A DNA stretch of 64,000 nucleotides from contig PMHJ01000019.1 in the NCBI GenBank assembly GCA_003158175.1, positions 4,375 to 68,374 of the forward strand, in the 5' to 3' direction. Below, in pieces: positions 1 through 64,000 of this stretch (the stretch's first letter is position 1; each line of letters starts with the position of its first letter). The translations under genes were made by a program, and so were the position numbers. The notes beneath the pieces were generated by a model. The model searched no databases. It was given only the letters and a program-made list of their open reading frames with translations, and was not told where the DNA came from. Source of the stretch: Candidatus Cybelea septentrionalis (lineage in GTDB: Bacteria; Vulcanimicrobiota; Vulcanimicrobiia; Vulcanimicrobiales; Vulcanimicrobiaceae).

Positions 1-88
1 ACCACAGGCCACGCCTTCAAAGCATCCCCAATCTAAGGCTTTACTCAGATCGAGGCTGTATTGGTTAGACGTACAAAGGAGGCCACGG

Positions 89-1081
89 ATGAAGAGATTG
101 ACGCTTTGCGCCTCTAGCATCGGCGTTATCGCAGCGCTTATTGGCTGCGGAGGTAACTCGGGACCGGGCGTCGTGCCCGTAGAGCCCCCGGCGACGGCTA
201 GCGGAAAGAACGGCGAACTGATGCCGCCTGCAGCAAAGAAAAGTGAACTGCTTTACGTCTCCGCTGCCATTCCCGCAATAAATAAGCTTTACGTGTTCAC
301 CTATCCCGACGCGGCGTTCGTCGGCACCATTGCGGTTCCGAATCATCCGTTAGGACTCTGCACGGACAAGGCCGGGAACGTCTTCGTAACCACCATAGTT
401 ACGAACAGCGCCACGAGCAACGTTTACGAGTACGCGCATGGTGGCACTCAGCCGATCGCAACCCTTACCGACCCCGGCGAAGGCAACGGCTGTGCCGTCG
501 ATCCTTTAACGGGAAATCTCGCGGTTGCGAACTGGAGCAGTGGTTCGGCCTCGGGCGATGGGGACGTCGCGATCTATCAGAACGCAAGCGGAACTCCTGT
601 CACGTATGCCACGCCGAGCATTTCTGCCTATTGGTGGTGCGCGTACGACGATGAAGGCAATCTCTTCGTCGACGGTATCAACGGCAGTCACGCACAGCCG
701 ATGGCCGAACTCCCAAAGGGCGCAAGCTCGTTCGAAAACGTGACGCTCAGCGCGGCTATCACGCCGTCGAGCCTCCAATGGTTAAATGGGAACTTAATCA
801 TTGCTGACGACGCTAGCATTTCCGGCTCCGAACTGCTCTATCGCGTAAAGTTCACTGGAACCAAAGGTAAGGTACTCGGGCGCACTGCGCTCAAGAGCCG
901 GCACGAAATGAACTCCTGGGGCGGCGAGTTTGTCGTTTCCGGATCGGAGGTCGCGGGCCCAAGCTATCCGCGACGCTATTTCAGCGTCTGGTCGTACCCG
1001 AAAGGTGGCAAGGCCCTCCACTATGCCACTAGGGGCAGCGTAAATGAGTTCTATGGAGTCGCGATCAGCGCGTCACGCTAA
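89..1081 (+). CDS. Secreted lipoprotein, beta-propeller-like
   Basis: A 330-residue protein with a lipoprotein signal peptide: Lys/Arg start, hydrophobic stretch and lipobox LIGC with Cys at residue 20. The body contains blade-like repeats of the type 'D..GN.FV' and 'YAHGGTQPI..L.DPG', shared with the lipoproteins downstream. It lacks the PPIGAPGAMPQ linker that marks most of them, so it is a more distant member. A ribosome-binding site (aaggagg) lies just upstream of the ATG. It is inferred to be anchored at the cell surface. The ligand is unknown. It lies left of the first copy of the 15-bp secA-end site, so it may be cargo of a further element that extends out of the window. Confidence 0.8.
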   Translation: MKRLTLCASSIGVIAALIGCGGNSGPGVVPVEPPATASGKNGELMPPAAKKSELLYVSAAIPAINKLYVFTYPDAAFVGTIAVPNHPLGLCTDKAGNVFVTTIVTNSATSNVYEYAHGGTQPIATLTDPGEGNGCAVDPLTGNLAVANWSSGSASGDGDVAIYQNASGTPVTYATPSISAYWWCAYDDEGNLFVDGINGSHAQPMAELPKGASSFENVTLSAAITPSSLQWLNGNLIIADDASISGSELLYRVKFTGTKGKVLGRTALKSRHEMNSWGGEFVVSGSEVAGPSYPRRYFSVWSYPKGGKALHYATRGSVNEFYGVAISASR

Positions 1082-1229
1082 CACGGGCTCCGTGCAATCC
1101 CAGTAGGCAATGCCGCGAAGTACGTTGGTAGCGTAGATACCCGATCGCTTAGTGGCATAGCCCGCTTCGAGCGCTACGGAGGCGTAACTACCAGGCGCCT
1201 GGGGGTTCAAAATTTTAGGGGCTCGGCTC

Positions 1230-1244
1230 CTTACGCTGCGGCTC
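1230..1244. repeat. Copy 1 of the 15-bp secA 3'-end target site
   Basis: The sequence cttacgctgcggctc is identical to the last 15 bp at the secA 3' end (33871-33885) and in the same orientation. The DNA just left of it resembles the DNA left of copy 2 at 9898 (a shared gcttcggctcc/gctcggctcc-like end), as expected for the right ends of related elements. It marks the left border of region A and the right border of another element outside the window. Confidence 0.8.
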
Positions 1245-1265
1245 GGGGAGATACCGTGTTCCCCG

Positions 1266-1412
1266 TCAAGCGTAATTCGCATCAAAAGCGACGCCTGAGC
1301 GTAGAATGCCGTAGGCGAGTACGAGTAGCTTGCGCATGACGGCTCCAATAATGAGCCGTTTGTGTTTTCCAGCCGCCAGCAGCCACTCAGCGAAGGCCCG
1401 AAGTCGGTTTAG
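1266..1412 (-). pseudogene. IS110-family transposase C-terminal relic
   Basis: On the minus strand a stretch of 48 codons ending in TGA reads LNRLRAFAEWLLAAGK, then IGAVMRKLLVLAYG and SGVAFDANYA. This matches the C-terminal pattern of IS110/IS116/IS902 transposases (RL...GK..K...A.MRKLL.L.YG.L.SG..FD). A stop codon lies immediately upstream in frame and no catalytic domain can be read, so it is a fragment. It sits 20 bp inside the left border of region A and may explain why no left TIR is recognisable there. The family call is from recognition of the pattern. Confidence 0.55.
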
Positions 1413-1770
1413 CGATCACACTCTGCAAGATTTTCAAAGAGTTGACCACCAGAACTGGGCTGCGATTCGTCGGATTCTATTACGACGCCGCCATGACCGC
1501 ATGCGCGGCGGGTATGATAGTAGCTCCGGTTGACTTCCTAGACGCCGTCGATATCCTTGGTCCCGTACCGTGATGGCAACGCGCCGCAACGGCCTTTCAT
1601 AGCGGTAACAATTGGCTTTACATCCACAAAGAGCCGCCGATCGGTGCCGTGCCGCAGAGCCCTCGCCCGGCGTCGTGGACCTTCGCATCTTGCTGTCGCG
1701 ATGGGATTGGGCCCCCGCGCCGAACATCCTTAGCCGCTGATCCGTTTACGGAAGCGAGGAGCAACGCAAG
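1413..1770. other. Degenerate intergenic DNA with lipoprotein-leader relics
   Basis: No credible gene. Positions about 1638-1665 resemble the coding DNA for the PPIGAPGAMPQ linker of the lipoproteins, with a deletion. Positions about 1713-1770 resemble the leader upstream of the lipoprotein genes at 15260 and, inverted, at 11164 (gccgaac.tcct.agccg..gatccgtt). The stretch therefore seems to be a decayed lipoprotein 5' end followed by an intact leader for the next gene. Confidence 0.45.
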
Positions 1771-2784
1771 ATGAGGAGCTTGGATTTCAGCCGCTACGCG
1801 CTCACAAGCTGCGTGGCTGCGGCAATGCTGGCAGCGTGCAGAGGATCGCAGTTGCGGCTGGCTTCTACGAGGCTAGCTCAATCGGCGACTCACGTGCAAT
1901 GGTACGGTCGATTGCGACTCCTTTCATCGGTCGCTCCCGGGCGCATACCGCTGTCGGCGCTGTGGCCTTCGCCGGTTGCTCCGGCGAGACTGCGGACCTC
2001 GCCGCAACTTTGGTACCTTAGCGTAACGCCCTCAAATGTGATCCCAGCGTACACCCTGCCGGGCCTCAAGTCCGTCTACGCGATATCAAGTCTCTCCGCT
2101 CCGCAAGGTATGTGCACCATCGGAAAAAAGACGTTCTGGGTCGCAAATTCCGGGGCCGATGATCTCCTTGAGTTTTCTCATCGCGGCACGACTCCAATCA
2201 AAACTCTCAGCGTCGCTGGGACGCAGCTGGCAAGCTGCGCCGTCGATCCGACGACAGGTAACATCGCCGCGGGGACCCTTTATGGAGCTCAGGTTTTTGT
2301 CTGGAAGCATGCCAATGGTTCACCGACTCCGTACTCGCTGCCCTTGCCTTGCGAACTCGTTTACTTCGAGGGTTACGACGGCAGCGCCGATCTATTTGCC
2401 GATTGCTTCGAGAACAACGGTCACACCGGTCTCTATGAGCTGCCCAAAAACGCCAGCGCGTTCGAGAGTCTCAGTGTGAATCAGAGCATCGGATTTCCGG
2501 GCGGGGTTCAGTGGGATGGCAAGCATCTAGCAGTAGGCGATCAAGGCGCTGCTCCCAACGCGATCTATCGATTCAGCTGCGCGAAAAACACTTGCACGAA
2601 CGAGGGCACCGTCTCCCTTGAAGGCACGGTCGATTGCGTTCAAGGCTGGATCCATAAAGGGATCGTTGTTTGCGACGATTACGCTACCGGCGACGCCTAC
2701 GTCTGGCAATATCCGACCGGCGGTTCGCCCTTTGAAAGCATCACCGGCGTAGGGAGCGCAATCGGCAGCGTAATCGTCAGGTAG
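1771..2784 (+). CDS. Secreted lipoprotein, beta-propeller-like
   Basis: A 337-residue lipoprotein. The signal peptide has a lipobox LAAC near residue 22 and the start MRSLDFSRYALTSC resembles that of the other family members. Blade motifs include FSHRGTTPIKTLSVAG, 'CAVDPTTGNIAA' and 'VQWDGKHLAVGDQG'. The usual linker PPIGAPGAMPQ is replaced by an unrelated Arg/Ser-rich stretch (about residues 25-75), while the next frame over the same DNA reads more like a family linker. A compensated frameshift in the linker is therefore likely. The leader carries a gaggagc ribosome-binding site. Confidence 0.78.
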   Translation: MRSLDFSRYALTSCVAAAMLAACRGSQLRLASTRLAQSATHVQWYGRLRLLSSVAPGRIPLSALWPSPVAPARLRTSPQLWYLSVTPSNVIPAYTLPGLKSVYAISSLSAPQGMCTIGKKTFWVANSGADDLLEFSHRGTTPIKTLSVAGTQLASCAVDPTTGNIAAGTLYGAQVFVWKHANGSPTPYSLPLPCELVYFEGYDGSADLFADCFENNGHTGLYELPKNASAFESLSVNQSIGFPGGVQWDGKHLAVGDQGAAPNAIYRFSCAKNTCTNEGTVSLEGTVDCVQGWIHKGIVVCDDYATGDAYVWQYPTGGSPFESITGVGSAIGSVIVR

Positions 2785-3006
2785 CGTCCCGTGTTCGGCG
2801 CTACTTGGTGCGGACAGCAATTGTGGCTAAGCCTTCCGTTCTACCCCTCTACCCCGTCCCGATCTCCGCATTCGCAAGGCCGCATCGCGCTTGCCACTTG
2901 GTGTTCTAGACCACCACCCGCGCCTAAGAGTTCAGCAGCTGAGGGGGCGGCGTTCTGGAGGGCTAAATGCGAAATCTTGGGCGTCGTCGCTGAGTCTGCT
3001 CCGAAC

Positions 3007-3885
3007 TTAGGACAGCAGATCCAGCGCAACGTCCCAGAGCCGCGCCGCATTCCCAGCGTCTAGTGCATAGGGCGCCACGCCGCCACCAAAATCCGTCGGC
3101 CGACGAGCGACGGTTCTTGCTTCTTGACAATCCTCAAAGTATCGTCCTCCGATGCCATCCAGGAGTGGCGACGCTGCAAGCAATACCGATGTCGCGGCGC
3201 CCTGTTGCGGAGACTTTCGCCGTTCCAACGGCGTCTGCAAGCCTCCTGTGTACCTTTGTAGGTTGGTGGCGATCGCTCCCCGATTCAAAGCGTTTGCAAA
3301 TATGCCATCCATGGCCCATCGTCGAGTCGCCTTTACGGCAAGCAGTACCGCAGCCGTTTTCGATTGTCCGTATGCGACGAACGGCGCGTACGGGATGAAA
3401 TTGAAGTGCAGATCGTCGAAGAGCACCGGAGCGATCATGTTTGCACTCGAACTGACTGAAACGATGCGCGCCCGATTGGCCGCAATCAGCGAGTCGCGCA
3501 GTCCGATCGTCAGCGCAAAGTGACCAAGAAAGTTTGTCGCGAACTGCATCTCGAAACCTTCGGGTGTGCGCTGCAATTCAGGCAGGGCCATGATACCCGC
3601 ATTGTCGACGAGAACGTGGAGTGGTTCTGTCCACTTCACGACAAACTCACCGATCGACGCGCGATCGGCGAGATCGAGTCGTCTTACGCGAACGCTTGTC
3701 GCACCGATATCTGCTGCGGCCTTCTCCCCGGAATCAAGATTGCGCACGGCGAGCGTCACTTCAGCGCCAGCATTCGCCAAGGCGCGAGCGGTCTCAAGCC
3801 CTATGCCCGAAGCGCCACCGGTGACGATAACATGCTTGCCGCTAAGGTCGAGTCCGTCGACGACATCCTCTGCGGTCGACGCCAA
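3007..3885 (-). CDS. Short-chain dehydrogenase/reductase, 5' end cut
   Basis: NAD(P)-dependent oxidoreductase of the classical SDR fold. It shows the TGGASGIG cofactor loop, NNAG-type motif (DNAGIM), a Ser-rich catalytic segment (SVSSSANM) and YGQSK for the catalytic Tyr/Lys. The C-terminus is complete. The open frame continues upstream to 4122, but that extension is only the antisense of the Cas1 relic at 3890-4480, so it is not coding. The family normally has about ten more residues before STAEDVVDGLDLSGK. The only candidate start left is a TTG at 3885, at the very junction. The gene is therefore probably truncated by a few codons and has lost its native promoter. Confidence 0.75.
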   Translation of the reverse strand: MASTAEDVVDGLDLSGKHVIVTGGASGIGLETARALANAGAEVTLAVRNLDSGEKAAADIGATSVRVRRLDLADRASIGEFVVKWTEPLHVLVDNAGIMALPELQRTPEGFEMQFATNFLGHFALTIGLRDSLIAANRARIVSVSSSANMIAPVLFDDLHFNFIPYAPFVAYGQSKTAAVLLAVKATRRWAMDGIFANALNRGAIATNLQRYTGGLQTPLERRKSPQQGAATSVLLAASPLLDGIGGRYFEDCQEARTVARRPTDFGGGVAPYALDAGNAARLWDVALDLLS

Positions 3886-3889
3886 TACC

Positions 3890-4480
3890 GGCGTATCGCC
3901 TCGCAGCCGATCGGCAAGCGAACAACGAAAGCGGCGAATTGTCCCGGCATTCGACCCGTCGCCGCTATGCGCTACGCCTCGCAAGGCCTCCCGGCCGCGG
4001 CCGTATGCGACGCGCAAATGGCGAACGCCAACCGTGGAAGCGCGCCCGAGCGATCCGACTGCTTGCGCGCTGTGCGGCGAGCCCGTGACCAAGCGTAGGC
4101 GTCGGCACTGCGAGACGTGCATGCCAAAAGCGCGGCGCGAGCACGGACTTCGAGCGATCGAAGCAGCTCACAAAGTGCTCGCAGCGCAGACTGCCGCAGG
4201 CAATGATCCTCGGCGCGGCCCGGAAGTGAACGGCGCGCGAGGCGAGGCGATCGCCGAGGCACACCAGCGCAATCGAGGCTGGGCGCGCGAGCATCCGGGC
4301 CAGCGCGACGAGGCGTGGTTTAAGCGCGAGATCGTGCCGAAGCTCGATGCGTTCACGCTCAAGGAGATCGGCAAGGCCACGGGACTCTCGCTCGCGGCCT
4401 GCTCGCGCATCCGCGCTGGGACGAAAGTGCCGCATCCAAGGCATTGGGAAGCTATTAGGGCGCTGGTCGAAAAGCCCTAA
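3890..4480 (+). pseudogene. Cas1 (casposase) C-terminal relic, region A
   Basis: Translates to the tail of the Cas1 protein at 13586-15199: the linker SPLCATPRKASRPRPYATR, the four-cysteine finger CALCGEPV...HCETC, the RNRGWAREHPGQRDEAWFK segment and the C-terminal HTH (LKEIGKATGLSLAACSRIRAG...PHPRHWEA). The match begins near 3890, straight against the SDR gene. The entire catalytic Cas1 domain is missing. The frame is open to the natural stop. It shows that region A once carried a casposase gene upstream of its lipoprotein array, in the same arrangement as element B. Confidence 0.85.
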
Positions 4481-4706
4481 AAGGCGCAAGCTTTCGAGCG
4501 CGCGGCACTCGCCGAAGTTTTTGGCGGCCATCTCGCGTGTATTGCGTGCGCGGGAGGCTGTTGAGGCCGGACAAGCAGCATCAGACGGCGCCCGCGGAAG
4601 TCTCGGGTGTTGGTCCGCAGGGACCGCAGCCCACAGAGAGTCTTAAGCGCTCCTTGACGAACGTTACGAGCCGCGGCCGCGTTCAAGCCGCAAGGAGCAC
4701 GCAAGG

Positions 4707-5732
4707 ATGGCTATTTCAGGTTTTAACCACTTCGTACTAAGCTGCGCAGTTGTTGCGCTGGTGGCAGGATGCGGTGGGTCACGGGGTCAGAACCCAGGGT
4801 CGGACATGATTCCGACCAGCTCGACGACGGCGGAAGGCCAAGCACAAAAGCGTTCGGAGTCGTCAGGTGACCTTCTCTATGTGACAACAGCCAAAGGCGT
4901 AGAGTTGGTGTCATACCCCAACTGGCAAATATTTGCTACGATTCCCGGGACTGCTAACGGCCAACCTTGCTCCGACCCCAAGAACGGGAATGTATTCGTT
5001 ATTCAGCCGTATCTCGCGCAAATTTTGGTATACGCACACGGTGGAACGACTCCGATCAACACCCTCAGCGCGCCATCGCCGTACAACGAAATTTACGCGT
5101 GCACCGTAGACCCCGAGACTGGTGACCTAGCAGCTACGGGATATGATAGTTCCCTTAATAAAGGGGCCGTGCTTATCTACACAGGCGGCCAGGGGACGCC
5201 AATGGTATACAAGTCTGCCAAAGTTCGCACGTTTTATTCGCCTGCTTACGATGGTGCCGGGAATCTGTATATCGACACTACTGCCAATAGCGCCTTTCGC
5301 ATTGTCAGGCTTTCGGCTAAAAAGAAACAGTTTAGCTTCATCCAATTTCATGACAATATCTACTTGGAAGACTTTCAGTGGGATGGACAATATTTTGCGT
5401 CATTAGACTATGACGGACAAAACAAAAGTAGCACACTTTATCAAATAGAGATTACGGGAAATAGCGCACAGGTCGTTAATACAAGCACTCTTTACAATAC
5501 CGCTCAGGTATCTAACTTTTGCCTTGCCGATGGGTCGCTGATTGGATTCTTTGGTAGGCTCAAGCGTGATAACAACCAGGCTCTGGCGGTGTGGGCCTAT
5601 CCAGCTGGGGGCAAGGACACTTCGAGGTTTTACGGCGTAGCGAAGGGACCTGGAAACGAACTCTACGGCTTGACTCTATCGGTTTCCCCATCCCACAAAT
5701 CGACATGGATACCAAAATATGCAGTCAGATAA
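4707..5732 (+). CDS. Secreted lipoprotein, beta-propeller-like
   Basis: A 341-residue lipoprotein with lipobox VAGC at about residue 22, then a Ser/Thr-rich linker without the PPIGAPGAMPQ motif. Propeller-like motifs include YAHGGTTPINTL, 'CTVDPETGDLAATGYD', 'DGAGNLYID' and 'FQWDGQYFAS'. It is the first gene of a five-gene run on the plus strand that follows the Cas1 relic. Its base composition is noticeably more AT-rich than its neighbours, suggesting that the propeller part was imported. It overlaps the next gene by 14 bp. The leader has aaggagc upstream of ATG. Confidence 0.8.
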   Translation: MAISGFNHFVLSCAVVALVAGCGGSRGQNPGSDMIPTSSTTAEGQAQKRSESSGDLLYVTTAKGVELVSYPNWQIFATIPGTANGQPCSDPKNGNVFVIQPYLAQILVYAHGGTTPINTLSAPSPYNEIYACTVDPETGDLAATGYDSSLNKGAVLIYTGGQGTPMVYKSAKVRTFYSPAYDGAGNLYIDTTANSAFRIVRLSAKKKQFSFIQFHDNIYLEDFQWDGQYFASLDYDGQNKSSTLYQIEITGNSAQVVNTSTLYNTAQVSNFCLADGSLIGFFGRLKRDNNQALAVWAYPAGGKDTSRFYGVAKGPGNELYGLTLSVSPSHKSTWIPKYAVR

Positions 5733-6681
5733 CTTGGGGTCGCTCTTCCTCATTACACCTCTGGTTACCGTAATGCTCTCGGGGTGCGGTGCATCGCAGC
5801 CGCCGATCGGCGCTCTCGGCGCGATGCCACAAAGCTCTGCTCGCGCAACGCACGCAGATCGCAGCAAGTCGTGGATGCTGCCGGAAGCAAAGGATGAAAG
5901 TTTGATTTATGCCACGGGCGGTTGTGGAGGGGTGTGCGTCGCGAAATATTCAAACGGCGATGTGGTTGGTAGTATCTCCCTGAGCTACCCATTCGGTGCA
6001 GATTGCTCGGACAACAGTGGGAATGTCTTCGTAACAAACAACGCACAAGTTCTTGAGTACGCGCATGGCGGAACGACCCCGATTGCCTCCCTTGATTTAC
6101 CGGGTGAAAACGCGGCGGCATGTGGAGTTGACGCCAAGAGTGGCAATCTCGCCGTTACCTTCGCTGGCAGGGTTGCAATCTTTGCGAACGCAACGGGCAC
6201 TCCCGCGGTTTATAACGCTGGAATCGGCGCTATGTATTGCGGGTACGACGATAGAGGAAATCTGTTCGTCTCCGGAGTGCTAAGTGAGGAAAGCGCTTTT
6301 GCCGAACTTGCGTATAAAGGCTCAGCGTTTGTCACACTTGCCGTGAGTGGCAACGCTGGTGGCCCTGGTCAGGTGCAGTGGGATGGCAAGTACATAACGG
6401 TCGAAAACCAGAACAGGCCAGCCGTTACGATTTCTCGTCTAAGCGTTTCGGGTTCGACGGCATCTGTCGTCAGCACTACGCGGATAAAAGGTGCGGAATT
6501 TGCCGCATCAACCTGGATTATCGAGAACCGAATCGTCGTTCCCTATTCGAGCAGAGGGGAATATAAAAATAAAATAGGTCTTTGGCGCTATCCAAAAAGT
6601 AGTAAAGTAGTTGTGAAGTACGGTAGTCTGGGGCAGCCTAAGGGCACGTCCTTCCTGGGCGTTACTCTGAGCGCGCACTAA
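5719..6681 (+). CDS. Secreted lipoprotein, beta-propeller-like
   Basis: A 320-residue lipoprotein with lipobox LSGC, followed by the family linker ASQPPIGALGAMPQ and the block ADRSKSWMLPEAK. The body has 'YATGGCGGVC', 'LEYAHGGTTPIASL', 'CGVDAKSGNLAV', 'CGYDDRGNLFVSG' and 'VQWDGKYI', in the same order as its paralogues. It starts inside the end of the preceding gene (14-bp overlap), consistent with translational coupling. Confidence 0.82.
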   Translation: MQSDNLGSLFLITPLVTVMLSGCGASQPPIGALGAMPQSSARATHADRSKSWMLPEAKDESLIYATGGCGGVCVAKYSNGDVVGSISLSYPFGADCSDNSGNVFVTNNAQVLEYAHGGTTPIASLDLPGENAAACGVDAKSGNLAVTFAGRVAIFANATGTPAVYNAGIGAMYCGYDDRGNLFVSGVLSEESAFAELAYKGSAFVTLAVSGNAGGPGQVQWDGKYITVENQNRPAVTISRLSVSGSTASVVSTTRIKGAEFAASTWIIENRIVVPYSSRGEYKNKIGLWRYPKSSKVVVKYGSLGQPKGTSFLGVTLSAH

Positions 6682-6770
6682 CCGTGTGTCGCACTATCAC
6701 GCTCTATCTGGCTTAGAAAGGTAAGGTTTCCTGTGGCTCAGTACGCGCATCCACAAGTAAGGAGCAACCC

Positions 6771-7736
6771 ATGAAACACATTAACCGGTACGCGCTAAGC
6801 AGCTGCATAGCCGTTGCGTTACTTACCGGGTGCGGCGGATCGCAGCCGCCGATCGGTGCGCCGGGCGCGATGCCGCAAGCCTCCGCGATCGCAATGCACG
6901 CCGATCGTGGCAAGTCGTGGATGCTGCCGTAAGCGAAGGGTGAGGATTTGATTTACGCAGTCGGAGGCTGTGGTGGAACTTGCGTCCTGTCGTATCCCAA
7001 AGGCAAACTCGTTGGCGAGTTAGCTTATGACGGATATGCCGACTGCTCTGACGGGAACGGCGATGTGTTCATCCCAACCCAAGCCGAGGTAGTAGAGTTT
7101 GCACATGGTGGCACAACTCCGATTGCTACCTACACTGTGCCGTATACCCCGCCCGTTGGCTGGTCGGTGGACCTTCAGAGCGGAAACCTGGCGGTCGTCA
7201 ACGCTGGCTTCGTCGCTGTGTTCCCTGCAGGTTCCAAAAACCCAATCTCTTACAATACTCTTTTAAACGCTCAATACTGCGGCTACGACAACGTGGGCAA
7301 TCTTTTCGTCGATGGCTTTGATGGCTCGAAGTGGGGCTTGTCGGAACTGCCTGAGGGGGGTAGCACTTTCGAGAAGCTGACCCTGGACCAAAGCGTTGGA
7401 CAACCGGGCCAAGTACAGTGGGATGGTCAATACCTATCTTATGAATCCCAGGAGAGTGGTCGACCCACAATTTCGCGGTTGTCCATCTCTGGCTCGACAG
7501 CAACAGTCGTGGGGCAAACTCGTCTTAAGAGGGTCCCCAGGGCGCTGCGTTTGTCCTGGATTTATCAGGGTTCCGTCGTAGCTCCCTATGTTGTTAACGG
7601 GCCAGCTAGTAAGGATATCGGCATTTGGAAATACCCCAAGGGTACTTCCACAAAACGCATTATGCAGTTTGGCGACTTCAACAAGAAGCCGTTTATCTTC
7701 AACGGTGTAACTGTCAGCGTCGGGCCCAGCCGCTAA
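6771..7736 (+). pseudogene. Lipoprotein gene with one nonsense codon
   Basis: Reading from the ATG at 6771 gives a normal family leader: lipobox LTGC, SQPPIGAPGAMPQASAIA and ADRGKSWMLP. Codon 54 (6930-6932) is then TAA where the paralogues have GAA (Glu of LPEAK). The frame continues intact for 267 further codons with all propeller motifs (FAHGGTTPI, CGYDNVGNLFVDG, VQWDGQYL). One G-to-T change explains it. An internal TTG at 6948 could restart translation but would give no signal peptide. The next gene starts within its stop codon. Confidence 0.85.
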
Positions 7737-8707
7737 TGAACACATCGACTCCCATCCGCTACTCGCTAAGCATCGTCGCGACAATGCTCGCAGGCTGCGG
7801 CGGATCGCAGCCGCCGATCGGCGCGCCGGGCGCGACACCGCAAACCTCCAGGATCGCAGCGCCCGCCGATCGTGGCAAGTCGTGGATGCTGCCGGAAGCG
7901 AAGAACGAGGATTTGATTTACGCCACGGGCGGTTGCGGAGGCGTATGCATCTTGTCATACCCTGATGGAAGCATGATTGGCACCGTTAACATTAGCGGCT
8001 CCGTGCAAGGTGCCTGTTCTGATACTCAGGGCAATGTGTTCATTACGAATGACACGAATGTCCTTGAGTTTGCGCACGGCGGTACTTCGCCAATCGCGAC
8101 CTTAACTTTACCGGGTTCGAACGCTACCGGTTGCTCAGTAGATTCCAAGACCGGGGACTTAGCAGTTGCTTTTAGCGGCAACACTAGCGACATAGCTATA
8201 TTTCCACAAGCCTCTGGGACGCCCGCAACATACGACACGCACCTCCTGACAATCTACTGCGGCTACGATAACGGTGGAAATCTCTTCGCTTCCGGTTATG
8301 GCAATGGAGACGCGCCTGGTATCTCAGAATTAGCTATGGGGTCTCCGGGCTTCTCGGTTCTTTCGGTAAACGGTCAGCTCGGCCACCCCGGTCAAATGCA
8401 GTGGGACGGTAAGTATATGACCTTCGAGGGTATTACGCCGAAAGACATCGCCATTTCGCGGTTGAGGATTTCCGGGTCGGTCGCAAGCATCGTTAGCACC
8501 CAGCGATTCCGTGCCATCGGCGGGGATGCGAACCAATCGTGGATTAACGACAACCGAATATTGATACCCTACGGAGCACACGGACGTGCAAAGTTCGTAG
8601 GTCTCTGGAAGTACCCACACGGCGGGTCCCTTCTGAACAGAATTCGTCACCTCGGTAAATTAGCAACTATTTGGGGTGTTACGGTCAGCGTCGCGTCCAG
8701 CCGCTAA
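7736..8707 (+). CDS. Secreted lipoprotein, beta-propeller-like
   Basis: A 323-residue lipoprotein. The ATG overlaps the stop of the preceding (broken) gene by one base (taatg), a strong sign of coupled translation. Leader MNTSTPIRYSLSIVATMLAGC, linker SQPPIGAPGATPQTS and block ADRGKSWMLPEAK. The body carries the usual motifs: 'LEFAHGGTSPIATL', 'CSVDSKTGDLAV', 'CGYDNGGNLFASG', 'MQWDGKYMTF'. Frames extending upstream of 7736 run into the previous gene and were not used. Confidence 0.83.
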   Translation: MNTSTPIRYSLSIVATMLAGCGGSQPPIGAPGATPQTSRIAAPADRGKSWMLPEAKNEDLIYATGGCGGVCILSYPDGSMIGTVNISGSVQGACSDTQGNVFITNDTNVLEFAHGGTSPIATLTLPGSNATGCSVDSKTGDLAVAFSGNTSDIAIFPQASGTPATYDTHLLTIYCGYDNGGNLFASGYGNGDAPGISELAMGSPGFSVLSVNGQLGHPGQMQWDGKYMTFEGITPKDIAISRLRISGSVASIVSTQRFRAIGGDANQSWINDNRILIPYGAHGRAKFVGLWKYPHGGSLLNRIRHLGKLATIWGVTVSVASSR

Positions 8708-9690
8708 TGAATACATCGACTCTTATCCGCTACTGGCTGGGCACTGGCGCAGCGGCAATGCTCGCCGGATGTGGCGGATCGCGGTCGCCGATCGGTGCGC
8801 CGGGCGCGATGCCGCAAACCTCGGCGATCGCAACGCGCGCCGATCGTGGCACGTCGTGGATGCGACCGGGCACCAGCAGCGGCGACCTGATCTATGTGGC
8901 CGCTGCCGGGGAGTCATATGCCTTAACGTACCCGCAGGGTAAGCTGGTCGGGACGATTGACTATGGCAGTGCCGATGCTTGTTCCGATAGCGCGGGAGAC
9001 GTTTTCCTCACCGTCGATCAGGGCGTTGACGAGTTCTCGCATGGAGCAACGACGCCAAGCGCCACGCTTAGTGTCCCGGGGACTAGCTGGGGTTGTGCGG
9101 TAGACGCTCTTAGTGGCAATCTTGCCGTGACTTTTTTCGGAAAGAGTGGCGACGATGTCGCTGTTTTCGCGGACGCTCAGGGTCAGCCGACCCTATATGA
9201 CTCTGGCTTTGGCCCCTGGGGCGAAAGCGCCAGCTACGACGATGCGGGGAATCTTTTCGTGGATGGTGTTAGCGAAAGCGGCATCGGCCTAGCCGAACTG
9301 CCACAGGGGGGCGGCAGTTTTTCATCCGTCAGCGTTAGCCCGCCCATCGCCACCCACGTAGGGCGATTGCAGTGGGACGGCACCTATTTGACCTTGGAAT
9401 CGGGTGTTGGACTGCAGCGGCAGCCTAATCTTCTCACAATAAATCGACTATCCATTTCCGATTCGATTGCGACAGTGGTGAGTACCACAACCTTTAGAAA
9501 TATTCGCAGAGACGCTCTGTGGTCGTGGATATATGACAACGCAATCATCGTTCCGTTCGGCAGGGAAAGCCGTAACGTCGGCTATTGGAAGTATCCCGAT
9601 GGTGGCAAGCCTGAAAAAATACTTAAGGCTCCGGCCGGAAAAACCGCGATCATTGAAGCGGTGACAATCAGCGTCGGCTCAAGCCGCTAA
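8707..9690 (+). CDS. Secreted lipoprotein, beta-propeller-like
   Basis: A 327-residue lipoprotein, last of the run in region A. The start codon overlaps the previous stop by one base. Leader MNTSTLIRYWLGTGAAAMLAGC, nearly the same as in the gene before; linker SRSPIGAPGAMPQTSAIA; block ADRGTSWMRP. The body shows 'DEFSHGATTPSATL', 'CAVDALSGNLAVTF', 'DDAGNLFVDG' and 'LQWDGTYL'. It ends about 200 bp before the right border of region A. Confidence 0.83.
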   Translation: MNTSTLIRYWLGTGAAAMLAGCGGSRSPIGAPGAMPQTSAIATRADRGTSWMRPGTSSGDLIYVAAAGESYALTYPQGKLVGTIDYGSADACSDSAGDVFLTVDQGVDEFSHGATTPSATLSVPGTSWGCAVDALSGNLAVTFFGKSGDDVAVFADAQGQPTLYDSGFGPWGESASYDDAGNLFVDGVSESGIGLAELPQGGGSFSSVSVSPPIATHVGRLQWDGTYLTLESGVGLQRQPNLLTINRLSISDSIATVVSTTTFRNIRRDALWSWIYDNAIIVPFGRESRNVGYWKYPDGGKPEKILKAPAGKTAIIEAVTISVGSSR

Positions 9691-9897
9691 CCCCGCGCCG
9701 TCTGCCCCTCAGCACGACGTTCGCGAAAGCGGGCCGTGTTTGCTTCGCGGGCTTTGCGGCATTGCGTGCATTGCGGCGTGGATCGGCATTGCTGCTGCGC
9801 CAGCTTAGCGTGCATAGCCCCGTGGCCGCGGCTTCGATCGCTTAGCCAGCTTGGCCGGGCCAGGGGGCGCACAATTTGCGGCTTCGGCTCCTATCCC

Positions 9898-9912
9898 CTT
9901 ACGCTGCGGCTC
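9898..9912. repeat. Copy 2 of the 15-bp target site (A/B border)
   Basis: cttacgctgcggctc, identical to the secA 3' end. It is preceded by ccc (right end of region A) and followed by ggg (left TIR of element B), so it is shared as a target-site duplication by two neighbouring elements. Confidence 0.9.
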
Positions 9913-10069
9913 GGGTAAGGAGTTAGGCCGCTTTGAAACGACGCCCCCCTCCCAGCCAGCTCAGCTCTAGGCATCCAAGCCGCCGCGATCCAAACTGCAA
10001 CGCGTTAAGCGCCGCGATCTAAAACTGCGAGGCTGCTGCGAGGCCTAGCTGCTGCGCTGCGAGGCACGC
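9913..10069 (+). repeat. Left terminal inverted repeat of element B
   Basis: 157 bp, base-for-base the reverse complement of 17325-17481. It begins gggtaaggagttaggccgc. Weaker similarity continues inward to about 10136. The terminus shares the pattern GGG..AGG.GTTAG with the terminus of element C. Confidence 0.95.
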
Positions 10070-10174
10070 AGTGCTGATATGCGAGCGACCCGCGCCGATC
10101 TAGGCTGCTAAGCTGCGACGGCGCCTCGCGAGCGCGGAGCCGTGCAGAGGGGCAGAGGCGCGGGCTACGAGTCG

Positions 10175-11164
10175 TTAGTTAGCCGGGCTAACGGTAACGC
10201 CTACGAGGAACTTCTCCTTGTCAATGACATGGATTTTCTTAAAGGCCCTGCCGCCCTGCGGATAGCGCCAGAAGCCTATGTAGTCAAACTTTAAGCCGTG
10301 CTTTCGGTAAGGAACTAGGACACGGTCGCCATATATCCACCACTCTCCACCATTGAGAATGTCGAACTTTCCTGGGCCGTTAAGCGAGGTAGAACCCACC
10401 ACGGTTGCAGACGATCCTGATACTGAAATCTGGTAGATCACTGAGTTGTTGTTCTGACCATATCCCAACGCCAAATGCTTTCCATCCCACTGGATCGGCC
10501 CCGGACTAATGTTTAGATTTGTGTTGATATTCGTCGGTGTTCCGCTTCCGTGAGGCAGTTCATATAACGCGAAATGCGATTCGGTCACCCTCCCATCGAC
10601 GAAAAGGTTGCCATCGTTGTCGTAGCCGCAAAACATAACAGCGACTCCTGGGAGCGAATAAATGGTGGGCGTTCCCGCTCCATTGCTATAAATCGCGACA
10701 CTACCACCGTCAAAATTAGTAACAGCTAGATTTCCGGTCGCAGCGTCAATAGCACAACTAAAAGGCTCATGGCCTGGATCGGTAAGCGTATTAATGGGGT
10801 TCGTCCCGCCGTGAGCGTATTCGACCACATCTGACGCGCCCGTGTCAGCAATAAATACGTTACCTGCCTTGTCAACGCATTCGCCGTCCGCAAGATCAAA
10901 GCCTGATAGTACGCCGACCAGGTTGCCCTTGGGATAACCGAAAACGGATACAGTACCGAAGTCACTGGAAGCGTATAGTAGTGTCTCCCCAGTCGCTTCC
11001 CGCAGCATCCACGACGTGCCGCGATGGGCGTGCGTCGCGATCGCGGAGGTTTGCGGGATCGCGCCCGGCGCGCCGATCGGCGGCTGCGATCCGCTGCAGC
11101 CCGCGAGCAATGCAACAGCAACGCCCACGGTTAGGGCGTACGTGCCAAGACCAAAGCTCTTCAT
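10175..11164 (-). CDS. Secreted lipoprotein, beta-propeller-like (inverted copy)
   Basis: A 329-residue lipoprotein. Leader MKSFGLGTYALTVGVAVALLAGC is almost the same as that of the gene at 15260 (MKSFGLGSYAL). Linker SQPPIGAPGAIPQTSAIA follows, then 'VEYAHGGTNPINTL', 'CAIDAATGNLAV', 'CGYDNDGNLFVDG' and 'IQWDGKHLAL'. On the minus strand it follows a Cas1 tail relic by 54 bp, mirroring the order cas1-lipoprotein at 15199/15260. The leader and upstream DNA are therefore a duplicate in opposite orientation, while the propeller part is different. Confidence 0.85.
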   Translation of the reverse strand: MKSFGLGTYALTVGVAVALLAGCSGSQPPIGAPGAIPQTSAIATHAHRGTSWMLREATGETLLYASSDFGTVSVFGYPKGNLVGVLSGFDLADGECVDKAGNVFIADTGASDVVEYAHGGTNPINTLTDPGHEPFSCAIDAATGNLAVTNFDGGSVAIYSNGAGTPTIYSLPGVAVMFCGYDNDGNLFVDGRVTESHFALYELPHGSGTPTNINTNLNISPGPIQWDGKHLALGYGQNNNSVIYQISVSGSSATVVGSTSLNGPGKFDILNGGEWWIYGDRVLVPYRKHGLKFDYIGFWRYPQGGRAFKKIHVIDKEKFLVGVTVSPAN

Positions 11165-11218
11165 TCTCCGCGCTCCCCTGATCCACGTAACGGATCGACG
11201 GCTTAGGACGTTCGGCGC

Positions 11219-11428
11219 TTAGACCTCGCTTCCAGCTTCGAGCAGCGCGAGTAAGCCATCCCAATGCCTCGGGTGAGGAATCTTCGCACCGGCCCGGACG
11301 CGCGAGCAGGCCGCGAGCGACAATCCCGTTGCTTTGCCCATCTCCTTGAGGGAGAACGCATCGAGCTTCGGCGCGATCTCGCACTTGAACCAGGCCTCGT
11401 CGCGCTGGCCCGGATGCTCGCGTGCCCA
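11219..11428 (-). pseudogene. Cas1 C-terminal relic, inverted copy in element B
   Basis: On the minus strand the DNA reads WAREHPGQRDEAWFK, then the HTH segment LKEMGKATGLSLAACSRVRAG and PHPRHWDGLLALLEAG, ending in TAA at 11219-11221. This is the last 69 residues of the casposase. The match stops abruptly upstream of the Trp codon at 11426-11428, where unrelated DNA (the gene at 11422 on the other strand) begins. It is the left member of the inverted duplication of element B's right end. Confidence 0.87.
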
Positions 11429-11871
11429 GACTGGCGGTGGAGAACGTCGCGCACGTCGTCACGCGCATGCGCGAGAACGTGTCGCTCAAGAGCGCCTCGA
11501 CCGAATACGGTGTCGATCCGCGTACCGTCGTCAGGCTGGGCGGCTCGGCGCTGCGCAAGACCAAGGGCGGTCGATACGCGGCCAAGCCCAGCGATAATCT
11601 CTTTCGCCCGCTGGTCGTGCCGGTACACGGCGGACGGATCGAGGTTGGAGTCCGCGGCTCGCGCGCCGCGTCGGAGTTGTCCAAGCGCGCGATAGCGCAG
11701 CGCGAGTTCCTTGCCACGGGCGACGATACGAAATTGCGCAGGCTGCGCAAGACCAAGGTTCTCGACGCGTCCGGCCGTGAGGTGCCGTTCCTCACGGACG
11801 AAGACGAACTCGCGCGCCAGGGCGACCTTGGAGCGCTTTCCTTTGAAAGTATCTACGCCCGGCGTGGCTGA
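11422..11871 (+). CDS. HTH-type protein of mobile elements, function unknown
   Basis: A 149-residue basic protein. The N-terminal part (VTRMRENVSLKSASTEYGVDPRTVVRL) fits a helix-turn-helix. The rest (ALRKTKGGRYAAKPSDNLFR..., VRGSRAASELSKR, REFLATGDDTKLRRLR, LTDEDELARQGDLGALSFESIYA) resembles hypothetical proteins often seen in integrative elements of actinobacteria; no function is known to me. Its first codons overlap the end of the inverted Cas1 relic, so the native N-terminus may have been replaced and the start is uncertain (an ATG at 11467 is an alternative). The stop overlaps the ATG of the HNH gene by one base. Confidence 0.65.
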   Translation: MPRLAVENVAHVVTRMRENVSLKSASTEYGVDPRTVVRLGGSALRKTKGGRYAAKPSDNLFRPLVVPVHGGRIEVGVRGSRAASELSKRAIAQREFLATGDDTKLRRLRKTKVLDASGREVPFLTDEDELARQGDLGALSFESIYARRG

Positions 11872-12425
11872 TGCGCGAACACGAACCGATCGGCGCCTGG
11901 CTGCGCAGCTCGCGCTCCCAGCGCCGTGTCGGGCCTGGGGCGATCTGCGCATCGTGCGGCAAGGAATCTCGGCCGTACGCGCTGATTTTCGGTCGCGACC
12001 CTCCGTGCTGCTACCGCTGCGATCGCATCGCTCAAGGGCACCTGCCGTACGAGGACAACCACGTTTTCGGCAAGCGCAACAGCGACCTGATGATCCGTTA
12101 TCCGATCAACGACCACCGGGCGGTCTTTAACGTGAAGCAGCTCGACTGGACGCCGGAGACGCTCGAAAACGTCAACGGCGACCCGCTGCTCGAAGCGATG
12201 GCGCGCTTCCATGGACTTGATGACAACGTCGTCCACATGCTCGCTGATTGCATCGCATTCGTTCCAAAGATCAAGCACGTCCAAGAACTGCTCGTCGCGA
12301 TCTACGGACCCGACTGGCTCCCTGGCCTGGAGGCGGCTGCAAAACATGCATCAGGAAAACCCGTTGCCAAAGAGCCGAGGGTTCGGCGGACTAGCCGAGT
12401 CGTCTTACCGGCGAAGGGCGATTGA
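11871..12425 (+). CDS. HNH endonuclease-like protein
   Basis: A 184-residue protein with two CxxC pairs (C26/C29 and C47/C50) and the HNH-type sequence EDNHVFGKRN...IRYPINDHRAV (H64, N80, H82). This is the zinc-stabilised beta-beta-alpha nuclease pattern. HNH nucleases are regular partners of Cas1 and PolB in casposons. It is cotranscribed with the HTH gene upstream (start and stop overlap). The C-terminal third (HVQELLVAIYGPDWL...) is unassigned. A similar E..H...N.H pattern occurs in the HNH gene next to PolB in element C (25309-25686). Confidence 0.75.
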   Translation: MREHEPIGAWLRSSRSQRRVGPGAICASCGKESRPYALIFGRDPPCCYRCDRIAQGHLPYEDNHVFGKRNSDLMIRYPINDHRAVFNVKQLDWTPETLENVNGDPLLEAMARFHGLDDNVVHMLADCIAFVPKIKHVQELLVAIYGPDWLPGLEAAAKHASGKPVAKEPRVRRTSRVVLPAKGD

Positions 12426-12485
12426 GCATTATAGTGCCTCGACTCGCCGTGGTAGCGGCCATCATCATTGCGGTGATCGGCTCTG

Positions 12486-12767
12486 CTACCTTATCAGAGA
12501 CCGCACCTTATTCACGGCTCCCTTCGCCTGCTCCCGAAATACCAGCCATACGGCAATCATGGGGGCCAGGGCGATCACGAGGCAAATCAGCCAAAACACT
12601 ACACCCCAGGGTTGCCAAGGCCAAGGCGCTTGGGCCGCCACCATGATCAATCCCAGAATGGACTCTAGGAAGGGGAGAGATAAGATCACGAGCGTGACGG
12701 TCAGCGCCGCGATCAACAGCCAGAAGAATGCTCGCCCGCACCTTACCACGTTTCGCCGCTCCGTCAC
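12486..12767 (-). CDS. Small membrane protein, two predicted helices
   Basis: 93 residues with a basic N-terminus and two hydrophobic segments (about residues 13-42 and 52-72: FFWLLIAALTVTLVILSLPF and WGVVFWLICLVIALAPMIAV), ending in a basic tail. No family recognised. It is the only sizeable frame in the space between the HNH gene and the exonuclease fragment, and composition suggests it is real, but no strong ribosome-binding site is visible. Confidence 0.45.
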   Translation of the reverse strand: MTERRNVVRCGRAFFWLLIAALTVTLVILSLPFLESILGLIMVAAQAPWPWQPWGVVFWLICLVIALAPMIAVWLVFREQAKGAVNKVRSLIR

Positions 12768-12805
12768 GCGGTAAGTCTACGCCAGAAAGCTTAGTTTTGC
12801 CAAGT

Positions 12806-13516
12806 ATGTCCGAGCTCCCGATCGCGGTTCGGGTCTATCCCGATCTCAAGCCAACGCAGCCGGAGCGCAAGGCGCCGCAGATCGACGGGATGCTCGTCTT
12901 CGACTGCGAGACCCGGACCGATCGCGCGCAGGCGCTGACGTTTGGCAGCTATCGTTTCCTGGTCGCCGGGCGCTGCCTCGAAGAAGGCTTGTTCTACGCG
13001 GACGATCTCGCGGCGGCCGAGCGCACCGTGCTGGAACGCTACGCGCGCGAACATGCGGCCGACACCGATCCGCGCGGCATTCCCGAGCGCGGCATCCCGA
13101 GCAATCCCAATCTCATGCTGCTCCCGATTGCAGACTTCCGCAAGCTCCTCTACCGCGTGGGCTACAAGGGGCGCGGCCTACTCTGCGCCTTTAATTTTCC
13201 ATTCGATGCAAGTCGTTGCGCGCTCGGCTACGTCGAATCGCGCGATCGCTTCCTGGGCGGCTTCACGTTCCAGTTCTTCCAATACTGCGATCGAAACGGC
13301 CAGTCTGAATACACCGTAGCCTGGGCAAGTGTGCAATCGGCTCTATACACACATACCGTGCGGCTTGGAGCGATGCGGCGGTTCGGCGTCGCCGGTTCGA
13401 AAGAATCCGATCCACAGCTAGAAGAGCAACTTCCTGATATCCGCAGGGCGGAGCTCCCCGAACCAGAGCTGTTTAAGCAAGGCGCACTCAACGACACAAT
13501 AAAAAAGGCACAGTAA
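12806..13516 (+). CDS. Isolated family-B polymerase 3'-5' exonuclease domain
   Basis: 236 residues. LVFDCETRTDRAQALTFGSY corresponds to the Exo I motif D.E and flanking sequence of the element C polymerase (FIVIDTETVDHRLTFGAY). Further on, 'EGLFYADDL' and 'LLCAFNFPFDASRCA' match its 'RAVFYADHL' and Exo II segment 'LVFFNACYDLSRLA'. Palm and fingers motifs are absent; the gene ends at TAA and cas1 follows after 69 bp. It is therefore a truncated PolB, or a stand-alone exonuclease derived from one. Sequence divergence from the element C protein suggests a separate lineage. Start chosen at the ATG before SELPIAV. Confidence 0.65.
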   Translation: MSELPIAVRVYPDLKPTQPERKAPQIDGMLVFDCETRTDRAQALTFGSYRFLVAGRCLEEGLFYADDLAAAERTVLERYAREHAADTDPRGIPERGIPSNPNLMLLPIADFRKLLYRVGYKGRGLLCAFNFPFDASRCALGYVESRDRFLGGFTFQFFQYCDRNGQSEYTVAWASVQSALYTHTVRLGAMRRFGVAGSKESDPQLEEQLPDIRRAELPEPELFKQGALNDTIKKAQ

Positions 13517-13528
13517 GAAAACTAAAGA

Positions 13529-13585
13529 TGCCCCCGGCCCGCAGCAACGGACCGGAGGCGTCGCACCCGGAGGAGTTAGCTCCAG
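13529..13585 (+). promoter_or_regulatory. Conserved cas1 leader with hairpin, element B
   Basis: The untranslated leader tgcccccggcccgc...accggaggcgtcgca ends in a strong ribosome-binding site (ggagga, 13569-13574). It is nearly the same as the leader of the other cas1 at 28139. CCCCCGG and CCGGAGG can pair around a loop of about 14 bases. Conservation of untranslated DNA between two divergent elements suggests a function in controlling casposase expression. Confidence 0.5.
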
Positions 13586-15199
13586 ATGCAACAGCAGAAC
13601 TTTACGCTCTTATATCCCCCGCTGCAAGTCCGGGCGGGCGTCCTGGTCGTGGACGGCTTCGGCATTGCGCTTCGCGTCCTGGACCGCGGCAAGCTGCGCG
13701 TGGAGGATGGGATCGGCAGGCAGCGCCGATCGCTGACGCTCGATCGCGCGGGCTGCGGCCTCGAACGCCTCGTTCTAATCGGCCATGCGGGCTACGTCAC
13801 GCTGGAAGCGCTGGCATGGCTACGGGCGATCGGCGCCGCGCTTGTCCAGATCGGCCGCGATGGTGAGGTACTCGCGCACTCCGTTCCTTACGGCTACGAC
13901 GGCCATCCGATCCGCCGCGCCCAGGCGCTCGCAGTCACGAACGGCCTGGACTTGTCGATCGCGCGCGAGTTGATCGCCGGGAAGCTCGAGGGGCAGCGCC
14001 GGATTCTCGCTCGACTTGGGGCCGATCTGCGCGAGTTCGACAAGCTGCGAGCCTCGCTTGCATCGGCCGATTCGATCGAGCGCGTGCGCGTGATCGAAGC
14101 CAATGCTGCGGCGCTGTATTTCCCAGCCTGGCGCGACGTTCGGATTCGCTTCCGCGATCGCGACCTTGCACGTATCCCGGCGCGCTGGCTTCGCTGCGAT
14201 TCGCGCGCCTCGGTATTGACCGGCGCGCCTCGCGCCGCAACGTCGCCCATCAATGCTCTGCGAAACTATCTTTTTGCGTGCCTGGAGTCGGAAGCACGCC
14301 TCGCACTACTCGCACAGGGCTGCGATCCCACGATGGGTGTTTTGCATGCCGATCAGCGGAACCGCGATTCGCTCGCACTCGACGCGATGGAGCCGATACG
14401 CGGCGACGTGGATGCATTCTTGCTCGATCTCTTGGAGGATCGCGAGTTTACCGCGCGCGACTTCGGCGAGCTTCCGAACGGCATTTGCCGGATCGCCGCG
14501 CCGCTGACGCATGAACTCGCGCTCACACTGCCGCGTTGGCGTGAATGCCTGCGGCCGATGGCGGCGCGCCTCGCACAAACCTTCCGCGAATCGCTGGTCA
14601 ATAAGGGTGTACCGCCTCGCACGCTCGCGGCTAAATCCGGGAGTAAGCGTCGCAGCGTTCCAGCTCCAGAGCGATCGCCGCTGCTCGCAACGCCTCGCAA
14701 AGCCTCGCAGCCGCAGCCGTATGCAACGCGCGCATGGCGCGCGCCCACCGTGGAAGCACCGCCAGCGCGTCCGACCGCGTGCGCGATGTGCGGCGAGCCC
14801 GTCCTCAAGCGCAGGCGTCGTCATTGCGAGGCGTGTATGCCGAAAGCACGGCGCGAGCACGGACTGCGAGCGATCGAAGCGGCTCGCATGGCGCTCGCAG
14901 CGCAGACCGCTGCGGGCCACGATCCACGACGCAGCGCCGAAGTGAACCGCGCGCGAGGCGAGGCGATTGCCGAGGCACACCAGCGCAATCGCAGGTGGGC
15001 GCGCGAGCATGCGGGCCAGCGTGACGAGGCATGGTTCAAGCGCGAGGTCGCGCCGAAGCTCGATGCCTTCTCGCTTAAGGAGATCGCGAAAGCGACAGGG
15101 TTAACCCTCGCGGCGTGCTCGCGCTTTCGGTCGGGTGCGAAAGTGCCGCATCCGAGGCACTGGGAGGCATTGCTGGCGCTGCTCGAAGCCGGGAACTGA
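13586..15199 (+). CDS. cas1: Solo Cas1 integrase (casposase), element B
   Basis: 537 residues. Residues 1-110 form a Cas1-like N-terminal beta domain; 130-335 form the helical catalytic domain. The metal-binding residues are in place: E171 (EANAAALYF), H254 (GVLHADQRNR) and D266/E269 (ALDAMEP). The hallmark 'PINALRNYLFACLE...GCDPTMGVLH' follows the Cas1 pattern. A Pro/Arg-rich linker leads to a four-cysteine finger (C399, C402, C414, C417) and a C-terminal HTH (LKEIAKATGLTLAACSRFRSG), as in casposases that recognise their own ends. No cas2, cas4 or CRISPR array is near. It is expected to cut out and insert the element at the secA end. Start supported by a ggagga site. Confidence 0.9.
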   Translation: MQQQNFTLLYPPLQVRAGVLVVDGFGIALRVLDRGKLRVEDGIGRQRRSLTLDRAGCGLERLVLIGHAGYVTLEALAWLRAIGAALVQIGRDGEVLAHSVPYGYDGHPIRRAQALAVTNGLDLSIARELIAGKLEGQRRILARLGADLREFDKLRASLASADSIERVRVIEANAAALYFPAWRDVRIRFRDRDLARIPARWLRCDSRASVLTGAPRAATSPINALRNYLFACLESEARLALLAQGCDPTMGVLHADQRNRDSLALDAMEPIRGDVDAFLLDLLEDREFTARDFGELPNGICRIAAPLTHELALTLPRWRECLRPMAARLAQTFRESLVNKGVPPRTLAAKSGSKRRSVPAPERSPLLATPRKASQPQPYATRAWRAPTVEAPPARPTACAMCGEPVLKRRRRHCEACMPKARREHGLRAIEAARMALAAQTAAGHDPRRSAEVNRARGEAIAEAHQRNRRWAREHAGQRDEAWFKREVAPKLDAFSLKEIAKATGLTLAACSRFRSGAKVPHPRHWEALLALLEAGN

Positions 15200-15206
15200 G
15201 CCTCAG

Positions 15207-15259
15207 CGCCGAACGTCCTCAGCCGTCGATCCGTTACGTCGATCAGGGGAGCGCGGAGA
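15207..15259 (+). promoter_or_regulatory. Shared lipoprotein leader
   Basis: The DNA between the cas1 stop and the lipoprotein ATG (gcgccgaacgtcctcagccg, then gatccgttacg and ggggagcgcggaga) recurs inverted at 11165-11219 and in degenerate form at 1713-1770. It carries the ribosome-binding site (ggggag) and presumably travels as part of the cas1-tail/lipoprotein junction. No clear promoter boxes. Confidence 0.5.
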
Positions 15260-16231
15260 ATGAAGAGCTTTGGTCTTGGTTCGTACGCCCTAAGTGGAGG
15301 CGTTGCGCTTGCATTGCTCGCGGGGTGCGGCGGATTGCAGTCGCCGATCGGTGCGCCGGGCGCGATGCCGCAAACCTCCACTCTCGCACCGCACGTCGAT
15401 CGTGGCAAGTTGTGGATGTTGCCGGAAGCGAAGGGCGAGGATTTAGTTTATGTTACAGGTGGATGCGACGGTACGTGCGTCGTTTCATACCCCGCCGGCA
15501 AAATCGTCGGGTCGTTAAACGTAGGTTATGGTCTCAATTCCGGCGTGTGCGCGGACGGTCAAGGACGCGTTTATATAGCTGACGACACTGAGGTGATCGA
15601 GTACGCTCATGGCGGGACGACGCCGATCGGAACATTTAACCTTCCCGGTAGCGGCGGTACGGCTGCGGGATGTTCCGTCGATCCAACTACGGGGAACCTC
15701 GCCGTCATGTTCGGCGGTGTAGCGATATTTACGCCCGGTAGTCAGACACCGATGGTGTATCCTGGGCCAGTAGATGGGTTCAGCTGCGCTTACGATCGCT
15801 CGGGAAATCTCTTTGTTGGAGGGCTTCGCAGTGGGGGAGCGGCGTTGGCAGAACTGCCAAAAGGCAGTTCGAGCTTTACACTACTTACCATTAACGCAAA
15901 ATACATAGAGGGCGCGGGCCAAGTAGAGTGGTATGGCAAGTACCTTAGCTACATGTCAGCGTTCGGCGGCGCACCGTACATCTATCGGTTTAAAATAGCC
16001 GGGACCGTCGCAAACCTCGTAGGAACGACGCGTCTTAGCAACCCGAAGTTCTTGTGGTATCCATGGATTTATCAAGGGAAAATACTGGCACCTTGGCACG
16101 AACGCGGCCCGGACGCTAACTCGCTGGGAGTGTGGGACTACCCTAGAGGGGGCAAGGTTATCCGAAAGATCACGGGCTTTGGTCGGGCCGGGCTAGAATC
16201 CATCACGGTCAGCGTGGGCTCAAGCCGCTAA
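15260..16231 (+). CDS. Secreted lipoprotein, beta-propeller-like
   Basis: A 323-residue lipoprotein directly downstream of cas1. Leader MKSFGLGSYALSGGVALALLAGC, linker LQSPIGAPGAMPQTS, block HVDRGKLWMLPEAK. Propeller motifs: 'IEYAHGGTTPIGTF', 'CSVDPTTGNLAVMF', 'CAYDRSGNLFVGG', 'VEWYGKYLSY'. The stop overlaps the start of the next gene by one base. Confidence 0.84.
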   Translation: MKSFGLGSYALSGGVALALLAGCGGLQSPIGAPGAMPQTSTLAPHVDRGKLWMLPEAKGEDLVYVTGGCDGTCVVSYPAGKIVGSLNVGYGLNSGVCADGQGRVYIADDTEVIEYAHGGTTPIGTFNLPGSGGTAAGCSVDPTTGNLAVMFGGVAIFTPGSQTPMVYPGPVDGFSCAYDRSGNLFVGGLRSGGAALAELPKGSSSFTLLTINAKYIEGAGQVEWYGKYLSYMSAFGGAPYIYRFKIAGTVANLVGTTRLSNPKFLWYPWIYQGKILAPWHERGPDANSLGVWDYPRGGKVIRKITGFGRAGLESITVSVGSSR

Positions 16232-17232
16232 TGAGCACATCGCCTCTCATTCGCTACTCGCTGAGCATTGGCGCTGCGGTGCTTCTTGCAAAATGCGGCG
16301 GATCGCAGCCGCCGATCGGTGTGCCGGGCGCGATGCCGCAGACCTCGGCGATCGCAGCGCACGCCGATCGTGGCAAGTCGTGGATGCTGCCGGCCCCGAC
16401 CACTGCACACTCTGCCGATTATGTCGCCTCTGGACCACTTCTTTATGTTACGAATCAGAATCCCGTCTACAACGATGTCACTGTATATCATGCAGGCGCA
16501 AAGGATCCCGCTCCAATTGCGACGATCTCGGATGACCTCAATGGACCTGCCGGTGTTTGCTTGGACAGCCAGGGAACACTCTATGTTACGAACCAGCCAA
16601 ACGACGGTCTCGGCTGGGTTACCGAGTACCCCCTTGGCAAAACTAATCCGTCAAAGACTATTACGAGGGGGATGAACACGCCAGCGTATTGTGCAATCGA
16701 TAGAAGCGGAAACCTTTGGGTTACAAACATCGGCGGCCGCAACGCCACAGAGTATCTTCATGGCTCGAAAAAACCGCACACCGTAATCACCGAAGATATG
16801 GTCTATCCTACCGGAATCGCAATTGATTCCTCCGGTAACTTATACGTGTCAAACCGTCTTAGTAGTGGCGGCGACGTTGTTGTTTTTCCGCCTGGGAGCG
16901 AGGATCCTTCGCGTACGATCACCGATGGCGTCACCTCACCGGTGGCCCTGGCAATCGACGCGAGTGGTAACCTCTACGTAACAAACGTGACGCAGAATAA
17001 CATCGAGGAGTACGCGCCTGGCGCAGATCAGCCGTTTAGAACCATTACGCAAGGCGTTAGTACGCCCGCGGGGTTGACGGTCAGTGAGAAGGGCTGGCTC
17101 TTTGCCGCTAACCTCGAACGGGATACCGTCGTTGAGTTTCGACCGGGGTCAGCGCGACTTTCAAAACGGAGCATTAGCAATGGCCTGCACGCGCCAATCG
17201 GACTGGCGATCTATCCAGCGGTGCTTCCGTAG
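16231..17232 (+). CDS. Secreted NHL-repeat lipoprotein
   Basis: A 333-residue lipoprotein whose first 55 residues (MSTSPLIRYSLSIGAAVLLAKC, SQPPIGVPGAMPQTSAIA, ADRGKSWMLP) match the family. The body is a different propeller type with six regular NHL-like blades of about 45 residues: 'GPAGVCLDSQGTLYVTNQ', 'TPAYCAIDRSGNLWVTN', 'YPTGIAIDSSGNLYVSN', 'SPVALAIDASGNLYVTN'. It is a domain swap behind a constant leader. The lipobox is LAKC rather than the usual LAGC. Confidence 0.85.
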   Translation: MSTSPLIRYSLSIGAAVLLAKCGGSQPPIGVPGAMPQTSAIAAHADRGKSWMLPAPTTAHSADYVASGPLLYVTNQNPVYNDVTVYHAGAKDPAPIATISDDLNGPAGVCLDSQGTLYVTNQPNDGLGWVTEYPLGKTNPSKTITRGMNTPAYCAIDRSGNLWVTNIGGRNATEYLHGSKKPHTVITEDMVYPTGIAIDSSGNLYVSNRLSSGGDVVVFPPGSEDPSRTITDGVTSPVALAIDASGNLYVTNVTQNNIEEYAPGADQPFRTITQGVSTPAGLTVSEKGWLFAANLERDTVVEFRPGSARLSKRSISNGLHAPIGLAIYPAVLP

Positions 17233-17324
17233 CCGGTCCATCCCCGCCGCCGCGCCCGCGAGGCCACATCGCGTTAGCGAGGTCAGCAGATTAGATCAAC
17301 GCGCATCGCTCGCATTGCAGCTTC

Positions 17325-17481
17325 GCGTGCCTCGCAGCGCAGCAGCTAGGCCTCGCAGCAGCCTCGCAGTTTTAGATCGCGGCGCTTAACGCGTTGCAGT
17401 TTGGATCGCGGCGGCTTGGATGCCTAGAGCTGAGCTGGCTGGGAGGGGGGCGTCGTTTCAAAGCGGCCTAACTCCTTACCC
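17325..17481 (-). repeat. Right terminal inverted repeat of element B
   Basis: 157 bp, perfect reverse complement of 9913-10069, ending ...cctaactccttaccc at the 15-bp site. The 92 bp between the last lipoprotein gene and this repeat hold no gene, only weak similarity to the DNA inside the left repeat. Confidence 0.95.
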
Positions 17482-17496
17482 CTTACGCTGCGGCTC
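17482..17496. repeat. Copy 3 of the 15-bp target site (B/C border)
   Basis: cttacgctgcggctc. It is flanked by ccc (end of element B) and ggg (start of element C). Together with 33871-33885 it is the target-site duplication of element C. Confidence 0.93.
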
Positions 17497-17690
17497 GGGC
17501 ATAGGGTTAGACCCCCAATTCCGGGCACCGCGACGACAAGCGCCTCGCGCGCCGGCCTCGCGAAAAGCCTATAAAATAACGCGTTTTCGGCTACCGCAAT
17601 CCTGCGTCGCGCGCGTGCAAACTTTGCATCGCCGTTTGCAAAATGTGGTAAGCGTCGAAAACACTATACGGCATAAGGAGTATTGTGACC
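17497..17690 (+). repeat. Left terminal inverted repeat of element C
   Basis: Matches the reverse complement of 33679-33870 in blocks: gggcatagggtta (13 identical), caattccgggcacc (14 identical), tcgcgcgcgtgcaaac and tttgca (about 22 identical), gtttgcaaaatg, gcgtcgaaaac and a final ttgtgac/ttttgac. A near-palindrome TGCAAACTTTGCA (17616-17628) followed by TTTGCAAA is conserved in both arms and is a candidate binding site for the casposase HTH. Confidence 0.9.
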
Positions 17691-17763
17691 TCTGGCGATG
17701 CACAGTAAAACCTAAATGCAATCGCCAGTGTGCAGACTTAATCACTATGACCGTCAAGACGCC

Positions 17764-19008
17764 TTAAGGCGCCACCACGAGTTCCTTAAAGCCCCTGAAA
17801 ACATCTTTGCGCGCTAGCAGGTCGGCGTTGAGAGTTACCCGATAAATTGGCCTCTGCTTATGATCCGTGCCGAGCTTCTCCATTCCAAAGTGTTCGCATA
17901 GCTTCTGGCCCTCTAATGTCCAACCTACGGCTGCAATATCGGCGACAACAGTACCATAGTCACGGTTGAACCCGATGTATTGGTTGATTACGGCATAAAC
18001 CAATCTCTCAAACGCGCGTTGGTAAATTCCGTCGGAAATGCGCCTTGCATCGGCCTCGATCACGATCGACATAAAATATAGATGCACCGTACCCGCTGTA
18101 TTGTACGGTAAGATGTCCTGCGCAGTGATTTTATTGTCCTCAAGCTCGCCTGCAAGAATACGTTTAAATGCGTCCGGAGTGACGGGCATAACGTTAGAGT
18201 AGCCTAGAATACGGCGTCCTCCACTGAGAACGTCAGTGAGAAAAACGTAAATGGTGGGGTTCACTGCTATCCAAGCGTCCGACAGATCATCGGGGATGAG
18301 TTCATCTTCTGTCGCGCCTGCAGCGCCAGTATATGCTGCAAGGTCCAGTTGGTGGGTGCTCTCAAATATCCGGTGAAACGAAGCGAGGTCTGGAACGTCC
18401 CGACCGTAAAGAACGCTAAACTGCAAGGACGGCTGCCTAAAGAAAGGAACCCACTGTTCTTCTATATTGATCTCTCTGTAGTAGTCCCCGTGAGTGAACT
18501 CTGAAAAGCACTTTTGCTCTAGAGTCGGCGAGGAAAAGCGAAAGCCTTTCGCGCCGCTGTCGCCCATATCTGACGCAAGATGTGCAGCTAAGGCGACCCA
18601 CACGTCTTTCAACCCGTAGTCATTGCGAGCGATCCAGAACTGATTTCGTTCAAGCAACGTCTGCCAGGGAAAGTCTCGTGGAAGGACACTCCCGCAAAAT
18701 AGGATCTTATCAAAACACAAGTCGGGGTATTTTATCATGGCGTGACCGACGAGATAAGCGCCGAGACTGTGGGCGATCACAGAAGGCCGCTCTCCTGGCC
18801 GCAAGCGATGGCGCCGCTCGACGTACCAGCTACGGAAGTTTTCGATCAAGCTGCGCCTAGTGACCGGCATGAGGAAACGCCCAAGATCAAAAAAGCCATA
18901 GTCGAAAGACGAAATCGCAAAGCCGTGATGGCTAAAAACGTCGGCGAGCGTCTTTTGCCAGGGGGCGAAGGTCTGGATGCCGTGAACCGTCATGACTTCT
19001 TTAGGCAT
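17764..19008 (-). CDS. Alpha/beta hydrolase fused to GNAT-like domain
   Basis: 414 residues. The N-terminal half (1-220) is an alpha/beta hydrolase: MTVHGIQTF oxyanion region, SFDYGFFDLGRF, and the nucleophile elbow IAHSLGAYL with Ser81; a His in 'SEFTHGDYY' may complete the triad. The C-terminal half (about 245-414: 'NPTIYVFLTDVLSGGRRILGYSNVMPVTPDAFKRIL', 'GYSN', 'GWTLEGQKLCEHFGMEKLG') looks like a GNAT acyltransferase fold. It is cargo beside the left TIR and its pairing of a hydrolase with an acyltransferase suggests a toxin- or defence-like effector; that role is inference. No signal peptide. Confidence 0.7.
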   Translation of the reverse strand: MPKEVMTVHGIQTFAPWQKTLADVFSHHGFAISSFDYGFFDLGRFLMPVTRRSLIENFRSWYVERRHRLRPGERPSVIAHSLGAYLVGHAMIKYPDLCFDKILFCGSVLPRDFPWQTLLERNQFWIARNDYGLKDVWVALAAHLASDMGDSGAKGFRFSSPTLEQKCFSEFTHGDYYREINIEEQWVPFFRQPSLQFSVLYGRDVPDLASFHRIFESTHQLDLAAYTGAAGATEDELIPDDLSDAWIAVNPTIYVFLTDVLSGGRRILGYSNVMPVTPDAFKRILAGELEDNKITAQDILPYNTAGTVHLYFMSIVIEADARRISDGIYQRAFERLVYAVINQYIGFNRDYGTVVADIAAVGWTLEGQKLCEHFGMEKLGTDHKQRPIYRVTLNADLLARKDVFRGFKELVVAP

Positions 19009-19125
19009 GGGTCACCCGCCTGAGCCATCGAGGCGCGCGAAACGTTGGGTGACAGAGAGGCTCAAAACGGTCACCATCGCGAGACCAGCCATCTGCGCTT
19101 AAACAAGTTTAGCAACGTCCCGCTT

Positions 19126-19977
19126 TCATGGGGGCAGCTCGCAATCGATTGGTGGCAGTGCATCGATCACCTCGCGGACGACGCGTAGAAGACTAAGATA
19201 CACGCTAAGGTTACCGTAGACTAGCTGTTGGTCGACGCGCGCGGCCCGGCCGTGCGCGACATCGTCGCGGTTTACACGAATGATCGTGATTAGTTGGTCT
19301 AGATATGCTTGCGCCTGGAAGCGCAGGTCATCATCGATCTCCTCCCAATGATTGCTCAAGAGCTTCAAGAACGTTTCAAACAACTTGTTCGTTTTAAAAC
19401 GGAGCTGACTGAACGCCTCCTGATATCGAGAGCGCCGTGCCTCCGACACATGTTCTAAAAACCGCTTTATGAGCCAGAGCATTAAACCCTCGGCCGATAC
19501 GCCTAGCATCACTGTCGCGCTTAGGTAAGAGCGATCGAGGAAATTCTTGTTAGCCTCGCTCAAATAGGTAAAGATTACCTCATCGGCCGCCGGCAAGCTA
19601 TCATTTGCGCTCTGCATATATTGTGAGCGGTCGTAAGGGTCAGCAAGCGATCCGCTAGTGCAGATCGAGATCCCCAATGGCGTGACGCGGAAGTATGGGA
19701 AAGCGCCATGCGTAGGAGTGAACTCGATGCCTCCAGCGGGAGCAGTCGATTTAGTACCCGGCACTATGATCCCATCTGCAACCAGCGACCAGACTGCAGC
19801 GTCAAAGGCCGTGTCCAATTCCCTAACACTGCCGCCACGCATGGCTGGGCGAATGAGATTCAACGTGATCTGGTTCGGGAAGCTAGGATTTGTCAAGGGC
19901 CCGAGCTTCTCTTTCATCAGGGCGAGGATGCCGGCACGTACACTATGAAGATCATTGGCGTCACAGTCGTCGTTCAT
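19126..19977 (-). CDS. wHTH plus HEPN-like protein, unknown
   Basis: 283 residues. Residues 10-110 resemble a winged-helix region (SVRELDTAFDAAVWSLVADGIIVPG...FRVTPLGISIC). The C-terminal helical half ends in NRDDVAHG, giving R237-x4-H242, the pattern of HEPN RNase-type active sites. HEPN proteins are common in abortive-infection and toxin-antitoxin loci. It stands alone between the hydrolase and propeller genes on the same strand. The HEPN assignment rests on one motif and the helical context. Confidence 0.6.
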   Translation of the reverse strand: MNDDCDANDLHSVRAGILALMKEKLGPLTNPSFPNQITLNLIRPAMRGGSVRELDTAFDAAVWSLVADGIIVPGTKSTAPAGGIEFTPTHGAFPYFRVTPLGISICTSGSLADPYDRSQYMQSANDSLPAADEVIFTYLSEANKNFLDRSYLSATVMLGVSAEGLMLWLIKRFLEHVSEARRSRYQEAFSQLRFKTNKLFETFLKLLSNHWEEIDDDLRFQAQAYLDQLITIIRVNRDDVAHGRAARVDQQLVYGNLSVYLSLLRVVREVIDALPPIDCELPP

Positions 19978-20017
19978 TTGATCTCGTCGCTCTGTCGATA
20001 AAGCAGAGAGCCGGGCA

Positions 20018-21907
20018 TCATAGTGATTCAGTGGCCCCCTGAGTCGATTGGAGGAAGTTGGGAATCATTCGAAGGTTATCCCCGTCTGTGTACCAGAGGT
20101 TCCCGCTCATATCCAATAACAATCCGTCAGGCTCGCCAGGCACCGAGAACTCCACGAAGCGACCTCGCGGCGAAACAATGCCGATGCGCCCGCTGCTTTC
20201 GCTGAATGCTGCATTGCCGTTGGGGAGCGCAATGATTTCGTCTGCGTCGCTATCGCTTCGCGGCACGGTGAACACATGGGCCTGGTTATTCGGATCAAGA
20301 TAACCTACGTTGTAGGAGGAGGAAAACCACAAGCCAAGTTGGCCGAACCCTAGGCCAAATGGTCCATCGCCTTTCGCGTTAAGGGGAACTTGCGTAATTT
20401 GGCCAAGCGGCGTCAAGCGCGCGATGCTTCCAGTGGCGAACTCCGCAACCCAGATATTTCCATCAGGTCCGATCCGAAGCTCGGATGGCTGGCTTCCGGC
20501 GGCTAACGGAAAGCTCTTTGTGGCGCGCGTTCCCGCGATCTCACTAACCGTGGCATTCTCTTGGCCGTATGAAAACCACACGCTCCCATCGTCAGCCGCT
20601 GCAATGCCGCCCATGGACTCGCCTTTAAGGCCCGCGGGCTCTGAAATCTTTCCCGTTGGGGCATAGGAGCCGATCCCCGAATGGCGCCCTCCCACCACTC
20701 CAAAACCGCGTTCGGTAAACCAAATGGTGCCATCTGGTGTTTCCGCAAGGTCACCGGGCATCGTCCCGGGCGGAAGAGTAATCTCATTCGCGACGTTGTC
20801 TTTACCGATCCGACCCAACCGATCGGCGGCGTTCTCGGAAAACCAGATCGAGCCGTTGCGAGACTGTAGGATCCGCTGAACACCGGCGCCCTTGCGAGTA
20901 AAGACGATCGTCGAGTTCAGCCTTGCGTAAGTGGCGCGCGGTTCGCAGTCATCGGGAACTGGTCGGCTCAAGCATTCATCAGTATATCTTGGCGGTAGGT
21001 CGACTATGCTGCGGTCGCTCTCGGCCAGGGTTCGCACGTGTCCGCGCTCCGTTATGTACACGTCCTGAACTCTAGCTCCATCGTGTAAGACCGTACGCTC
21101 TTCTTCGCGCTTGTAGAGGAGGAAACGAGTCTCAAACTCACGCGCAGCGGCCGGCTTTTCCGCACGAATGACGCGGACGTGGCACATATCGACTATCTGG
21201 TGGTCGGCTTTCTGCAAGTGGAACGGCGGGTGGCTAGGTTCGGCGAAGGGAGCCCGATACTCGGTTATAACCGAAATCGAGTGATAGCCAACAAGGGAAA
21301 CTCGCCCGGAGGCGCACGATCCCTTCGCGTCTTCGGCTACGGTTGACTCAACCGTCTGCTGACCCATAGCTGTGACACCGCTCAACGGTATAGCTGGAAC
21401 AGGCGAGTAGCGATCCCGGACCGCATAGACGGCTGAGCCGGGCGCTACGTTTAGCGAGAAAGCCGCAACCGTGCCGTATTGTGAGCGGCGGCCAAGCGCG
21501 AGCATCGCCTCGGCCTGCGACCCGGTGTATCTGCGAAAGGTCGCTGTTGCCTTGTCGGCAATGATTACGATCCTGCGCTGACGGTTAGCCAATTGTATTG
21601 ACTGTGCCGTTTCCACGCGCGTCCACCCGTCAAAATATGCGACGTGGTGCAGCGTCGCGTACTTGTGATCGTTGTCTCCGGTTTGGGTGTCAGCCCACCG
21701 ATAATCTCGCTCAAATGACCCCGGGGGCGAGTCGATCGTCTTTTCGCCAGGTAGATAGTCAAGCGATATTTCAATCTGGTCATATGCAAAGCGCGCCGGG
21801 GCGGCAGCGATCGCGGTGTGATTCTTGCCCGAACCAGCCGCAGCTATGGATGCCGCGACCACGACAACCATTCCAAGCGCTCGAAAAGCCTTGCAAAGGC
21901 TCCGCAT
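20018..21907 (-). CDS. Secreted protein with Vgb-like propeller domain
   Basis: 629 residues with an N-terminal signal peptide (MRSLCKAFRALGMVVVVAAS). Residues about 40-330 are unassigned and mostly beta. Residues about 345-620 are blades of the virginiamycin B lyase/NHL type: 'RNGSIWFSENAADRLGRIG', 'TPDGTIWFTERGFG', 'GPDGNIWVAEFATGSIARLTPLG', 'MSGNLWYTDG'. The catalytic residues of Vgb cannot be judged here. The gene starts 4 bp after the PolB stop, so it is translated as the last gene of the replication operon, which is unexpected for a secreted protein. Confidence 0.75.
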   Translation of the reverse strand: MRSLCKAFRALGMVVVVAASIAAAGSGKNHTAIAAAPARFAYDQIEISLDYLPGEKTIDSPPGSFERDYRWADTQTGDNDHKYATLHHVAYFDGWTRVETAQSIQLANRQRRIVIIADKATATFRRYTGSQAEAMLALGRRSQYGTVAAFSLNVAPGSAVYAVRDRYSPVPAIPLSGVTAMGQQTVESTVAEDAKGSCASGRVSLVGYHSISVITEYRAPFAEPSHPPFHLQKADHQIVDMCHVRVIRAEKPAAAREFETRFLLYKREEERTVLHDGARVQDVYITERGHVRTLAESDRSIVDLPPRYTDECLSRPVPDDCEPRATYARLNSTIVFTRKGAGVQRILQSRNGSIWFSENAADRLGRIGKDNVANEITLPPGTMPGDLAETPDGTIWFTERGFGVVGGRHSGIGSYAPTGKISEPAGLKGESMGGIAAADDGSVWFSYGQENATVSEIAGTRATKSFPLAAGSQPSELRIGPDGNIWVAEFATGSIARLTPLGQITQVPLNAKGDGPFGLGFGQLGLWFSSSYNVGYLDPNNQAHVFTVPRSDSDADEIIALPNGNAAFSESSGRIGIVSPRGRFVEFSVPGEPDGLLLDMSGNLWYTDGDNLRMIPNFLQSTQGATESL

Positions 21908-21911
21908 GCGC

Positions 21912-24900
21912 TCAGTCTTTGGTTTTCTGCGGCTGAGACCTCCGACCGAAGCAGTCTAAAGGGCTTCGCAGGTGCTCCAGCGCGGCTTCCAGCTTCGCGA
22001 TGGTCGCTGCCTGCGGTACCGCACCTTGGTTCACTAAGGCCTGCACGCTGGAACGGCTGACCCTCGCGAGGCGCGCAACGGTCGAAACGCCAGCTACGTG
22101 GATTCGCGCGCGTAGTTCGTCATAGCTCTTCCTCGCATTGCGATAGATCACCGGGTCCGTCGCGTTGAGCAGTTCGGCCGTGAGGTCTTCGCTGGTATCG
22201 GTCGGATCGACGATGACCTCTTTGCCCATGTGCTCGATCTTCTCTGCATTGACGGGCCGCGGGATCGTTAAACCCCGCGCGTTTCCGTGCAATGGTTCCG
22301 AGCCGTCCGCCATCAGGCGTTTGAGTCCGAATGATCCCGCGAGGCTCGCGACGACACGGCGATAGGTCTTGAAGATGGGCTCCTCGGTATCTGCGAGGTA
22401 TGGATCGATGGCCGCACCGCAACTTAAGCACCGCCACGGATGCTGCGCCCACGTTGCGAGGTCGAATAATCGCACGCACGACGGCCGCGGCGCCTCGCAG
22501 CACCGCAGTAGCCCGGGATATGCGAGCTGCGCGACACTGACGAAATCGAACGGTCCGCTAGTCTCGACGTAACTGCGCATGACGTTGGCGGTCGTGAGCG
22601 TGAGCTGCGAGATTGCCGGCAGGTCGAACCACGGCGGATCGTCGACCGGTAGGCCGAGGTCCTTGCGGATCGTGTACTCCCACGCCTCGCGGATCCAGCG
22701 CCGGTTCGGATCACGGCGGTACGGCGAGCTGTATTGGCCAATCGTGTGCGCGCTGTGCTTGACCACGACGGGCATGCCGTCGGCTTCGTAGGCGTAGAGT
22801 GCGTACGACTTCTCGCGCGTACCGAAGAACCAGAGCTGCTGCTGGTTGTCGGTCTCGTCAAAGTTCTGCGGTTCCAGCTTGAACGCGGACCCGCTCACCG
22901 CCGCGGGATCGTAGACTTTGAGCCTCGCGAGATCGTCGAGGATACTGTCGACCTGTGCCCACGATAACGCCCGCACCGCGCGGCGCCCGTCCGGCAAGAC
23001 GTACGGTCCGAACTCGCTGGGCACGAGGCCGCCGTGCTCGGTGGCGACGATCACGAGCGAATCGGTATCGCAATAGGCGACCTCACCGCCGGCATCGTGC
23101 ACGAGCCGCTCGGCGACCGCGAGGAGCAATCGCGCGCCGGCCGTCACGAGAGCCGCGATCGGAAACGAGCAGAGTGGACTATGGAACTCCGGCCGCTCGA
23201 CGCGCGCGATGAACTCCTCCAGACCACGCACGTGCACGCGCGTTGTCGGTCGCTCCGCCTGCGGGTCGATGTCCTCGGGCGAGGTCTCGACGCAGACGCC
23301 GTACGCTCCGCTATTGGACATAACTTTGTAGCCGTCCGAACGTAGCTCGTCGTCGCGCGCATCGCCGCTCTCGCGCTTGCGCAGTTCGACGAGCCGCTGC
23401 CAGGGATTGGTCGTGCGCGGGTCGATCCGGTCATCCTCGTCGCCGCGGAACGGCACGGATCGCAGCGTTTCTTGCACGCCATCGGGTTTCAATCGCCAGG
23501 CACGCAGAATGCGCGGCCGTCCGCTATCCGCGATCGCCGCACTCGCGAGGTCTGGTCCGGCAAACCATAACGGCGTCTTGGAGGTCAGCGGACCGATACT
23601 CACGAGGCGATGCGCGGCAGCGTCGACCTCGCACTTGGCGATCTCGGCGGCCGCCTCGCGACGTGCCGCTTCGATCGACGGCCGCTCGTGCGTGGCAAAG
23701 AATCTTAGCACGTCGCTGGTCGTGAGGTCGTGATCGCCGGTAAGGCTGCGCGCGGCGTGCGTTATTCGGTCGGTGTTGCCGTCGACGCGGCCGCTGGGTG
23801 TGCGTCGCCGGTTCGCTTTTAACAAACCGCGTGGAATGTCGGCGAACTCACCGGCCGGCCGCCAGCGCCTACGTTTCGGATCGTAAACCATGTCGGGCAC
23901 GATCTTGCCACCGCACTCGTCGAGTGCCGTCCAGAATGGGGCTTGCGCGGCCGTTTGCTCGTCGAATATCCGCTGTGCTTCCAGCGTAATCAGTTTGCTG
24001 CGTGAAAGCAGCGGCGATGGAATTGTGGGGCGCGCCGGCAGGTGCCCGCCGTTCGGATCGACGAGCGCAAAGAAGGCCAGCTGCGGCCAGAACTTTGGAT
24101 CGAGGAGCCGGCGCGGATCGCCGTGGATCTCGTCCAGCAGCGCCTGGATCTCTGCCGGATCGATCTCCTCCGGTTCGAGCCGCTGCGGAATCACCTGATC
24201 GAACCAGAGATTGAGCAAGGTGAAGATGGTCGGATACATGCTCACGGCGTCGATGTAGACACACGGTGCATGCCCGAGGATGGGGCATTCGACCCGCCCG
24301 CCGAAGTACGTCGTGGCCGCAATTCCCTGGTGCTCCTTGGAGAAGTCGGGCTGCACCACCGAACGCGGGGCGACGCCGAACGCGCGCAGGTACGCTTTTG
24401 CGAGGCTCGCGCCCGACTGCGCGCGCCACGGTGCGAGGTCCACCGGATGCCGGTCGTACTCGTGGCCGGCCGCGTAGAGCAGTTCGCTCGTCTTGGCCAC
24501 GTCGTAAAGGCAGCCGCGGACATTCGGCCCGCTAATCGTGCCGTCGTGGTCGCCCGGTCGGTCGAACAGCACGCCGAATACCTCGCACGCGCGTTCAAGA
24601 GAGTAGATTCGGTCCGTCAGCGTGTGCGTCAGCGTCGCGAGGTCGAGTACCTTGGCGCGGGCCATGTCGTAGCGCACGTGGTGCCGGTCATCGCGGCGCA
24701 CGCGCGCGAAGACTGCGTCGACCGTGCGGAACTTTAGTGCTCCCTCGGCGTCGTGCATCGCGTGACCCTGCTCGTCCTTGGCGGTGCGAAAGCGACGGAC
24801 GAACTCGAAGCCGTTGACGAACCGCGCGCCGCGCCGCTGGTTCGCCGTCGCCGGCCGCCAACTGCTCGCGAGGCGCGAGAGGTCGTAGCACGCGTTGAAA

Positions 24901-25316
24901 AAGACGAGCGTACCGCCGTGCTTGCGGAGCCGCCAGATGTGCGCGGAGAAGACCGCAGCGAGCGATTCGAGCCGCACGCCGATCGTGCGACAGATCTCGC
25001 GCAGCCGCGCGAACCCTTCGGGATCCGTACGGGGTAAGTGGTCGGCGTAGAAGACCGCACGCTCGACGAGCTTGCGGCGTCGGTACCGCTCGTAGGCACC
25101 GAAGGTTAGCCGGTGGTCGACGGTCTCGGTGTCGATGACGATAAACTCGCCGCCGAACCACGAGGCGGGCCGCGTCCGCGCCTCCCAACGTTCGCGCGCC
25201 GGCCGCCGCGGCAGCAGCGGCTCGGCGTACGCGCGCACAAAGACCTCGTTGCAGGTCGACGACCGCGCGATCTCTGGCACGATCGGATCGAAAGTTGCCT
25301 CGCGTACGTTAGCCAT
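21912..25316 (-). CDS. polB: Family-B DNA polymerase of casposon
   Basis: 1134 residues. Exonuclease: Exo I IDTET (62-66) and Exo II FFNACYDLSRLA (139-150). A YxGG-type motif (Y337-FGG) precedes motif A (D356AVSMYPT). Motif B is YKVMSNSGAYGV (663-674) and motif C YCDTDS (748-753), so all polymerase residues are present. About 300 residues separate motifs A and B, a long insert. The C-terminal region has a cysteine cluster (CCEAPRPSC...CLSC) and ends in an HTH (VARLARVSRSSVQALVNQG). It would copy the excised element. Whether it is protein- or RNA-primed cannot be told from motifs alone. It overlaps the HNH gene by 8 bp. Confidence 0.93.
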   Translation of the reverse strand: MANVREATFDPIVPEIARSSTCNEVFVRAYAEPLLPRRPARERWEARTRPASWFGGEFIVIDTETVDHRLTFGAYERYRRRKLVERAVFYADHLPRTDPEGFARLREICRTIGVRLESLAAVFSAHIWRLRKHGGTLVFFNACYDLSRLASSWRPATANQRRGARFVNGFEFVRRFRTAKDEQGHAMHDAEGALKFRTVDAVFARVRRDDRHHVRYDMARAKVLDLATLTHTLTDRIYSLERACEVFGVLFDRPGDHDGTISGPNVRGCLYDVAKTSELLYAAGHEYDRHPVDLAPWRAQSGASLAKAYLRAFGVAPRSVVQPDFSKEHQGIAATTYFGGRVECPILGHAPCVYIDAVSMYPTIFTLLNLWFDQVIPQRLEPEEIDPAEIQALLDEIHGDPRRLLDPKFWPQLAFFALVDPNGGHLPARPTIPSPLLSRSKLITLEAQRIFDEQTAAQAPFWTALDECGGKIVPDMVYDPKRRRWRPAGEFADIPRGLLKANRRRTPSGRVDGNTDRITHAARSLTGDHDLTTSDVLRFFATHERPSIEAARREAAAEIAKCEVDAAAHRLVSIGPLTSKTPLWFAGPDLASAAIADSGRPRILRAWRLKPDGVQETLRSVPFRGDEDDRIDPRTTNPWQRLVELRKRESGDARDDELRSDGYKVMSNSGAYGVCVETSPEDIDPQAERPTTRVHVRGLEEFIARVERPEFHSPLCSFPIAALVTAGARLLLAVAERLVHDAGGEVAYCDTDSLVIVATEHGGLVPSEFGPYVLPDGRRAVRALSWAQVDSILDDLARLKVYDPAAVSGSAFKLEPQNFDETDNQQQLWFFGTREKSYALYAYEADGMPVVVKHSAHTIGQYSSPYRRDPNRRWIREAWEYTIRKDLGLPVDDPPWFDLPAISQLTLTTANVMRSYVETSGPFDFVSVAQLAYPGLLRCCEAPRPSCVRLFDLATWAQHPWRCLSCGAAIDPYLADTEEPIFKTYRRVVASLAGSFGLKRLMADGSEPLHGNARGLTIPRPVNAEKIEHMGKEVIVDPTDTSEDLTAELLNATDPVIYRNARKSYDELRARIHVAGVSTVARLARVSRSSVQALVNQGAVPQAATIAKLEAALEHLRSPLDCFGRRSQPQKTKD

Positions 25317-25686
25317 GCCGCTTTACCTGTTTGCGTTCGAGGGTGTCGAGGTAGTCGGCCACCATCAAGATGAGGTGGGCGATCCCGCGCAGCAGCGTGG
25401 CCATCTTGCCGTGTGTCACGCCGCGCTCCATATTTTGCAGCGCGGTGATGACGCGGTGCCAGTTCGGCGTCAGGTCGAGCACGATGTTCCAGCCGCGCTT
25501 GGCGAGGTGATGCTGTTCGACTGGCTCCTCGCCGCGGTCGATCGCCGCGTCGTCCGCGCAGAGCACCAAGGCGGCGTCGCCGTCGAGCACGAGCGGGTCA
25601 TCTTCACCGCACGCCTCGCAAGAGGCGTCGGGCGGTAAGAGGTCGGCGCGCCGCGCGCGTTCGGCATCGAGACCGCCGTCACGCAA
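25309..25686 (-). CDS. HNH endonuclease-like protein next to PolB
   Basis: 125 residues. Cysteines C23, C26 and C43 and the segment EQHHLAKRGWNIVLDLTPNW-HR (H59/H60, N75, H77) form an HNH-type zinc nuclease pattern, similar to the element B protein at 11871 (EDNH...NDHR). The gene overlaps both neighbours (8 bp each), so basic protein, HNH and polymerase form one translationally coupled operon. A role in processing casposon or target DNA is inferred from its regular occurrence in casposons. Confidence 0.75.
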   Translation of the reverse strand: MRDGGLDAERARRADLLPPDASCEACGEDDPLVLDGDAALVLCADDAAIDRGEEPVEQHHLAKRGWNIVLDLTPNWHRVITALQNMERGVTHGKMATLLRGIAHLILMVADYLDTLERKQVKRHG

Positions 25687-26314
25687 AGCGCTCGTACTCG
25701 TGGCGGTCGCGGTAGAAAGTCAGCCCGAAGAGGTACTCGTCGTGATGGGCGTAGATCACGTCGAGATCGGTCACGAACGGTAGCCGCGTGCCGCTAATCT
25801 CGTCGTAAATCGAGTCGCCGTCAAAACTCGCGAAGGACGCGGGCTGATTCGAAAAGAGCTTGTCGACGGTGCCCCAGTACTTGCCTTCCTTCGAGCGGTC
25901 GTCTTTCGACGACGGCCACACACCCACGACGCCCTTCGCGACGGTAAGGTGCGGCATTGCCAGTTTGCCAGTCGAGGCGGGCGAGCTTGGCGGCGCTGTC
26001 GGCGCGGAGGCCTTGCGCGCACGGCGCGTTGCCCAGCCGCGCTTCGCCGCCTCGCTGCGCTTTTCGCGCGAGGTTTTCTTGCCGGTCGCACGCACGGCCG
26101 CGGTCTTGGCGATCGCCTTTCGCGCTTTGGTCAGGAGGCCTTTTGCTGCCGGAATCCGGCGCGCAAGTTTGTTGAGCGCGCGCGTCTTCGCGGCTTTCTT
26201 ACCTCGCGTTCTAGGTCGCGTACGCGCGAGCGCATCGCGCAGCGTTTCCAATTCAGCGAGCCGCGTGCGTGCGCTGCGGTATTTCGACCATGCACCGTCG
26301 CCACGTCGCGCCAT
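25679..26314 (-). CDS. Lys/Arg-rich protein, possible DNA-bound or terminal protein
   Basis: 211 residues. Residues 1-110 are very basic with many KK, RR and AKR runs (RGKKAAKTRALNKLARR, GKKTSREKRSEAAKRG), resembling histone-like tails. The C-terminal part is acidic and globular (YWGTVDKLFSN...FVTDLDVIYAHHDEYLFGLTFY), with several Tyr and Ser residues. It lies directly upstream of HNH and PolB in the same operon. Basic proteins of this size in front of a PolB gene can be replication primers (terminal proteins) or DNA-coating proteins; the sequence alone does not decide. No family recognised. Confidence 0.6.
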   Translation of the reverse strand: MARRGDGAWSKYRSARTRLAELETLRDALARTRPRTRGKKAAKTRALNKLARRIPAAKGLLTKARKAIAKTAAVRATGKKTSREKRSEAAKRGWATRRARKASAPTAPPSSPASTGKLAMPHLTVAKGVVGVWPSSKDDRSKEGKYWGTVDKLFSNQPASFASFDGDSIYDEISGTRLPFVTDLDVIYAHHDEYLFGLTFYRDRHEYERFA

Positions 26315-26432
26315 GTTACGGCCCCACGCTATTGAAGTGTACGGCTAGGGAACGCGGCGCGATCGCCGAATCGTTGTTGTAAGGAACAGCGCTTCCGCGA
26401 CCCGCGTGCCCGCGCGGGTCTTTGCTCTTCAT

Positions 26433-26699
26433 CTACATCGCACCGTCCGGCGGTGGCAGCCACCGTCCCAAGAGCCAGATGCCGCCGACGATAACAACCG
26501 CAATGCTGGCGACGATGCACCAGTCACGCGCCGTTAGTGGCTCACTGTCGGGAGCGGGATCACCGCGCCCCAGATATTCGCGCGCGATGGCCCTCACCGA
26601 AAAGTCGGAGCAGCCCGCGCGCCGACTGATTTCGCGATAACTCAAGTCCGGATCGTCGAGTAGTTGCTCGATGAGGGCGCGATTCACTCGGGAGCTCAT
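26433..26699 (-). CDS. Small HTH protein with C-terminal membrane anchor
   Basis: 88 residues. The N-terminal half holds a helix-turn-helix (LLDDPDLSYREISRRAGCSDFSVRAIAREYLG); the C-terminal half a single hydrophobic helix (WCIVASIAVVIVGGIWLLG) and a short tail. The ATG overlaps the stop of the upstream XRE gene (ATGA type). A membrane-tethered DNA-binding protein could be a regulator or could localise the element; both are inference. The larger open frame that extends upstream is out of frame with the XRE gene and was not used. Confidence 0.65.
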   Translation of the reverse strand: MSSRVNRALIEQLLDDPDLSYREISRRAGCSDFSVRAIAREYLGRGDPAPDSEPLTARDWCIVASIAVVIVGGIWLLGRWLPPPDGAM

Positions 26700-26932
26700 T
26701 CCGCGAGCCTCGCGATTGCCGGGCCGAGGGCCTCGGCTAGATCGACCGGCGCTAGGAGATCGGCGGCCACTTCTGGGCCAAAGACCTCTTCGAAGCGGTG
26801 GATCCACCGATCTGACGGCTCGACCTCGCCTCGCTCGATGGCGGAAACGATGTAGGCCGGCAGGCGCAAGTCGCGCGCCACCTCGCGAAGCGGCTTGCCC
26901 TGTAGCAGCCGATAAACCCGTAATTTTCGCAT
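26696..26932 (-). CDS. XRE-family HTH regulator
   Basis: 78 residues. MRKLRVYRLLQGKPLREVAR, then LRLPAYIVSAIERGEVEPSDRW, is a classical Cro/C1-type HTH. The start at 26932 has a good ribosome-binding site (tggaggc, 7 bp). It is the first gene of the minus-strand block and faces the divergent gene at 27005 across 72 bp, the usual place for a repressor that controls both directions. Confidence 0.75.
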   Translation of the reverse strand: MRKLRVYRLLQGKPLREVARDLRLPAYIVSAIERGEVEPSDRWIHRFEEVFGPEVAADLLAPVDLAEALGPAIARLAE

Positions 26933-27004
26933 GATACGCCTCCAGTGAGACGACCATATCATGAAGCGGAATATCGCGTAATGCGGGCGAAATAATGTCC
27001 TATT
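26933..27004. promoter_or_regulatory. Divergent control region of element C
   Basis: 72 bp between the XRE gene (minus) and the gene at 27005 (plus). It contains near-repeats (atatcatga, atatcgcgtaatgcgg) and is the only place where promoters for the replication block and for the cas1 block could both lie. No ribosome-binding site is seen before the ATG at 27005, so that transcript may be leaderless. Confidence 0.45.
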
Positions 27005-28126
27005 ATGCCTCCACCGGAGAGTCGGTCCGAAGGGCGCAAGGAAGACCGCGAGCGTAGCGGTCGGCGCGAACCGACCTTTTTGCGCCCTGACGAATGGCCC
27101 GGGGCAGGCGCCTTCCTCGAACAGGCCTTCATCGACAGCGGGCTGTCCAAGCGCAGCCTCTTAGCTGCGATCCGCTATGAAGGCGGGACAAATCGCCTCA
27201 ACGGCTGGTTTCGCGGCGACCCCCGGCCGACACCGAAGACGCTCGCGAAAGTCTGCCCGCTGCTGAAGCTGTCCTACCTCGAAGCGATCGATCGGTTCGG
27301 CTATTATCGCGAGCTACTTCGAATCTTCGACGATCTCGTGCAGCTCGGTGACCGCTGGCGCGAAGAAGACGGCGCGTTCGGCAAGTTACTTCGTTCAGGT
27401 CCCGATCCCAAGGCAATACGCGACAGCGGTGTGGTGTATTGGCGCGGTCGCGTGATCACCTGGGGGCGCAAGGCCATCGGATTTGAGCCCTGGGATCCTC
27501 GCGATGACCCGAGCTTCGAAAAGCGCTACACCGTTGGCGAATGGCATGAGCCGATGCCGCAAATGGAACGCGACACACCGGACATCGTGCGTGATGCTGT
27601 CAGAGCCACTCGCTCCACCGTGACCGTAGCGCCAAAGCCAACCGCCGTCGCAATCCTGCTCGCCGTCCTGGCGTTCGAACGCCGGGGCGACCGCTATCGG
27701 CAGGGTGCAGTCGACTATCGGTTCCAACTCGCGAAGGCGGCCGACGCGTTAGTCTCCGAAGCACGGCGACTTCGGACGCGCGGCGCCGGCCGTCCGCGGA
27801 AGATCCATCCACTGTTACAGCGTGCAATGGACACGCTTGATGGTTCCGCGATTCTTTTCAATTCGCGCCGCCCAATTGCGGCCGAATACATCATCGCTTG
27901 GGCGGAATCAGTCTGTGAACCCTACACGCAATTCGCGCGCCTTGCCGCGTTTGACATTTGGGGAGAGGCTGGCGGGCTGCCCAGAGCACCCTCCACAGCG
28001 ACGCTTAAGGCTGTGCCCGGAAAAACCACGTCGGCGAAGATCGCGTTCCCTTCGGTGTATACGCAATTGCCACAACTGTTCGAAGCAACACTTCCCGACA
28101 TCGAGCAGCTTACGACGTACAACTAA
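27005..28126 (+). CDS. Unknown HTH-type protein upstream of casposase
   Basis: 373 residues. After a charged N-terminus, residues 33-100 (FLEQAFIDSGLSKRSLLAAIRYEGGTNRLNGWFRG...PTPKTLAKVCPLL) resemble a DNA-binding HTH region. The rest is largely helical, with a basic patch (RRLRTRGAGRPRKIHPLLQRA) and no recognised domain. It is separated from cas1 only by the conserved 67-bp leader region, so it probably shares its transcript. Element B has no counterpart. It may be a casposase cofactor or regulator; this is a positional guess. Confidence 0.65.
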   Translation: MPPPESRSEGRKEDRERSGRREPTFLRPDEWPGAGAFLEQAFIDSGLSKRSLLAAIRYEGGTNRLNGWFRGDPRPTPKTLAKVCPLLKLSYLEAIDRFGYYRELLRIFDDLVQLGDRWREEDGAFGKLLRSGPDPKAIRDSGVVYWRGRVITWGRKAIGFEPWDPRDDPSFEKRYTVGEWHEPMPQMERDTPDIVRDAVRATRSTVTVAPKPTAVAILLAVLAFERRGDRYRQGAVDYRFQLAKAADALVSEARRLRTRGAGRPRKIHPLLQRAMDTLDGSAILFNSRRPIAAEYIIAWAESVCEPYTQFARLAAFDIWGEAGGLPRAPSTATLKAVPGKTTSAKIAFPSVYTQLPQLFEATLPDIEQLTTYN

Positions 28127-28138
28127 TCACACAAAGGT

Positions 28139-28193
28139 GCCCCCGGCCCGCGCGAACGAGCCGGAGGCGTCGCATCAGGAGGAACTTCTCCCA
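28139..28193 (+). promoter_or_regulatory. Conserved cas1 leader with hairpin, element C
   Basis: Near copy of 13529-13585: tgcccccggcccgc..gaacg, gccggaggcgtcgca, then ggagga as ribosome-binding site (28178-28183). CC(C)CCGGC pairs with GCCGG(A)GG around a loop of about 12 bases. The hairpin is kept although flanking genes differ completely. Confidence 0.5.
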
Positions 28194-29798
28194 ATGCAAG
28201 ATCAGCACTTTACGCTTCCCTTTCCACCCTTGCAAGTGCGCGCCGGCGTGCTCGTCGTCGACGGCTACGGGATCAGCGCCCGCGTGCTCTATGGAAAACT
28301 CCGGATCGAGGATGGGATCGGCCCGCACCGCCGCACGATCGCGCTCGACCGTGCGGGCTCCGGACTGGAACGCCTGGTGCTGCTCGGTAAGAGCGGCACG
28401 CTTACCTTAGAGAGCCTCGCCTGGCTGCGGGCAATGGGCGCGAGCATGGTCCACCTTAGCCTCGATGGTGAGGTCCTCACGCACTCGGCGCCCTTCGGCT
28501 ACGACGGGCACCCGATCCGCCGCGCTCAAGCGCTCGCCGTCGCGAATGGTCTCGATGTGGACCTCGCGCGGTATCTCATCGCTGAAAAAACGAAAGGCCA
28601 GCGCACGAACCTCGCGCGGCTGGGCGTCGGCGATCTGCGGTCGTTCGACGGTTGCCGCGATGCGTTGGACCGCGCCGAGACGATCGAGGAAGTCCGTCTT
28701 TGCGAGGCGCAGGCGGCGGCGATCTATTGGAATTCGTGGTCAAACGTCTCCATTCGTTTGCGGAATCGCGACCTCGTGCGCATACCCATCGCGTGGAGTC
28801 GCTATCAATCCCGAAAGTCCACGCTTACCGGAGCACCGCGCGCGGCGACTAATCCAGTAAATTCCCTCTTGAACTATGTCTATAGTCTCTTGGAATGCGA
28901 GGCGCGTCTCGCATTATTGGCGGCCGGTTTGGACCCGACGCTGGGTGTTCTTCACGCCGACCAGCGCAATAGGGACTCGTTCGCGCTCGATGCGATGGAG
29001 CCGGTACGGCCGGCGGTGGACGCCTTCATTCTCGATCTGCTCGACGAGCGCGTGCTGACCTCGCGCGACTTCGTGGAGCTACCGAACGGCGTCTGCCGCG
29101 TGCGCGCGCCGTTGACGCACGACCTCGCACTCACGTTGCCAAAATGGCGTCAGTTGATGGCGCCGATTGTCGCGCACCTCGCACAGGTGTTTCGCGGTCC
29201 CGTCCATCGCGCGCCCGTTACCACCGTGGTACCTCGCAGTACAAACTCCCACCGCGCGACTGCCGCCGCAACCTCGGCACAATCGCCGTTGCAGCGGACA
29301 CCTCGCAAGACCACGCAGCCGCGGCCGTACACGAGCAAGGCCTGGGGCACACCGCGCCCGGAACCGCTGCGCCTCGTGCCGATCGCGTGCGCCGCGTGCG
29401 GTGGTCCCGTGGTGAAGCGACGGCGCCTGCACTGCGATGCGTGCATCCCTGGCATGAAAGTGGCGCAGGCAAGTAAAGCGGTCGTAGCCGCGCGCAGAGC
29501 GCTCGCAGCGCAGGCGGCCGCGGGCAAGGATCCGCGTAAGGACTCCGACGTCAACCGCAGGCGCGCAGCGGCGATATCCGAAGCGCATCGCCGTAATCGC
29601 GAGTGGAAGCGCGAGTGTGGTGGCCTGCGCGACGAGGCATGGTTCCGGCGTGAAGTTGTGCCGAAGCTTGACCGGTTCTCGCTCGGCGAAATTGCAGCGG
29701 TGACGGGATTATCACTCGCAGCGTGCTCACGGATCAGGGCGGGTCGTCGACTGCCGCATCCAAGCCATTGGGAGGCTCTTGAGGCGCTGATAGCCTAA
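28194..29798 (+). CDS. cas1: Solo Cas1 integrase (casposase), element C
   Basis: 534 residues. Same layout as the element B protein: Cas1 beta domain (1-110), catalytic helical domain with E171 (CEAQAAAIYW), H254 (GVLHADQRNR) and D266/E269 (ALDAMEP), the 'NSLLNYVYSLLECEARLALL...GLDP' hallmark, a four-cysteine finger (C399, C402, C414, C417) and a C-terminal HTH (LGEIAAVTGLSLAACSRIRAG). The open frame extends upstream to 27822 but that part is antisense or out of frame with the gene at 27005. The start is fixed by a ggagga site and by homology. It is expected to integrate the element at the secA end, leaving the 15-bp duplication. Confidence 0.94.
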   Translation: MQDQHFTLPFPPLQVRAGVLVVDGYGISARVLYGKLRIEDGIGPHRRTIALDRAGSGLERLVLLGKSGTLTLESLAWLRAMGASMVHLSLDGEVLTHSAPFGYDGHPIRRAQALAVANGLDVDLARYLIAEKTKGQRTNLARLGVGDLRSFDGCRDALDRAETIEEVRLCEAQAAAIYWNSWSNVSIRLRNRDLVRIPIAWSRYQSRKSTLTGAPRAATNPVNSLLNYVYSLLECEARLALLAAGLDPTLGVLHADQRNRDSFALDAMEPVRPAVDAFILDLLDERVLTSRDFVELPNGVCRVRAPLTHDLALTLPKWRQLMAPIVAHLAQVFRGPVHRAPVTTVVPRSTNSHRATAAATSAQSPLQRTPRKTTQPRPYTSKAWGTPRPEPLRLVPIACAACGGPVVKRRRLHCDACIPGMKVAQASKAVVAARRALAAQAAAGKDPRKDSDVNRRRAAAISEAHRRNREWKRECGGLRDEAWFRREVVPKLDRFSLGEIAAVTGLSLAACSRIRAGRRLPHPSHWEALEALIA

Positions 29799-29807
29799 CA
29801 GAGCTGC

Positions 29808-30686
29808 ATGATTCGCTTTACTGGGTACACCCACGACGAGCCGATTCCTGTGAACATTCCGTATCGGGCCGTTTACGACGAGGAGTTGACACTCGCCCTT
29901 GGTGATGCGATCGGCGCTTTGGTCTGTGCGGTGGGGGCTGCGCGTGGAAAAGACCTTTCCGACGATCCGGAAGAGCTGCGCTGGATGAAGGAGTTTCTTA
30001 TCGGCTTCGCTCTGCTCGCGATTGGTGAGGCGCGAAGCGTGATCATGCTCCTGAGTGACGGCCTAAGTCGGCATGCGCGCGTTCACATGCGCGCACTCTT
30101 TGAATATGAGCTTCGTGTCAAGCTCTTGGCGAAAGAACCGAGGCGCGCGCTAGAGGTTCGCGATTCGATAGCGTTCGAAATGCGCAAGGTTGGGTATGGG
30201 TTGGGCGGCTCGCCCGAGACAACCGAACAGCAAATCGCTGAGGCGCTTGGCATAACCGACGCCTCGAAAATAATTGGGACGAAAGAAAGCGATGCCTTTG
30301 GAGGCACCGTTCGTAGCCAAATGAAAGACGAAATCTGGCCGGAGAGACGCTACTTCGGTTCGTTTGCCGGTATGAGTTGGGTCTCTCACGGCTCAATACT
30401 GGCGATTAGAGAGGTGTCCAGAGCGGTACGCGACGCGGGGTCCGACTTACTACGCTGCGCGGCCGACGACGGTAACGGAAACGACTGGCTCCATCACGCT
30501 GCGTGGATCCTCCTGAAGCTGACTGGCTTAACACAAGAACACTTCGGCATCGAGGTGCCGGGCGCGCAAGCTGCAGCGGCCCGGCTCGTTCGGGCAAACC
30601 AGCGCCTGGGAATCGTTACAAAGGCACATGAAGCTGCCGCTGAGGATGCCTTGGCTGCTCGCCAGGCGAAAAACGACACCCTTTGA
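29808..30686 (+). CDS. DUF5677-like helical protein
   Basis: 292 residues, helical. The segment SRHARVHMRALFEYELRVKLLAKEP resembles the core of DUF5677-type proteins and a comparable segment of the gene at 32726 (GREARILTRQVFEYLFKAQYFAKHP). A second conserved-looking part is 'YFGSFAGMSWVSHGS'. It follows cas1 after 9 bp, so it is likely cotranscribed. Function unknown; such proteins are often found among defence or abortive-infection genes. Confidence 0.6.
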   Translation: MIRFTGYTHDEPIPVNIPYRAVYDEELTLALGDAIGALVCAVGAARGKDLSDDPEELRWMKEFLIGFALLAIGEARSVIMLLSDGLSRHARVHMRALFEYELRVKLLAKEPRRALEVRDSIAFEMRKVGYGLGGSPETTEQQIAEALGITDASKIIGTKESDAFGGTVRSQMKDEIWPERRYFGSFAGMSWVSHGSILAIREVSRAVRDAGSDLLRCAADDGNGNDWLHHAAWILLKLTGLTQEHFGIEVPGAQAAAARLVRANQRLGIVTKAHEAAAEDALAARQAKNDTL

Positions 30687-30868
30687 TACCAAGTCCTTGG
30701 CTTTGTGTAAGCAAAGAGCCAAACTAGTGACGGCAGCGGAGGAAGACGCGAAATCTGTCGCCGACCGTCTGAAGCTTTTTCTGGCGATAGCCCACCGCCG
30801 AGCTTCTCGTTCAGCAAAGTACCGCATCTAGGTAAATGGATTCGATTCCAAAATAAAGATGGTCGATC

Positions 30869-31909
30869 GTGGGTGACAGCAGACTGAACCGTCAGAGAAT
30901 CTCAATCGTTAGCGGGCGCCGCCCTCATCCCTCGCGTTCCGTTCGGCTGCCACCATCAGAGAGTCGATGCTTTCTCTGCAGGATTGAACTGAGCGACGTC
31001 ACCTCAAGCCGAGAGCATATTTTCCCAAAATGGCTTCAGCGGCTGATGTCCCTAAGCCCTACGACCCTGCAGATGCTCAACCAGCGCTCGCAGCGCTTAC
31101 CGAGCCTCACAGTCCCCTGTTGTTACGAATGCAATCAGGAGCTGCGGCGTTTCATCGAGACGCCCATCGTGACAGCTGTCAAACGAGGCTACGAGGCTGT
31201 TAAAAGCCTTCATCCTACTCTCCTCTTCCTTTGGCTCGGCAAGATGTACTACGCGCTACGCTACCGAGAGCGCTTTCAGTTGGCCAACCCACGGAGCCCT
31301 GAAATGGGAACGATCGTTTCCGAGGAAGCATTGAACGACCTTCATCTGATGCATTGCTTCCTGCAAGGTATCCGTGGCGGGTTAAGCGTTGGCGACGCGT
31401 GCCCTTGGTCTCTAGTGGTGTGCAACACCCGGCAATATGCCGAGAAAGCCTTGAATTTCGACTATCGTGATGGGCGCAACGTAGATGCTGTCGCGGTCAG
31501 GGTTAAATCCACGGGAATAATCATGACCTTCGGAGATCAAGGATACGCGCATACCACCGCAGAGCATCTGTTAGATCTGATCGGCGATGAGCCTCTTCAC
31601 CGGTTACAGTTTGCTGAGCTGTACTCACGCATGTGGTACGCTGCACACCTTCGGAACCGGCCTTACTCATATCACCTCAGCTTCGGGCCGGTAGTGACAA
31701 GTAGGCTACTTGGTAACGCAAAGAACAAGATGTATGCGGAATATTTCGATCAATGGAAGGATGCTGATTACGTGAACATACTAGCTGCAGCTACTGGAAT
31801 ACCGCCCGATGCCCTCTTCCAGCCGCCGGACTTGGTACGGTGCTTCATTCACGACACGGAGGGAAGGTTTGCTAAGATGCCGGAGCACCTGACAGATGAA
31901 CTTAACTGA
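30869..31909 (+). CDS. HNH-type zinc nuclease-like protein
   Basis: 346 residues from a GTG start. C34-x2-C37, then SREHIFPKWLQRL (E49-H50), then VPCCYECNQELRR (C85-x2-C88-N89) form an HNH/treble-clef nuclease signature of the EHIFPKW type. The rest, about 240 residues, is unassigned. It overlaps the next gene by 14 bp, so the two form one unit. A two-gene nuclease/TIR-like module carried on a transposon suggests phage defence (inference). The 182 bp before it hold no gene. Confidence 0.7.
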   Translation: MGDSRLNRQRISIVSGRRPHPSRSVRLPPSESRCFLCRIELSDVTSSREHIFPKWLQRLMSLSPTTLQMLNQRSQRLPSLTVPCCYECNQELRRFIETPIVTAVKRGYEAVKSLHPTLLFLWLGKMYYALRYRERFQLANPRSPEMGTIVSEEALNDLHLMHCFLQGIRGGLSVGDACPWSLVVCNTRQYAEKALNFDYRDGRNVDAVAVRVKSTGIIMTFGDQGYAHTTAEHLLDLIGDEPLHRLQFAELYSRMWYAAHLRNRPYSYHLSFGPVVTSRLLGNAKNKMYAEYFDQWKDADYVNILAAATGIPPDALFQPPDLVRCFIHDTEGRFAKMPEHLTDELN

Positions 31910-32648
31910 AGTTGATCGCAAGATCCTTACATGGCTGCGTGCGCTGGGGAGCGAACCGGACTATACTCACCAGACGAATAGTCGTTCATACGGTCAGGCC
32001 GCTCGGAAGGCGGCAGAGGTTCTGAAAATCGACCCGCTTATGATCCGCGATCGACTCCTCGCCTTCGAGCAAGAAGGTCTAGCCGAGCTTGTCCCCCGCT
32101 CCGGTTATAGCGGCATCTACTATGCACGAATTACCGATGAAGGGCGCCAAGAACTACGGCGACCAGTCTCCGGCGCTATTGAAGGAACCCCAATCATTTT
32201 TGTTAGTTGCGGGCAAACAACCGAGGCAGAGCGGGACCTTGGATCCGCGATAGCTGGCATCATTAACGAGGAGACGGCGGCCGAAGCATACTATGCCGAA
32301 AATCAGGCGACGCTCGAAGGAGTTTCATCACACATCCTTGGGTCGCTGTCGCGTTGCGCGGGATTCGTCGGCGTCATGCATTACCGCGGGCTCGTCTCCG
32401 AGCCAGACAGTACATCCTATCAACGCGGATCGGTCTGGATAGAGCAGGAAATCGCGATCGCTGCGTACCGAATCCATACGTTGGGACAAACTCTTCCCGT
32501 CCAACTCTATATCCAGCGCGATATCAAGCGCGAGGGCCTTCGCGACAAGGTGCTGCTTAATCCGACAACGTTCGACAAGAACGAACAGGTTATCGAGCAC
32601 TTCCGCTCTGTTGTAAAGGAACGATTCGGCGCACTTGCTGCGAACTAA
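31896..32648 (+). CDS. wHTH plus TIR-like Rossmannoid domain
   Basis: 250 residues. Residues 1-90 form a winged helix (VDRKILTWLRAL...QAARKAAEVLKIDPLMIRDRLLAFEQEGL...ARITDEGRQEL). From residue 95, TPIIFVSCGQTTEAERD, 'AYYAENQATLEGVSSHIL', 'CAGFVGVMHYRG' and 'SVWIEQEIAIAAY' follow the pattern of TIR/nucleoside-deoxyribosyltransferase-like nucleotide-binding effectors, with E in 'WIEQE' as a possible catalytic residue. It is coupled to the HNH gene upstream. Confidence 0.65.
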   Translation: MNLTEVDRKILTWLRALGSEPDYTHQTNSRSYGQAARKAAEVLKIDPLMIRDRLLAFEQEGLAELVPRSGYSGIYYARITDEGRQELRRPVSGAIEGTPIIFVSCGQTTEAERDLGSAIAGIINEETAAEAYYAENQATLEGVSSHILGSLSRCAGFVGVMHYRGLVSEPDSTSYQRGSVWIEQEIAIAAYRIHTLGQTLPVQLYIQRDIKREGLRDKVLLNPTTFDKNEQVIEHFRSVVKERFGALAAN

Positions 32649-32725
32649 GTTCGGACGAGTGCCACCGAGCCGAATCAAGCCCGCGCCTGTGCGGTAGGCG
32701 AAGGTCTCGCGTTAAGGGGGCCCGC

Positions 32726-33670
32726 TTATTTTAGGTGAGTTAATAGGCGATCTTCAACTTGCCTCACACGGCCGGAGAATCGGTCGATATCCTTTCCTTT
32801 TCCGAGCGAGAAGACACCGTTCAGGATCCTTAGAAACGCGGCGAGATATCGAGCGAGATCGAGTAGTGTGAGATGCGGATCGGCGTCCCTGCTATCGAAC
32901 TTTACGCCTTCGGCAGTGACGGTATCACGAATGCCCAGAACGCTTCCGTGCAGCGTCCGGCTCGGCAATCGATAGTGAAAGCCATACGCGTCTCGCCGCC
33001 GCCGGCTCTGGCGACCCATCGATTCCGGCACGGTTGGCGGTTCCTTTCGCCGCGTTTTCTTCGCATATTCGTATAATCGTGGGCGTTTCTTTGCAACTAA
33101 ATCGCACTCGGCTTTGAGTCGCCGATACCGTGCAGTTCGCCGGTCGTAACCGAGGTCGTCGAGAAGCCACAGTTCACGAAACGGCTCCGTCTCCAGCTCA
33201 CGTCGCGCCTCTCTTGGGTGCTTCGCGAAGTACTGAGCCTTAAACAAGTATTCAAACACCTGTCGGGTGAGAATGCGAGCTTCGCGCCCGAGGTTGTGGA
33301 CGGATAATGTAAGCGCACCGTCTGATGCCCCGAGGATCAGCGAAGCATAGTACAGCGTCCAGACCATTACAGGATCGGGGAGCAGTTCCCGCGTCGTGGC
33401 TTGCCGCATTCTCAGAGGGATGTCGACGCGATCACCAAGGTAGGGTTGTATTGCGCGGAGCAGATCCCAACACAGTTGCCCGAGCTCCGCGTCAATGCGA
33501 TCGTCTAGCTGGTAGCTGCATTTTAGCTTCGACATCAGGCGGAGTTTTGAAACCCGAGACGCTGACACCTCGAAGTTCTGACGGAAGCGGACGAGAGCGC
33601 GCGGGTTGGTGATTCCGCCTCCCTCCATGCTCGACGCTTGCCAGTGTAAGAGCCCCCCGTCACGCGTCAC
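32726..33670 (-). CDS. DUF5677-like helical protein
   Basis: 314 residues from a GTG at 33670; starts at 33628 or 33535 (MSKLKCSYQLDDRID) are equally possible, and no strong ribosome-binding site decides. The core GREARILTRQVFEYLFKAQYFAKHPREARREL resembles that of the gene at 29808. A basic stretch (KKTRRKEPPTVPESMGRQSRRRRD) follows. It is the last gene before the right TIR. Function unknown. Confidence 0.65.
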   Translation of the reverse strand: MTRDGGLLHWQASSMEGGGITNPRALVRFRQNFEVSASRVSKLRLMSKLKCSYQLDDRIDAELGQLCWDLLRAIQPYLGDRVDIPLRMRQATTRELLPDPVMVWTLYYASLILGASDGALTLSVHNLGREARILTRQVFEYLFKAQYFAKHPREARRELETEPFRELWLLDDLGYDRRTARYRRLKAECDLVAKKRPRLYEYAKKTRRKEPPTVPESMGRQSRRRRDAYGFHYRLPSRTLHGSVLGIRDTVTAEGVKFDSRDADPHLTLLDLARYLAAFLRILNGVFSLGKGKDIDRFSGRVRQVEDRLLTHLK

Positions 33671-33678
33671 CGCCCATC

Positions 33679-33870
33679 GTCAAAACGCCTTACGGTATAT
33701 AGCGTTTTCGACGCATGTGGCATTTTGCAAACGGTCGTGCAAAGTTTGCACGCGCGCGACGCGAGATCGCGATACTGAAAAAATCCTTATTTTACCGGCT
33801 TTTTCGCATGCTGGCTGGATCGGCGCCTTGTCGCCAGGGTGCCCGGAATTGACCCCTTAACCCTATGCCC
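33679..33870 (-). repeat. Right terminal inverted repeat of element C
   Basis: Counterpart of 17497-17690, ending ...ttaaccctatgccc at the 15-bp site. The palindrome TGCAAAGTTTGCA (33738-33750) and cattttgcaaac (33721-33732) mirror the motifs of the left repeat. Confidence 0.9.
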
Positions 33871-33871
33871 C

Positions 33872-36520
<2,649 letters not shown>

Positions 36521-36533
36521 ACGCCGAGAGGCC

Positions 36534-37715
36534 TTACGGAATGATGCCTATTCCGGTGACGGCCCCCGGAGACGTGTAATTCGTCGGCGCAACATTGCCG
36601 TTCGCGCCGGCCGGAAAAATGTAGATGACGCCCTTTCCGCCGGGAGTCGAATCCGCAACGTACGTAACCCCGGCCGAGTTGAGCTTGATGTCCGTCGGCT
36701 GGTTGAGCGACGTCTTGCAGCCCTGGATTTCGCGAATCGGCTTGGTGTACGGAATCCGCTTGTTGTACGGCGGGAAGACGAGGATCGCGGGCGCCCCGGA
36801 GGAGCTACAGCTTGCGCCGCGTCGCCCTTGGTCGACGATATAAATGTTACCGGAGGAATCGAGCGCGACGCCGATCGGCGTGATCATGCCGTTTTTCGCC
36901 GTGATCGTAAATCGCGGGGAGATGTTTACGGGCGATGCCGTCGGCGACGGCGAGGGTGACGGCGAGGCGCTGGGTGTGCTCGATGGCGTCGGCGTCGGTT
37001 TGGGCGTTGGCGTCGGCTTGGGAGTCGGCGTCGGCTTGGGGCTGGCGGTCGGCGTCGGCAAAGCGAACTGCTCGACCGTCGCGCCTTGAATGTTGGCAAC
37101 GTAAACGTGACCGCTGCGGTCGATCGCGATTCCACCGGGCAATTTCAAACCGGGTTTGGGACCGCCGATGGACTGGTACGGCGATGTGGCACCCGAGACG
37201 AAGAGCAAGATCCGACTCGGATAGACGTCTGTCGAATCGACGTCGGCGACTGCCATGATCGCCGGCGCGGGCGGTACGGAGCTTGAAGGTAAGGGGCTTG
37301 GACCTCGTGGCGTAAACGCGATGCCGCGCGGACGCCCCGGCAGAACCGCAGAGTTGAGCGGGTCGACATTCCCGGTCGCCAGTGCCGCGAACTCGATCAA
37401 GAGCGCCTTCTGCGTGCTAAAGTCGTAGTTCGTCACCCACAGATTTTGCCGTCGATCGAAGGCAACATACTGCGGGCCATCGAGCGTCGTGTTGGCGCCG
37501 CCGATTTCGTAAGCGGGTCCCCCACCGAGTTTCGACTCCGCCGTACCATTCGAGTAGACGCTGATGGCATTCTGATTGGTGTTGGTGGCGTAGAGCGTCT
37601 TGGACGGGAAGTTCGGTCCAACGTTCACGCCAGTGGTCATGCCAAGATTGCTGCACGCGACGATCGCGGCAGTCGTGGCGAGCAAGAGAAAACCTACGGT
37701 AAGCTTAGACAGCAT
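36534..37715 (-). CDS. NHL-repeat lipoprotein with Pro/Thr linker
   Basis: 393 residues. Signal peptide with lipobox IVAC (Cys about residue 21). NHL-like blades include '[20 protein letters not shown]', '[19 protein letters not shown]' and '[18 protein letters not shown]'. Between the blades, about residues 215-265, is a low-complexity stretch of [15 protein letters not shown] and SPSPSPSP repeats, a flexible wall-spanning linker. The gene precedes... in transcription order it lies upstream of secA (14-bp gap). It is unrelated to the casposon lipoprotein leader family. Confidence 0.85.
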
Positions 37716-37891
37716 GCTTTCAGAGGGGTTCCCGCAGGGGCCTGACTTTCCTCGCCACGGGCTCGGTTGGTAAGGAACCAGAGGGCGGCTACAAATATCA
37801 CAGTGACCAGAAAAACCACGACGAAACGACGGATGCGCCGGCGCTGATAGGCCGGACGCCCCGACTCGACGTCAATAATTTGGCGGGGCAA
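37694..37891 (-). CDS. Small single-pass membrane protein
   Basis: 65 residues with a basic stretch (AYQRRRIRRF) followed by one hydrophobic helix (VVVFLVTVIFVAALWFL). It lies 3 bp after the polysaccharide deacetylase stop and overlaps the start of the next lipoprotein gene by 22 bp, an arrangement that fits an operon. No family recognised; a short accidental frame cannot be excluded. Confidence 0.4.
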   Translation of the reverse strand: MPRQIIDVESGRPAYQRRRIRRFVVVFLVTVIFVAALWFLTNRARGEESQAPAGTPLKACCLSLP

Positions 37892-37894
37892 CTC

Positions 37895-38710
37895 CTAGAC
37901 CGCTTTCCGCAAGGGATGGTTGAGCTCGCCGGTCTGCACGAGCTTGAGCAGCTCACCGACGGTGACGAATCGGTAGCCAGCCCTCTTGAACCGCTCCACG
38001 ACGTATGGCAGCGCCTCGATCGTAGCAAGTTTGCCGCTATGGAGCAGCACGATCTCTGGTGCAGTCGCATGCTCCACCAGGTGATGCTGCAAGGCTGCAA
38101 CCGTCACCGTGCGCCAATCGCCACCGTCATCGGTCCACAGCACGACGGAATAACCGAGGGCTTGAGCGACGCGCAACGTTCCCTCGGTGTAACGACCGTG
38201 GGGTGGGCGCATCAGCACCCGCACCGCCGGATCGTGACTGAGTTGCCAGAGTGCGTCACGCCCTTCGAGAATTTCTTTTCGAACTTGATCCGCGCTCTCT
38301 TGATCGAGGTTCGGATGCGTGTAGGTGTGATCGCCGATCTCGTTGCCGTCGGCTTCGATGCGTTGCGTGAGCTCCGGCCATTGCCGCGCATCTTGTCCGA
38401 TCAAGAAAAACGTCGCTGGTACGTGCAGATCGTGCAGCACGTCGAGCAGCATCGGCGTATAAATCGGATAGGGTCCATCGTCGAACGTGAGCGCGATCAG
38501 GCGCGGCCGCCCGGAGCGATCCTCGGTCGGCAGCTCGTGCGTCGCGCGATACAGCCGGGCCGGGAGGTCGCTTGAGATCTCCAGATGCACGTTTGTCGCA
38601 GGCGTTACGAGCGCCGGCGCCAGGTTGCTCTTGTGCACGATCACGCGCCAACCGCCGGCAACGATGAGTCCGGCCGCCGCAATGACGGCGATGACGCTCT
38701 TAGCCGTCAC
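37895..38710 (-). CDS. Polysaccharide deacetylase (NodB domain)
   Basis: 271 residues. N-terminal membrane anchor or signal (VIAVIAAAGLIVAGG), then the NodB fold: TFDDGPYP (catalytic base and metal Asp), HTYTHPNL (metal His pair) and RPPHGRY. It removes acetyl groups from peptidoglycan or another cell-surface glycan outside the membrane. It overlaps the LCP gene upstream by 4 bp, consistent with joint work in the cell envelope. Confidence 0.9.
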   Translation of the reverse strand: MTAKSVIAVIAAAGLIVAGGWRVIVHKSNLAPALVTPATNVHLEISSDLPARLYRATHELPTEDRSGRPRLIALTFDDGPYPIYTPMLLDVLHDLHVPATFFLIGQDARQWPELTQRIEADGNEIGDHTYTHPNLDQESADQVRKEILEGRDALWQLSHDPAVRVLMRPPHGRYTEGTLRVAQALGYSVVLWTDDGGDWRTVTVAALQHHLVEHATAPEIVLLHSGKLATIEALPYVVERFKRAGYRFVTVGELLKLVQTGELNHPLRKAV

Positions 38711-40047
38711 AAATTCGGCGCCTGATTACTCGCCAGATCGTTTCCGACAATAACCGTTACGTCGCTTGCCGTAACATTCGTTTGCGTCGGAGAAGGGCTG
38801 GGCGAGGGATCGGGGACGACGATCGCGGCCCGCGCGCCCTCGGGGAGCGCCGCGCGCACTTTTGCTCCGGCAAACGTTACGCTCGAATGCTCGTGAATCT
38901 CGGTAGCGGTGTAGTCGGACCGATCCGCATTACCGACGGTACCGATACTGAATCCGGCATGCTTGAGTTCGGCGGCGACGCGGTGCGCCGCGCCGGCAAC
39001 CGAGCTGCCGTTCTCGATGTCGACGCGCAGCGTCGCGGCGGGAATCGCCGCAAGCGCCAACGCGTCCGGCGACGGCACCGGAACCGGAGGCGCGACGAGC
39101 ATCGACGCAACCAACTGCGCTCGCGCTTGCGTGTCGGGCACGAGCGAATCGCCATAGGTCGGCAAATCAACGTCGCCAGTGAAGGGCACTTGCTTGCTCA
39201 CGATCGCGAAATTCGGCGCGCCTTGAAAATAGGTAGCGATGGAAAAAAGCTCTTGGTCCGTGAAATCGGTCTGAACGTATTTGCGGAAGACGGCCAAGAG
39301 ATCGCCCAGGTGAATGAGCGTGTTGATGCGGTCGCTCTTGATCTTGGCGGCTACCGCTTGCAAGACTTGCTGCTGGCGCATGATTCGGCAGGGATCGCTG
39401 CACCAATCGTGCCGAAATCGCATGTACGCGACGGCATGCTCGCCGTCGAGATGCTGCAAGCCCTCCTTCAAATGAATGTGAAGGTGGCCCCAGGTATCGT
39501 CGTAATCGAGGGTGTCGCCGCTACAGCCGGTTTTGTACTGCAGGCAATTCGACGATTTTACGTCGACGTTCACACCGCCGATGGCGGCGATAAACTCTTT
39601 TGTGGCGTCGATGCGCAGGATCACGTACCGGTTGAAGGGGGGGATCCCGAGCCATCGAGCGATGACGCTCTTCGCCTCTTTGACGCCTCCTTCGGATTGC
39701 GCCTGATTGATCTTGGCCTGAGTGCCGTTGGGCATCGTGGCGATCATGTCGCGAGGGATCGATAGCTGGTAGATGCGCTTGTTAGCAAAATCGAGATTGA
39801 CCGCCCAGATTACGTCGCTGCGCGAATCGGTCGAATACTCTTCGTCCTTCTCGTTATAATCGTAGTCCAGTCCCTCGACGAGCACCAAGAGGTTCGATTT
39901 TCCGAAGATCTGCTGCGGCGACGGGACGAACATTTGCGTAAACGCGGTCACCGGATTTCTGCGCTCGACGACCGTATAACCGGCTGCGGCCGAGATGATG
40001 CCGAGTGCGACGATGCCGAGCATCATCGCGATCTTGCTTTTAATCAA
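38707..40047 (-). CDS. LytR-CpsA-Psr family protein
   Basis: 446 residues. One N-terminal membrane helix, then an LCP domain with DSRSDVIWAVNLD, SIPRDM and the Arg-rich 'AYMRFRHDWCSDPCRIMRQQQ'. About residues 345-420 form a LytR_C domain (LRVDIENGSSVAGAAHRVAAEL). LCP enzymes attach glycopolymers to peptidoglycan at the outer face of the membrane. A Ser/Pro-rich stretch lies near the C-terminus. It overlaps rimO by 4 bp. Confidence 0.9.
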   Translation of the reverse strand: MIKSKIAMMLGIVALGIISAAAGYTVVERRNPVTAFTQMFVPSPQQIFGKSNLLVLVEGLDYDYNEKDEEYSTDSRSDVIWAVNLDFANKRIYQLSIPRDMIATMPNGTQAKINQAQSEGGVKEAKSVIARWLGIPPFNRYVILRIDATKEFIAAIGGVNVDVKSSNCLQYKTGCSGDTLDYDDTWGHLHIHLKEGLQHLDGEHAVAYMRFRHDWCSDPCRIMRQQQVLQAVAAKIKSDRINTLIHLGDLLAVFRKYVQTDFTDQELFSIATYFQGAPNFAIVSKQVPFTGDVDLPTYGDSLVPDTQARAQLVASMLVAPPVPVPSPDALALAAIPAATLRVDIENGSSVAGAAHRVAAELKHAGFSIGTVGNADRSDYTATEIHEHSSVTFAGAKVRAALPEGARAAIVVPDPSPSPSPTQTNVTASDVTVIVGNDLASNQAPNL

Positions 40048-41387
40048 ATCGCGCAGGGCTCCGGCGACACGGCGTGGCCGAAGAAATCGAACGGCCCGTG
40101 TTCTTCCAAACGTACGTCGACGAACTCGCCAACCTGAGCGTTTCCTGTGAAGTAAATGCCACCATCGACACCCGGCGCTTCACCTTGGGAACGTCCGAAC
40201 CATGCTCGTTTTGCATTAAGAAACTCTTCGGCGAGGACGCGTACCATCGTGCCGCAGCGCGCCGCGCGCGCGCGTTCCGAGGCGACTCGTTGCGCTTCGC
40301 GAAGCCGGATGAGCCGCCGCCGTCGGCGCGCAACGCCGACGCGAGCGGATAACTCGGCGGCCGGCGTTCCCTCTTCCGCGCTATACTCAAAGAATCCGAC
40401 GCGATCGAGCTGCGCGCGTTCGATCCAGCGCTCGAGATACTCCACGTGCTCGTCGGTCTCGCCTGGAAAACCGACGATAAAGGTCGAGCGCATCGTTATT
40501 CCCGGAATACGGGAACGAAAATCGTCGAGGATTTCTAGATATCGTTCGCCGTTGCCGGGCCGGCGCATTGCTCGCAACACCTCCGGGTGCGCGTGTTGCA
40601 GCGGCATATCCATGTATTTGCAGACCTTCGGAAGCTCCGCGATGGCGTTGACGAGCTCGCGATCGACCGTCGCTGGATATAAGTAGAGCAAACGGATCCA
40701 CGCAAGACCGTCGATGGCATGCAACTCCTCGAGCAGTTGCGCGAGGCCTCCGCGGCGCAGGCCGCGGTCGCGGCCCCACATCGAAGTGTCCTGCGCGATC
40801 AAGATCAGCTCTTTGGCTCCGCCGTTCACGAGCGCTTCGGCCTCGAGAAGGATCGATTCCAGGCTGCGGCTCCTGAACTTTCCTCGGAGCGCGGGAATTA
40901 TGCAAAACGTGCACGGGTGATCGCACCCTTCGGCGATTTTCAGATAGGCGGTCGCACGCGGTGTCGTGACCAGACGGGGGAGGAAATCGTGCTCTGGCTC
41001 GGCTTCCAAATGAAGCCGTACCGGTTTTCGACCCGCCTCGACGTCTTCGAGCAGCTCGACGATGCCGGCGTAGGCTCCCGTTCCAACCACACCGTCGATC
41101 TCCGGAACCAGGCTCTGCAACTGGGCACCGTATCGTTGCGCGAGACAGCCGGCGACGATCAACTGCTGACCGCGACGCTTGCGGGAGGCATGCTCGAGAA
41201 TGACTTCGGTGGATTCTTCCTTCGCCGGATCGATGAAAGCGCAGGTATTGATCACGACCGTATCGGCGCGCCCGGCTTCGGACTCCAAGCGCCACCCGGC
41301 GCTCGAGAGTTTGGCGATCATCACCTCGGTATCCACGAGATTCTTCGCGCAGCCCAGGCTGATGAATGCAACGCTTCGCATAGGCAA
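40044..41387 (-). CDS. rimO: Ribosomal protein S12 methylthiotransferase RimO
   Basis: 447 residues. UPF0004 domain with SLGCAKNLVDTE and further cluster cysteines (INTCAF, AGCLAQR), then the radical-SAM motif CDHPCTFC, and a C-terminal TRAM-like domain (about 375-440). It adds a methylthio group to an aspartate of ribosomal protein S12. The sequence start and the TRAM region favour RimO over MiaB. Overlaps the downstream LCP gene. Confidence 0.93.
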   Translation of the reverse strand: MPMRSVAFISLGCAKNLVDTEVMIAKLSSAGWRLESEAGRADTVVINTCAFIDPAKEESTEVILEHASRKRRGQQLIVAGCLAQRYGAQLQSLVPEIDGVVGTGAYAGIVELLEDVEAGRKPVRLHLEAEPEHDFLPRLVTTPRATAYLKIAEGCDHPCTFCIIPALRGKFRSRSLESILLEAEALVNGGAKELILIAQDTSMWGRDRGLRRGGLAQLLEELHAIDGLAWIRLLYLYPATVDRELVNAIAELPKVCKYMDMPLQHAHPEVLRAMRRPGNGERYLEILDDFRSRIPGITMRSTFIVGFPGETDEHVEYLERWIERAQLDRVGFFEYSAEEGTPAAELSARVGVARRRRRLIRLREAQRVASERARAARCGTMVRVLAEEFLNAKRAWFGRSQGEAPGVDGGIYFTGNAQVGEFVDVRLEEHGPFDFFGHAVSPEPCAI

Positions 41388-41394
41388 CGTCTCG

Positions 41395-41886
41395 CTAACG
41401 GTAGTTGACGAACTGCAACGGCAGCTCGAACTCCATCGCCTTCAGCGACGCGATTACCTTCTGCAGATCGTCCCTGTTCTTGCCGGAGACGCGAATCTGC
41501 TCGTCTTGAAACTGAGCGGTGACTTTTAGCTTGAGGTCCTTGATGTGCGCCATCAGTGCTCTGCTCTGATCTTTCGAGATGCCGCTGCGAGGAGTGACGA
41601 TCTGCCTGACGGTTCCACCGGCGGCCGGTTCCACTTCTCCATACTCGAAGGCTTTGAGATCGATGCTGCGCCTGACGGCCTTGGCTTGAAACATGTCCAC
41701 GACGTTGCGCATCTTCAGCTCGTCGTCGGAGATCAGCGTGATCTTCTTGCCGTCGTATTCGATACTCGTTTTGCTGTGCTTGAAGTCGAAGCGGTTCTCG
41801 ATCTCTTTACGCGTCTGATTGAGCGCGTTGTCGAGTTCTTGCGGATCTACGCGCGAGACCACGTCGAACGAAGAATCGCTCGCCAA
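41395..41886 (-). CDS. yajQ: YajQ family nucleotide-binding protein
   Basis: 163 residues, the normal size. Shows SSFDVVSRVDPQELDNALNQ at the N-terminus, 'ENRFDFKHSKTSIEYDGK', 'SKDQSRALMAHIKDLKLKVTAQFQDEQIRVSGKNRDDLQ' and the C-terminal 'PLQFVNYR'. Family members bind nucleotides, in some bacteria cyclic di-GMP. Between rodZ and rimO on the same strand. Confidence 0.93.
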   Translation of the reverse strand: MASDSSFDVVSRVDPQELDNALNQTRKEIENRFDFKHSKTSIEYDGKKITLISDDELKMRNVVDMFQAKAVRRSIDLKAFEYGEVEPAAGGTVRQIVTPRSGISKDQSRALMAHIKDLKLKVTAQFQDEQIRVSGKNRDDLQKVIASLKAMEFELPLQFVNYR

Positions 41887-41898
41887 TCGTTACTCCTC

Positions 41899-42621
41899 TC
41901 AAAGCGTGAAGGCTTGCTCGACCACGTCTCCCGCCTTGCCGAGCTTTCCTCGGTCCTTGCCGTCGACGTAGATTTCCACGCCGCCGGCGTTACCGATGCG
42001 CACCAAGGCGTACTTTCCATGAAACGTCCTTGAAGTGCCGGCCGGAAACGTACCCTCCATGCTAACATTTCCGTCAACCGTAACCCGTAACCACGAGGGC
42101 GCCGAGAACATCAAGGCGAGCGAGTTGGGGCCGCCGGCGCCTGGGATGGGCGACGAGGTCGGTGCCGGGGGCGACGGCGACGCCGCCAAAAGGGGCGCGG
42201 GCGTCTCGGTGATGGTTGCCGTAGCGCTGCGCTCACTTCGCAGCGTCAGCTCGTTATAGACGACGAAGGCGACCAGCAGCACGGCGACCGTCCCTGCGGC
42301 CCAAATCAGCAGCAGGCCATAGCGCCGCGACGCGGGGCTACGCTCCGGCTCGATGCTCTTCGGCGCGGGCGGTTCGGGCAGCGTCGCGTTGAACTCGGCG
42401 ACCGCCTCCTCGGGATCGAGCTTGAGATAGCGGGCATAGGTGCGCAGAAAACCGCGAATATAGACCGCCGCACCGATTGCGTCCCAGTTCTCTTGCTCCA
42501 TGGCGGAGAGATAAACCGACCGAATGCGTATCTGGTCGGCCACATCCGAGAGCGAGGCTCCTCGGGCCTCCCGGGCGGCACGGAACCGTTCACCCAGTGG
42601 TCGAGGCCCAGCGTCGCTCAT
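41899..42621 (-). CDS. rodZ: RodZ-like HTH membrane protein
   Basis: 240 residues. N-terminal HTH_25 domain (LGERFRAAREARGASLSDVADQIRIRSVYLSAMEQENW), a basic and Pro-rich stretch, one transmembrane helix (LLIWAAGTVAVLLVAFVVYN), a Ser/Pro linker, and a C-terminal DUF4115-like beta domain (SWLRVTVDGNVSMEGTFPAGTSRTF). RodZ links the MreB cytoskeleton to the envelope. First gene of the minus-strand block, divergent from mnmA. Confidence 0.9.
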   Translation of the reverse strand: MSDAGPRPLGERFRAAREARGASLSDVADQIRIRSVYLSAMEQENWDAIGAAVYIRGFLRTYARYLKLDPEEAVAEFNATLPEPPAPKSIEPERSPASRRYGLLLIWAAGTVAVLLVAFVVYNELTLRSERSATATITETPAPLLAASPSPPAPTSSPIPGAGGPNSLALMFSAPSWLRVTVDGNVSMEGTFPAGTSRTFHGKYALVRIGNAGGVEIYVDGKDRGKLGKAGDVVEQAFTL

Positions 42622-42669
42622 CGGTCAGGTTTGAGTTGGCCTCACCTAAGTGTTATCCTGTTCGATTAG

Positions 42670-43755
42670 ATGGCAAGGGAACGCGTAATTGCGGCGATGA
42701 GCGGGGGAGTGGATTCCGCCGTAGCCGCCGGCTTATTGGTCGAAAGCGGCTACGACGTCGTCGGCATCACCATGAAAATGTATGCGCCATCACGTCCGGC
42801 CCACGCCAAGAGCTGTTGCGGCAGCAGCGACTTTGACGACGCCCGCAGGAGCGCTGCCACCCTAGGAGTTCCGCATTATGTGCTGGATTTCCAAGAAGCT
42901 TTTCGCCGGACCGTCGTCGAGCGTTTCGTGGGCGATTACGCAGCCGGGCGAACGCCCAACCCGTGCGTTGCGTGCAACAATTTCGTCAAACTCGGAACGC
43001 TCGCGCAGTACGCGGATCGATTGGGCGCACGCTTTATCGCGACCGGTCATTACGCGCGGGTTGAACGGCGCGACGACGGGCCGCATCTCTTCCGGAGCCG
43101 TCATGCAAAAGACCAGGCGTACGCGCTCGCGCAGCTGGCGCCCAGGCAGCTCGACCGGTTGATGCTGCCACTAAGTGACTTCGATAAAGCGACGACTCGT
43201 TCTCATGCGCTGCGCCTGGGACTTCCGGTGCACGACAAAACCGAGTCGCAGGACATCTGTTTCGTGGAGGGCGGCGATTACCGCGAAGTCGTGCGACGGC
43301 TGCGGCCGGAGGTTAAGGCCGCCGGTGCCGTCGTTACCACGAGCGGCGAAGTTGTGGGCGAGCACGATGGCGTCGTCCACTACACGATCGGTCAACGCGC
43401 GCGCCTTCCGGCAAGCGGCGACGGGGCGCGATTCGTTACGCGCATTCACGGTGCGACCAACACGATCGTCATCGGCCGCGAAGACGAGCTGCTTTCGGAC
43501 GAGTTGGTTGGCGATGAGGTCAACTTGATTCGGCCCGAACGTTTTGGCAACGACGGCGTTCCGGTGCGGGCGATGATCCGCTATCGCGCGACGCCTACCG
43601 CGGCCGTTGCAACAATCTCTTCCGATGGCCGGCTTCGCCTGCGCTTCGATGAGCCGCAGCGCGCAGTCTCGCCAGGCCAACTGGTCGCGCTGCTGGACCC
43701 GACGAGCGACGAAGTCCTCGGCGCCGCAACAATCGCCCTCCCGCCCTCATCCTGA
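42670..43755 (+). CDS. mnmA: tRNA 2-thiouridylase MnmA
   Basis: 361 residues. ATP-binding PP-loop MSGGVDSAV at the N-terminus, first catalytic Cys region NPCVACNN, second 'SQDICFVEGGDY', and 'TGHYAR'. It thiolates U34 of tRNA Lys, Glu and Gln. It starts 48 bp from rodZ in the opposite direction. Confidence 0.96.
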   Translation: MARERVIAAMSGGVDSAVAAGLLVESGYDVVGITMKMYAPSRPAHAKSCCGSSDFDDARRSAATLGVPHYVLDFQEAFRRTVVERFVGDYAAGRTPNPCVACNNFVKLGTLAQYADRLGARFIATGHYARVERRDDGPHLFRSRHAKDQAYALAQLAPRQLDRLMLPLSDFDKATTRSHALRLGLPVHDKTESQDICFVEGGDYREVVRRLRPEVKAAGAVVTTSGEVVGEHDGVVHYTIGQRARLPASGDGARFVTRIHGATNTIVIGREDELLSDELVGDEVNLIRPERFGNDGVPVRAMIRYRATPTAAVATISSDGRLRLRFDEPQRAVSPGQLVALLDPTSDEVLGAATIALPPSS

Positions 43756-43788
43756 CCGCCTCCCGATGTCATCCTGACTGCATTCTTT

Positions 43789-43815
43789 GTCATCCTGAGC
43801 CTGTCGAAGGATGAC
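43789..43815. repeat. Dispersed palindromic repeat
   Basis: gtcatcctgagcctgtcgaaggatgac: arms gtcatcct/aggatgac around a 10-base middle. Related partial copies lie just upstream (43748, 43769). The same unit recurs at 44982, 46152, 46985, 52107, 52190, 55624 and 62794. Confidence 0.85.
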
Positions 43816-43869
43816 GCATGACACTGGGAAGGCTCAGGCTGACATTCTTAGGGCGCGACTACACCGGCG

Positions 43870-44865
43870 CTAGTCTTTGGGTTTGGGGTATACCGCGAGG
43901 CCGGCCGGGTTCCCAACGCTGATCGATTCGAATGGCGTCGTCGAGCCGCTTTTGTAGCCGGCGACATCTCCCGGATAGTGAAGGCTGCTTCCCACGAAGA
44001 GCAATCCGGTTTTCTCGAATGCAATCGAGTAGGGGCCGGACAACCCGCTCGTGATCGTGGCAAACGCCGAGCTGTCGCCGAGATGGAAGCCGAGCACGGT
44101 GCTGTTCGCGTTGTTCGCTACCCAGAGATTATTGCTCGGATCGATTGCGAGGCCGACCGGATCGTCTAAGCCGTTGAGGCTGAGCTTAGTCGGCGTCGTC
44201 GAACCGCTGGGTACTTTCCAAACGGCATCTTGAAGGGCGTCGCCCACATAGAGATTGCCGTTCTTGTCGATCGCGAGGCCAACCGGGAGATCGAATCCAT
44301 TGATCTGCTCGCTCGGAGTCGAGGCGCCTTTCGGATAAACCAGCACGTAGCACGACCCGGCGGTCGCGCCGCTCGTCACGTACACCGTACCTTTGTTGTC
44401 GACGGCGATGCCATTAGGATAAACGAGCTGCCCTCCGCTTAGCGTCACGCTCGGGCTCGTCGCACCGAAGGGGTACTCGGTAACGGTGCTGTTCCCGTTA
44501 TTGGCGACGTAGAGCATGCCGTGGAGATCCACCGCCGCGTTGACCGGCAAATTGATGCCGTTGGTAATAGTGCCTTTTTGCTTCGGATTCTTCTTGTTCG
44601 CCGGAAAGATGCGAATGGCGTCGGTGTCGATGTCCGAAACGAACAGCGTCGCCTTGCGTTTAGCGGCAGGGAAGGATCCGTTGCCGCGTCGCGCATCGGC
44701 CGACTCGATCTGCTTCGGAGTCAAGCCGAATCGGACGTCCGCTCGGACCGACCGCATGGGCCCGCTCTCCGGCGCTTGCGAAGGTGTGGTTGCCGACTGA
44801 GACGCGCAGGCTGCCACGAAAGGTACAACGAGCGCACCAGCGAGTAAAACGAGCCGAGATCGCAT
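43870..44865 (-). CDS. NHL-repeat lipoprotein
   Basis: 331 residues. Lipobox VAAC near residue 20; a linker (SQAPESGPMRSVRADVRFGLTPK); then six blades such as 'LPVNAAVDLHGMLYVANNGN', 'YPNGIAVDNKGTVYVTSG', 'LPVGLAIDKNGNLYVGD' and 'DPVGLAIDPSNNLWVANN'. Monocistronic, with the dispersed repeats on both sides. Role unknown; presumably a surface binding protein. Confidence 0.85.
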   Translation of the reverse strand: MRSRLVLLAGALVVPFVAACASQSATTPSQAPESGPMRSVRADVRFGLTPKQIESADARRGNGSFPAAKRKATLFVSDIDTDAIRIFPANKKNPKQKGTITNGINLPVNAAVDLHGMLYVANNGNSTVTEYPFGATSPSVTLSGGQLVYPNGIAVDNKGTVYVTSGATAGSCYVLVYPKGASTPSEQINGFDLPVGLAIDKNGNLYVGDALQDAVWKVPSGSTTPTKLSLNGLDDPVGLAIDPSNNLWVANNANSTVLGFHLGDSSAFATITSGLSGPYSIAFEKTGLLFVGSSLHYPGDVAGYKSGSTTPFESISVGNPAGLAVYPKPKD

Positions 44866-44981
44866 GAGGCACCTCCATAAGAAAGCGCGCCCAATCGGCG
44901 CGCGCCGGACTAGCCGAGAGCAGCCGCAATTGCTCGATGCGATCCGCCGAACCCTCTAGGAATCACCGGCGTAATCGCATC

Positions 44982-45080
44982 GTCATCCTTCGACAAGCTC
45001 AGGATGACACACCTTAGCCCCTGCGCGAAGCGCAGTCCAGAGCGAGGCACAAGGCGCCGAGTCGAAGGGTCAGGATGACA
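44982..45080. repeat. Dispersed palindromic repeats
   Basis: One full unit at 44982-45008 and a half unit at 45062-45080 (cgaagggtcaggatgaca). The half unit provides the stop codon of mqnC (tca on the plus strand at 45070-45072). Confidence 0.8.
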
Positions 45081-46140
45081 CTGGGAGCTGGTTCCAGTAC
45101 GTGTCGCGTACCACTGGTTTGAAGCCGGCTGACACGATCAGGTTTTCCAGTTCTCCGCGCGTGGCTTCATTGGTGCTTCCGGCATCGTGGACGACGCGCT
45201 CCTCGAGGATCGTTCCGCCCATATCGTCGCAGCCGTAGAAGAGCGCGAGCTGGCCCATCTTCAACCCGGGCGTGAGCCACGAAGCTTGCAAATGCGCGAA
45301 GTTGTCGAGATAGAGCCGCGAGATCGCCAGCACGCGCAAGTACTCCAGTCCGGTTGATTCTTTTCCGCGCAGCGGCGTCTTGAACGGTACGTAATACCAG
45401 GGAATGAACGCCGTGAAGCCGCCCGTCTCGTCTTGCAGCTCGCGCAGCACGTGCATATGTTCGATGCGCTCCTCGTGGGTTTCGATCGACCCGAACATCA
45501 TCGTGGCCGTCGTCGGCATGCCGAGCTGCTGCGCTTCACGCATGACGCCGAGCCATTCGTGCGGCTTTACCTTGCGCGCGGAGATCCGCTTGCGCACGCG
45601 TTCCACGAGAATTTCGGCGCCGGCGCCCGGCAGCGACTTCATGCCGGCCTCCTTCAGGCGCGACAGCACGTCGCGCGTCGAAATGCCTTCGACGTGCGCG
45701 AGTCCGACGATCTCGGAGACCGAGAGCGAATGGATATCGACGTGCGGATATTCGCGTCGCACGCGGTCGAAAAGCGTTTCGAACCACTCGATCCCCAACT
45801 CCGGATTGACTCCGCCCTGAATCATGATCTGCGTCGCGCCTTGGTCTGCCGCGTACTTCACGCGCTCGAGCACCACGTCGTGCGACATCGTGTAGCCTTC
45901 TTTGTGCTGCTCCGGCCGAAAGAAGGCGCAAAACGTGCAATGCACGTTGCAGACGTTGGTGTAGTTGATCGTGGTATCGACGACGTAGGTCACGACGTCG
46001 CGCGGGTGCATCTCCATGCGCCGCGCGTGCGCCGCCGCACCGAGCTCGTGAATGTCGGCCTCATTGTAAAGGCGCACGCCTTCATCGAACGAGAGGCGGC
46101 CGCCGCCCGCGGCGCGATCGAGCAGGCTAGCGAGAGACAT
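45070..46140 (-). CDS. mqnC: Cyclic dehypoxanthinyl futalosine synthase MqnC
   Basis: 356 residues. Radical-SAM enzyme of the futalosine route to menaquinone; it cyclises dehypoxanthine futalosine. The cluster motif is C-x3-C-x2-C (NYTNVCNVHCTFCAFFRPEQHKEGY), and the C-terminal 'LQASWLTPGLKMGQLALFYGCDDMGGT' is typical of MqnC. Start placed at the second ATG (46140), which has gcggagg upstream; the ATG at 46155 lies inside the repeat. It overlaps mqnA by 14 bp. The last residues LPVSS come from the repeat. Confidence 0.9.
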   Translation of the reverse strand: MSLASLLDRAAGGGRLSFDEGVRLYNEADIHELGAAAHARRMEMHPRDVVTYVVDTTINYTNVCNVHCTFCAFFRPEQHKEGYTMSHDVVLERVKYAADQGATQIMIQGGVNPELGIEWFETLFDRVRREYPHVDIHSLSVSEIVGLAHVEGISTRDVLSRLKEAGMKSLPGAGAEILVERVRKRISARKVKPHEWLGVMREAQQLGMPTTATMMFGSIETHEERIEHMHVLRELQDETGGFTAFIPWYYVPFKTPLRGKESTGLEYLRVLAISRLYLDNFAHLQASWLTPGLKMGQLALFYGCDDMGGTILEERVVHDAGSTNEATRGELENLIVSAGFKPVVRDTYWNQLPVSS

Positions 46141-46978
46141 AGGCAGCCTCCGCATGCTTCGACAAGCTCAGCATGACACGGGGCAGCGTCGGGATCGCGC
46201 CGATTTTCAACAGCTCGCGACAGAATGCGGCGAGTCCGTTCTGCGCGGCCGCGTGAAACGAGAAGTTCAGTTTGCCGTAGTAGTTTTCGTAAAAGCCCGC
46301 CGGACGCGCGATGATCGCTTGAGCGCGGGCGACGACATCGCCCTGGTGGGCGCGCGACCAGGTGTACGAGTCCGTCAGCGCATGCATGCAGGCGGCGACG
46401 CCGGCGGGGTCGCGCTCGTAGACGTCGCGGCGGGCGGCCCAGACCGCGAAGACCGTCTGCAATCCCGTCCATTCGTGCCAGAGCTTTCCGAGATCGTACA
46501 CGTGCTCCGCGGGAAAGCGCTCGATGGCGTCGATCGCGGAGTCGCCGATGAGCAGCGTCGGCTCGCCGAAACGCGCCCGCTGCAACGGTTCGGGTTCGGG
46601 AAAGTAGCGCGGGCGCAGTCCGTAACGGCGCTCCAGGATCACGCGCAGCAGATAACGACCGCTCGCGGATTCTTCGGAAAAGTAGACCGGCGCGCCGTCG
46701 AGCTGCTGCGGCGGCACCGCCGAGATCAGAACGACCGAGACGACCTCGTCGCGCGCGCCGATGCAGAGGTCGGGCAGGAGCACGAGCTGCTCCCAGGCCT
46801 CCGCCCACGCGAACGCGCTGACCGGGCTCAAGTCGAGTTCGTCACGCAATAGCATCGCGTTCAAGCGCGCCGGAACGTCGGCGTGCAGCGTTCCCGGGTA
46901 CTCGATCACACCCGCGTCAAACGCGGCGTAGATCGGAAGGTCGTTCGTGTATTTGATCCGGCCGCAGCGCAGCGTCAT
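46127..46978 (-). CDS. mqnA: Chorismate dehydratase MqnA
   Basis: 283 residues. First step of the futalosine pathway, chorismate to 3-enolpyruvylbenzoate. CGRIKYTNDLPIYAAFD, 'LSPVSAFAWAEAWEQLVLLPDLCIGA' and 'TLLIGDSAIDA' fit the family. The start at 46978 is chosen because of the family N-terminus. Its ribosome-binding site (gaagga) is part of the dispersed repeat at 46985-47011. The C-terminus (VMLSLSKHAEAAY) is read through another repeat copy (46152-46177) and is not part of the family domain. Confidence 0.88.
   Translation of the reverse strand: MTLRCGRIKYTNDLPIYAAFDAGVIEYPGTLHADVPARLNAMLLRDELDLSPVSAFAWAEAWEQLVLLPDLCIGARDEVVSVVLISAVPPQQLDGAPVYFSEESASGRYLLRVILERRYGLRPRYFPEPEPLQRARFGEPTLLIGDSAIDAIERFPAEHVYDLGKLWHEWTGLQTVFAVWAARRDVYERDPAGVAACMHALTDSYTWSRAHQGDVVARAQAIIARPAGFYENYYGKLNFSFHAAAQNGLAAFCRELLKIGAIPTLPRVMLSLSKHAEAAYVSR
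46152..46177. repeat. Dispersed palindromic repeat, variant
   Basis: gcatgcttcgacaagctcag followed by catgac: the gcatgc/gcatgac variant with arms changed on both sides. It lies within the mqnA coding end and just before the mqnC start. Confidence 0.75.
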
Positions 46979-46984
46979 CGCTTG

Positions 46985-47011
46985 GTCATCCTTCGACAAG
47001 CTCAGGATGAC
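46985..47011. repeat. Dispersed palindromic repeat between mqnE and mqnA
   Basis: gtcatccttcgacaagctca followed by ggatgac. On the minus strand it holds the mqnE stop (TGA at 47002-47004) and the aagga before the mqnA start. One copy thus serves two genes. Confidence 0.85.
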
Positions 47012-48219
47012 ACTGGCAGAGCGGCGGATGACTCTGGGAGAGCGGCGGATGACTCTGGGAGAGCGGCGGATGACTCTGGGAGAGCGGCGGATGACACTGG
47101 GAGAGCGTCGGGCGCCCAGTCCCAGGGGAACTCGTCGTACGTTGAGTTTCGGCGAACCGGAAGGTAGCCGGCCTCTTCGATCAAGCGGCGAAACTCGCGG
47201 TCGTCTACGTATTGCCCCGACTGGGTTCCGGCGGAGTGATAGATCATCTCTTCATCGGTCGACCCGTGCGTGCCGTCCATGTCGTCGGCGCCAAACTCGA
47301 GCGCGACCTGGCAGACCTTCAGGCCTTGAATCATCCAATAGGCTTTGATGTGATCGAAGTTGTTCAGCATTAGTCGCGCGACGGCAAACGTGCGAATATC
47401 GTCGAGGCCGGTCGTCCAGCCGCAGTACGAAAGCTCGTTGCCATCGGGATGAAACGCGAGCGGAATGAAGGCGTTGAATCCGGGCGAGCGCTCCTGCGAT
47501 TCGCGCAATCGGATCAGATGGTCGATGCGGTCTTCGATCGACTCGATGTGTCCGTAAAGCATCGTTGCGTTGCTGGCGACGCCTTGGCGATGAAGCTCTT
47601 CGTGCAAGAGCAGCCAGTTCGATGCCGAGACCTTGTTCGCACAAATCTTGGCGCGGGTCGCTTCGGCGAAGATCTCCGCGGCGCCGCCATTGACGTTATC
47701 GAGCCCGGCGTTCTTTAGCTCCGTGACGATCTGAGGGAACGACATTCGATGACGCTTGGCCATGTATTCGATCTCGGCAGCGGTAAAGAGCGAGAGTTGA
47801 ACGTGCGGCAGCGCAGCCTTGAAGCGGCGCATCAAAGGAAGCCAATAGTCGAGCGAGAGCTGACGCGGGTCGTGGCCGCCGACAATGTGGATTTGATTGA
47901 AGTTCGTGCCGGTCTCGACAGCCTTGGCGAAGACCTGATCGGCGGTCATGCGGAAGACGCGCTGCGGCTCCTTGAACTCGTCGGCGGCAAACGAGCAGAA
48001 CGTGCATCCGGCAAAGCAGACGTTGGTCGAGTTGATGTAGCGGTTGAGAACGTAAAAAACTTTCTTGCCGCTCTTGCGCTCCTTCTGCCTGCGAGCGAGC
48101 CGCCCAAGCGTGTGGATGTCCCAGGTGCGATAGAGCGCGAGCCCGTCGTCCATCGAGAGCGGAATGCCGGCATCGAGCTTGCGCTCGACTTCAACCATTA
48201 TAGGGTCGGCGAATGCCAT
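47002..48219 (-). CDS. mqnE: Aminofutalosine synthase MqnE
   Basis: 405 residues. Radical-SAM enzyme joining SAM and the MqnA product. Motif NSTNVCFAGCTFCSFAADE, 'IHIVGGHDPRQLSLDYW', 'GGAAEIFAEATRAKIC' and 'LEFGADDMDGTHGSTDEEMIYHSAGTQSG' fit MqnE. Start at the ATG 48219 (MAFADPIMVEVE); the open frame upstream is the PAP2 gene in another frame. The C-terminal 30 or so residues are heptads (SSAALPE) coded by a 21-bp tandem repeat, not part of the enzyme family. Confidence 0.9.
   Translation of the reverse strand: MAFADPIMVEVERKLDAGIPLSMDDGLALYRTWDIHTLGRLARRQKERKSGKKVFYVLNRYINSTNVCFAGCTFCSFAADEFKEPQRVFRMTADQVFAKAVETGTNFNQIHIVGGHDPRQLSLDYWLPLMRRFKAALPHVQLSLFTAAEIEYMAKRHRMSFPQIVTELKNAGLDNVNGGAAEIFAEATRAKICANKVSASNWLLLHEELHRQGVASNATMLYGHIESIEDRIDHLIRLRESQERSPGFNAFIPLAFHPDGNELSYCGWTTGLDDIRTFAVARLMLNNFDHIKAYWMIQGLKVCQVALEFGADDMDGTHGSTDEEMIYHSAGTQSGQYVDDREFRRLIEEAGYLPVRRNSTYDEFPWDWAPDALPVSSAALPESSAALPESSAALPESSAALPVSS
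47006..47110. repeat. 21-bp tandem repeat, five units
   Basis: Five consecutive units of the type gatgactctgggagagcggcg, starting at 47006, 47027, 47048, 47069 and 47090; the first and last carry single-base changes. The first six bases coincide with the end of the dispersed repeat. In frame with mqnE, each unit codes for seven residues. Confidence 0.92.
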
Positions 48220-48226
48220 CAAGGCC

Positions 48227-48880
48227 CTATTCTGCCGCGCTGGAGACGCGACCCCCAACGCCACCGAGAACGCCCCCAGCCAGGACGCCGAGCACAAGAC
48301 ATGCGACGACCATGCCGAGCAGCGTGCCGCCGACCAGATCGGTGATGTAGTGCGCGCCGAGCGCGAGTCGCGACCAGCAGATCGCGAGCGCCAGGAGCAC
48401 AAGCAGGGAGCCGGCGACGTTGCGAGTCGTCTTCGGCAAATCGGAAGTGAGGATCATCAGCGCTAAAAGCGCATAGAATCCCGTTGCGATCGCGGCGTGC
48501 GAACTCGGATAGGAGAACGTCGTTTCGTGCTTCACGACCCAGTCGACCGGTCGAGCGCGTTCGAAGACATGCTGAAAGTAGTCGGCGGCCCGCCACGAGA
48601 TCAGCAATGAAGCTACGCTGAGGATCAGGCGTACTCTCCATTCCGAAAAGCGCCACGCCAGGGCCAAGACGGCGATGCTGACGGGTATCAGGACAGCAGG
48701 GTAACATGCCCAGGTCAGCCACCATGCGACAAGAGTCGAATGGTCGAACAACGAGCTCTCCCACGGAACGAAAACACCCGGCTCGCCGTGCGCCACCACG
48801 GAGTTACCCAGCTCGACGAACGCACCGAACGTAATGAGCGCGAGCGCGAAGCAGAACGCGACGGTTAAATGGCGACTCAC
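48227..48880 (-). CDS. PAP2 family lipid phosphatase
   Basis: 217 residues from a GTG directly after the ftsK stop; the longer frame from 48961 would overlap ftsK by 80 bp and was rejected. Five or six membrane helices and the three PAP2 motifs: ERARPVDW, YPSSHAA and SRLALGAHYITD. It removes phosphate from a lipid pyrophosphate at the membrane, probably undecaprenyl-PP or phosphatidic acid; the substrate is not decided by sequence. Confidence 0.87.
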   Translation of the reverse strand: MSRHLTVAFCFALALITFGAFVELGNSVVAHGEPGVFVPWESSLFDHSTLVAWWLTWACYPAVLIPVSIAVLALAWRFSEWRVRLILSVASLLISWRAADYFQHVFERARPVDWVVKHETTFSYPSSHAAIATGFYALLALMILTSDLPKTTRNVAGSLLVLLALAICWSRLALGAHYITDLVGGTLLGMVVACLVLGVLAGGVLGGVGGRVSSAAE

Positions 48881-48881
48881 G

Positions 48882-51014
48882 CTATTCGCTACTTGCAAAG
48901 AGGTCTTGCTGCGCGTCTTCGGTTCTGCCCAATCGCGGTGCGACGACTTCGAGATCGGCAAGCCCGAGCAGAATCTTGCGAGGCTTGGTCCCCTCGTGCT
49001 GGCCGACGACTTTGAAATCTTCGAGCTGCTTCATTAATCGCATCGCGCGCGGATGGCCGATCGAAAAGCGCGATTGCAGCGCGGCGGTCGACGCATAGTT
49101 CGTTTCGATGAGAAACTTCGCGGCCTCGTAGCAGAGTGGATCGGTCTCTTTTCGCGCGGCTTCGTCGTCGCTGAGCGGCACCACTTCGACGTCGAGCAAA
49201 TTGTCCGGGCGCGATTGACGCGCCCAAAACTCCACGAGCCGGTTGACCTCGGCGCCGGTGATCAGCGCGCCCTGTGCACGGATCGGTTTCGGGGCGTCGA
49301 TCGGCAGGTAGAGCATGTCGCCGCGGCCGAGCAGCCGCTCCGCGCCGTTCATGTCGAGAATCACGCGTGAGTCCGTTTGCGAGCTCACCGCAAACGCGAT
49401 CCGCGAGGGCACGTTCGCTTTGATAAGGCCGGTGATGACGTCGACCGAAGGTCGCTGCGTGGCGACCACGAGATGGATGCCGGTCGCGCGCGCAAGCTGC
49501 GCGAGGCGCATGATCGTCGTTTCGACTTTGCTGGGAGCGACGAGCATCAGATCGGCGAGCTCGTCAATGGCGATGACGACGTACGGCAGCCGCTCGTCGG
49601 GATATTTCGCGTTGTACTCTTCGATCTTTCGAACGCCGGCTTTGGCAAACCGTTCGTAGCGCGCCTCCATCTCTTTGGTCATCTCGAAGAGCGCGCCCGC
49701 GGCAAGCCTCGGGTCGGAGATCACGTCCTTTATGAGATGGGGAATGCCGTTGTAGACGGTCAGCTCGACGCGCTTCGGGTCGATCATCAGCATCTGCACC
49801 TGATCGGGCGTCGCACTGACCAACAGCGATGCGACGATCGTGTTCAAACAAACCGATTTACCGGCGCCGGTCGCACCGGCGATCAAGAGGTGCGGCATCT
49901 TGCAGAGATCGCCGAAGACCGGCCGGCCGGTGATGTCTTTGCCGAGCGCCATCCACAACGGCGGGACTTGGCCGCGATCGGGAAGCGCATCGAGGATCTC
50001 GCGAATCGCGACGATGGAGACGGTCTTATTCGGCACCTCGATTCCGATCGCGGATTTTCCCGGAATCGGTGCTTCGATGCGCACGCTGGTTGCGGCCAGC
50101 GCGAGCGCCAGATCGTCGGACAGCGATGCGATCCGCGAAATCTTGACGCCGCGCTCGGGCTTGAGCTCGTAACGCGTGACGGAGGGGCCTCGCTCGATGT
50201 GCGATACCTTCGCGCCGACGCCAAAACTTGCCAGCGTATCTTCGAGGACGTGCGCGCGGCTGGATTCGTCAACCGGCGACTTCGGCGGGGCGTCGAAGAT
50301 CGCGAGGTCCGGAAGACGATACGCGCGACTGCTCGCCGGTACTTGCGGTTCGGGAATCGATCGCTTCTCGACGCGGATCGGCGCGATAGGCTTTGTGATG
50401 ACGAGCGGCGGTTCGGTTTCCATGTCGAAGGACGGCGCGGCACTTACCACTGCCGGAACCGAAACGATCGGCTCCAGCTGCGGCCGCATGGCTTCGCGTT
50501 CTGTGCGAGGAAGCGCGGGGAGACGAACGTTTCTCAAGAGGAGTGCCACTCGACCGATCGTTTTCTTTAGACTCGCATTGGAAAGCCAGAGCGTGAGCGA
50601 GAGCGCTGCAACGGACAAGACGATCGTCGCCCCGACACCACCGACGAGCGCGTGCAGCGCCCACCAGATGTTCGTTCCGACGATCCCGCCGTGCTTCCAG
50701 CCGCGGGCACCGAAGAGCGCATCGAGAATCAGGAAGTACGCAAGCGCGCTGCTGCCAAGACCGGCAATCATGCGGGGAACGTTGATTTCGAGAAAGATGA
50801 TCCCGCCGATTAAGGCGACGAGCACGGGGAAAAGCGGAGCGGCATCTCCAAAGAGAGCGCGTAGCTCCGTTGCGCCCCAGCCGCCGATGCTGCCGGCATG
50901 ATTCGGAAATGCCAAGGCGATGCCGCAAAGTACGGCGAGTGCGATCGCGGCGAGCCCAACGATCTCGAGGTTGAGCCGGGTCCTGGCATTCGCTCTGCGG
51001 CGGTTGCGCGCCAT
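48882..51014 (-). CDS. ftsK: DNA translocase FtsK/SpoIIIE
   Basis: 710 residues. Four N-terminal membrane helices (about 15-160), a Pro-rich linker, then the motor domain with ATGAGKSVCLN (Walker A), 'PYVVIAIDELADLM' (Walker B) and 'TGIHLVVATQRPSVDVITGLIKANVPSRIAFAV'. A gamma winged helix ends the protein (ASTAALQSRFSIGHPRAMRLMKQLED). It pumps chromosome DNA through the division septum. Start at MARNRR with gaagaagag upstream; the frame further upstream is antisense of the divergent dehydrogenase gene. A start at 51050 is possible. Confidence 0.94.
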   Translation of the reverse strand: MARNRRRANARTRLNLEIVGLAAIALAVLCGIALAFPNHAGSIGGWGATELRALFGDAAPLFPVLVALIGGIIFLEINVPRMIAGLGSSALAYFLILDALFGARGWKHGGIVGTNIWWALHALVGGVGATIVLSVAALSLTLWLSNASLKKTIGRVALLLRNVRLPALPRTEREAMRPQLEPIVSVPAVVSAAPSFDMETEPPLVITKPIAPIRVEKRSIPEPQVPASSRAYRLPDLAIFDAPPKSPVDESSRAHVLEDTLASFGVGAKVSHIERGPSVTRYELKPERGVKISRIASLSDDLALALAATSVRIEAPIPGKSAIGIEVPNKTVSIVAIREILDALPDRGQVPPLWMALGKDITGRPVFGDLCKMPHLLIAGATGAGKSVCLNTIVASLLVSATPDQVQMLMIDPKRVELTVYNGIPHLIKDVISDPRLAAGALFEMTKEMEARYERFAKAGVRKIEEYNAKYPDERLPYVVIAIDELADLMLVAPSKVETTIMRLAQLARATGIHLVVATQRPSVDVITGLIKANVPSRIAFAVSSQTDSRVILDMNGAERLLGRGDMLYLPIDAPKPIRAQGALITGAEVNRLVEFWARQSRPDNLLDVEVVPLSDDEAARKETDPLCYEAAKFLIETNYASTAALQSRFSIGHPRAMRLMKQLEDFKVVGQHEGTKPRKILLGLADLEVVAPRLGRTEDAQQDLFASSE

Positions 51015-51051
51015 GGAAGCTATCTCTTCTTCGTTATTACGGGAGTTCATT

Positions 51052-52116
51052 TTGCCCGCACCAACACTCGTCGTCCTCGAGGGCGACCAAACCGGACAGG
51101 AGTTACTGCTCGAAGCTCTTCGCGTGCTCGATCCGAGCGTTACCGGCGTCGAGCTAACGTTCGAGCGATACGACCTGTCGCTATCAAATCGCCGCGCGAC
51201 GGCTAATCGCGTCGTGCTCGACGCGGCGGCGGCGATAAAACGGCGGCATCTCGGCCTCAAGGCGGCGACGATTACGCCTGAAGGCCAAGGCGACGTCGGT
51301 TCGCCCAACCGCATCCTGCGCGAAGCCATCGGTGGGAGCGTGATCGTTCGCACCGGGCGCAAGCTGCCGCGCGTGCGCCCCGTCGGCGGCATTCACGCGC
51401 CAATCTCCGTCGTTCGCATGGCCGTCGGCGATGCGTACGGCGCGAAGGAGTGGCGCGAAGGCGAGGGCATGGACGAAGTTGCGTTTCGCACGGAACAGAT
51501 CTCGCGCCGCGTCTGCCGGTACGTTTCCGAGTACGCCTTCGTTCACGCGAGCAAAATGGGCGCGACGGTCTTCGGCGGCCCGAAATTCACCGTAAGCCCC
51601 GTTTACGAAGGCATGCTCAAAGAAGAGATGGATGCGGCGGCGCAGCGTCATCCCAACATTCCCTACGATCCGCAGCTCATCGACGCCACGTACGCGCTCC
51701 TCCTTTCCGCCGCGGGCGACAAACCGCTGGTGATTCCGTCGCTCAATCGCGACGGCGATTGTCTTTCGGATCTCGTGATGCAGCTTTTCGGCTCGATCGC
51801 CGGCGCAGAATCGATTTTGCTCGCATTCGATGAGGATCTGCAAGCATCGGCGGTGATGGCGGAGGCGCCGCACGGCACCGCACCGCGTTTGGAAGGAAAG
51901 AACGTCGCCAATCCCCTCGCGATGATCCTCGCCGGCGCTGCGGTGCTCTCGTACGTCGACGACCCGCTCGCCGGCGCCGCATCCCAGGCGATCTATTCTG
52001 CCGCGATGGATACCGTGCGATCGGGAATCGCCACCGCGGATCTTGGCGGCAGCGCGACAACGGCGGAGTTCACCGACGCAGTTATCTCCCGCGCGCCGCT
52101 CACTTTGTCATCCTGA
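51052..52116 (+). CDS. Isocitrate/isopropylmalate dehydrogenase family
   Basis: 354 residues from a TTG with gggag upstream. Family motifs: VVLEGDQTGQELLLEAL (start loop), 'TITPEGQGDVGSPNRILREAI', 'FVHASKMGATVFGGPKFTVSPVYEGML', 'DATYALLLSAAGDKPLVIPSLNRDGDCLSDL' and 'EAPHGTAPRLEGKNVANPLAMILAG'. It is a metal- and NAD(P)-dependent beta-hydroxyacid decarboxylating dehydrogenase; isocitrate is the likelier substrate from the 'EAPHGTAP' form, but homoisocitrate or isopropylmalate are not excluded. The stop codon lies inside a dispersed repeat. Confidence 0.85.
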   Translation: MPAPTLVVLEGDQTGQELLLEALRVLDPSVTGVELTFERYDLSLSNRRATANRVVLDAAAAIKRRHLGLKAATITPEGQGDVGSPNRILREAIGGSVIVRTGRKLPRVRPVGGIHAPISVVRMAVGDAYGAKEWREGEGMDEVAFRTEQISRRVCRYVSEYAFVHASKMGATVFGGPKFTVSPVYEGMLKEEMDAAAQRHPNIPYDPQLIDATYALLLSAAGDKPLVIPSLNRDGDCLSDLVMQLFGSIAGAESILLAFDEDLQASAVMAEAPHGTAPRLEGKNVANPLAMILAGAAVLSYVDDPLAGAASQAIYSAAMDTVRSGIATADLGGSATTAEFTDAVISRAPLTLSS

Positions 52117-52216
52117 GCCTGTCGTGTCATCCTGAGCCTGTCGAAGGATGGCGTATCGATAGCACCGGGTGGGCGAACGTGGTCGCTCCGTCATGGTTCG
52201 ACAGGCTCACCATGAC
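52107..52216. repeat. Cluster of dispersed palindromic repeats
   Basis: One and a half units at 52107-52150, and a variant at 52190-52216 with gtcatggt/accatgac arms. The arms change in a compensating manner, so pairing is kept. The first copy supplies the stop of the dehydrogenase gene. Confidence 0.85.
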
Positions 52217-52245
52217 ACTAGGAGGGCTCACCATGACATTGGGAG

Positions 52246-53940
52246 CTAGACCTCCATTACCACCGGGATCACTACGGGGCGGCGTTTGGTGCGCGTCCAC
52301 ACGGCGCCGGCTAGCTCGCTGCGGATGTGCTCCTTAACGGCCGTAACGTCGCGCATCGCATCCACCGAGATTCCTTCGAGCACCGTCTTCAGCTCGGCGC
52401 GCAGTTCGTCCAGCACGCCGCCGGCTTCTGGTAGATAGAAGACGCCCTTCGAAATCAGATCCGGGCCGCCGATCACGCGCGCCTCCTCGCTGTCAATCGC
52501 AACGACGACCATGATGATTCCGTCATTCGACAGCGCCTTGCGGTCGCGAAGTACCGCTTCTCCGATATCGCCGATGCCGGAGCCGTCGACGAAAACGTTG
52601 CCCCCGTACGTCCTGCCGACCTTATCGCCATACTCGTGGGTGAACTCCAGGACGTCGCCGTTTTCGACGACGAAAGCGTTGCCGGGTTCTACGCCCGTTT
52701 GAATCGCGAGCTGCGCGTGTGCGGCCAGCATCCGGTATTCGCCGTGCACCGGAACGAAGAACTCCGGACGCACGAGATTGAGCATCAGCAGCAGCTCTTC
52801 TTGGGAAGCATGACCCGACACGTGCGAGCGCCCGTCGGTGCCGTGAATCACGATCGCGCCGAGCTTGGAGAGGTTATTGATCGTCTTGTGCACGCTCTTC
52901 TCGTTGCCGGGAATCGGGGTCGCGCTGATCACGACCGTGTCGCCGGGCACGATCTTAAAGTGCTTGTAATCGCGCACCGACATGCGGGCGAGACCACTCA
53001 TGGGCTCGCCTTGCGAACCGGTAGTCATCACCACGACGCGCTCGGGCGGATATCCGTCGATGTCTTCGCCGCGAACCATCGTTTCGGCGGGCACCCGCAG
53101 ATAGCCGAGCTCGGTGGCAAAGTGAACGACGTTGCGCATCGAACGCCCTAAGAACGCCACCTTCCGGTTGAAGCGTACGGCGTGGTCGACGGTCTGCTGG
53201 ATGCGCGGAACGTTCGACGCAAACGAAGCGACGACGATGCGCCCTTTGGCGTGCGAAAAGATTGACGTGAACGCCTCGCCGACGGCACGTTCGGAGCGCG
53301 TGTGGCCCGGACGCTCGGCGTTGGTGGAATCGGAGAGCATGCAGAGGACACCCTCATCGCCGATCGCGGCGATTCGGGAAAAATCGGCCGGCTTGCCGTC
53401 GATCGGCGTCTGATCGAACTTGAAGTCGCCGGTATGGAAGATCGTTCCAACCGGCGTCCGCAGCGCGAGCGCGCAGGCCCCCGCGACCGAGTGGTTCACA
53501 TGGACGAACTCGGCTTCGACCGAGCCGTACGTCACGCGGCTGCCCGGCTTGACCTGCGTGAACTCGACCTCTCCGAGCTTCTGCTCGCGCGATTTCGCTT
53601 TGATCAATGCGATCGTGAGCGCCGTCGCGGCAATCGGTATTTGGGGAAACTCGCGCACGAAGTACGGGATCCCGCCAATGTGGTCTTCGTGCCCGTGGGT
53701 CACGAGCAGGCCGCGCAACTTGTGTACGCGCTCGCGCACGTACGTGAAATCGTTGATAACGATATCCACGCCGAACATCTCGTCGTCGGGAAACATCAAG
53801 CCGCAATCGACGACGACTAGGTCGTCGTTGGTCTCGAAAACGGTCATGTTGCGCCCGATCTCGCCGCAGCCTCCCAGCGGGACGATCCGGAGGTAGGGCT
53901 CGGAGGGCGGTTCGGCCAGGGTCAAAGCGTTTGAGGTCAC
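52246..53940 (-). CDS. rnj: Ribonuclease J
   Basis: 564 residues from a GTG start. Beta-lactamase fold with HGHEDHIGG metal ligands, the beta-CASP domain (FASNVPRIQQTVDHA, 'TGSQGEPMSGLARM', 'HGTDGRSHVSGHASQEEL') and the C-terminal domain. 5'-3' exonuclease and endonuclease for mRNA decay and rRNA processing. It diverges from the small secreted protein gene at 54016. Confidence 0.95.
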   Translation of the reverse strand: MTSNALTLAEPPSEPYLRIVPLGGCGEIGRNMTVFETNDDLVVVDCGLMFPDDEMFGVDIVINDFTYVRERVHKLRGLLVTHGHEDHIGGIPYFVREFPQIPIAATALTIALIKAKSREQKLGEVEFTQVKPGSRVTYGSVEAEFVHVNHSVAGACALALRTPVGTIFHTGDFKFDQTPIDGKPADFSRIAAIGDEGVLCMLSDSTNAERPGHTRSERAVGEAFTSIFSHAKGRIVVASFASNVPRIQQTVDHAVRFNRKVAFLGRSMRNVVHFATELGYLRVPAETMVRGEDIDGYPPERVVVMTTGSQGEPMSGLARMSVRDYKHFKIVPGDTVVISATPIPGNEKSVHKTINNLSKLGAIVIHGTDGRSHVSGHASQEELLLMLNLVRPEFFVPVHGEYRMLAAHAQLAIQTGVEPGNAFVVENGDVLEFTHEYGDKVGRTYGGNVFVDGSGIGDIGEAVLRDRKALSNDGIIMVVVAIDSEEARVIGGPDLISKGVFYLPEAGGVLDELRAELKTVLEGISVDAMRDVTAVKEHIRSELAGAVWTRTKRRPVVIPVVMEV

Positions 53941-54015
53941 GAGCGGTGCTTTTGCCCCCCGTCCTTGCTCCCCCGCGCCCAGGCCGTGAATTGCGCGGCG
54001 GAGGTAATTTTAAAG

Positions 54016-54342
54016 ATGCGACTTTTCCTTCTTATCTCGCTTCTGCTCGCCTCGACGGCGCCGGCGCCGAGCCCGGTCGCGCAAAGCCGCGCCACGGCGC
54101 GGCCTTCCCCGGCCCCGCTGCCGCCCGAGGAACTCTTCTCGCGTCGGGCACTGAGGCGAGCGCGGCTCCTGATCCAGATGCGGGTGCTGCAGTTCCACGA
54201 AGAACGCTTGGAATGCATCCGTGCGGCACTGCGGCGCCAACTGCCCGATTCACTTTGGCCCGAGGAGCCGACGCCGTCGCGCGGAATCCCGAACGCACGC
54301 GCGGCCGTCGCACGATGCGAAGACGTCCGGCTCACTTGGTAA
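54016..54342 (+). CDS. Small secreted protein, unknown
   Basis: 108 residues. Signal peptide MRLFLLISLLLASTAPAP with a good ribosome-binding site (ggaggt), then a Pro/Ala-rich stretch and an Arg-rich helix with two cysteines (LECIRAAL, ARCEDV). No family recognised. It lies 30 bp before the HtrA gene and could be cotranscribed. Confidence 0.65.
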   Translation: MRLFLLISLLLASTAPAPSPVAQSRATARPSPAPLPPEELFSRRALRRARLLIQMRVLQFHEERLECIRAALRRQLPDSLWPEEPTPSRGIPNARAAVARCEDVRLTW

Positions 54343-54372
54343 CTTTTTCTCGAAGATCGGGTAGATGGCTCC

Positions 54373-55611
54373 ATGAAGAATCGCGTTTTACCTACGCTCA
54401 TTGTTGGGCTCGTGGGCGCCGTTATCGGCAGCTTCCTTATGATGCTTTATGCAAGCAGCCATTTCGGCAGTGCGACCGGACCCGATCGCACACCGCCGGC
54501 CATCGCGGCCGTTCCGTTGAGCGGAGTCAGCGATCAGGACCGCATCGTAAGTGCGGTCAAGCGGACCAAGTCGTCCGTGGTCGCGATCACCGAAGAGGTA
54601 AACGGGCAGCAAGTCGTTCCAGCCGACCCCTTCTTCCAACAGTTTTTTGGCGGTGGCCAGGGCGGCCCCGGCATCGTTCAGCCCTATCACGGTGAGGCCT
54701 CGGGTTCCGGCTTCGTAATCGACTCGCGTGGCGACATCGTCACCAACGCGCACGTGTTGCAGCCGCCCTCCGGCGGAAAGATCACCAAACTGACGGTGGT
54801 CTTCGCCAACGGCGATCACATGCCGGCGCACGTCATCGCCTACAACTTGGCGGCGGATGTCGGCATTCTGCGCGTAGATAACTACTCCAAGCTTCCTCCG
54901 CCGCTGGACCTCGCCGATTCCAGCCGGCTCGAGCAGGGTCAATGGGCGATTGCAATCGGCGAGCCGCTTCAGCTCGAGCAAACGGTCACCGTCGGCGTCG
55001 TCTCGGCCTTAAATCGCTCCGAACCGATCCCGACCGAAAACGGCTCCGAAATCGATTTCAAAGGCTTATTGCAGACGTCGGCTCCGATCAATCCCGGTAA
55101 CTCGGGTGGTCCGCTCATCGACATTGACGGCCAAGTCATCGGGATGAACCAATCTACCGTCAAGTCGGCGTACGCGCAGGGAATCGGCTTTGCGATTCCG
55201 TCGAATACCGTGCGCAACGTCGTGGCGGCGCTGGAGAAGAATCCCGGCGCCCATCAAGGCACCGATACGGGCTTCTTAGGAATCTACATGGCCGACCTGA
55301 GCGCCGGCGTCAAGAACCAGATCGGCTACAACGGCAGCGGCGGAGTCGCCGTGCAACAGGTCTTCTCGGGATCCCCTGCCGACCAGGCCGGCATCCAACC
55401 AGGCGACGTCATCCTTCAGGCGGACGGCAAGGACTTCGACAATATTAAGGACCTCCACAATTACATCTCCTCAAAGAAGCCCGGGGATACCATTCGACTG
55501 AACGTTTGGTCGCGAGGCCTCAAAAAGTTGGTGGCGATCAAGCTGAGCGAAACCCCCGCCGCGCAACCGCAGCCGCAAGGACAGCCCGAGGAAGAGCAGC
55601 AGCAGCCGTAA
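54373..55611 (+). CDS. HtrA/DegP-type serine protease with PDZ
   Basis: 412 residues. One N-terminal membrane helix (LPTLIVGLVGAVIGSFLMML), a trypsin-like domain with His in VTNAHVLQ, Asp in NLAADVGILRV and Ser in PINPGNSGGPL, then one PDZ domain (GVAVQQVFSGSPADQAGIQPGDVILQADG) and a Gln/Pro tail. Protein quality control outside the membrane. It precedes the dnaK chaperone operon, which fits a stress function. Confidence 0.93.
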   Translation: MKNRVLPTLIVGLVGAVIGSFLMMLYASSHFGSATGPDRTPPAIAAVPLSGVSDQDRIVSAVKRTKSSVVAITEEVNGQQVVPADPFFQQFFGGGQGGPGIVQPYHGEASGSGFVIDSRGDIVTNAHVLQPPSGGKITKLTVVFANGDHMPAHVIAYNLAADVGILRVDNYSKLPPPLDLADSSRLEQGQWAIAIGEPLQLEQTVTVGVVSALNRSEPIPTENGSEIDFKGLLQTSAPINPGNSGGPLIDIDGQVIGMNQSTVKSAYAQGIGFAIPSNTVRNVVAALEKNPGAHQGTDTGFLGIYMADLSAGVKNQIGYNGSGGVAVQQVFSGSPADQAGIQPGDVILQADGKDFDNIKDLHNYISSKKPGDTIRLNVWSRGLKKLVAIKLSETPAAQPQPQGQPEEEQQQP

Positions 55612-55623
55612 CGCCCGTCGTCC

Positions 55624-55692
55624 TCATCCTTCGACAAGCTCAGGATGACATTCGACAAGCTCAGGATGACATGCGACAAGCTCAGGATGACA
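55624..55692. repeat. Three adjacent dispersed-repeat units
   Basis: One full unit followed by two head-truncated units (ttcgacaagctcaggatgac, gcgacaagctcaggatgac) in tandem, directly after the htrA stop. Could act as a terminator-like hairpin for htrA. Confidence 0.85.
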
Positions 55693-55768
55693 TGGCTCGG
55701 GGTGACAGGGAGGGGGGGCCTGCAACTTTTGGTCCCGGGGACGGGTCGAAAACAGCGCAACAACTTTA

Positions 55769-55797
55769 CTACCGCATCGTGTATCATGGTGCGGTAG
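55769..55797. promoter_or_regulatory. Palindromic operator candidate upstream of dnaK
   Basis: CTACCGCA, 13 bases, TGCGGTAG: a perfect 8-bp inverted repeat 136 bp before the dnaK ATG. Inside is TATCAT, which may be a -10 box. It is neither CIRCE (TTAGCACTC-N9-GAGTGCTAA) nor HAIR. The remaining 200 bp around it hold no gene. Confidence 0.5.
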
Positions 55798-55932
55798 TTC
55801 CAATCCGAACTGTCCGTAAGCGGCAAGGCACCGCCGGTAGCGCGCAACGCTCTTAACCTCGACCGCGAGCGCAGTTGCCGGTTAGCTGGTCCAGGCGGGT
55901 CGGAAATTCATAAAACGAGGTAAGAAAGTTTC

Positions 55933-57780
55933 ATGGCTAAGACGGTCGGCATCGACCTGGGCACGACCAATTCGGTCGTCGCCGTAATGGAGGGTACACA
56001 ACCCACCGTTATCCCCAACGCGGAAGGCTCGCGTACGACGCCTTCGGTGGTGGCATTTACAAAGACCGGCGAGCGTCTCGTCGGACAACTCGCAAAACGT
56101 CAGGCAATCACCAATCCGGATCGAACGATCAGTTCGATCAAGCGACACATGGGTGAGCCGGATTATCACGTCAAGATTGACGGCAAGGATTACACGCCGC
56201 AAGAGATTTCGGCGATGATCCTGCAGAAGCTCGTTAACGACGCGAGCAACTATCTCGGCGAGCGCGTGACCAAAGCGGTCATTACCGTGCCCGCCTATTT
56301 CAACGACTCGCAGCGCCAGGCGACCAAAGACGCCGGCAAAATTGCCGGGCTCGACGTGCTGCGCATCATCAACGAGCCGACGGCCGCGGCACTCGCGTAT
56401 GGCCTGGAGAAAAAGGGTAACGAGACGATCCTCGTCTGGGACCTTGGCGGCGGCACGTACGACGTTTCGATTCTCGAGGTCGGTGACGGCGTTTTTGAAG
56501 TCAAGGCGACCAACGGCGACACGCATCTCGGCGGCGACGATTACGACCATCGCGTCGTGGAGTGGCTCGTGGATCAGTTCCGTCGCGATCAGGGAATCGA
56601 CCTGAGCAAGGACAAGCAGGCGATGCAGCGGCTCACCGAAGCCGCCGAGAAGGCCAAGATCGAGCTTTCTTCGGTCGTGCAGACGAGCATCAATCTGCCC
56701 TTCGTCACGGCGGATCAAGAAGGACCCAAGCATCTCGACTACACGCTCACCCGCGCGAAGTTCGAAGAGCTGACCGGCGATCTCACCGATCGCTGCGTTG
56801 GACCGTTCCACAACGCGATCGCCGATGCGAAGCTCGACGTCTCCAAGATCGACGAAGTGATCATGGTCGGCGGTGCGACGCGCATGCCGGTCATTCAGGA
56901 ACTCGTTCGCAAGCTCACGGGCAAAGAGCCGAATCTCACCGTCAACCCCGATGAAGTCGTGGCAGTCGGTGCGGCCATCCAGGCCGGCGTGCTCTCCGGC
57001 GAAGTGCGCGACGTCGTATTGCTCGACGTAACCCCGCTCTCGCTGGGACTCGAAACCCTCGGCGGCGTGATGACCAAGCTGATCGACCGAAATACGACGA
57101 TTCCAACGAAGAAATCGCAAATCTTCACGACGGCCGAAGACGGTCAGACCTCAGTCGACATCCACGTGTTGCAAGGCGAACGCCCCATGGCCCAAGATAA
57201 TAAGACGCTCGGGCGTTTCCGGCTGGAAGGTATTCCGCCCGCACCGCGCGGCGTGCCGCAGATCGAGGTCGCGTTCAACATCGATGCCAACGGCATCGTG
57301 AACGTGAGCGCGAAAGATCTCGGGACCGGCAAAGAGCAGGCGATTACGATCACCGCTTCGACCAACCTCAACAAGGACGAGGTCGACCGTATGGTCCGCG
57401 ACGCCGACCTTCAGTCGGCCGCCGACAAAGCCAGGCGCGATGAGGCCGAAGTGCGCAATAACGCGTCGAGCCTGATCTATTCGACGGAGAAGTCGCTCAA
57501 AGAAGTCGGTGACAAGCTCGAAGCGGGCCCGCGTGGCGACGTCGAGCGAGCGCTCGAAGAGCTCAAGCGCGTCAGCGAAAACGGTACCGTCGAACAGATC
57601 AAGCCCGCAATCGAAGCGTTGCAGCAGGCCAGCTACAAAATGGCCGAAGTGCTTTACAAGGCCGCGACGCCGCAAGGCGAGCAGCCGGGTCCGAGCGACG
57701 GCGCGACGACTTCCAACGGTGCCGCAGCCGGGCCGGCCGGCGACGACGTCATCGACGCCGAGTTCAAGGAAGCGCAGTAG
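55933..57780 (+). CDS. dnaK: Chaperone DnaK (Hsp70)
   Basis: 615 residues. [16 protein letters not shown] phosphate loop, '[19 protein letters not shown]', '[14 protein letters not shown]' and the substrate-binding domain, ending in [10 protein letters not shown]. First gene of dnaK-grpE-dnaJ. ATP-driven folding of exposed hydrophobic segments in the cytoplasm. Confidence 0.98.
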
Positions 57781-57801
57781 GCGTCGCATCGGAATGAACC
57801 C

Positions 57802-58335
57802 ATGTTTGACGATCCCTCAGTCCTAAACACCGAGGCCGGAGAGGCCACGATCGACGAGCAGTTGCCGCAGCAGCCCCCTCTCGCAGAGGAGGTCGCCGCG
57901 GCCAACGCTCGCGCCGACGAGAACTACGCCAAGTTCTTGTTGGCCGTGGCCGACTTCGACAATTACAAGAAACGCATGCAGCGCGACTTCGATTCGCTCG
58001 TTTCCTCGCGCCGGCGCATGCTGCTCGAACGCTTTCTTCCGGTGCTCGACAATCTCGAGCGGGCGCTGCAATCCAAAGCGGACGGCGAGACGTTGCGCGG
58101 CGGAATCGAGCAGACTCTGCGCGGTTTCGAGGCGCTGCTCGCCGGAGAAGGCGTAAAGGCCGTTGAGGTCAAGGGCAAGCCGTTCGACCCGCGCGTCGCT
58201 GAGGCCATTGGCACCTCGGCTTCTAGCGGCGAGGCCGACGATATCGTCGTCGCCGTCGCCGAGAAGGGCTACACCCTGGGCGACGAGTTGCTGCGGCCCG
58301 CGAAGGTGATCGTCGCCAAAACATCCGACGAATGA
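57802..58335 (+). CDS. grpE: Nucleotide exchange factor GrpE
   Basis: 177 residues. A charged N-terminal coil, then [23 protein letters not shown] and the C-terminal beta part ([20 protein letters not shown], '[18 protein letters not shown]'). Releases ADP from DnaK. 21 bp after dnaK. Confidence 0.95.
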
Positions 58336-58342
58336 TCCTTCG

Positions 58343-59362
58343 ATGAACTTTAAGGACTACTACTCGGTCTTGGGCGTGCCCAAGAATGCGGCCGAGAAAG
58401 ATATCAAGTCCGCCTATCGGAAGCTCGCGCGAAAATGGCATCCCGACGCAAATCTCAAGAACCCTAAAGAGGCCGAGGAGAAGTTCAAGGAGATCTCCGA
58501 AGCGTACGAGGTTTTAGGCGACCCGGAAAAGCGCAAGAAGTACGACGTTCTCGGGCCCAACTGGCAGCAAGCCGCACAACAGGCGGAGCAGCAACGCCGC
58601 TATCGCACCAACATCAACGGCGAAGAGTTCGAATTCGATCTCGGCGGTGAGGGCGCCCCGAGCGGATTCTCCGACTTCTTCGAAACGTTCTTCTCAGGGA
58701 TCGGGCGTCGCCAAGCCGCCCAGGCTCCGCGCGGCCCCGGCCGCGCGCGACGCGGTCAAGACTTGGAGACCACGATCGAGCTGACTCTTCGCGATATCTT
58801 CGAAGGTGGAACGAAAGCGGTCTCGCTGCAAATCGAGGACCTCTGCCCGCGTTGTCAAGGCACCGGCACCGAAGACGGGCATCTTTGTCCTCAATGTCAT
58901 GGCACCGGTCGGGTTCTGCTCAACAAGCGGTTCGACGTTTCGATTCCGCGCGGCATCGGCAACGGGCAGCGCATTCGCCTAGCCGGACAAGGCGGCGCCG
59001 GCATCAACGGCGGACCAAACGGCGACCTGTACCTCATCGTGCAGCTTCAAGACGATCCAACCTACAAACGCAAAGGCGACGATCTTTACGTCGACCTTCC
59101 GGTGAGCATCTACGATCTGCTGCTCGGGGGCGACGTCAACGTTCCCACGCTCAGCGGGCAGGTCGCAATGACGATTCCCGCCGGCACGCAAAACAATCGG
59201 CTTCTGCGCCTTGCCGGGCGTGGAATTCCAAAAGTAAAGAGCAAAGGCAGCGGCGACCAATACGTGCGTTTGATCGGGCAGCTTCCGCAGAATTTGAGCG
59301 ATAAAGAGAAAAAGCTCTTTAAAGAGCTCGCGGCCCTGAGGAACGGCAACAGCTCTTCTTAA
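58343..59362 (+). CDS. dnaJ: DnaJ-type co-chaperone, reduced zinc finger
   Basis: 339 residues. J domain with HPD (WHPDAN), a Gly/Phe-poor linker, and only two cysteine motifs (CPRCQGTG and CPQCHGTG) where DnaJ proteins have four CxxCxGxG motifs. The two substrate-binding beta domains ([41 protein letters not shown]) are normal. It stimulates DnaK ATPase. The layout lies between DnaJ and CbpA; its place after grpE favours the name dnaJ. Starts 7 bp after grpE. Confidence 0.92.
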
Positions 59363-59380
59363 GGCAAAGATCGGCGAACC

Positions 59381-59836
59381 TCATTTAAAACACGGCTCGC
59401 TATCGATGGCCGACTGATCGCTGGTCTCACCCGCCCTCGCGATCAGCTCGCCGTCTTTCATATAAAGAAGGTTGGGCTCGCCGAAGACGTGCCCCGGTCT
59501 GAATCCGCGCCCTTCGTTCTGGACCGCAAAAAACACGACCATTCGATCGTCCGGCTGCCCATTGTTGGGAAAACCGTACCGCAACCCTTGCCGTTGGCAC
59601 GGCTTGACCTCACCTAGATATTCACGAAGCTGAGAGATTTCGCGAGGGGTTAGTTCCGGATGTCCGGGCCTGTCGCGATCCATTGCGGCATACGTGGGCC
59701 ACGCAGTGATGCCGGGTGTTGCGAAGAGCGGGCTGGGCATCGTAAGGCGGCGCACGTCGGCAGCGTTGTATGGCGGGCTCTTATGGCAACCGGTCAGCAC
59801 GGCAACGGCTGCGAAAACGGCGAGGGCGTTCCGCAT
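59381..59836 (-). CDS. Lipoprotein, unknown
   Basis: 151 residues from MRNALAVFAAVAVLTGC (lipobox LTGC, Cys17); the frame upstream to 59908 adds no family-like sequence. The mature part has a repeat-free sequence with 'TPREISQLREYLGEVKPCQRQGLRYGFPNNGQPDDRMVVFFAVQNEG'. No family recognised. Convergent with dnaJ. Confidence 0.75.
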   Translation of the reverse strand: MRNALAVFAAVAVLTGCHKSPPYNAADVRRLTMPSPLFATPGITAWPTYAAMDRDRPGHPELTPREISQLREYLGEVKPCQRQGLRYGFPNNGQPDDRMVVFFAVQNEGRGFRPGHVFGEPNLLYMKDGELIARAGETSDQSAIDSEPCFK

Positions 59837-59931
59837 GCGGAGCCTTTCGAGCCTGGTACGGCGGCAACCCCGGGCGATGGCGGACGGTTTACCTGAGCAC
59901 CATATCACCTTACCGACTGTATTGAGGACAC

Positions 59932-60300
59932 ATGATTAAAGAGATTGCATTTACGGCGTATCCGGCGGCCGACGTCGCCAAGCTGCGCAAATGGTACGAA
60001 GATACGCTAGGGCTGAAGTTCAGCGGGCCATACGTCGAGGAGGGCGTCGAAAAGTACAACGAAGCCAACGTCGGCGGTGGTTACTTCAGCGTAATGACGC
60101 ACGAGTGGATCGAGCGCGATCCGGGAAGCGCATCGGGCGTCGTTTTCGAAGTGGACGATATCGACAAGACGGTCGCGGATTTGCGCGGCAAAGGCGTGCA
60201 GATCGACGACCCCTATGCGACGCCGGTCTGTAAGATTGCGTCGTTCGACGATCCTGAGGGTAACAAAGTCTCCCTCCATCAGGTCACGGTCCCTCATTAG
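59932..60300 (+). CDS. VOC/glyoxalase-fold protein
   Basis: 122 residues. Single VOC module pair: IAFTAYPAADVAKLRKWYEDTLGLKF at the start and 'GVVFEVDDIDKTVADLRGKGVQI...KIASFDDPEGNKVSLHQ' at the end, with the usual metal-ligand Glu/His region. Substrate unknown. The ABC exporter gene follows after a few bases. Confidence 0.88.
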   Translation: MIKEIAFTAYPAADVAKLRKWYEDTLGLKFSGPYVEEGVEKYNEANVGGGYFSVMTHEWIERDPGSASGVVFEVDDIDKTVADLRGKGVQIDDPYATPVCKIASFDDPEGNKVSLHQVTVPH

Positions 60301-60306
60301 CTGGTG

Positions 60307-62109
60307 ATGGCCGGCCACGGGCTGATGTGGTCGAACATCTATCAGCCCGAGACACCCAGAGTGAAGCGGCGCGTCAATTGGAAGCGAATGGGCGCGCTCT
60401 TCGCTCCCTATTGGCGTCAGCAAGCCATGGTACTCGCCTGCATCGTCGCGGTTTCGGCGATCGGCCTCGTACCCGGCTTCATCATCGCACACATCATCGA
60501 TGCGGCGATTCCGCACCACAACCTCGCCGAGCTGGGGATCGACGTCGGGATCATCCTCGCTTCCGCGCTGATCTCGGCCGGGATCGGCGTCTTGCAGGGC
60601 TATCTAAACTCGGTCGTCGGCGAAGGCATCATGCGCGACATACGCTCGAGCCTCGTCGGGCATCTCCACCGCATGCCCCTTCACTTCTTTACCGGCACGA
60701 AGACCGGCGAAATCATGAACCGCGTCAGCAACGACGTCGACAACGTCGACAACGTTGTGACTGGAACGCTGACCACGATCGTGACGAACGTCGTGACGAT
60801 CGCAACGACGCTCGTCGCGATGTTCGTCTGGAACTGGCGGCTGGCTCTGATCTCGGTCATCATCGTTCCGCTGATGATCCTTCCACTGGGGCCGGTTGGG
60901 CGGCGGATGTATGCGATCCGCAAGAAAACCCGCGAGAAGCGCGACGAGATCGAATCCATAACGCAAGAGACGCTCTCGATCTCGGGCATCACGCTGATCA
61001 AATCGTTCGCACGCGAAGCGTTCGAGCGTGCTCGCTTTTATACCGTCGGGACGCGGCTGATGCAGCTCGAGATCGACCTCGCGATGGTCGGCCGCTGGTT
61101 CATAGCGTCGGTTACCGCTATGGTCGTGGTTGGGCCGGCGCTGGTCTGGTTTGGTGGGGGCTGGCTCTCGATCGCGACGGGGCTGCAAGTCGGCGTGATC
61201 GTGGCGTTCGTTTCGTTTATTCAAGGCCGGCTTTACGGTCCCGCCGCCGCGCTTGCCGGGATTCAAATACAAATCGTCAGCGCGCTCGCGGTCTTCGAGC
61301 GCATCTTCGAGTATCTGGACATGACAACGGAGGAGTACGATCCGCCGGGAGCGATCGCCCTGCCCGAGGTTACGGGCGAGATCGCCTTCGAGAACGTGGT
61401 ATTCTCCTACGACGGGACGCGCGAAGTGCTCGACGACATCTCCTTCCACGTGCGGCCGGGAGAAGTAGCGGCGTTCGTAGGGCCGTCCGGCGCCGGTAAG
61501 ACGACGATCACCCAACTCGTACCGCGCTTCTACGATCCCCAGAGCGGCCGCGTGCGGATCGACGGACACGATCTGCGTGGCGTGACGCTCGACTCGCTGC
61601 GGCGCGACATCGGAATCGTTACGCAGGAGACGTATCTCTTCCACGACACGATTGCAAACAATCTTCGATACGGCAAGCCCGACGCAACCGATGCCGAGCT
61701 CGATGCTTCCGTGCGCGCCGCGAACATCGCCGACTTTATCGCCGCATTGCCGGATGGCTACCAGACGGTCGTCGGCGAGCGCGGCCACAAGCTATCGGGC
61801 GGGGAGCGCCAACGCTTGGCGATTGCGCGTGTCCTGCTCAAGGATCCGCGGATTCTGATTCTCGACGAAGCGACCAGTTCGCTGGACTACGAGAACGAAG
61901 CGGCGATCCAAAAGGCGCTCGATGTCGTGCTGCGAGGCCGCACGAGCCTCGTCATCGCACACCGGCTTTCGACGGTCTTGACCGCCGACGTCATCTTCGT
62001 GGTGGACCGTGGCAGAATCGTAGAGTCCGGGCGTCACGCAACATTGCTCGCGCGCGGCGGCCTTTACTCTCGACTCTATCGCACCCAGTTCGCCGGATTA
62101 TCGGCGTAG
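60307..62109 (+). CDS. ABC exporter, fused membrane and ATPase domains
   Basis: 600 residues. Six-helix membrane domain (about 25-325), then the ATPase with Walker A GPSGAGKTT (about 391), signature LSGGERQR (about 497), Walker B ILILDEATS (about 515) and H-loop AHRLS. MsbA/multidrug type; works as a dimer. Substrate unknown. Confidence 0.94.
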   Translation: MAGHGLMWSNIYQPETPRVKRRVNWKRMGALFAPYWRQQAMVLACIVAVSAIGLVPGFIIAHIIDAAIPHHNLAELGIDVGIILASALISAGIGVLQGYLNSVVGEGIMRDIRSSLVGHLHRMPLHFFTGTKTGEIMNRVSNDVDNVDNVVTGTLTTIVTNVVTIATTLVAMFVWNWRLALISVIIVPLMILPLGPVGRRMYAIRKKTREKRDEIESITQETLSISGITLIKSFAREAFERARFYTVGTRLMQLEIDLAMVGRWFIASVTAMVVVGPALVWFGGGWLSIATGLQVGVIVAFVSFIQGRLYGPAAALAGIQIQIVSALAVFERIFEYLDMTTEEYDPPGAIALPEVTGEIAFENVVFSYDGTREVLDDISFHVRPGEVAAFVGPSGAGKTTITQLVPRFYDPQSGRVRIDGHDLRGVTLDSLRRDIGIVTQETYLFHDTIANNLRYGKPDATDAELDASVRAANIADFIAALPDGYQTVVGERGHKLSGGERQRLAIARVLLKDPRILILDEATSSLDYENEAAIQKALDVVLRGRTSLVIAHRLSTVLTADVIFVVDRGRIVESGRHATLLARGGLYSRLYRTQFAGLSA

Positions 62110-62118
62110 TTTCGTTTT

Positions 62119-62781
62119 TTAGGCAGGGACATCCATGATCATCGGCTGGACCGGAACTTCCAACTGTGGCTCCGTGGCTGCTTGGATCTCGTCGACGCTG
62201 ACGCCGGGAGCCAGTTCGCGCAGGATCAGTCCGTTAGCGCCGACATCCATCATCCCGAGATCGGTAATGATCCGGTTGACGACGCGTCTACCCGTGAGCG
62301 GCAGCGTACAGGTCCGAACGATCTTGTGAACGTTGCCTTTGGCAACGTGTTCCATCATCACGATTACGCGCTTTGCTCCGTGAACGAGATCCATCGCGCC
62401 GCCCATGCCCTTGACCATTTTGCCGGGAATCATCCAGTTTGCGAGATCGCCGTGCTCTGAGACTTGCATCGCTCCGAGGACGGCCAGATCGATGTGTCCG
62501 CCTCGAATCATGCCGAACGACAGCGCCGAATCGAAGAACGATGCGCCCGCAAGCACCGTCACCGTCTCTTTGCCGGCATTGATCAAATCGGCGTCTTCTT
62601 CGCCTTCAAACGGGTACGGGCCCATTCCCAATATGCCGTTCTCGCTCTGCAACGTCACGGTAACGTCCGGCGGCACGTAGTTTGGCACCAGCGTCGGTAG
62701 CCCGATCCCGAGATTGACGTACTGTCCGTCGCGCAACTCCCGTGCGACGCGGGCGGCGAGTTGCGTTCGCGTTAATGCCAT
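62119..62781 (-). CDS. scoB: CoA transferase subunit B
   Basis: 220 residues. [18 protein letters not shown], the catalytic glutamate in '[12 protein letters not shown]', '[28 protein letters not shown]' and '[19 protein letters not shown]'. Small subunit of a 3-oxoacid (succinyl-CoA or acetate type) CoA transferase for ketone-body or fatty-acid metabolism. A dispersed repeat lies between it and subunit A. Confidence 0.93.
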
Positions 62782-62793
62782 AGTTTTTCCTCA

Positions 62794-62820
62794 GTCATCC
62801 TTCGACACGCTCAGGATGAC
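62794..62820. repeat. Dispersed palindromic repeat between scoA and scoB
   Basis: gtcatccttcgacacgctca followed by ggatgac. It supplies the stop codon of subunit A and lies 12 bp before the start of subunit B. Confidence 0.85.
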
Positions 62821-63572
62821 ACCGAGAGTTTTCTCGTCGTGACGCGTTCGGTGCGCTTGCCTTGCGGTCCCACGTGTACGATGCGCTGCACGAACACGCC
62901 GGGAAGATGCACGTTCTCCGGATCGATCGCCCCCGGCTCGACGAGCTCCTCCACTTCGGCGATCGTGATCTTCCCCGCCATCGCGCACAGCGGGTTGAAG
63001 TTGCGCGTCGCCTTGTGAAAGACGAGGTTACCGCAACGATCGCCGATCGACGCGCGAACCAGCGCGTAATCGCAGACGATTCCCGTTTCCATCACGTACT
63101 CGCGTCCGTTAAAGACGCGCGTCTCTTTCTTTGGCGAAGCGACCGCTACGCTGCCGTCGGCACGATAGCGCCAGGGCAAGCCACCGTCGGCGACGAGCGT
63201 GCCGTCCCCAGCAGGCGTGTAAAAGGCCGGAATGCCGCAGCCGCCCGCACGCAGGCGTTCGGCCAAGGTCCCCTGGGGCACGAGCTCGACTTCGAGTTCG
63301 CCACTGAGGTATTGGCGTTCGAACTCGCGATTTTCACCAACGTACGATCCGGTCGTGCGCGCAATCCGGCGGTTATCCAGCAGGACCCCGAGTCCCCAGC
63401 CGTCGACGCCGCAGTTGTTCGAGACGGTCACGAGACCGGATGCGCCTTGTTCGAGCAATGCCTCGATGAGATTGTGCGGAATCCCGTTGAGCCCAAATCC
63501 GCCCACCGCGATGGAGCTGCCGCTGGGAATGTCCGCCACCGCCTCGGGGCAGGACGCATAGACCTTCTCCAT
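62811..63572 (-). CDS. scoA: CoA transferase subunit A
   Basis: 253 residues. GSSIAVGGFGLNGIPHNLIEAL (CoA-binding loop), 'NNCGVDGWGLGVLLDNRRI', 'VQGTLAER'-like 'VPQGTLAERLRAGGCGIPAFYTPAG' and 'NFNPLCAMAGKITIAEVEELVEPG'. Partner of subunit B. The last residues (SVSS) are coded by the dispersed repeat. Confidence 0.93.
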   Translation of the reverse strand: MEKVYASCPEAVADIPSGSSIAVGGFGLNGIPHNLIEALLEQGASGLVTVSNNCGVDGWGLGVLLDNRRIARTTGSYVGENREFERQYLSGELEVELVPQGTLAERLRAGGCGIPAFYTPAGDGTLVADGGLPWRYRADGSVAVASPKKETRVFNGREYVMETGIVCDYALVRASIGDRCGNLVFHKATRNFNPLCAMAGKITIAEVEELVEPGAIDPENVHLPGVFVQRIVHVGPQGKRTERVTTRKLSVSS

Positions 63573-63626
63573 TCCGCCTAATGCGCCGACGGAACGCGGC
63601 CTGCCTCCGTGGAAGATGGTGTGACT

Positions 63627-64000
63627 ATGACAATGGCACCAACCGAAATTGCAAGCAACGATGAAGAGACGATGATTCTGGAGATGGTGCGCGAGCTGGT
63701 CGCTGAAAAGATCGGTCCGCGCGCCGCCGAGATCGATGCTACCGGCGAGTTTCCCTGGGACGTCAAAGAACTCTTCGCGCAGAACGACCTGCTCGGCATT
63801 CCCATTCCGTCAGAGTATGGCGGCCTCGGAGGCACCTTTGTGACGTACGTGAAGGTGGTCGAAGAGATCGCAAAGGCATGCGCATCGAGCGCGCTCATCG
63901 TCGCCGTGCAGGAGCTGGGCATGCTCCCGATCATGATCGGTGGCGACGAGGAACAGAAGCGGCGCTTTCTTCCGAAGATCGCTTCGGGCGAACATCTCGT
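63627..64000 (+). CDS. Acyl-CoA dehydrogenase, partial at window end
   Basis: The first 124 residues: helical N-terminal domain with MILEMVRELVAEKIGPRAAEIDATGEFP, 'LLGIPIPSEYGGLGGTFVTYVKVVEEIAKACASSALIV' and 'EEQKRRFLPKIASGEHL'. FAD enzyme of beta-oxidation. It is divergent from the CoA transferase genes, fitting a shared fatty-acid role. A ggaag site precedes the ATG. It runs off the window. Confidence 0.93.
   Translation, partial: MTMAPTEIASNDEETMILEMVRELVAEKIGPRAAEIDATGEFPWDVKELFAQNDLLGIPIPSEYGGLGGTFVTYVKVVEEIAKACASSALIVAVQELGMLPIMIGGDEEQKRRFLPKIASGEHL

Follow-up and report, generated by a model that had tools for sequence, protein, structure and literature searches.

Casposons have been proposed as the source of CRISPR adaptation. 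The portion of the 2014 survey drawn on here counts only four bacterial casposons (PMC4046053), and describes the bacterial family 3, with AceAut-C1 of Candidatus 'Acetothermum autotrophicum', as carrying PolB, terminal inverted repeats (TIRs) and a solo Cas1 extended at its C-terminus by zinc-binding and HTH parts, with target duplication at a median of 15 nt. Tandem casposons are already known in archaea: according to partial texts, two family 1 casposons stand in tandem in ef-2 of Ca. Nitrosopumilus adriaticus NF5 (PMC6563490), tandem arrays are reported in M. mazei strains (review PMC9939771), and new copies of the Methanosarcina element MetMaz-C1 enter the target duplication beside the old one (PMC10359463). 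The locus described here, in a 64,000-nucleotide stretch of soil-bacterium DNA (the window), shares with family 3 the features named for it above and a bacterial host, and differs from it, in a comparison by description only, in having the 3' end of secA as its target and several unrelated elements in tandem. With the thaumarchaeal family 1 casposons it shares the use of a conserved protein gene's 3' end for insertion and the tandem re-use of the target; those are archaeal, have a protein-primed PolB and no extra Cas1 domains, and involve ef-2 and two elements. It resembles MetMaz-C1 in the mode of re-insertion, and the Methanosarcina casposons differ in their tRNA target (PMC9939771), archaeal hosts and assignment to families 2 and 4. 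The secA target and the occurrence of bacterial arrays in multiple genera appear to be new; among the literature matches listed, none concerned casposons together with Eremiobacterota or casposons together with secA.

We read 17497-33870 as an integrated casposon (E3) and 1230-33885 (33 kb) as a secA-anchored tandem casposon array, built by a Cas1 casposase at a leader in secA, and assign this reading a probability of about 0.86. At least three different elements are stacked head-to-tail at the secA end, E3 being the newest-looking (Table 1). The 15-mer carrying the secA stop codon is present in four exact copies in the window, all in one orientation. The earlier note, which described E3 as an intact casposon, was right about its completeness, but overlooked two of these copies (1230-1244 and 9898-9912) and a second Cas1 (13586-15199); its account was incomplete, E3 being the secA-proximal member of a tandem array and not alone. 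Allowing up to 3 mismatches, a 17-mer version of the target is found 5 times where 0.27 would be expected, a count reached in 0 of 100 shuffles, and a search of the same genome with up to 2 mismatches gave four sites in the array and one elsewhere, at another two-sided element junction.

Table 1. Features of the secA-anchored array, with positions in the window
Feature	Coordinates	Strand	Remarks
Element E1, decayed	1245..9897	.	remnant of cas1 3' part within 3566-4480; GGGATAGGAG at right end; IS110-like remnant disturbs left end
Casposon E2	9913..17481	.	own TIRs, intact Cas1, PolB cut to N-terminal fragment, lipoprotein-like cargo
PolB fragment of E2, exonuclease part	12728..13516	+	40% identical, across 181 columns, to a casposon PolB from a different genome
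Cas1 of E2	13586..15199	+	537 aa; Pfam E=5.6e-33; 62% identical to E3 Cas1
Casposon E3	17497..33870	.	TIRs, 15-bp target copies on both sides, intact Cas1 and PolB; complete, secA-proximal
Left TIR of E3	17497..17685	.	begins GGGCATAGGGTTA
Alpha/beta-hydrolase-like cargo, weak	17764..19008	-	Abhydrolase_6 E=0.0021, below cut-off
Cargo protein, 283 aa	19126..19977	-	no Pfam, PADLOC or NCBIfam match
Virginiamycin-B-lyase-like propeller protein, cargo	20018..21907	-	Vgb_lyase E=2.6e-48
PolB of E3	21912..25316	-	1134 aa; motifs, PHROG and fold matches
Small protein, 125 aa (earlier 'HNH')	25309..25686	-	common to other casposons (L054, L063, L143); no Pfam match
211-aa protein	25679..26314	-	common to other casposons (L054, L061, L063, L143)
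HTH protein, 88 aa	26696..26962	-	HTH_31 E=2e-5, below Pfam cut-off
373-aa protein adjoining cas1	27005..28126	+	common to other casposons; homologues next to cas1 in L054, L061, L063, L064, L068, L069, L144
Cas1 (casposase) of E3	28194..29798	+	534 aa; Pfam Cas_Cas1 E=6.5e-38
DUF5677-like cargo, weak	29808..30686	+	E=0.0029, below cut-off
HNH_5-like cargo, weak	30869..31909	+	E=2.1e-4, below cut-off
Cargo, earlier 'TIR-domain-like' protein	31896..32648	+	no Pfam match, no convincing PDB match
DUF5677 protein, cargo	32726..33670	-	E=1.1e-6, over cut-off; 67% homologue in L059
Right TIR of E3	33681..33870	.	read inward, begins GGGCATAGGGTTA
Target copy T1	1230..1244	-	outer side, beyond the window: remains of an older, broken cas1 (contig C20:3435-4068)
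Target copy T2	9898..9912	-	between E2 and E1
Target copy T3	17482..17496	-	between E3 and E2; element ends on both sides
Target copy T4	33871..33885	-	adjoins secA; holds secA stop codon (GAGCCGCAGCGTAAG read with secA)
Putative leader	33886..33904	-	secA SEC-C codons aagttcaaacgctgccatg, directly upstream of target
secA, target gene	33872..36520	-	882 aa; ends in SEC-C motif; Pfam SecA_DEAD E=4e-129, SEC-C E=4.3e-10

Judged from its sequence, E3 is a casposon by the criteria tested. Its TIRs, earlier put at about 190 bp, align over 191 columns with 75.4% inverted identity, and the reported 15-bp direct repeat, CTTACGCTGCGGCTC, matches exactly on both sides (17482-17496 and 33871-33885). These features, together with intact Cas1 and PolB, uphold the earlier view that a bacterial lineage with few cultured members holds a casposon of complete structure. 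The solo Cas1, whose length is counted from its likely start at M125 of the listed ORF, matches Pfam Cas_Cas1 and comprises a Cas1 domain, a CxxC..CxxC zinc-binding-like part and a C-terminal tail that is HTH-like by inspection; the previously named E171, H254 and D266, as well as E269 and C399/C402/C414/C417, are invariant in an alignment of 14 Cas1 sequences. PolB contains segments that we take to be the exonuclease motif (DTET at 62) and the motifs A (DAVSMYP at 356), B (KVMSNSGAYG at 664) and C (YCDTDS at 748), the last three as previously reported. It gave no Pfam match, and it matches the PHROG 'DNA polymerase' (E=1.1e-8); the top 11 structural hits for its AlphaFold model, a weak one with a mean pLDDT of 57.9, are B-family DNA polymerases throughout, and its C-terminal HTH-like segment weakly matches PHROG 18104 (E=0.023). 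The HNH and HTH regulators of the earlier account are less secure: the HTH match of 26696-26962 and the HNH_5 match of 30869-31909 both lie below the Pfam cut-off, and the 'HNH' protein at 25309-25686 has no Pfam match with E<=0.05. The Pfam searches of E3 covered 14 ORFs, the remaining, mostly overlapping ones being set aside.

The best PDB match of E3 Cas1, by sequence as well as by fold, is the M. mazei casposase 6opm; by sequence it scores 1.2e-17, with the CRISPR Cas1 4n06 nearly as close (2.7e-17). Seventeen of the 21 named relatives are titled Candidatus Eremiobacterota, and by these relatives the host is bacterial, probably a member of Candidatus Eremiobacterota. In a tree of Cas1 sequences (computed without L069, the CRISPR rows L111 and L112 and truncated casposases, with the other casposases cut to 345 aa and only the last 360 aa of long fused CRISPR Cas1 retained), a branch with 100/99 support parts 21 casposase-like Cas1 of the family, namely E3 and 20 others, from eight CRISPR Cas1 and 6opm, the sole archaeal casposase included, whose position relative to the CRISPR rows is poorly supported (57/30). 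This grouping does not refute the casposon reading, and neither does the cas2 search, the earlier note having named a CRISPR-linked Cas1 with a nearby cas2 as a refutation: Cas2 was found in 0 of 18 genomes of the genus (control 7/14). No cas gene beyond cas1 was seen among the E3 ORFs searched against Pfam, and the locus does not qualify as a CRISPR-Cas adaptation module of Cas1, Cas2 and repeat-spacer array, the repeats here parting whole transposons. Casposase-like, weaker Cas1 matches, sorted by score alone, occur in up to 24 of 99 genomes of this one mostly uncultured bacterial family. A scan of IMG/VR confirmed no relative, and a plasmid search returned 29 records, all with less than 60% identity; the 15 among the matches listed are all annotated as CRISPR cas1.

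The proposed role of E3 as a carrier of defence genes was not borne out. PADLOC matched only Cas1 among the ten E3 proteins given, a set without the 88-aa HTH protein, the 373-aa protein and the propeller protein, and of the supposedly defence-like cargo just one DUF5677 protein and the Vgb-lyase-like protein exceed the Pfam cut-off. NCBIfam searches with ten proteins gave weak polymerase matches only, and PDB sequence searches with three cargo proteins gave nothing convincing. A 54% homologue of the protein at 31896-32648 lies beside cas1 and PolB fragments in L138. By eye, 40 cas1 tails showed no common downstream boundary at the cas1 3' end that would suggest a shared rule of cargo loading.

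Comparison across the family shows that the secA end is occupied in some genomes and empty in others. The site's own secA 15-mer has seven further exact downstream copies over 19 secA sites including this genome, all in one orientation (three in this genome, G000; two in G097; one each in G075 and G068), so that independent arrays stand in three genera besides that of G000; as a control, 5700 15-mers of the same secA genes gave 2 matches. These copies fall at four of the 19 sites, with contigs ending soon after secA at many others, and none was found in G003, G005, G015 and G076 despite 20-58 kb. A composite pattern of target plus element end is found in 22 of 99 family genomes and 7 of 38 genera (reversed-pattern control 0/99); of its 27 places, 3 have an IS110-like element at their end, and leaving these out still gives 20 genomes in 7 genera. 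At 17 of the 24 secA ends read in other genera unrelated sequence follows instead, and in the 14 of these that were fetched 1.0-5.1 kb lies between secA and prfB. The search for the locus without an insert, which the earlier note had recommended, has thus yielded 14 family genomes with an uninserted secA-prfB interval. That gap measures 36.0 kb in G003 and 42.8 kb in G005, both of this genus, and 5.6 kb in G068; in this comparison no sequence from the far side of an occupied site turned up immediately next to an empty one. Native secA flank mistaken for a TIR is out as an explanation, since those 17 ends carry unrelated sequence; it is also countered by G096, which has the 15-mer of the occupied G094 without an insert. 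Element 2 of G097, element 2 of G075 and the G068 insert gave no Cas1 or PolB match, and so some array members are relics or not casposons.

The motif at the secA end, for which a leader role may be supposed by analogy with the A. boonei casposase (PMC6614799, partial text), is conserved together with the target at 19 secA sites and even at 9 places that are not the stop of secA itself. We propose that the Cas1 casposase would recognise the ~20-bp leader in the secA SEC-C codons and the start of the adjoining 15 bp, and that two element ends (5'-GGG.ATAGG-like) would be joined across a 15-bp stagger, probably by Cas1 itself, after which gap repair would duplicate the 15 bp. With the stop codon contained in these 15 bp, SecA would remain unchanged. 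As the leader would thereby regain an adjoining target, further casposons could enter at the same place, pushing older ones away from secA; PolB presumably replicates the element. Such a locus would work like a CRISPR leader-repeat-spacer array in its Cas1, leader-adjacent insertion and duplicated target between inserts, but lacks Cas2, has as inserts elements of 5-16 kb with their own ends and genes, has a plain 15-mer as repeat and bears no sign of RNA-guided interference.

A weak test suggests that insertion is always leader-proximal, next to secA, and that older inserts lie farther from the leader as in CRISPR arrays: in all three arrays with at least two elements the secA-proximal one has more of its Cas1 plus PolB left than any other. 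In this genome, E2 Cas1 is as intact as E3 Cas1, and TIR identity runs against polarity (75% in the secA-proximal E3, 90% in E2). A bolder and rather improbable extension is that the locus is a standing, leader-anchored, polar array and a living counterpart of the proposed step from casposon target to CRISPR array: unrelated Cas1 elements would be filed there serially with their surface-protein cargo, and the host would retain cargo even from elements that have died. Here the end of one protein gene has been filled repeatedly, and target copies and leader motif can be read from the DNA directly. Two open questions, whether growth is on the leader side as in CRISPR arrays and what the leader consists of, thereby become testable by comparative genomics and simple biochemistry, and Cas1 elements are seen to shape the region adjoining an essential gene (secA-prfB).

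It is very improbable that the array goes back to a single casposon insertion, with the further copies produced by segmental duplication or by homologous recombination between the 15-mers. Tandem repeats often arise in such ways, the 2014 survey, in the portion used, could not exclude duplication for M. burtonii (PMC4046053), and cas1 3' tails and lipoprotein genes do recur within the array. However, the Cas1 proteins of E2 and E3 are just 62% identical, that of E3 falls in a group of six (97/98) that leaves out E2, and that of E2 has closer counterparts in other species (85-87% with L068 and with the main part of L065) than in E3. The TIRs of E2 (232 columns, 89.7% identical) resemble those of E3 only at their tips, and the gene contents differ. 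The low Cas1 identity and the divergent TIRs point to repeated insertion, and for E2 and E3, which represent two different lineages, segmental duplication was rejected. Equally hard to credit is an unrelated integrase island that uses the secA end as its attachment site, with casposons as passengers and the 15-mer as the att site. The 3' ends of genes are common att sites; in addition, 40 kb fetched upstream of prfB in this genome (contig C15) matched neither Cas1 nor PolB and held no target copy even when up to 2 mismatches were allowed, and the 20 kb downstream of secA in G003 and G005 holds only small cas1 fragments. Yet GGG-type element ends border T3 and T2 on both sides and also adjoin T4, and T1 abuts an IS110-like end (its outer neighbour has no GGG start, a point against our own reading); no other recombinase or integrase was found among the 14 E3 ORFs searched against Pfam, and a duplication of 14-15 bp is a known casposase product (PMC6614799, partial text).

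The array might also be a graveyard, that is, dead relics of an old invasion with no casposon moving today, which we consider possible but unlikely. The family holds many fragmentary cas1 copies, and the modest identity of the E3 TIRs fits such decay; on the other hand, the Cas1 of E3 and E2 and the PolB of E3 are intact and still show their catalytic residues or motifs, and the 15-mer copies are perfect. Under our reading of repeated casposon insertion some element would probably still be active. A sister species (G001, secA 95% identical), compared over the 11.2 kb available with matches >250 bp listed, shares only four matches of 290-349 bp and 68-77% identity with the array of this genome; with so little in common, turnover at the site looks fast.

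The element that the earlier note placed at 17497-33870 (E3) is correctly positioned: its terminal inverted repeats (TIRs) pair, and the 15-bp direct repeat flanking it, CTTACGCTGCGGCTC, is exact on both sides (T3 and T4 in the table). The reported solo Cas1 and PolB are likewise borne out. The Cas1 (Pfam E=6.5e-38) keeps E171, H254 and D266, which together with E269 are invariant in an alignment of 14 sequences; in the same alignment its C-terminus shows CxxC..CxxC and then a conserved tail that, by inspection, looks like an HTH. The 1134-aa product has B-family polymerase motifs, a PHROG polymerase match (1.1e-8) and a predicted fold, from a low-confidence model, for which 11 of the 11 best PDB matches are B-family polymerases. 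Among PDB entries the Cas1 matches the Methanosarcina mazei casposase 6opm best, by a narrow margin in sequence (1.2e-17 vs 2.7e-17 for the CRISPR Cas1 4n06) and more clearly in fold comparison, where the casposase takes ranks 1-3. E3 is not a CRISPR locus: Cas2, whose gene nearby the earlier note had listed among the refuting signs, was found in 0 of the 18 genomes of the genus by a search that was positive in 7 of 14 in the control.

In the Cas1 tree, a 100/99 branch separates 21 casposase-like Cas1 of the window's bacterial family from eight CRISPR Cas1 and one archaeal casposase, the position of the latter having low support (57/30); nine Cas1 loci of 251-333 bits elsewhere in the family are presumed to be CRISPR-type. 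On the features that could be settled E3 qualifies as a casposon, and its make-up, compared with published descriptions, resembles family 3: in the family 3 casposon AceAut-C1, too, the Cas1 is described as carrying C-terminal zinc-binding and HTH parts (PMC4046053).

Searching the window for the target with up to 3 mismatches returned five matches, against 0.27 expected, four of which share one orientation and are exact over the 15-mer (T1-T4), each reading GAGCCGCAGCGTAAG in the direction of secA. The Cas1 proteins of E3 and the adjoining element E2 are 62% identical, the tree places that of E3 in a group of six (97/98) without that of E2, and the TIRs of the two elements are alike at their tips only. 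These differences are accounted for by successive insertion of different casposons and not by duplication. On another contig of the same genome (C36), element ends lie on both sides of a one-mismatch target copy at L015:7565, a junction that is possibly a distal piece of the window's array.

Features of the casposon array beside secA (window coordinates)
Feature	Position	Description
T4	33871-33885	target copy at secA stop
E3	17497-33870	TIRs 17497-17685 / 33681-33870, 191 columns, 75.4%
T3	17482-17496	target copy; GGG-starting element ends on both sides
E2	9913-17481	between T3 and T2; TIRs 232 columns, 89.7%; intact 537-aa Cas1; PolB only an N-terminal piece
T2	9898-9912	target copy; GGG-starting element ends on both sides
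E1	1245-9897	between T2 and T1; cas1 3' remnant; six lipoprotein-like hits
T1	1230-1244	target copy; neighbours: an IS110-like end and a sequence without GGG start
Broken cas1 remnant		past T1, outside window
Lipoprotein-like gene family	89-9690, 10175-11164, 15260-17232	many copies in E1, E2 and beyond
Inverted 444-bp duplication	10985-11428 / 14996-15439	joins cas1 tail to lipoprotein start

The arrangement recurs in other genomes. PF01867 matches 8 of the 18 genus genomes; secA was found by DNA search in 16, and its 3' end was read in 12 of these (in G010 the contig stops there). A GGG-type casposon end directly follows the target in eight (G000, the window's own genome, and G001, G003, G005, G006, G011, G013 and G015) and follows a second target ~135 bp past the secA stop in G016; in G014 (directly) and G002 (~110 bp beyond the stop) the end seen continues into an IS110-like element. 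Across the 99 family genomes, a composite pattern of target plus element end occurs at 27 places in 22 genomes and 7 of 38 genera, with 0 matches for the reversed-pattern control; three of the 27 are IS110-like ends, without which 20 genomes remain. In a host-derivation test, exact copies of each site's own 15-mer were sought on both strands downstream of 19 secA sites, yielding seven extra copies, all in one orientation (three in G000, two in G097, one each in G075 and G068), and two matches for 5700 control 15-mers (300 per secA). The 15-mers of these four genomes differ and each matches its own secA, as target duplication predicts. Against this, no further exact copy was found at 15 of the 19 sites, many with short sequence, but G003, G005, G015 and G076 among them with 20 to 58 kb. 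In G001, a GGG-type end comes after a copy with one mismatch. Array members are not all recognisable casposons: Cas1 and PolB matches are absent from the second elements of G097 and G075 and from the 3.1-kb G068 insert. In G016 (contig C17), a copy of the last ~130 bp of secA stands detached at L057:17854-17987, with a casposon-type end after it; secondary target sites may represent such secA-tail copies.

The search of relatives for an insert-free secA locus, proposed in the earlier note, covered 28 genomes of other genera (five chosen as known pattern carriers), with a SecA match in 25 and a readable secA end in 24. Seventeen of the 24 ends enter unrelated sequence; the pattern is present in the five known carriers, and GGG-type starts occur in two more (G051, G081). 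G096, which has no insert, shares its 15-mer with the occupied G094. Past secA the next conserved gene is prfB (TIGR00020); of the 17 uninserted genomes, the 14 fetched have it 1.0 to 5.1 kb away, but occupied ones have it at 5.6 kb (G068), 36.0 kb (G003) and 42.8 kb (G005); in eight further occupied genomes it lies beyond the sequence at hand. In the window's genome prfB is on a separate contig, with no casposon gene in the 40 kb before it. Given this stretch and these distances, a larger variable island lies here that is in part not casposon, with the casposons at its secA edge.

Nine sites are found elsewhere than at secA's own stop, in two cases only ~110 and ~135 bp past it; eight came from the composite pattern and the ninth (G015:C63) was found separately. 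They share AARTACAAGAAATGCCAC upstream of the 15-mer, at -34 to -17 from the element junction, and in most the sequence differs farther upstream. Over -34 to -23, outside the search pattern, at least 8 of the 9 agree at all but 2 of 12 positions (-32, -30), the sites being not all independent, since three share further upstream sequence. Two of the nine end in the IS110-like element. The A. boonei casposase is reported to require a leader motif, located eight bases upstream of the segment that becomes duplicated, and to tolerate deletion of two-thirds of that segment (PMC6614799); by analogy, the SEC-C codons of secA would play the leader role here. A leader-requiring casposase could use only the secA-adjacent target copy, the internal copies being flanked by TIRs and lacking a leader, and newer elements would therefore be expected nearer secA. 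Consistent with such growth, though in few arrays, the secA-proximal element keeps the most Cas1 and PolB in the three arrays of at least two elements (G000, G097, G075); against it, TIR identity in G000 is 75% for E3 and 90% for E2. Array turnover looks fast, since the sister species G001, whose secA is 95% identical to that of G000, shares with its array only four matches (290-349 bp, 68-77%) over the 11.2 kb available.

Tandem casposons are already known: two are reported in ef-2 of NF5 (PMC6563490), three adjacent ones in M. burtonii (PMC4046053) and arrays in M. mazei (review PMC9939771), and a mini-casposon is described as inserting in vivo at a resident TSD (PMC10359463). As far as the literature searched shows, three things are new: the secA target, the recurrence of bacterial arrays in several genera and the comparative definition of a leader. 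Among 21 Cas1 relatives in named genomes, 17 are labelled Eremiobacterota, three 'bacterium' and one Acidobacteriaceae. A partial relative (41%) in a bog MAG of another phylum (L166, PLHQ01000166.1, Acidobacteriaceae bog_206) would reflect either transfer or misbinning. The window's genome also encodes, on contig C18, a casposase of a second, separate lineage accompanied by a PolB of its own (L013:9381-10751 and 13107-16229); this lineage forms one tree clade of eight rows across the bacterial family.

The defence cargo suggested for E3 is not supported, PADLOC matching only Cas1 among ten of its proteins. A virginiamycin-B-lyase-like propeller protein is clearly recognised and one DUF5677 protein scores above the Pfam cut-off; the HNH_5 and hydrolase matches fall below cut-off. 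Two lipoprotein-like genes scanned had no Pfam match, and several of this family begin shortly past a cas1 3' end. A homologue of the cas1-neighbour protein (L063:7080-8276) has a weak CRISPR_Cse2 match below cut-off (E=0.0029). In G075, an IS110-family transposase gene (L140:7092-8096; PF02371, E=6.8e-27, and PF01548, scanned in this locus only) ends within ~20 bp of the junction between a casposon and its target. This IS end also comes after the target in G014 and G002 and sits at T1 (window 1245-1400; L055 and L048 next to the target), and the IS110-like element may home on casposon tips.
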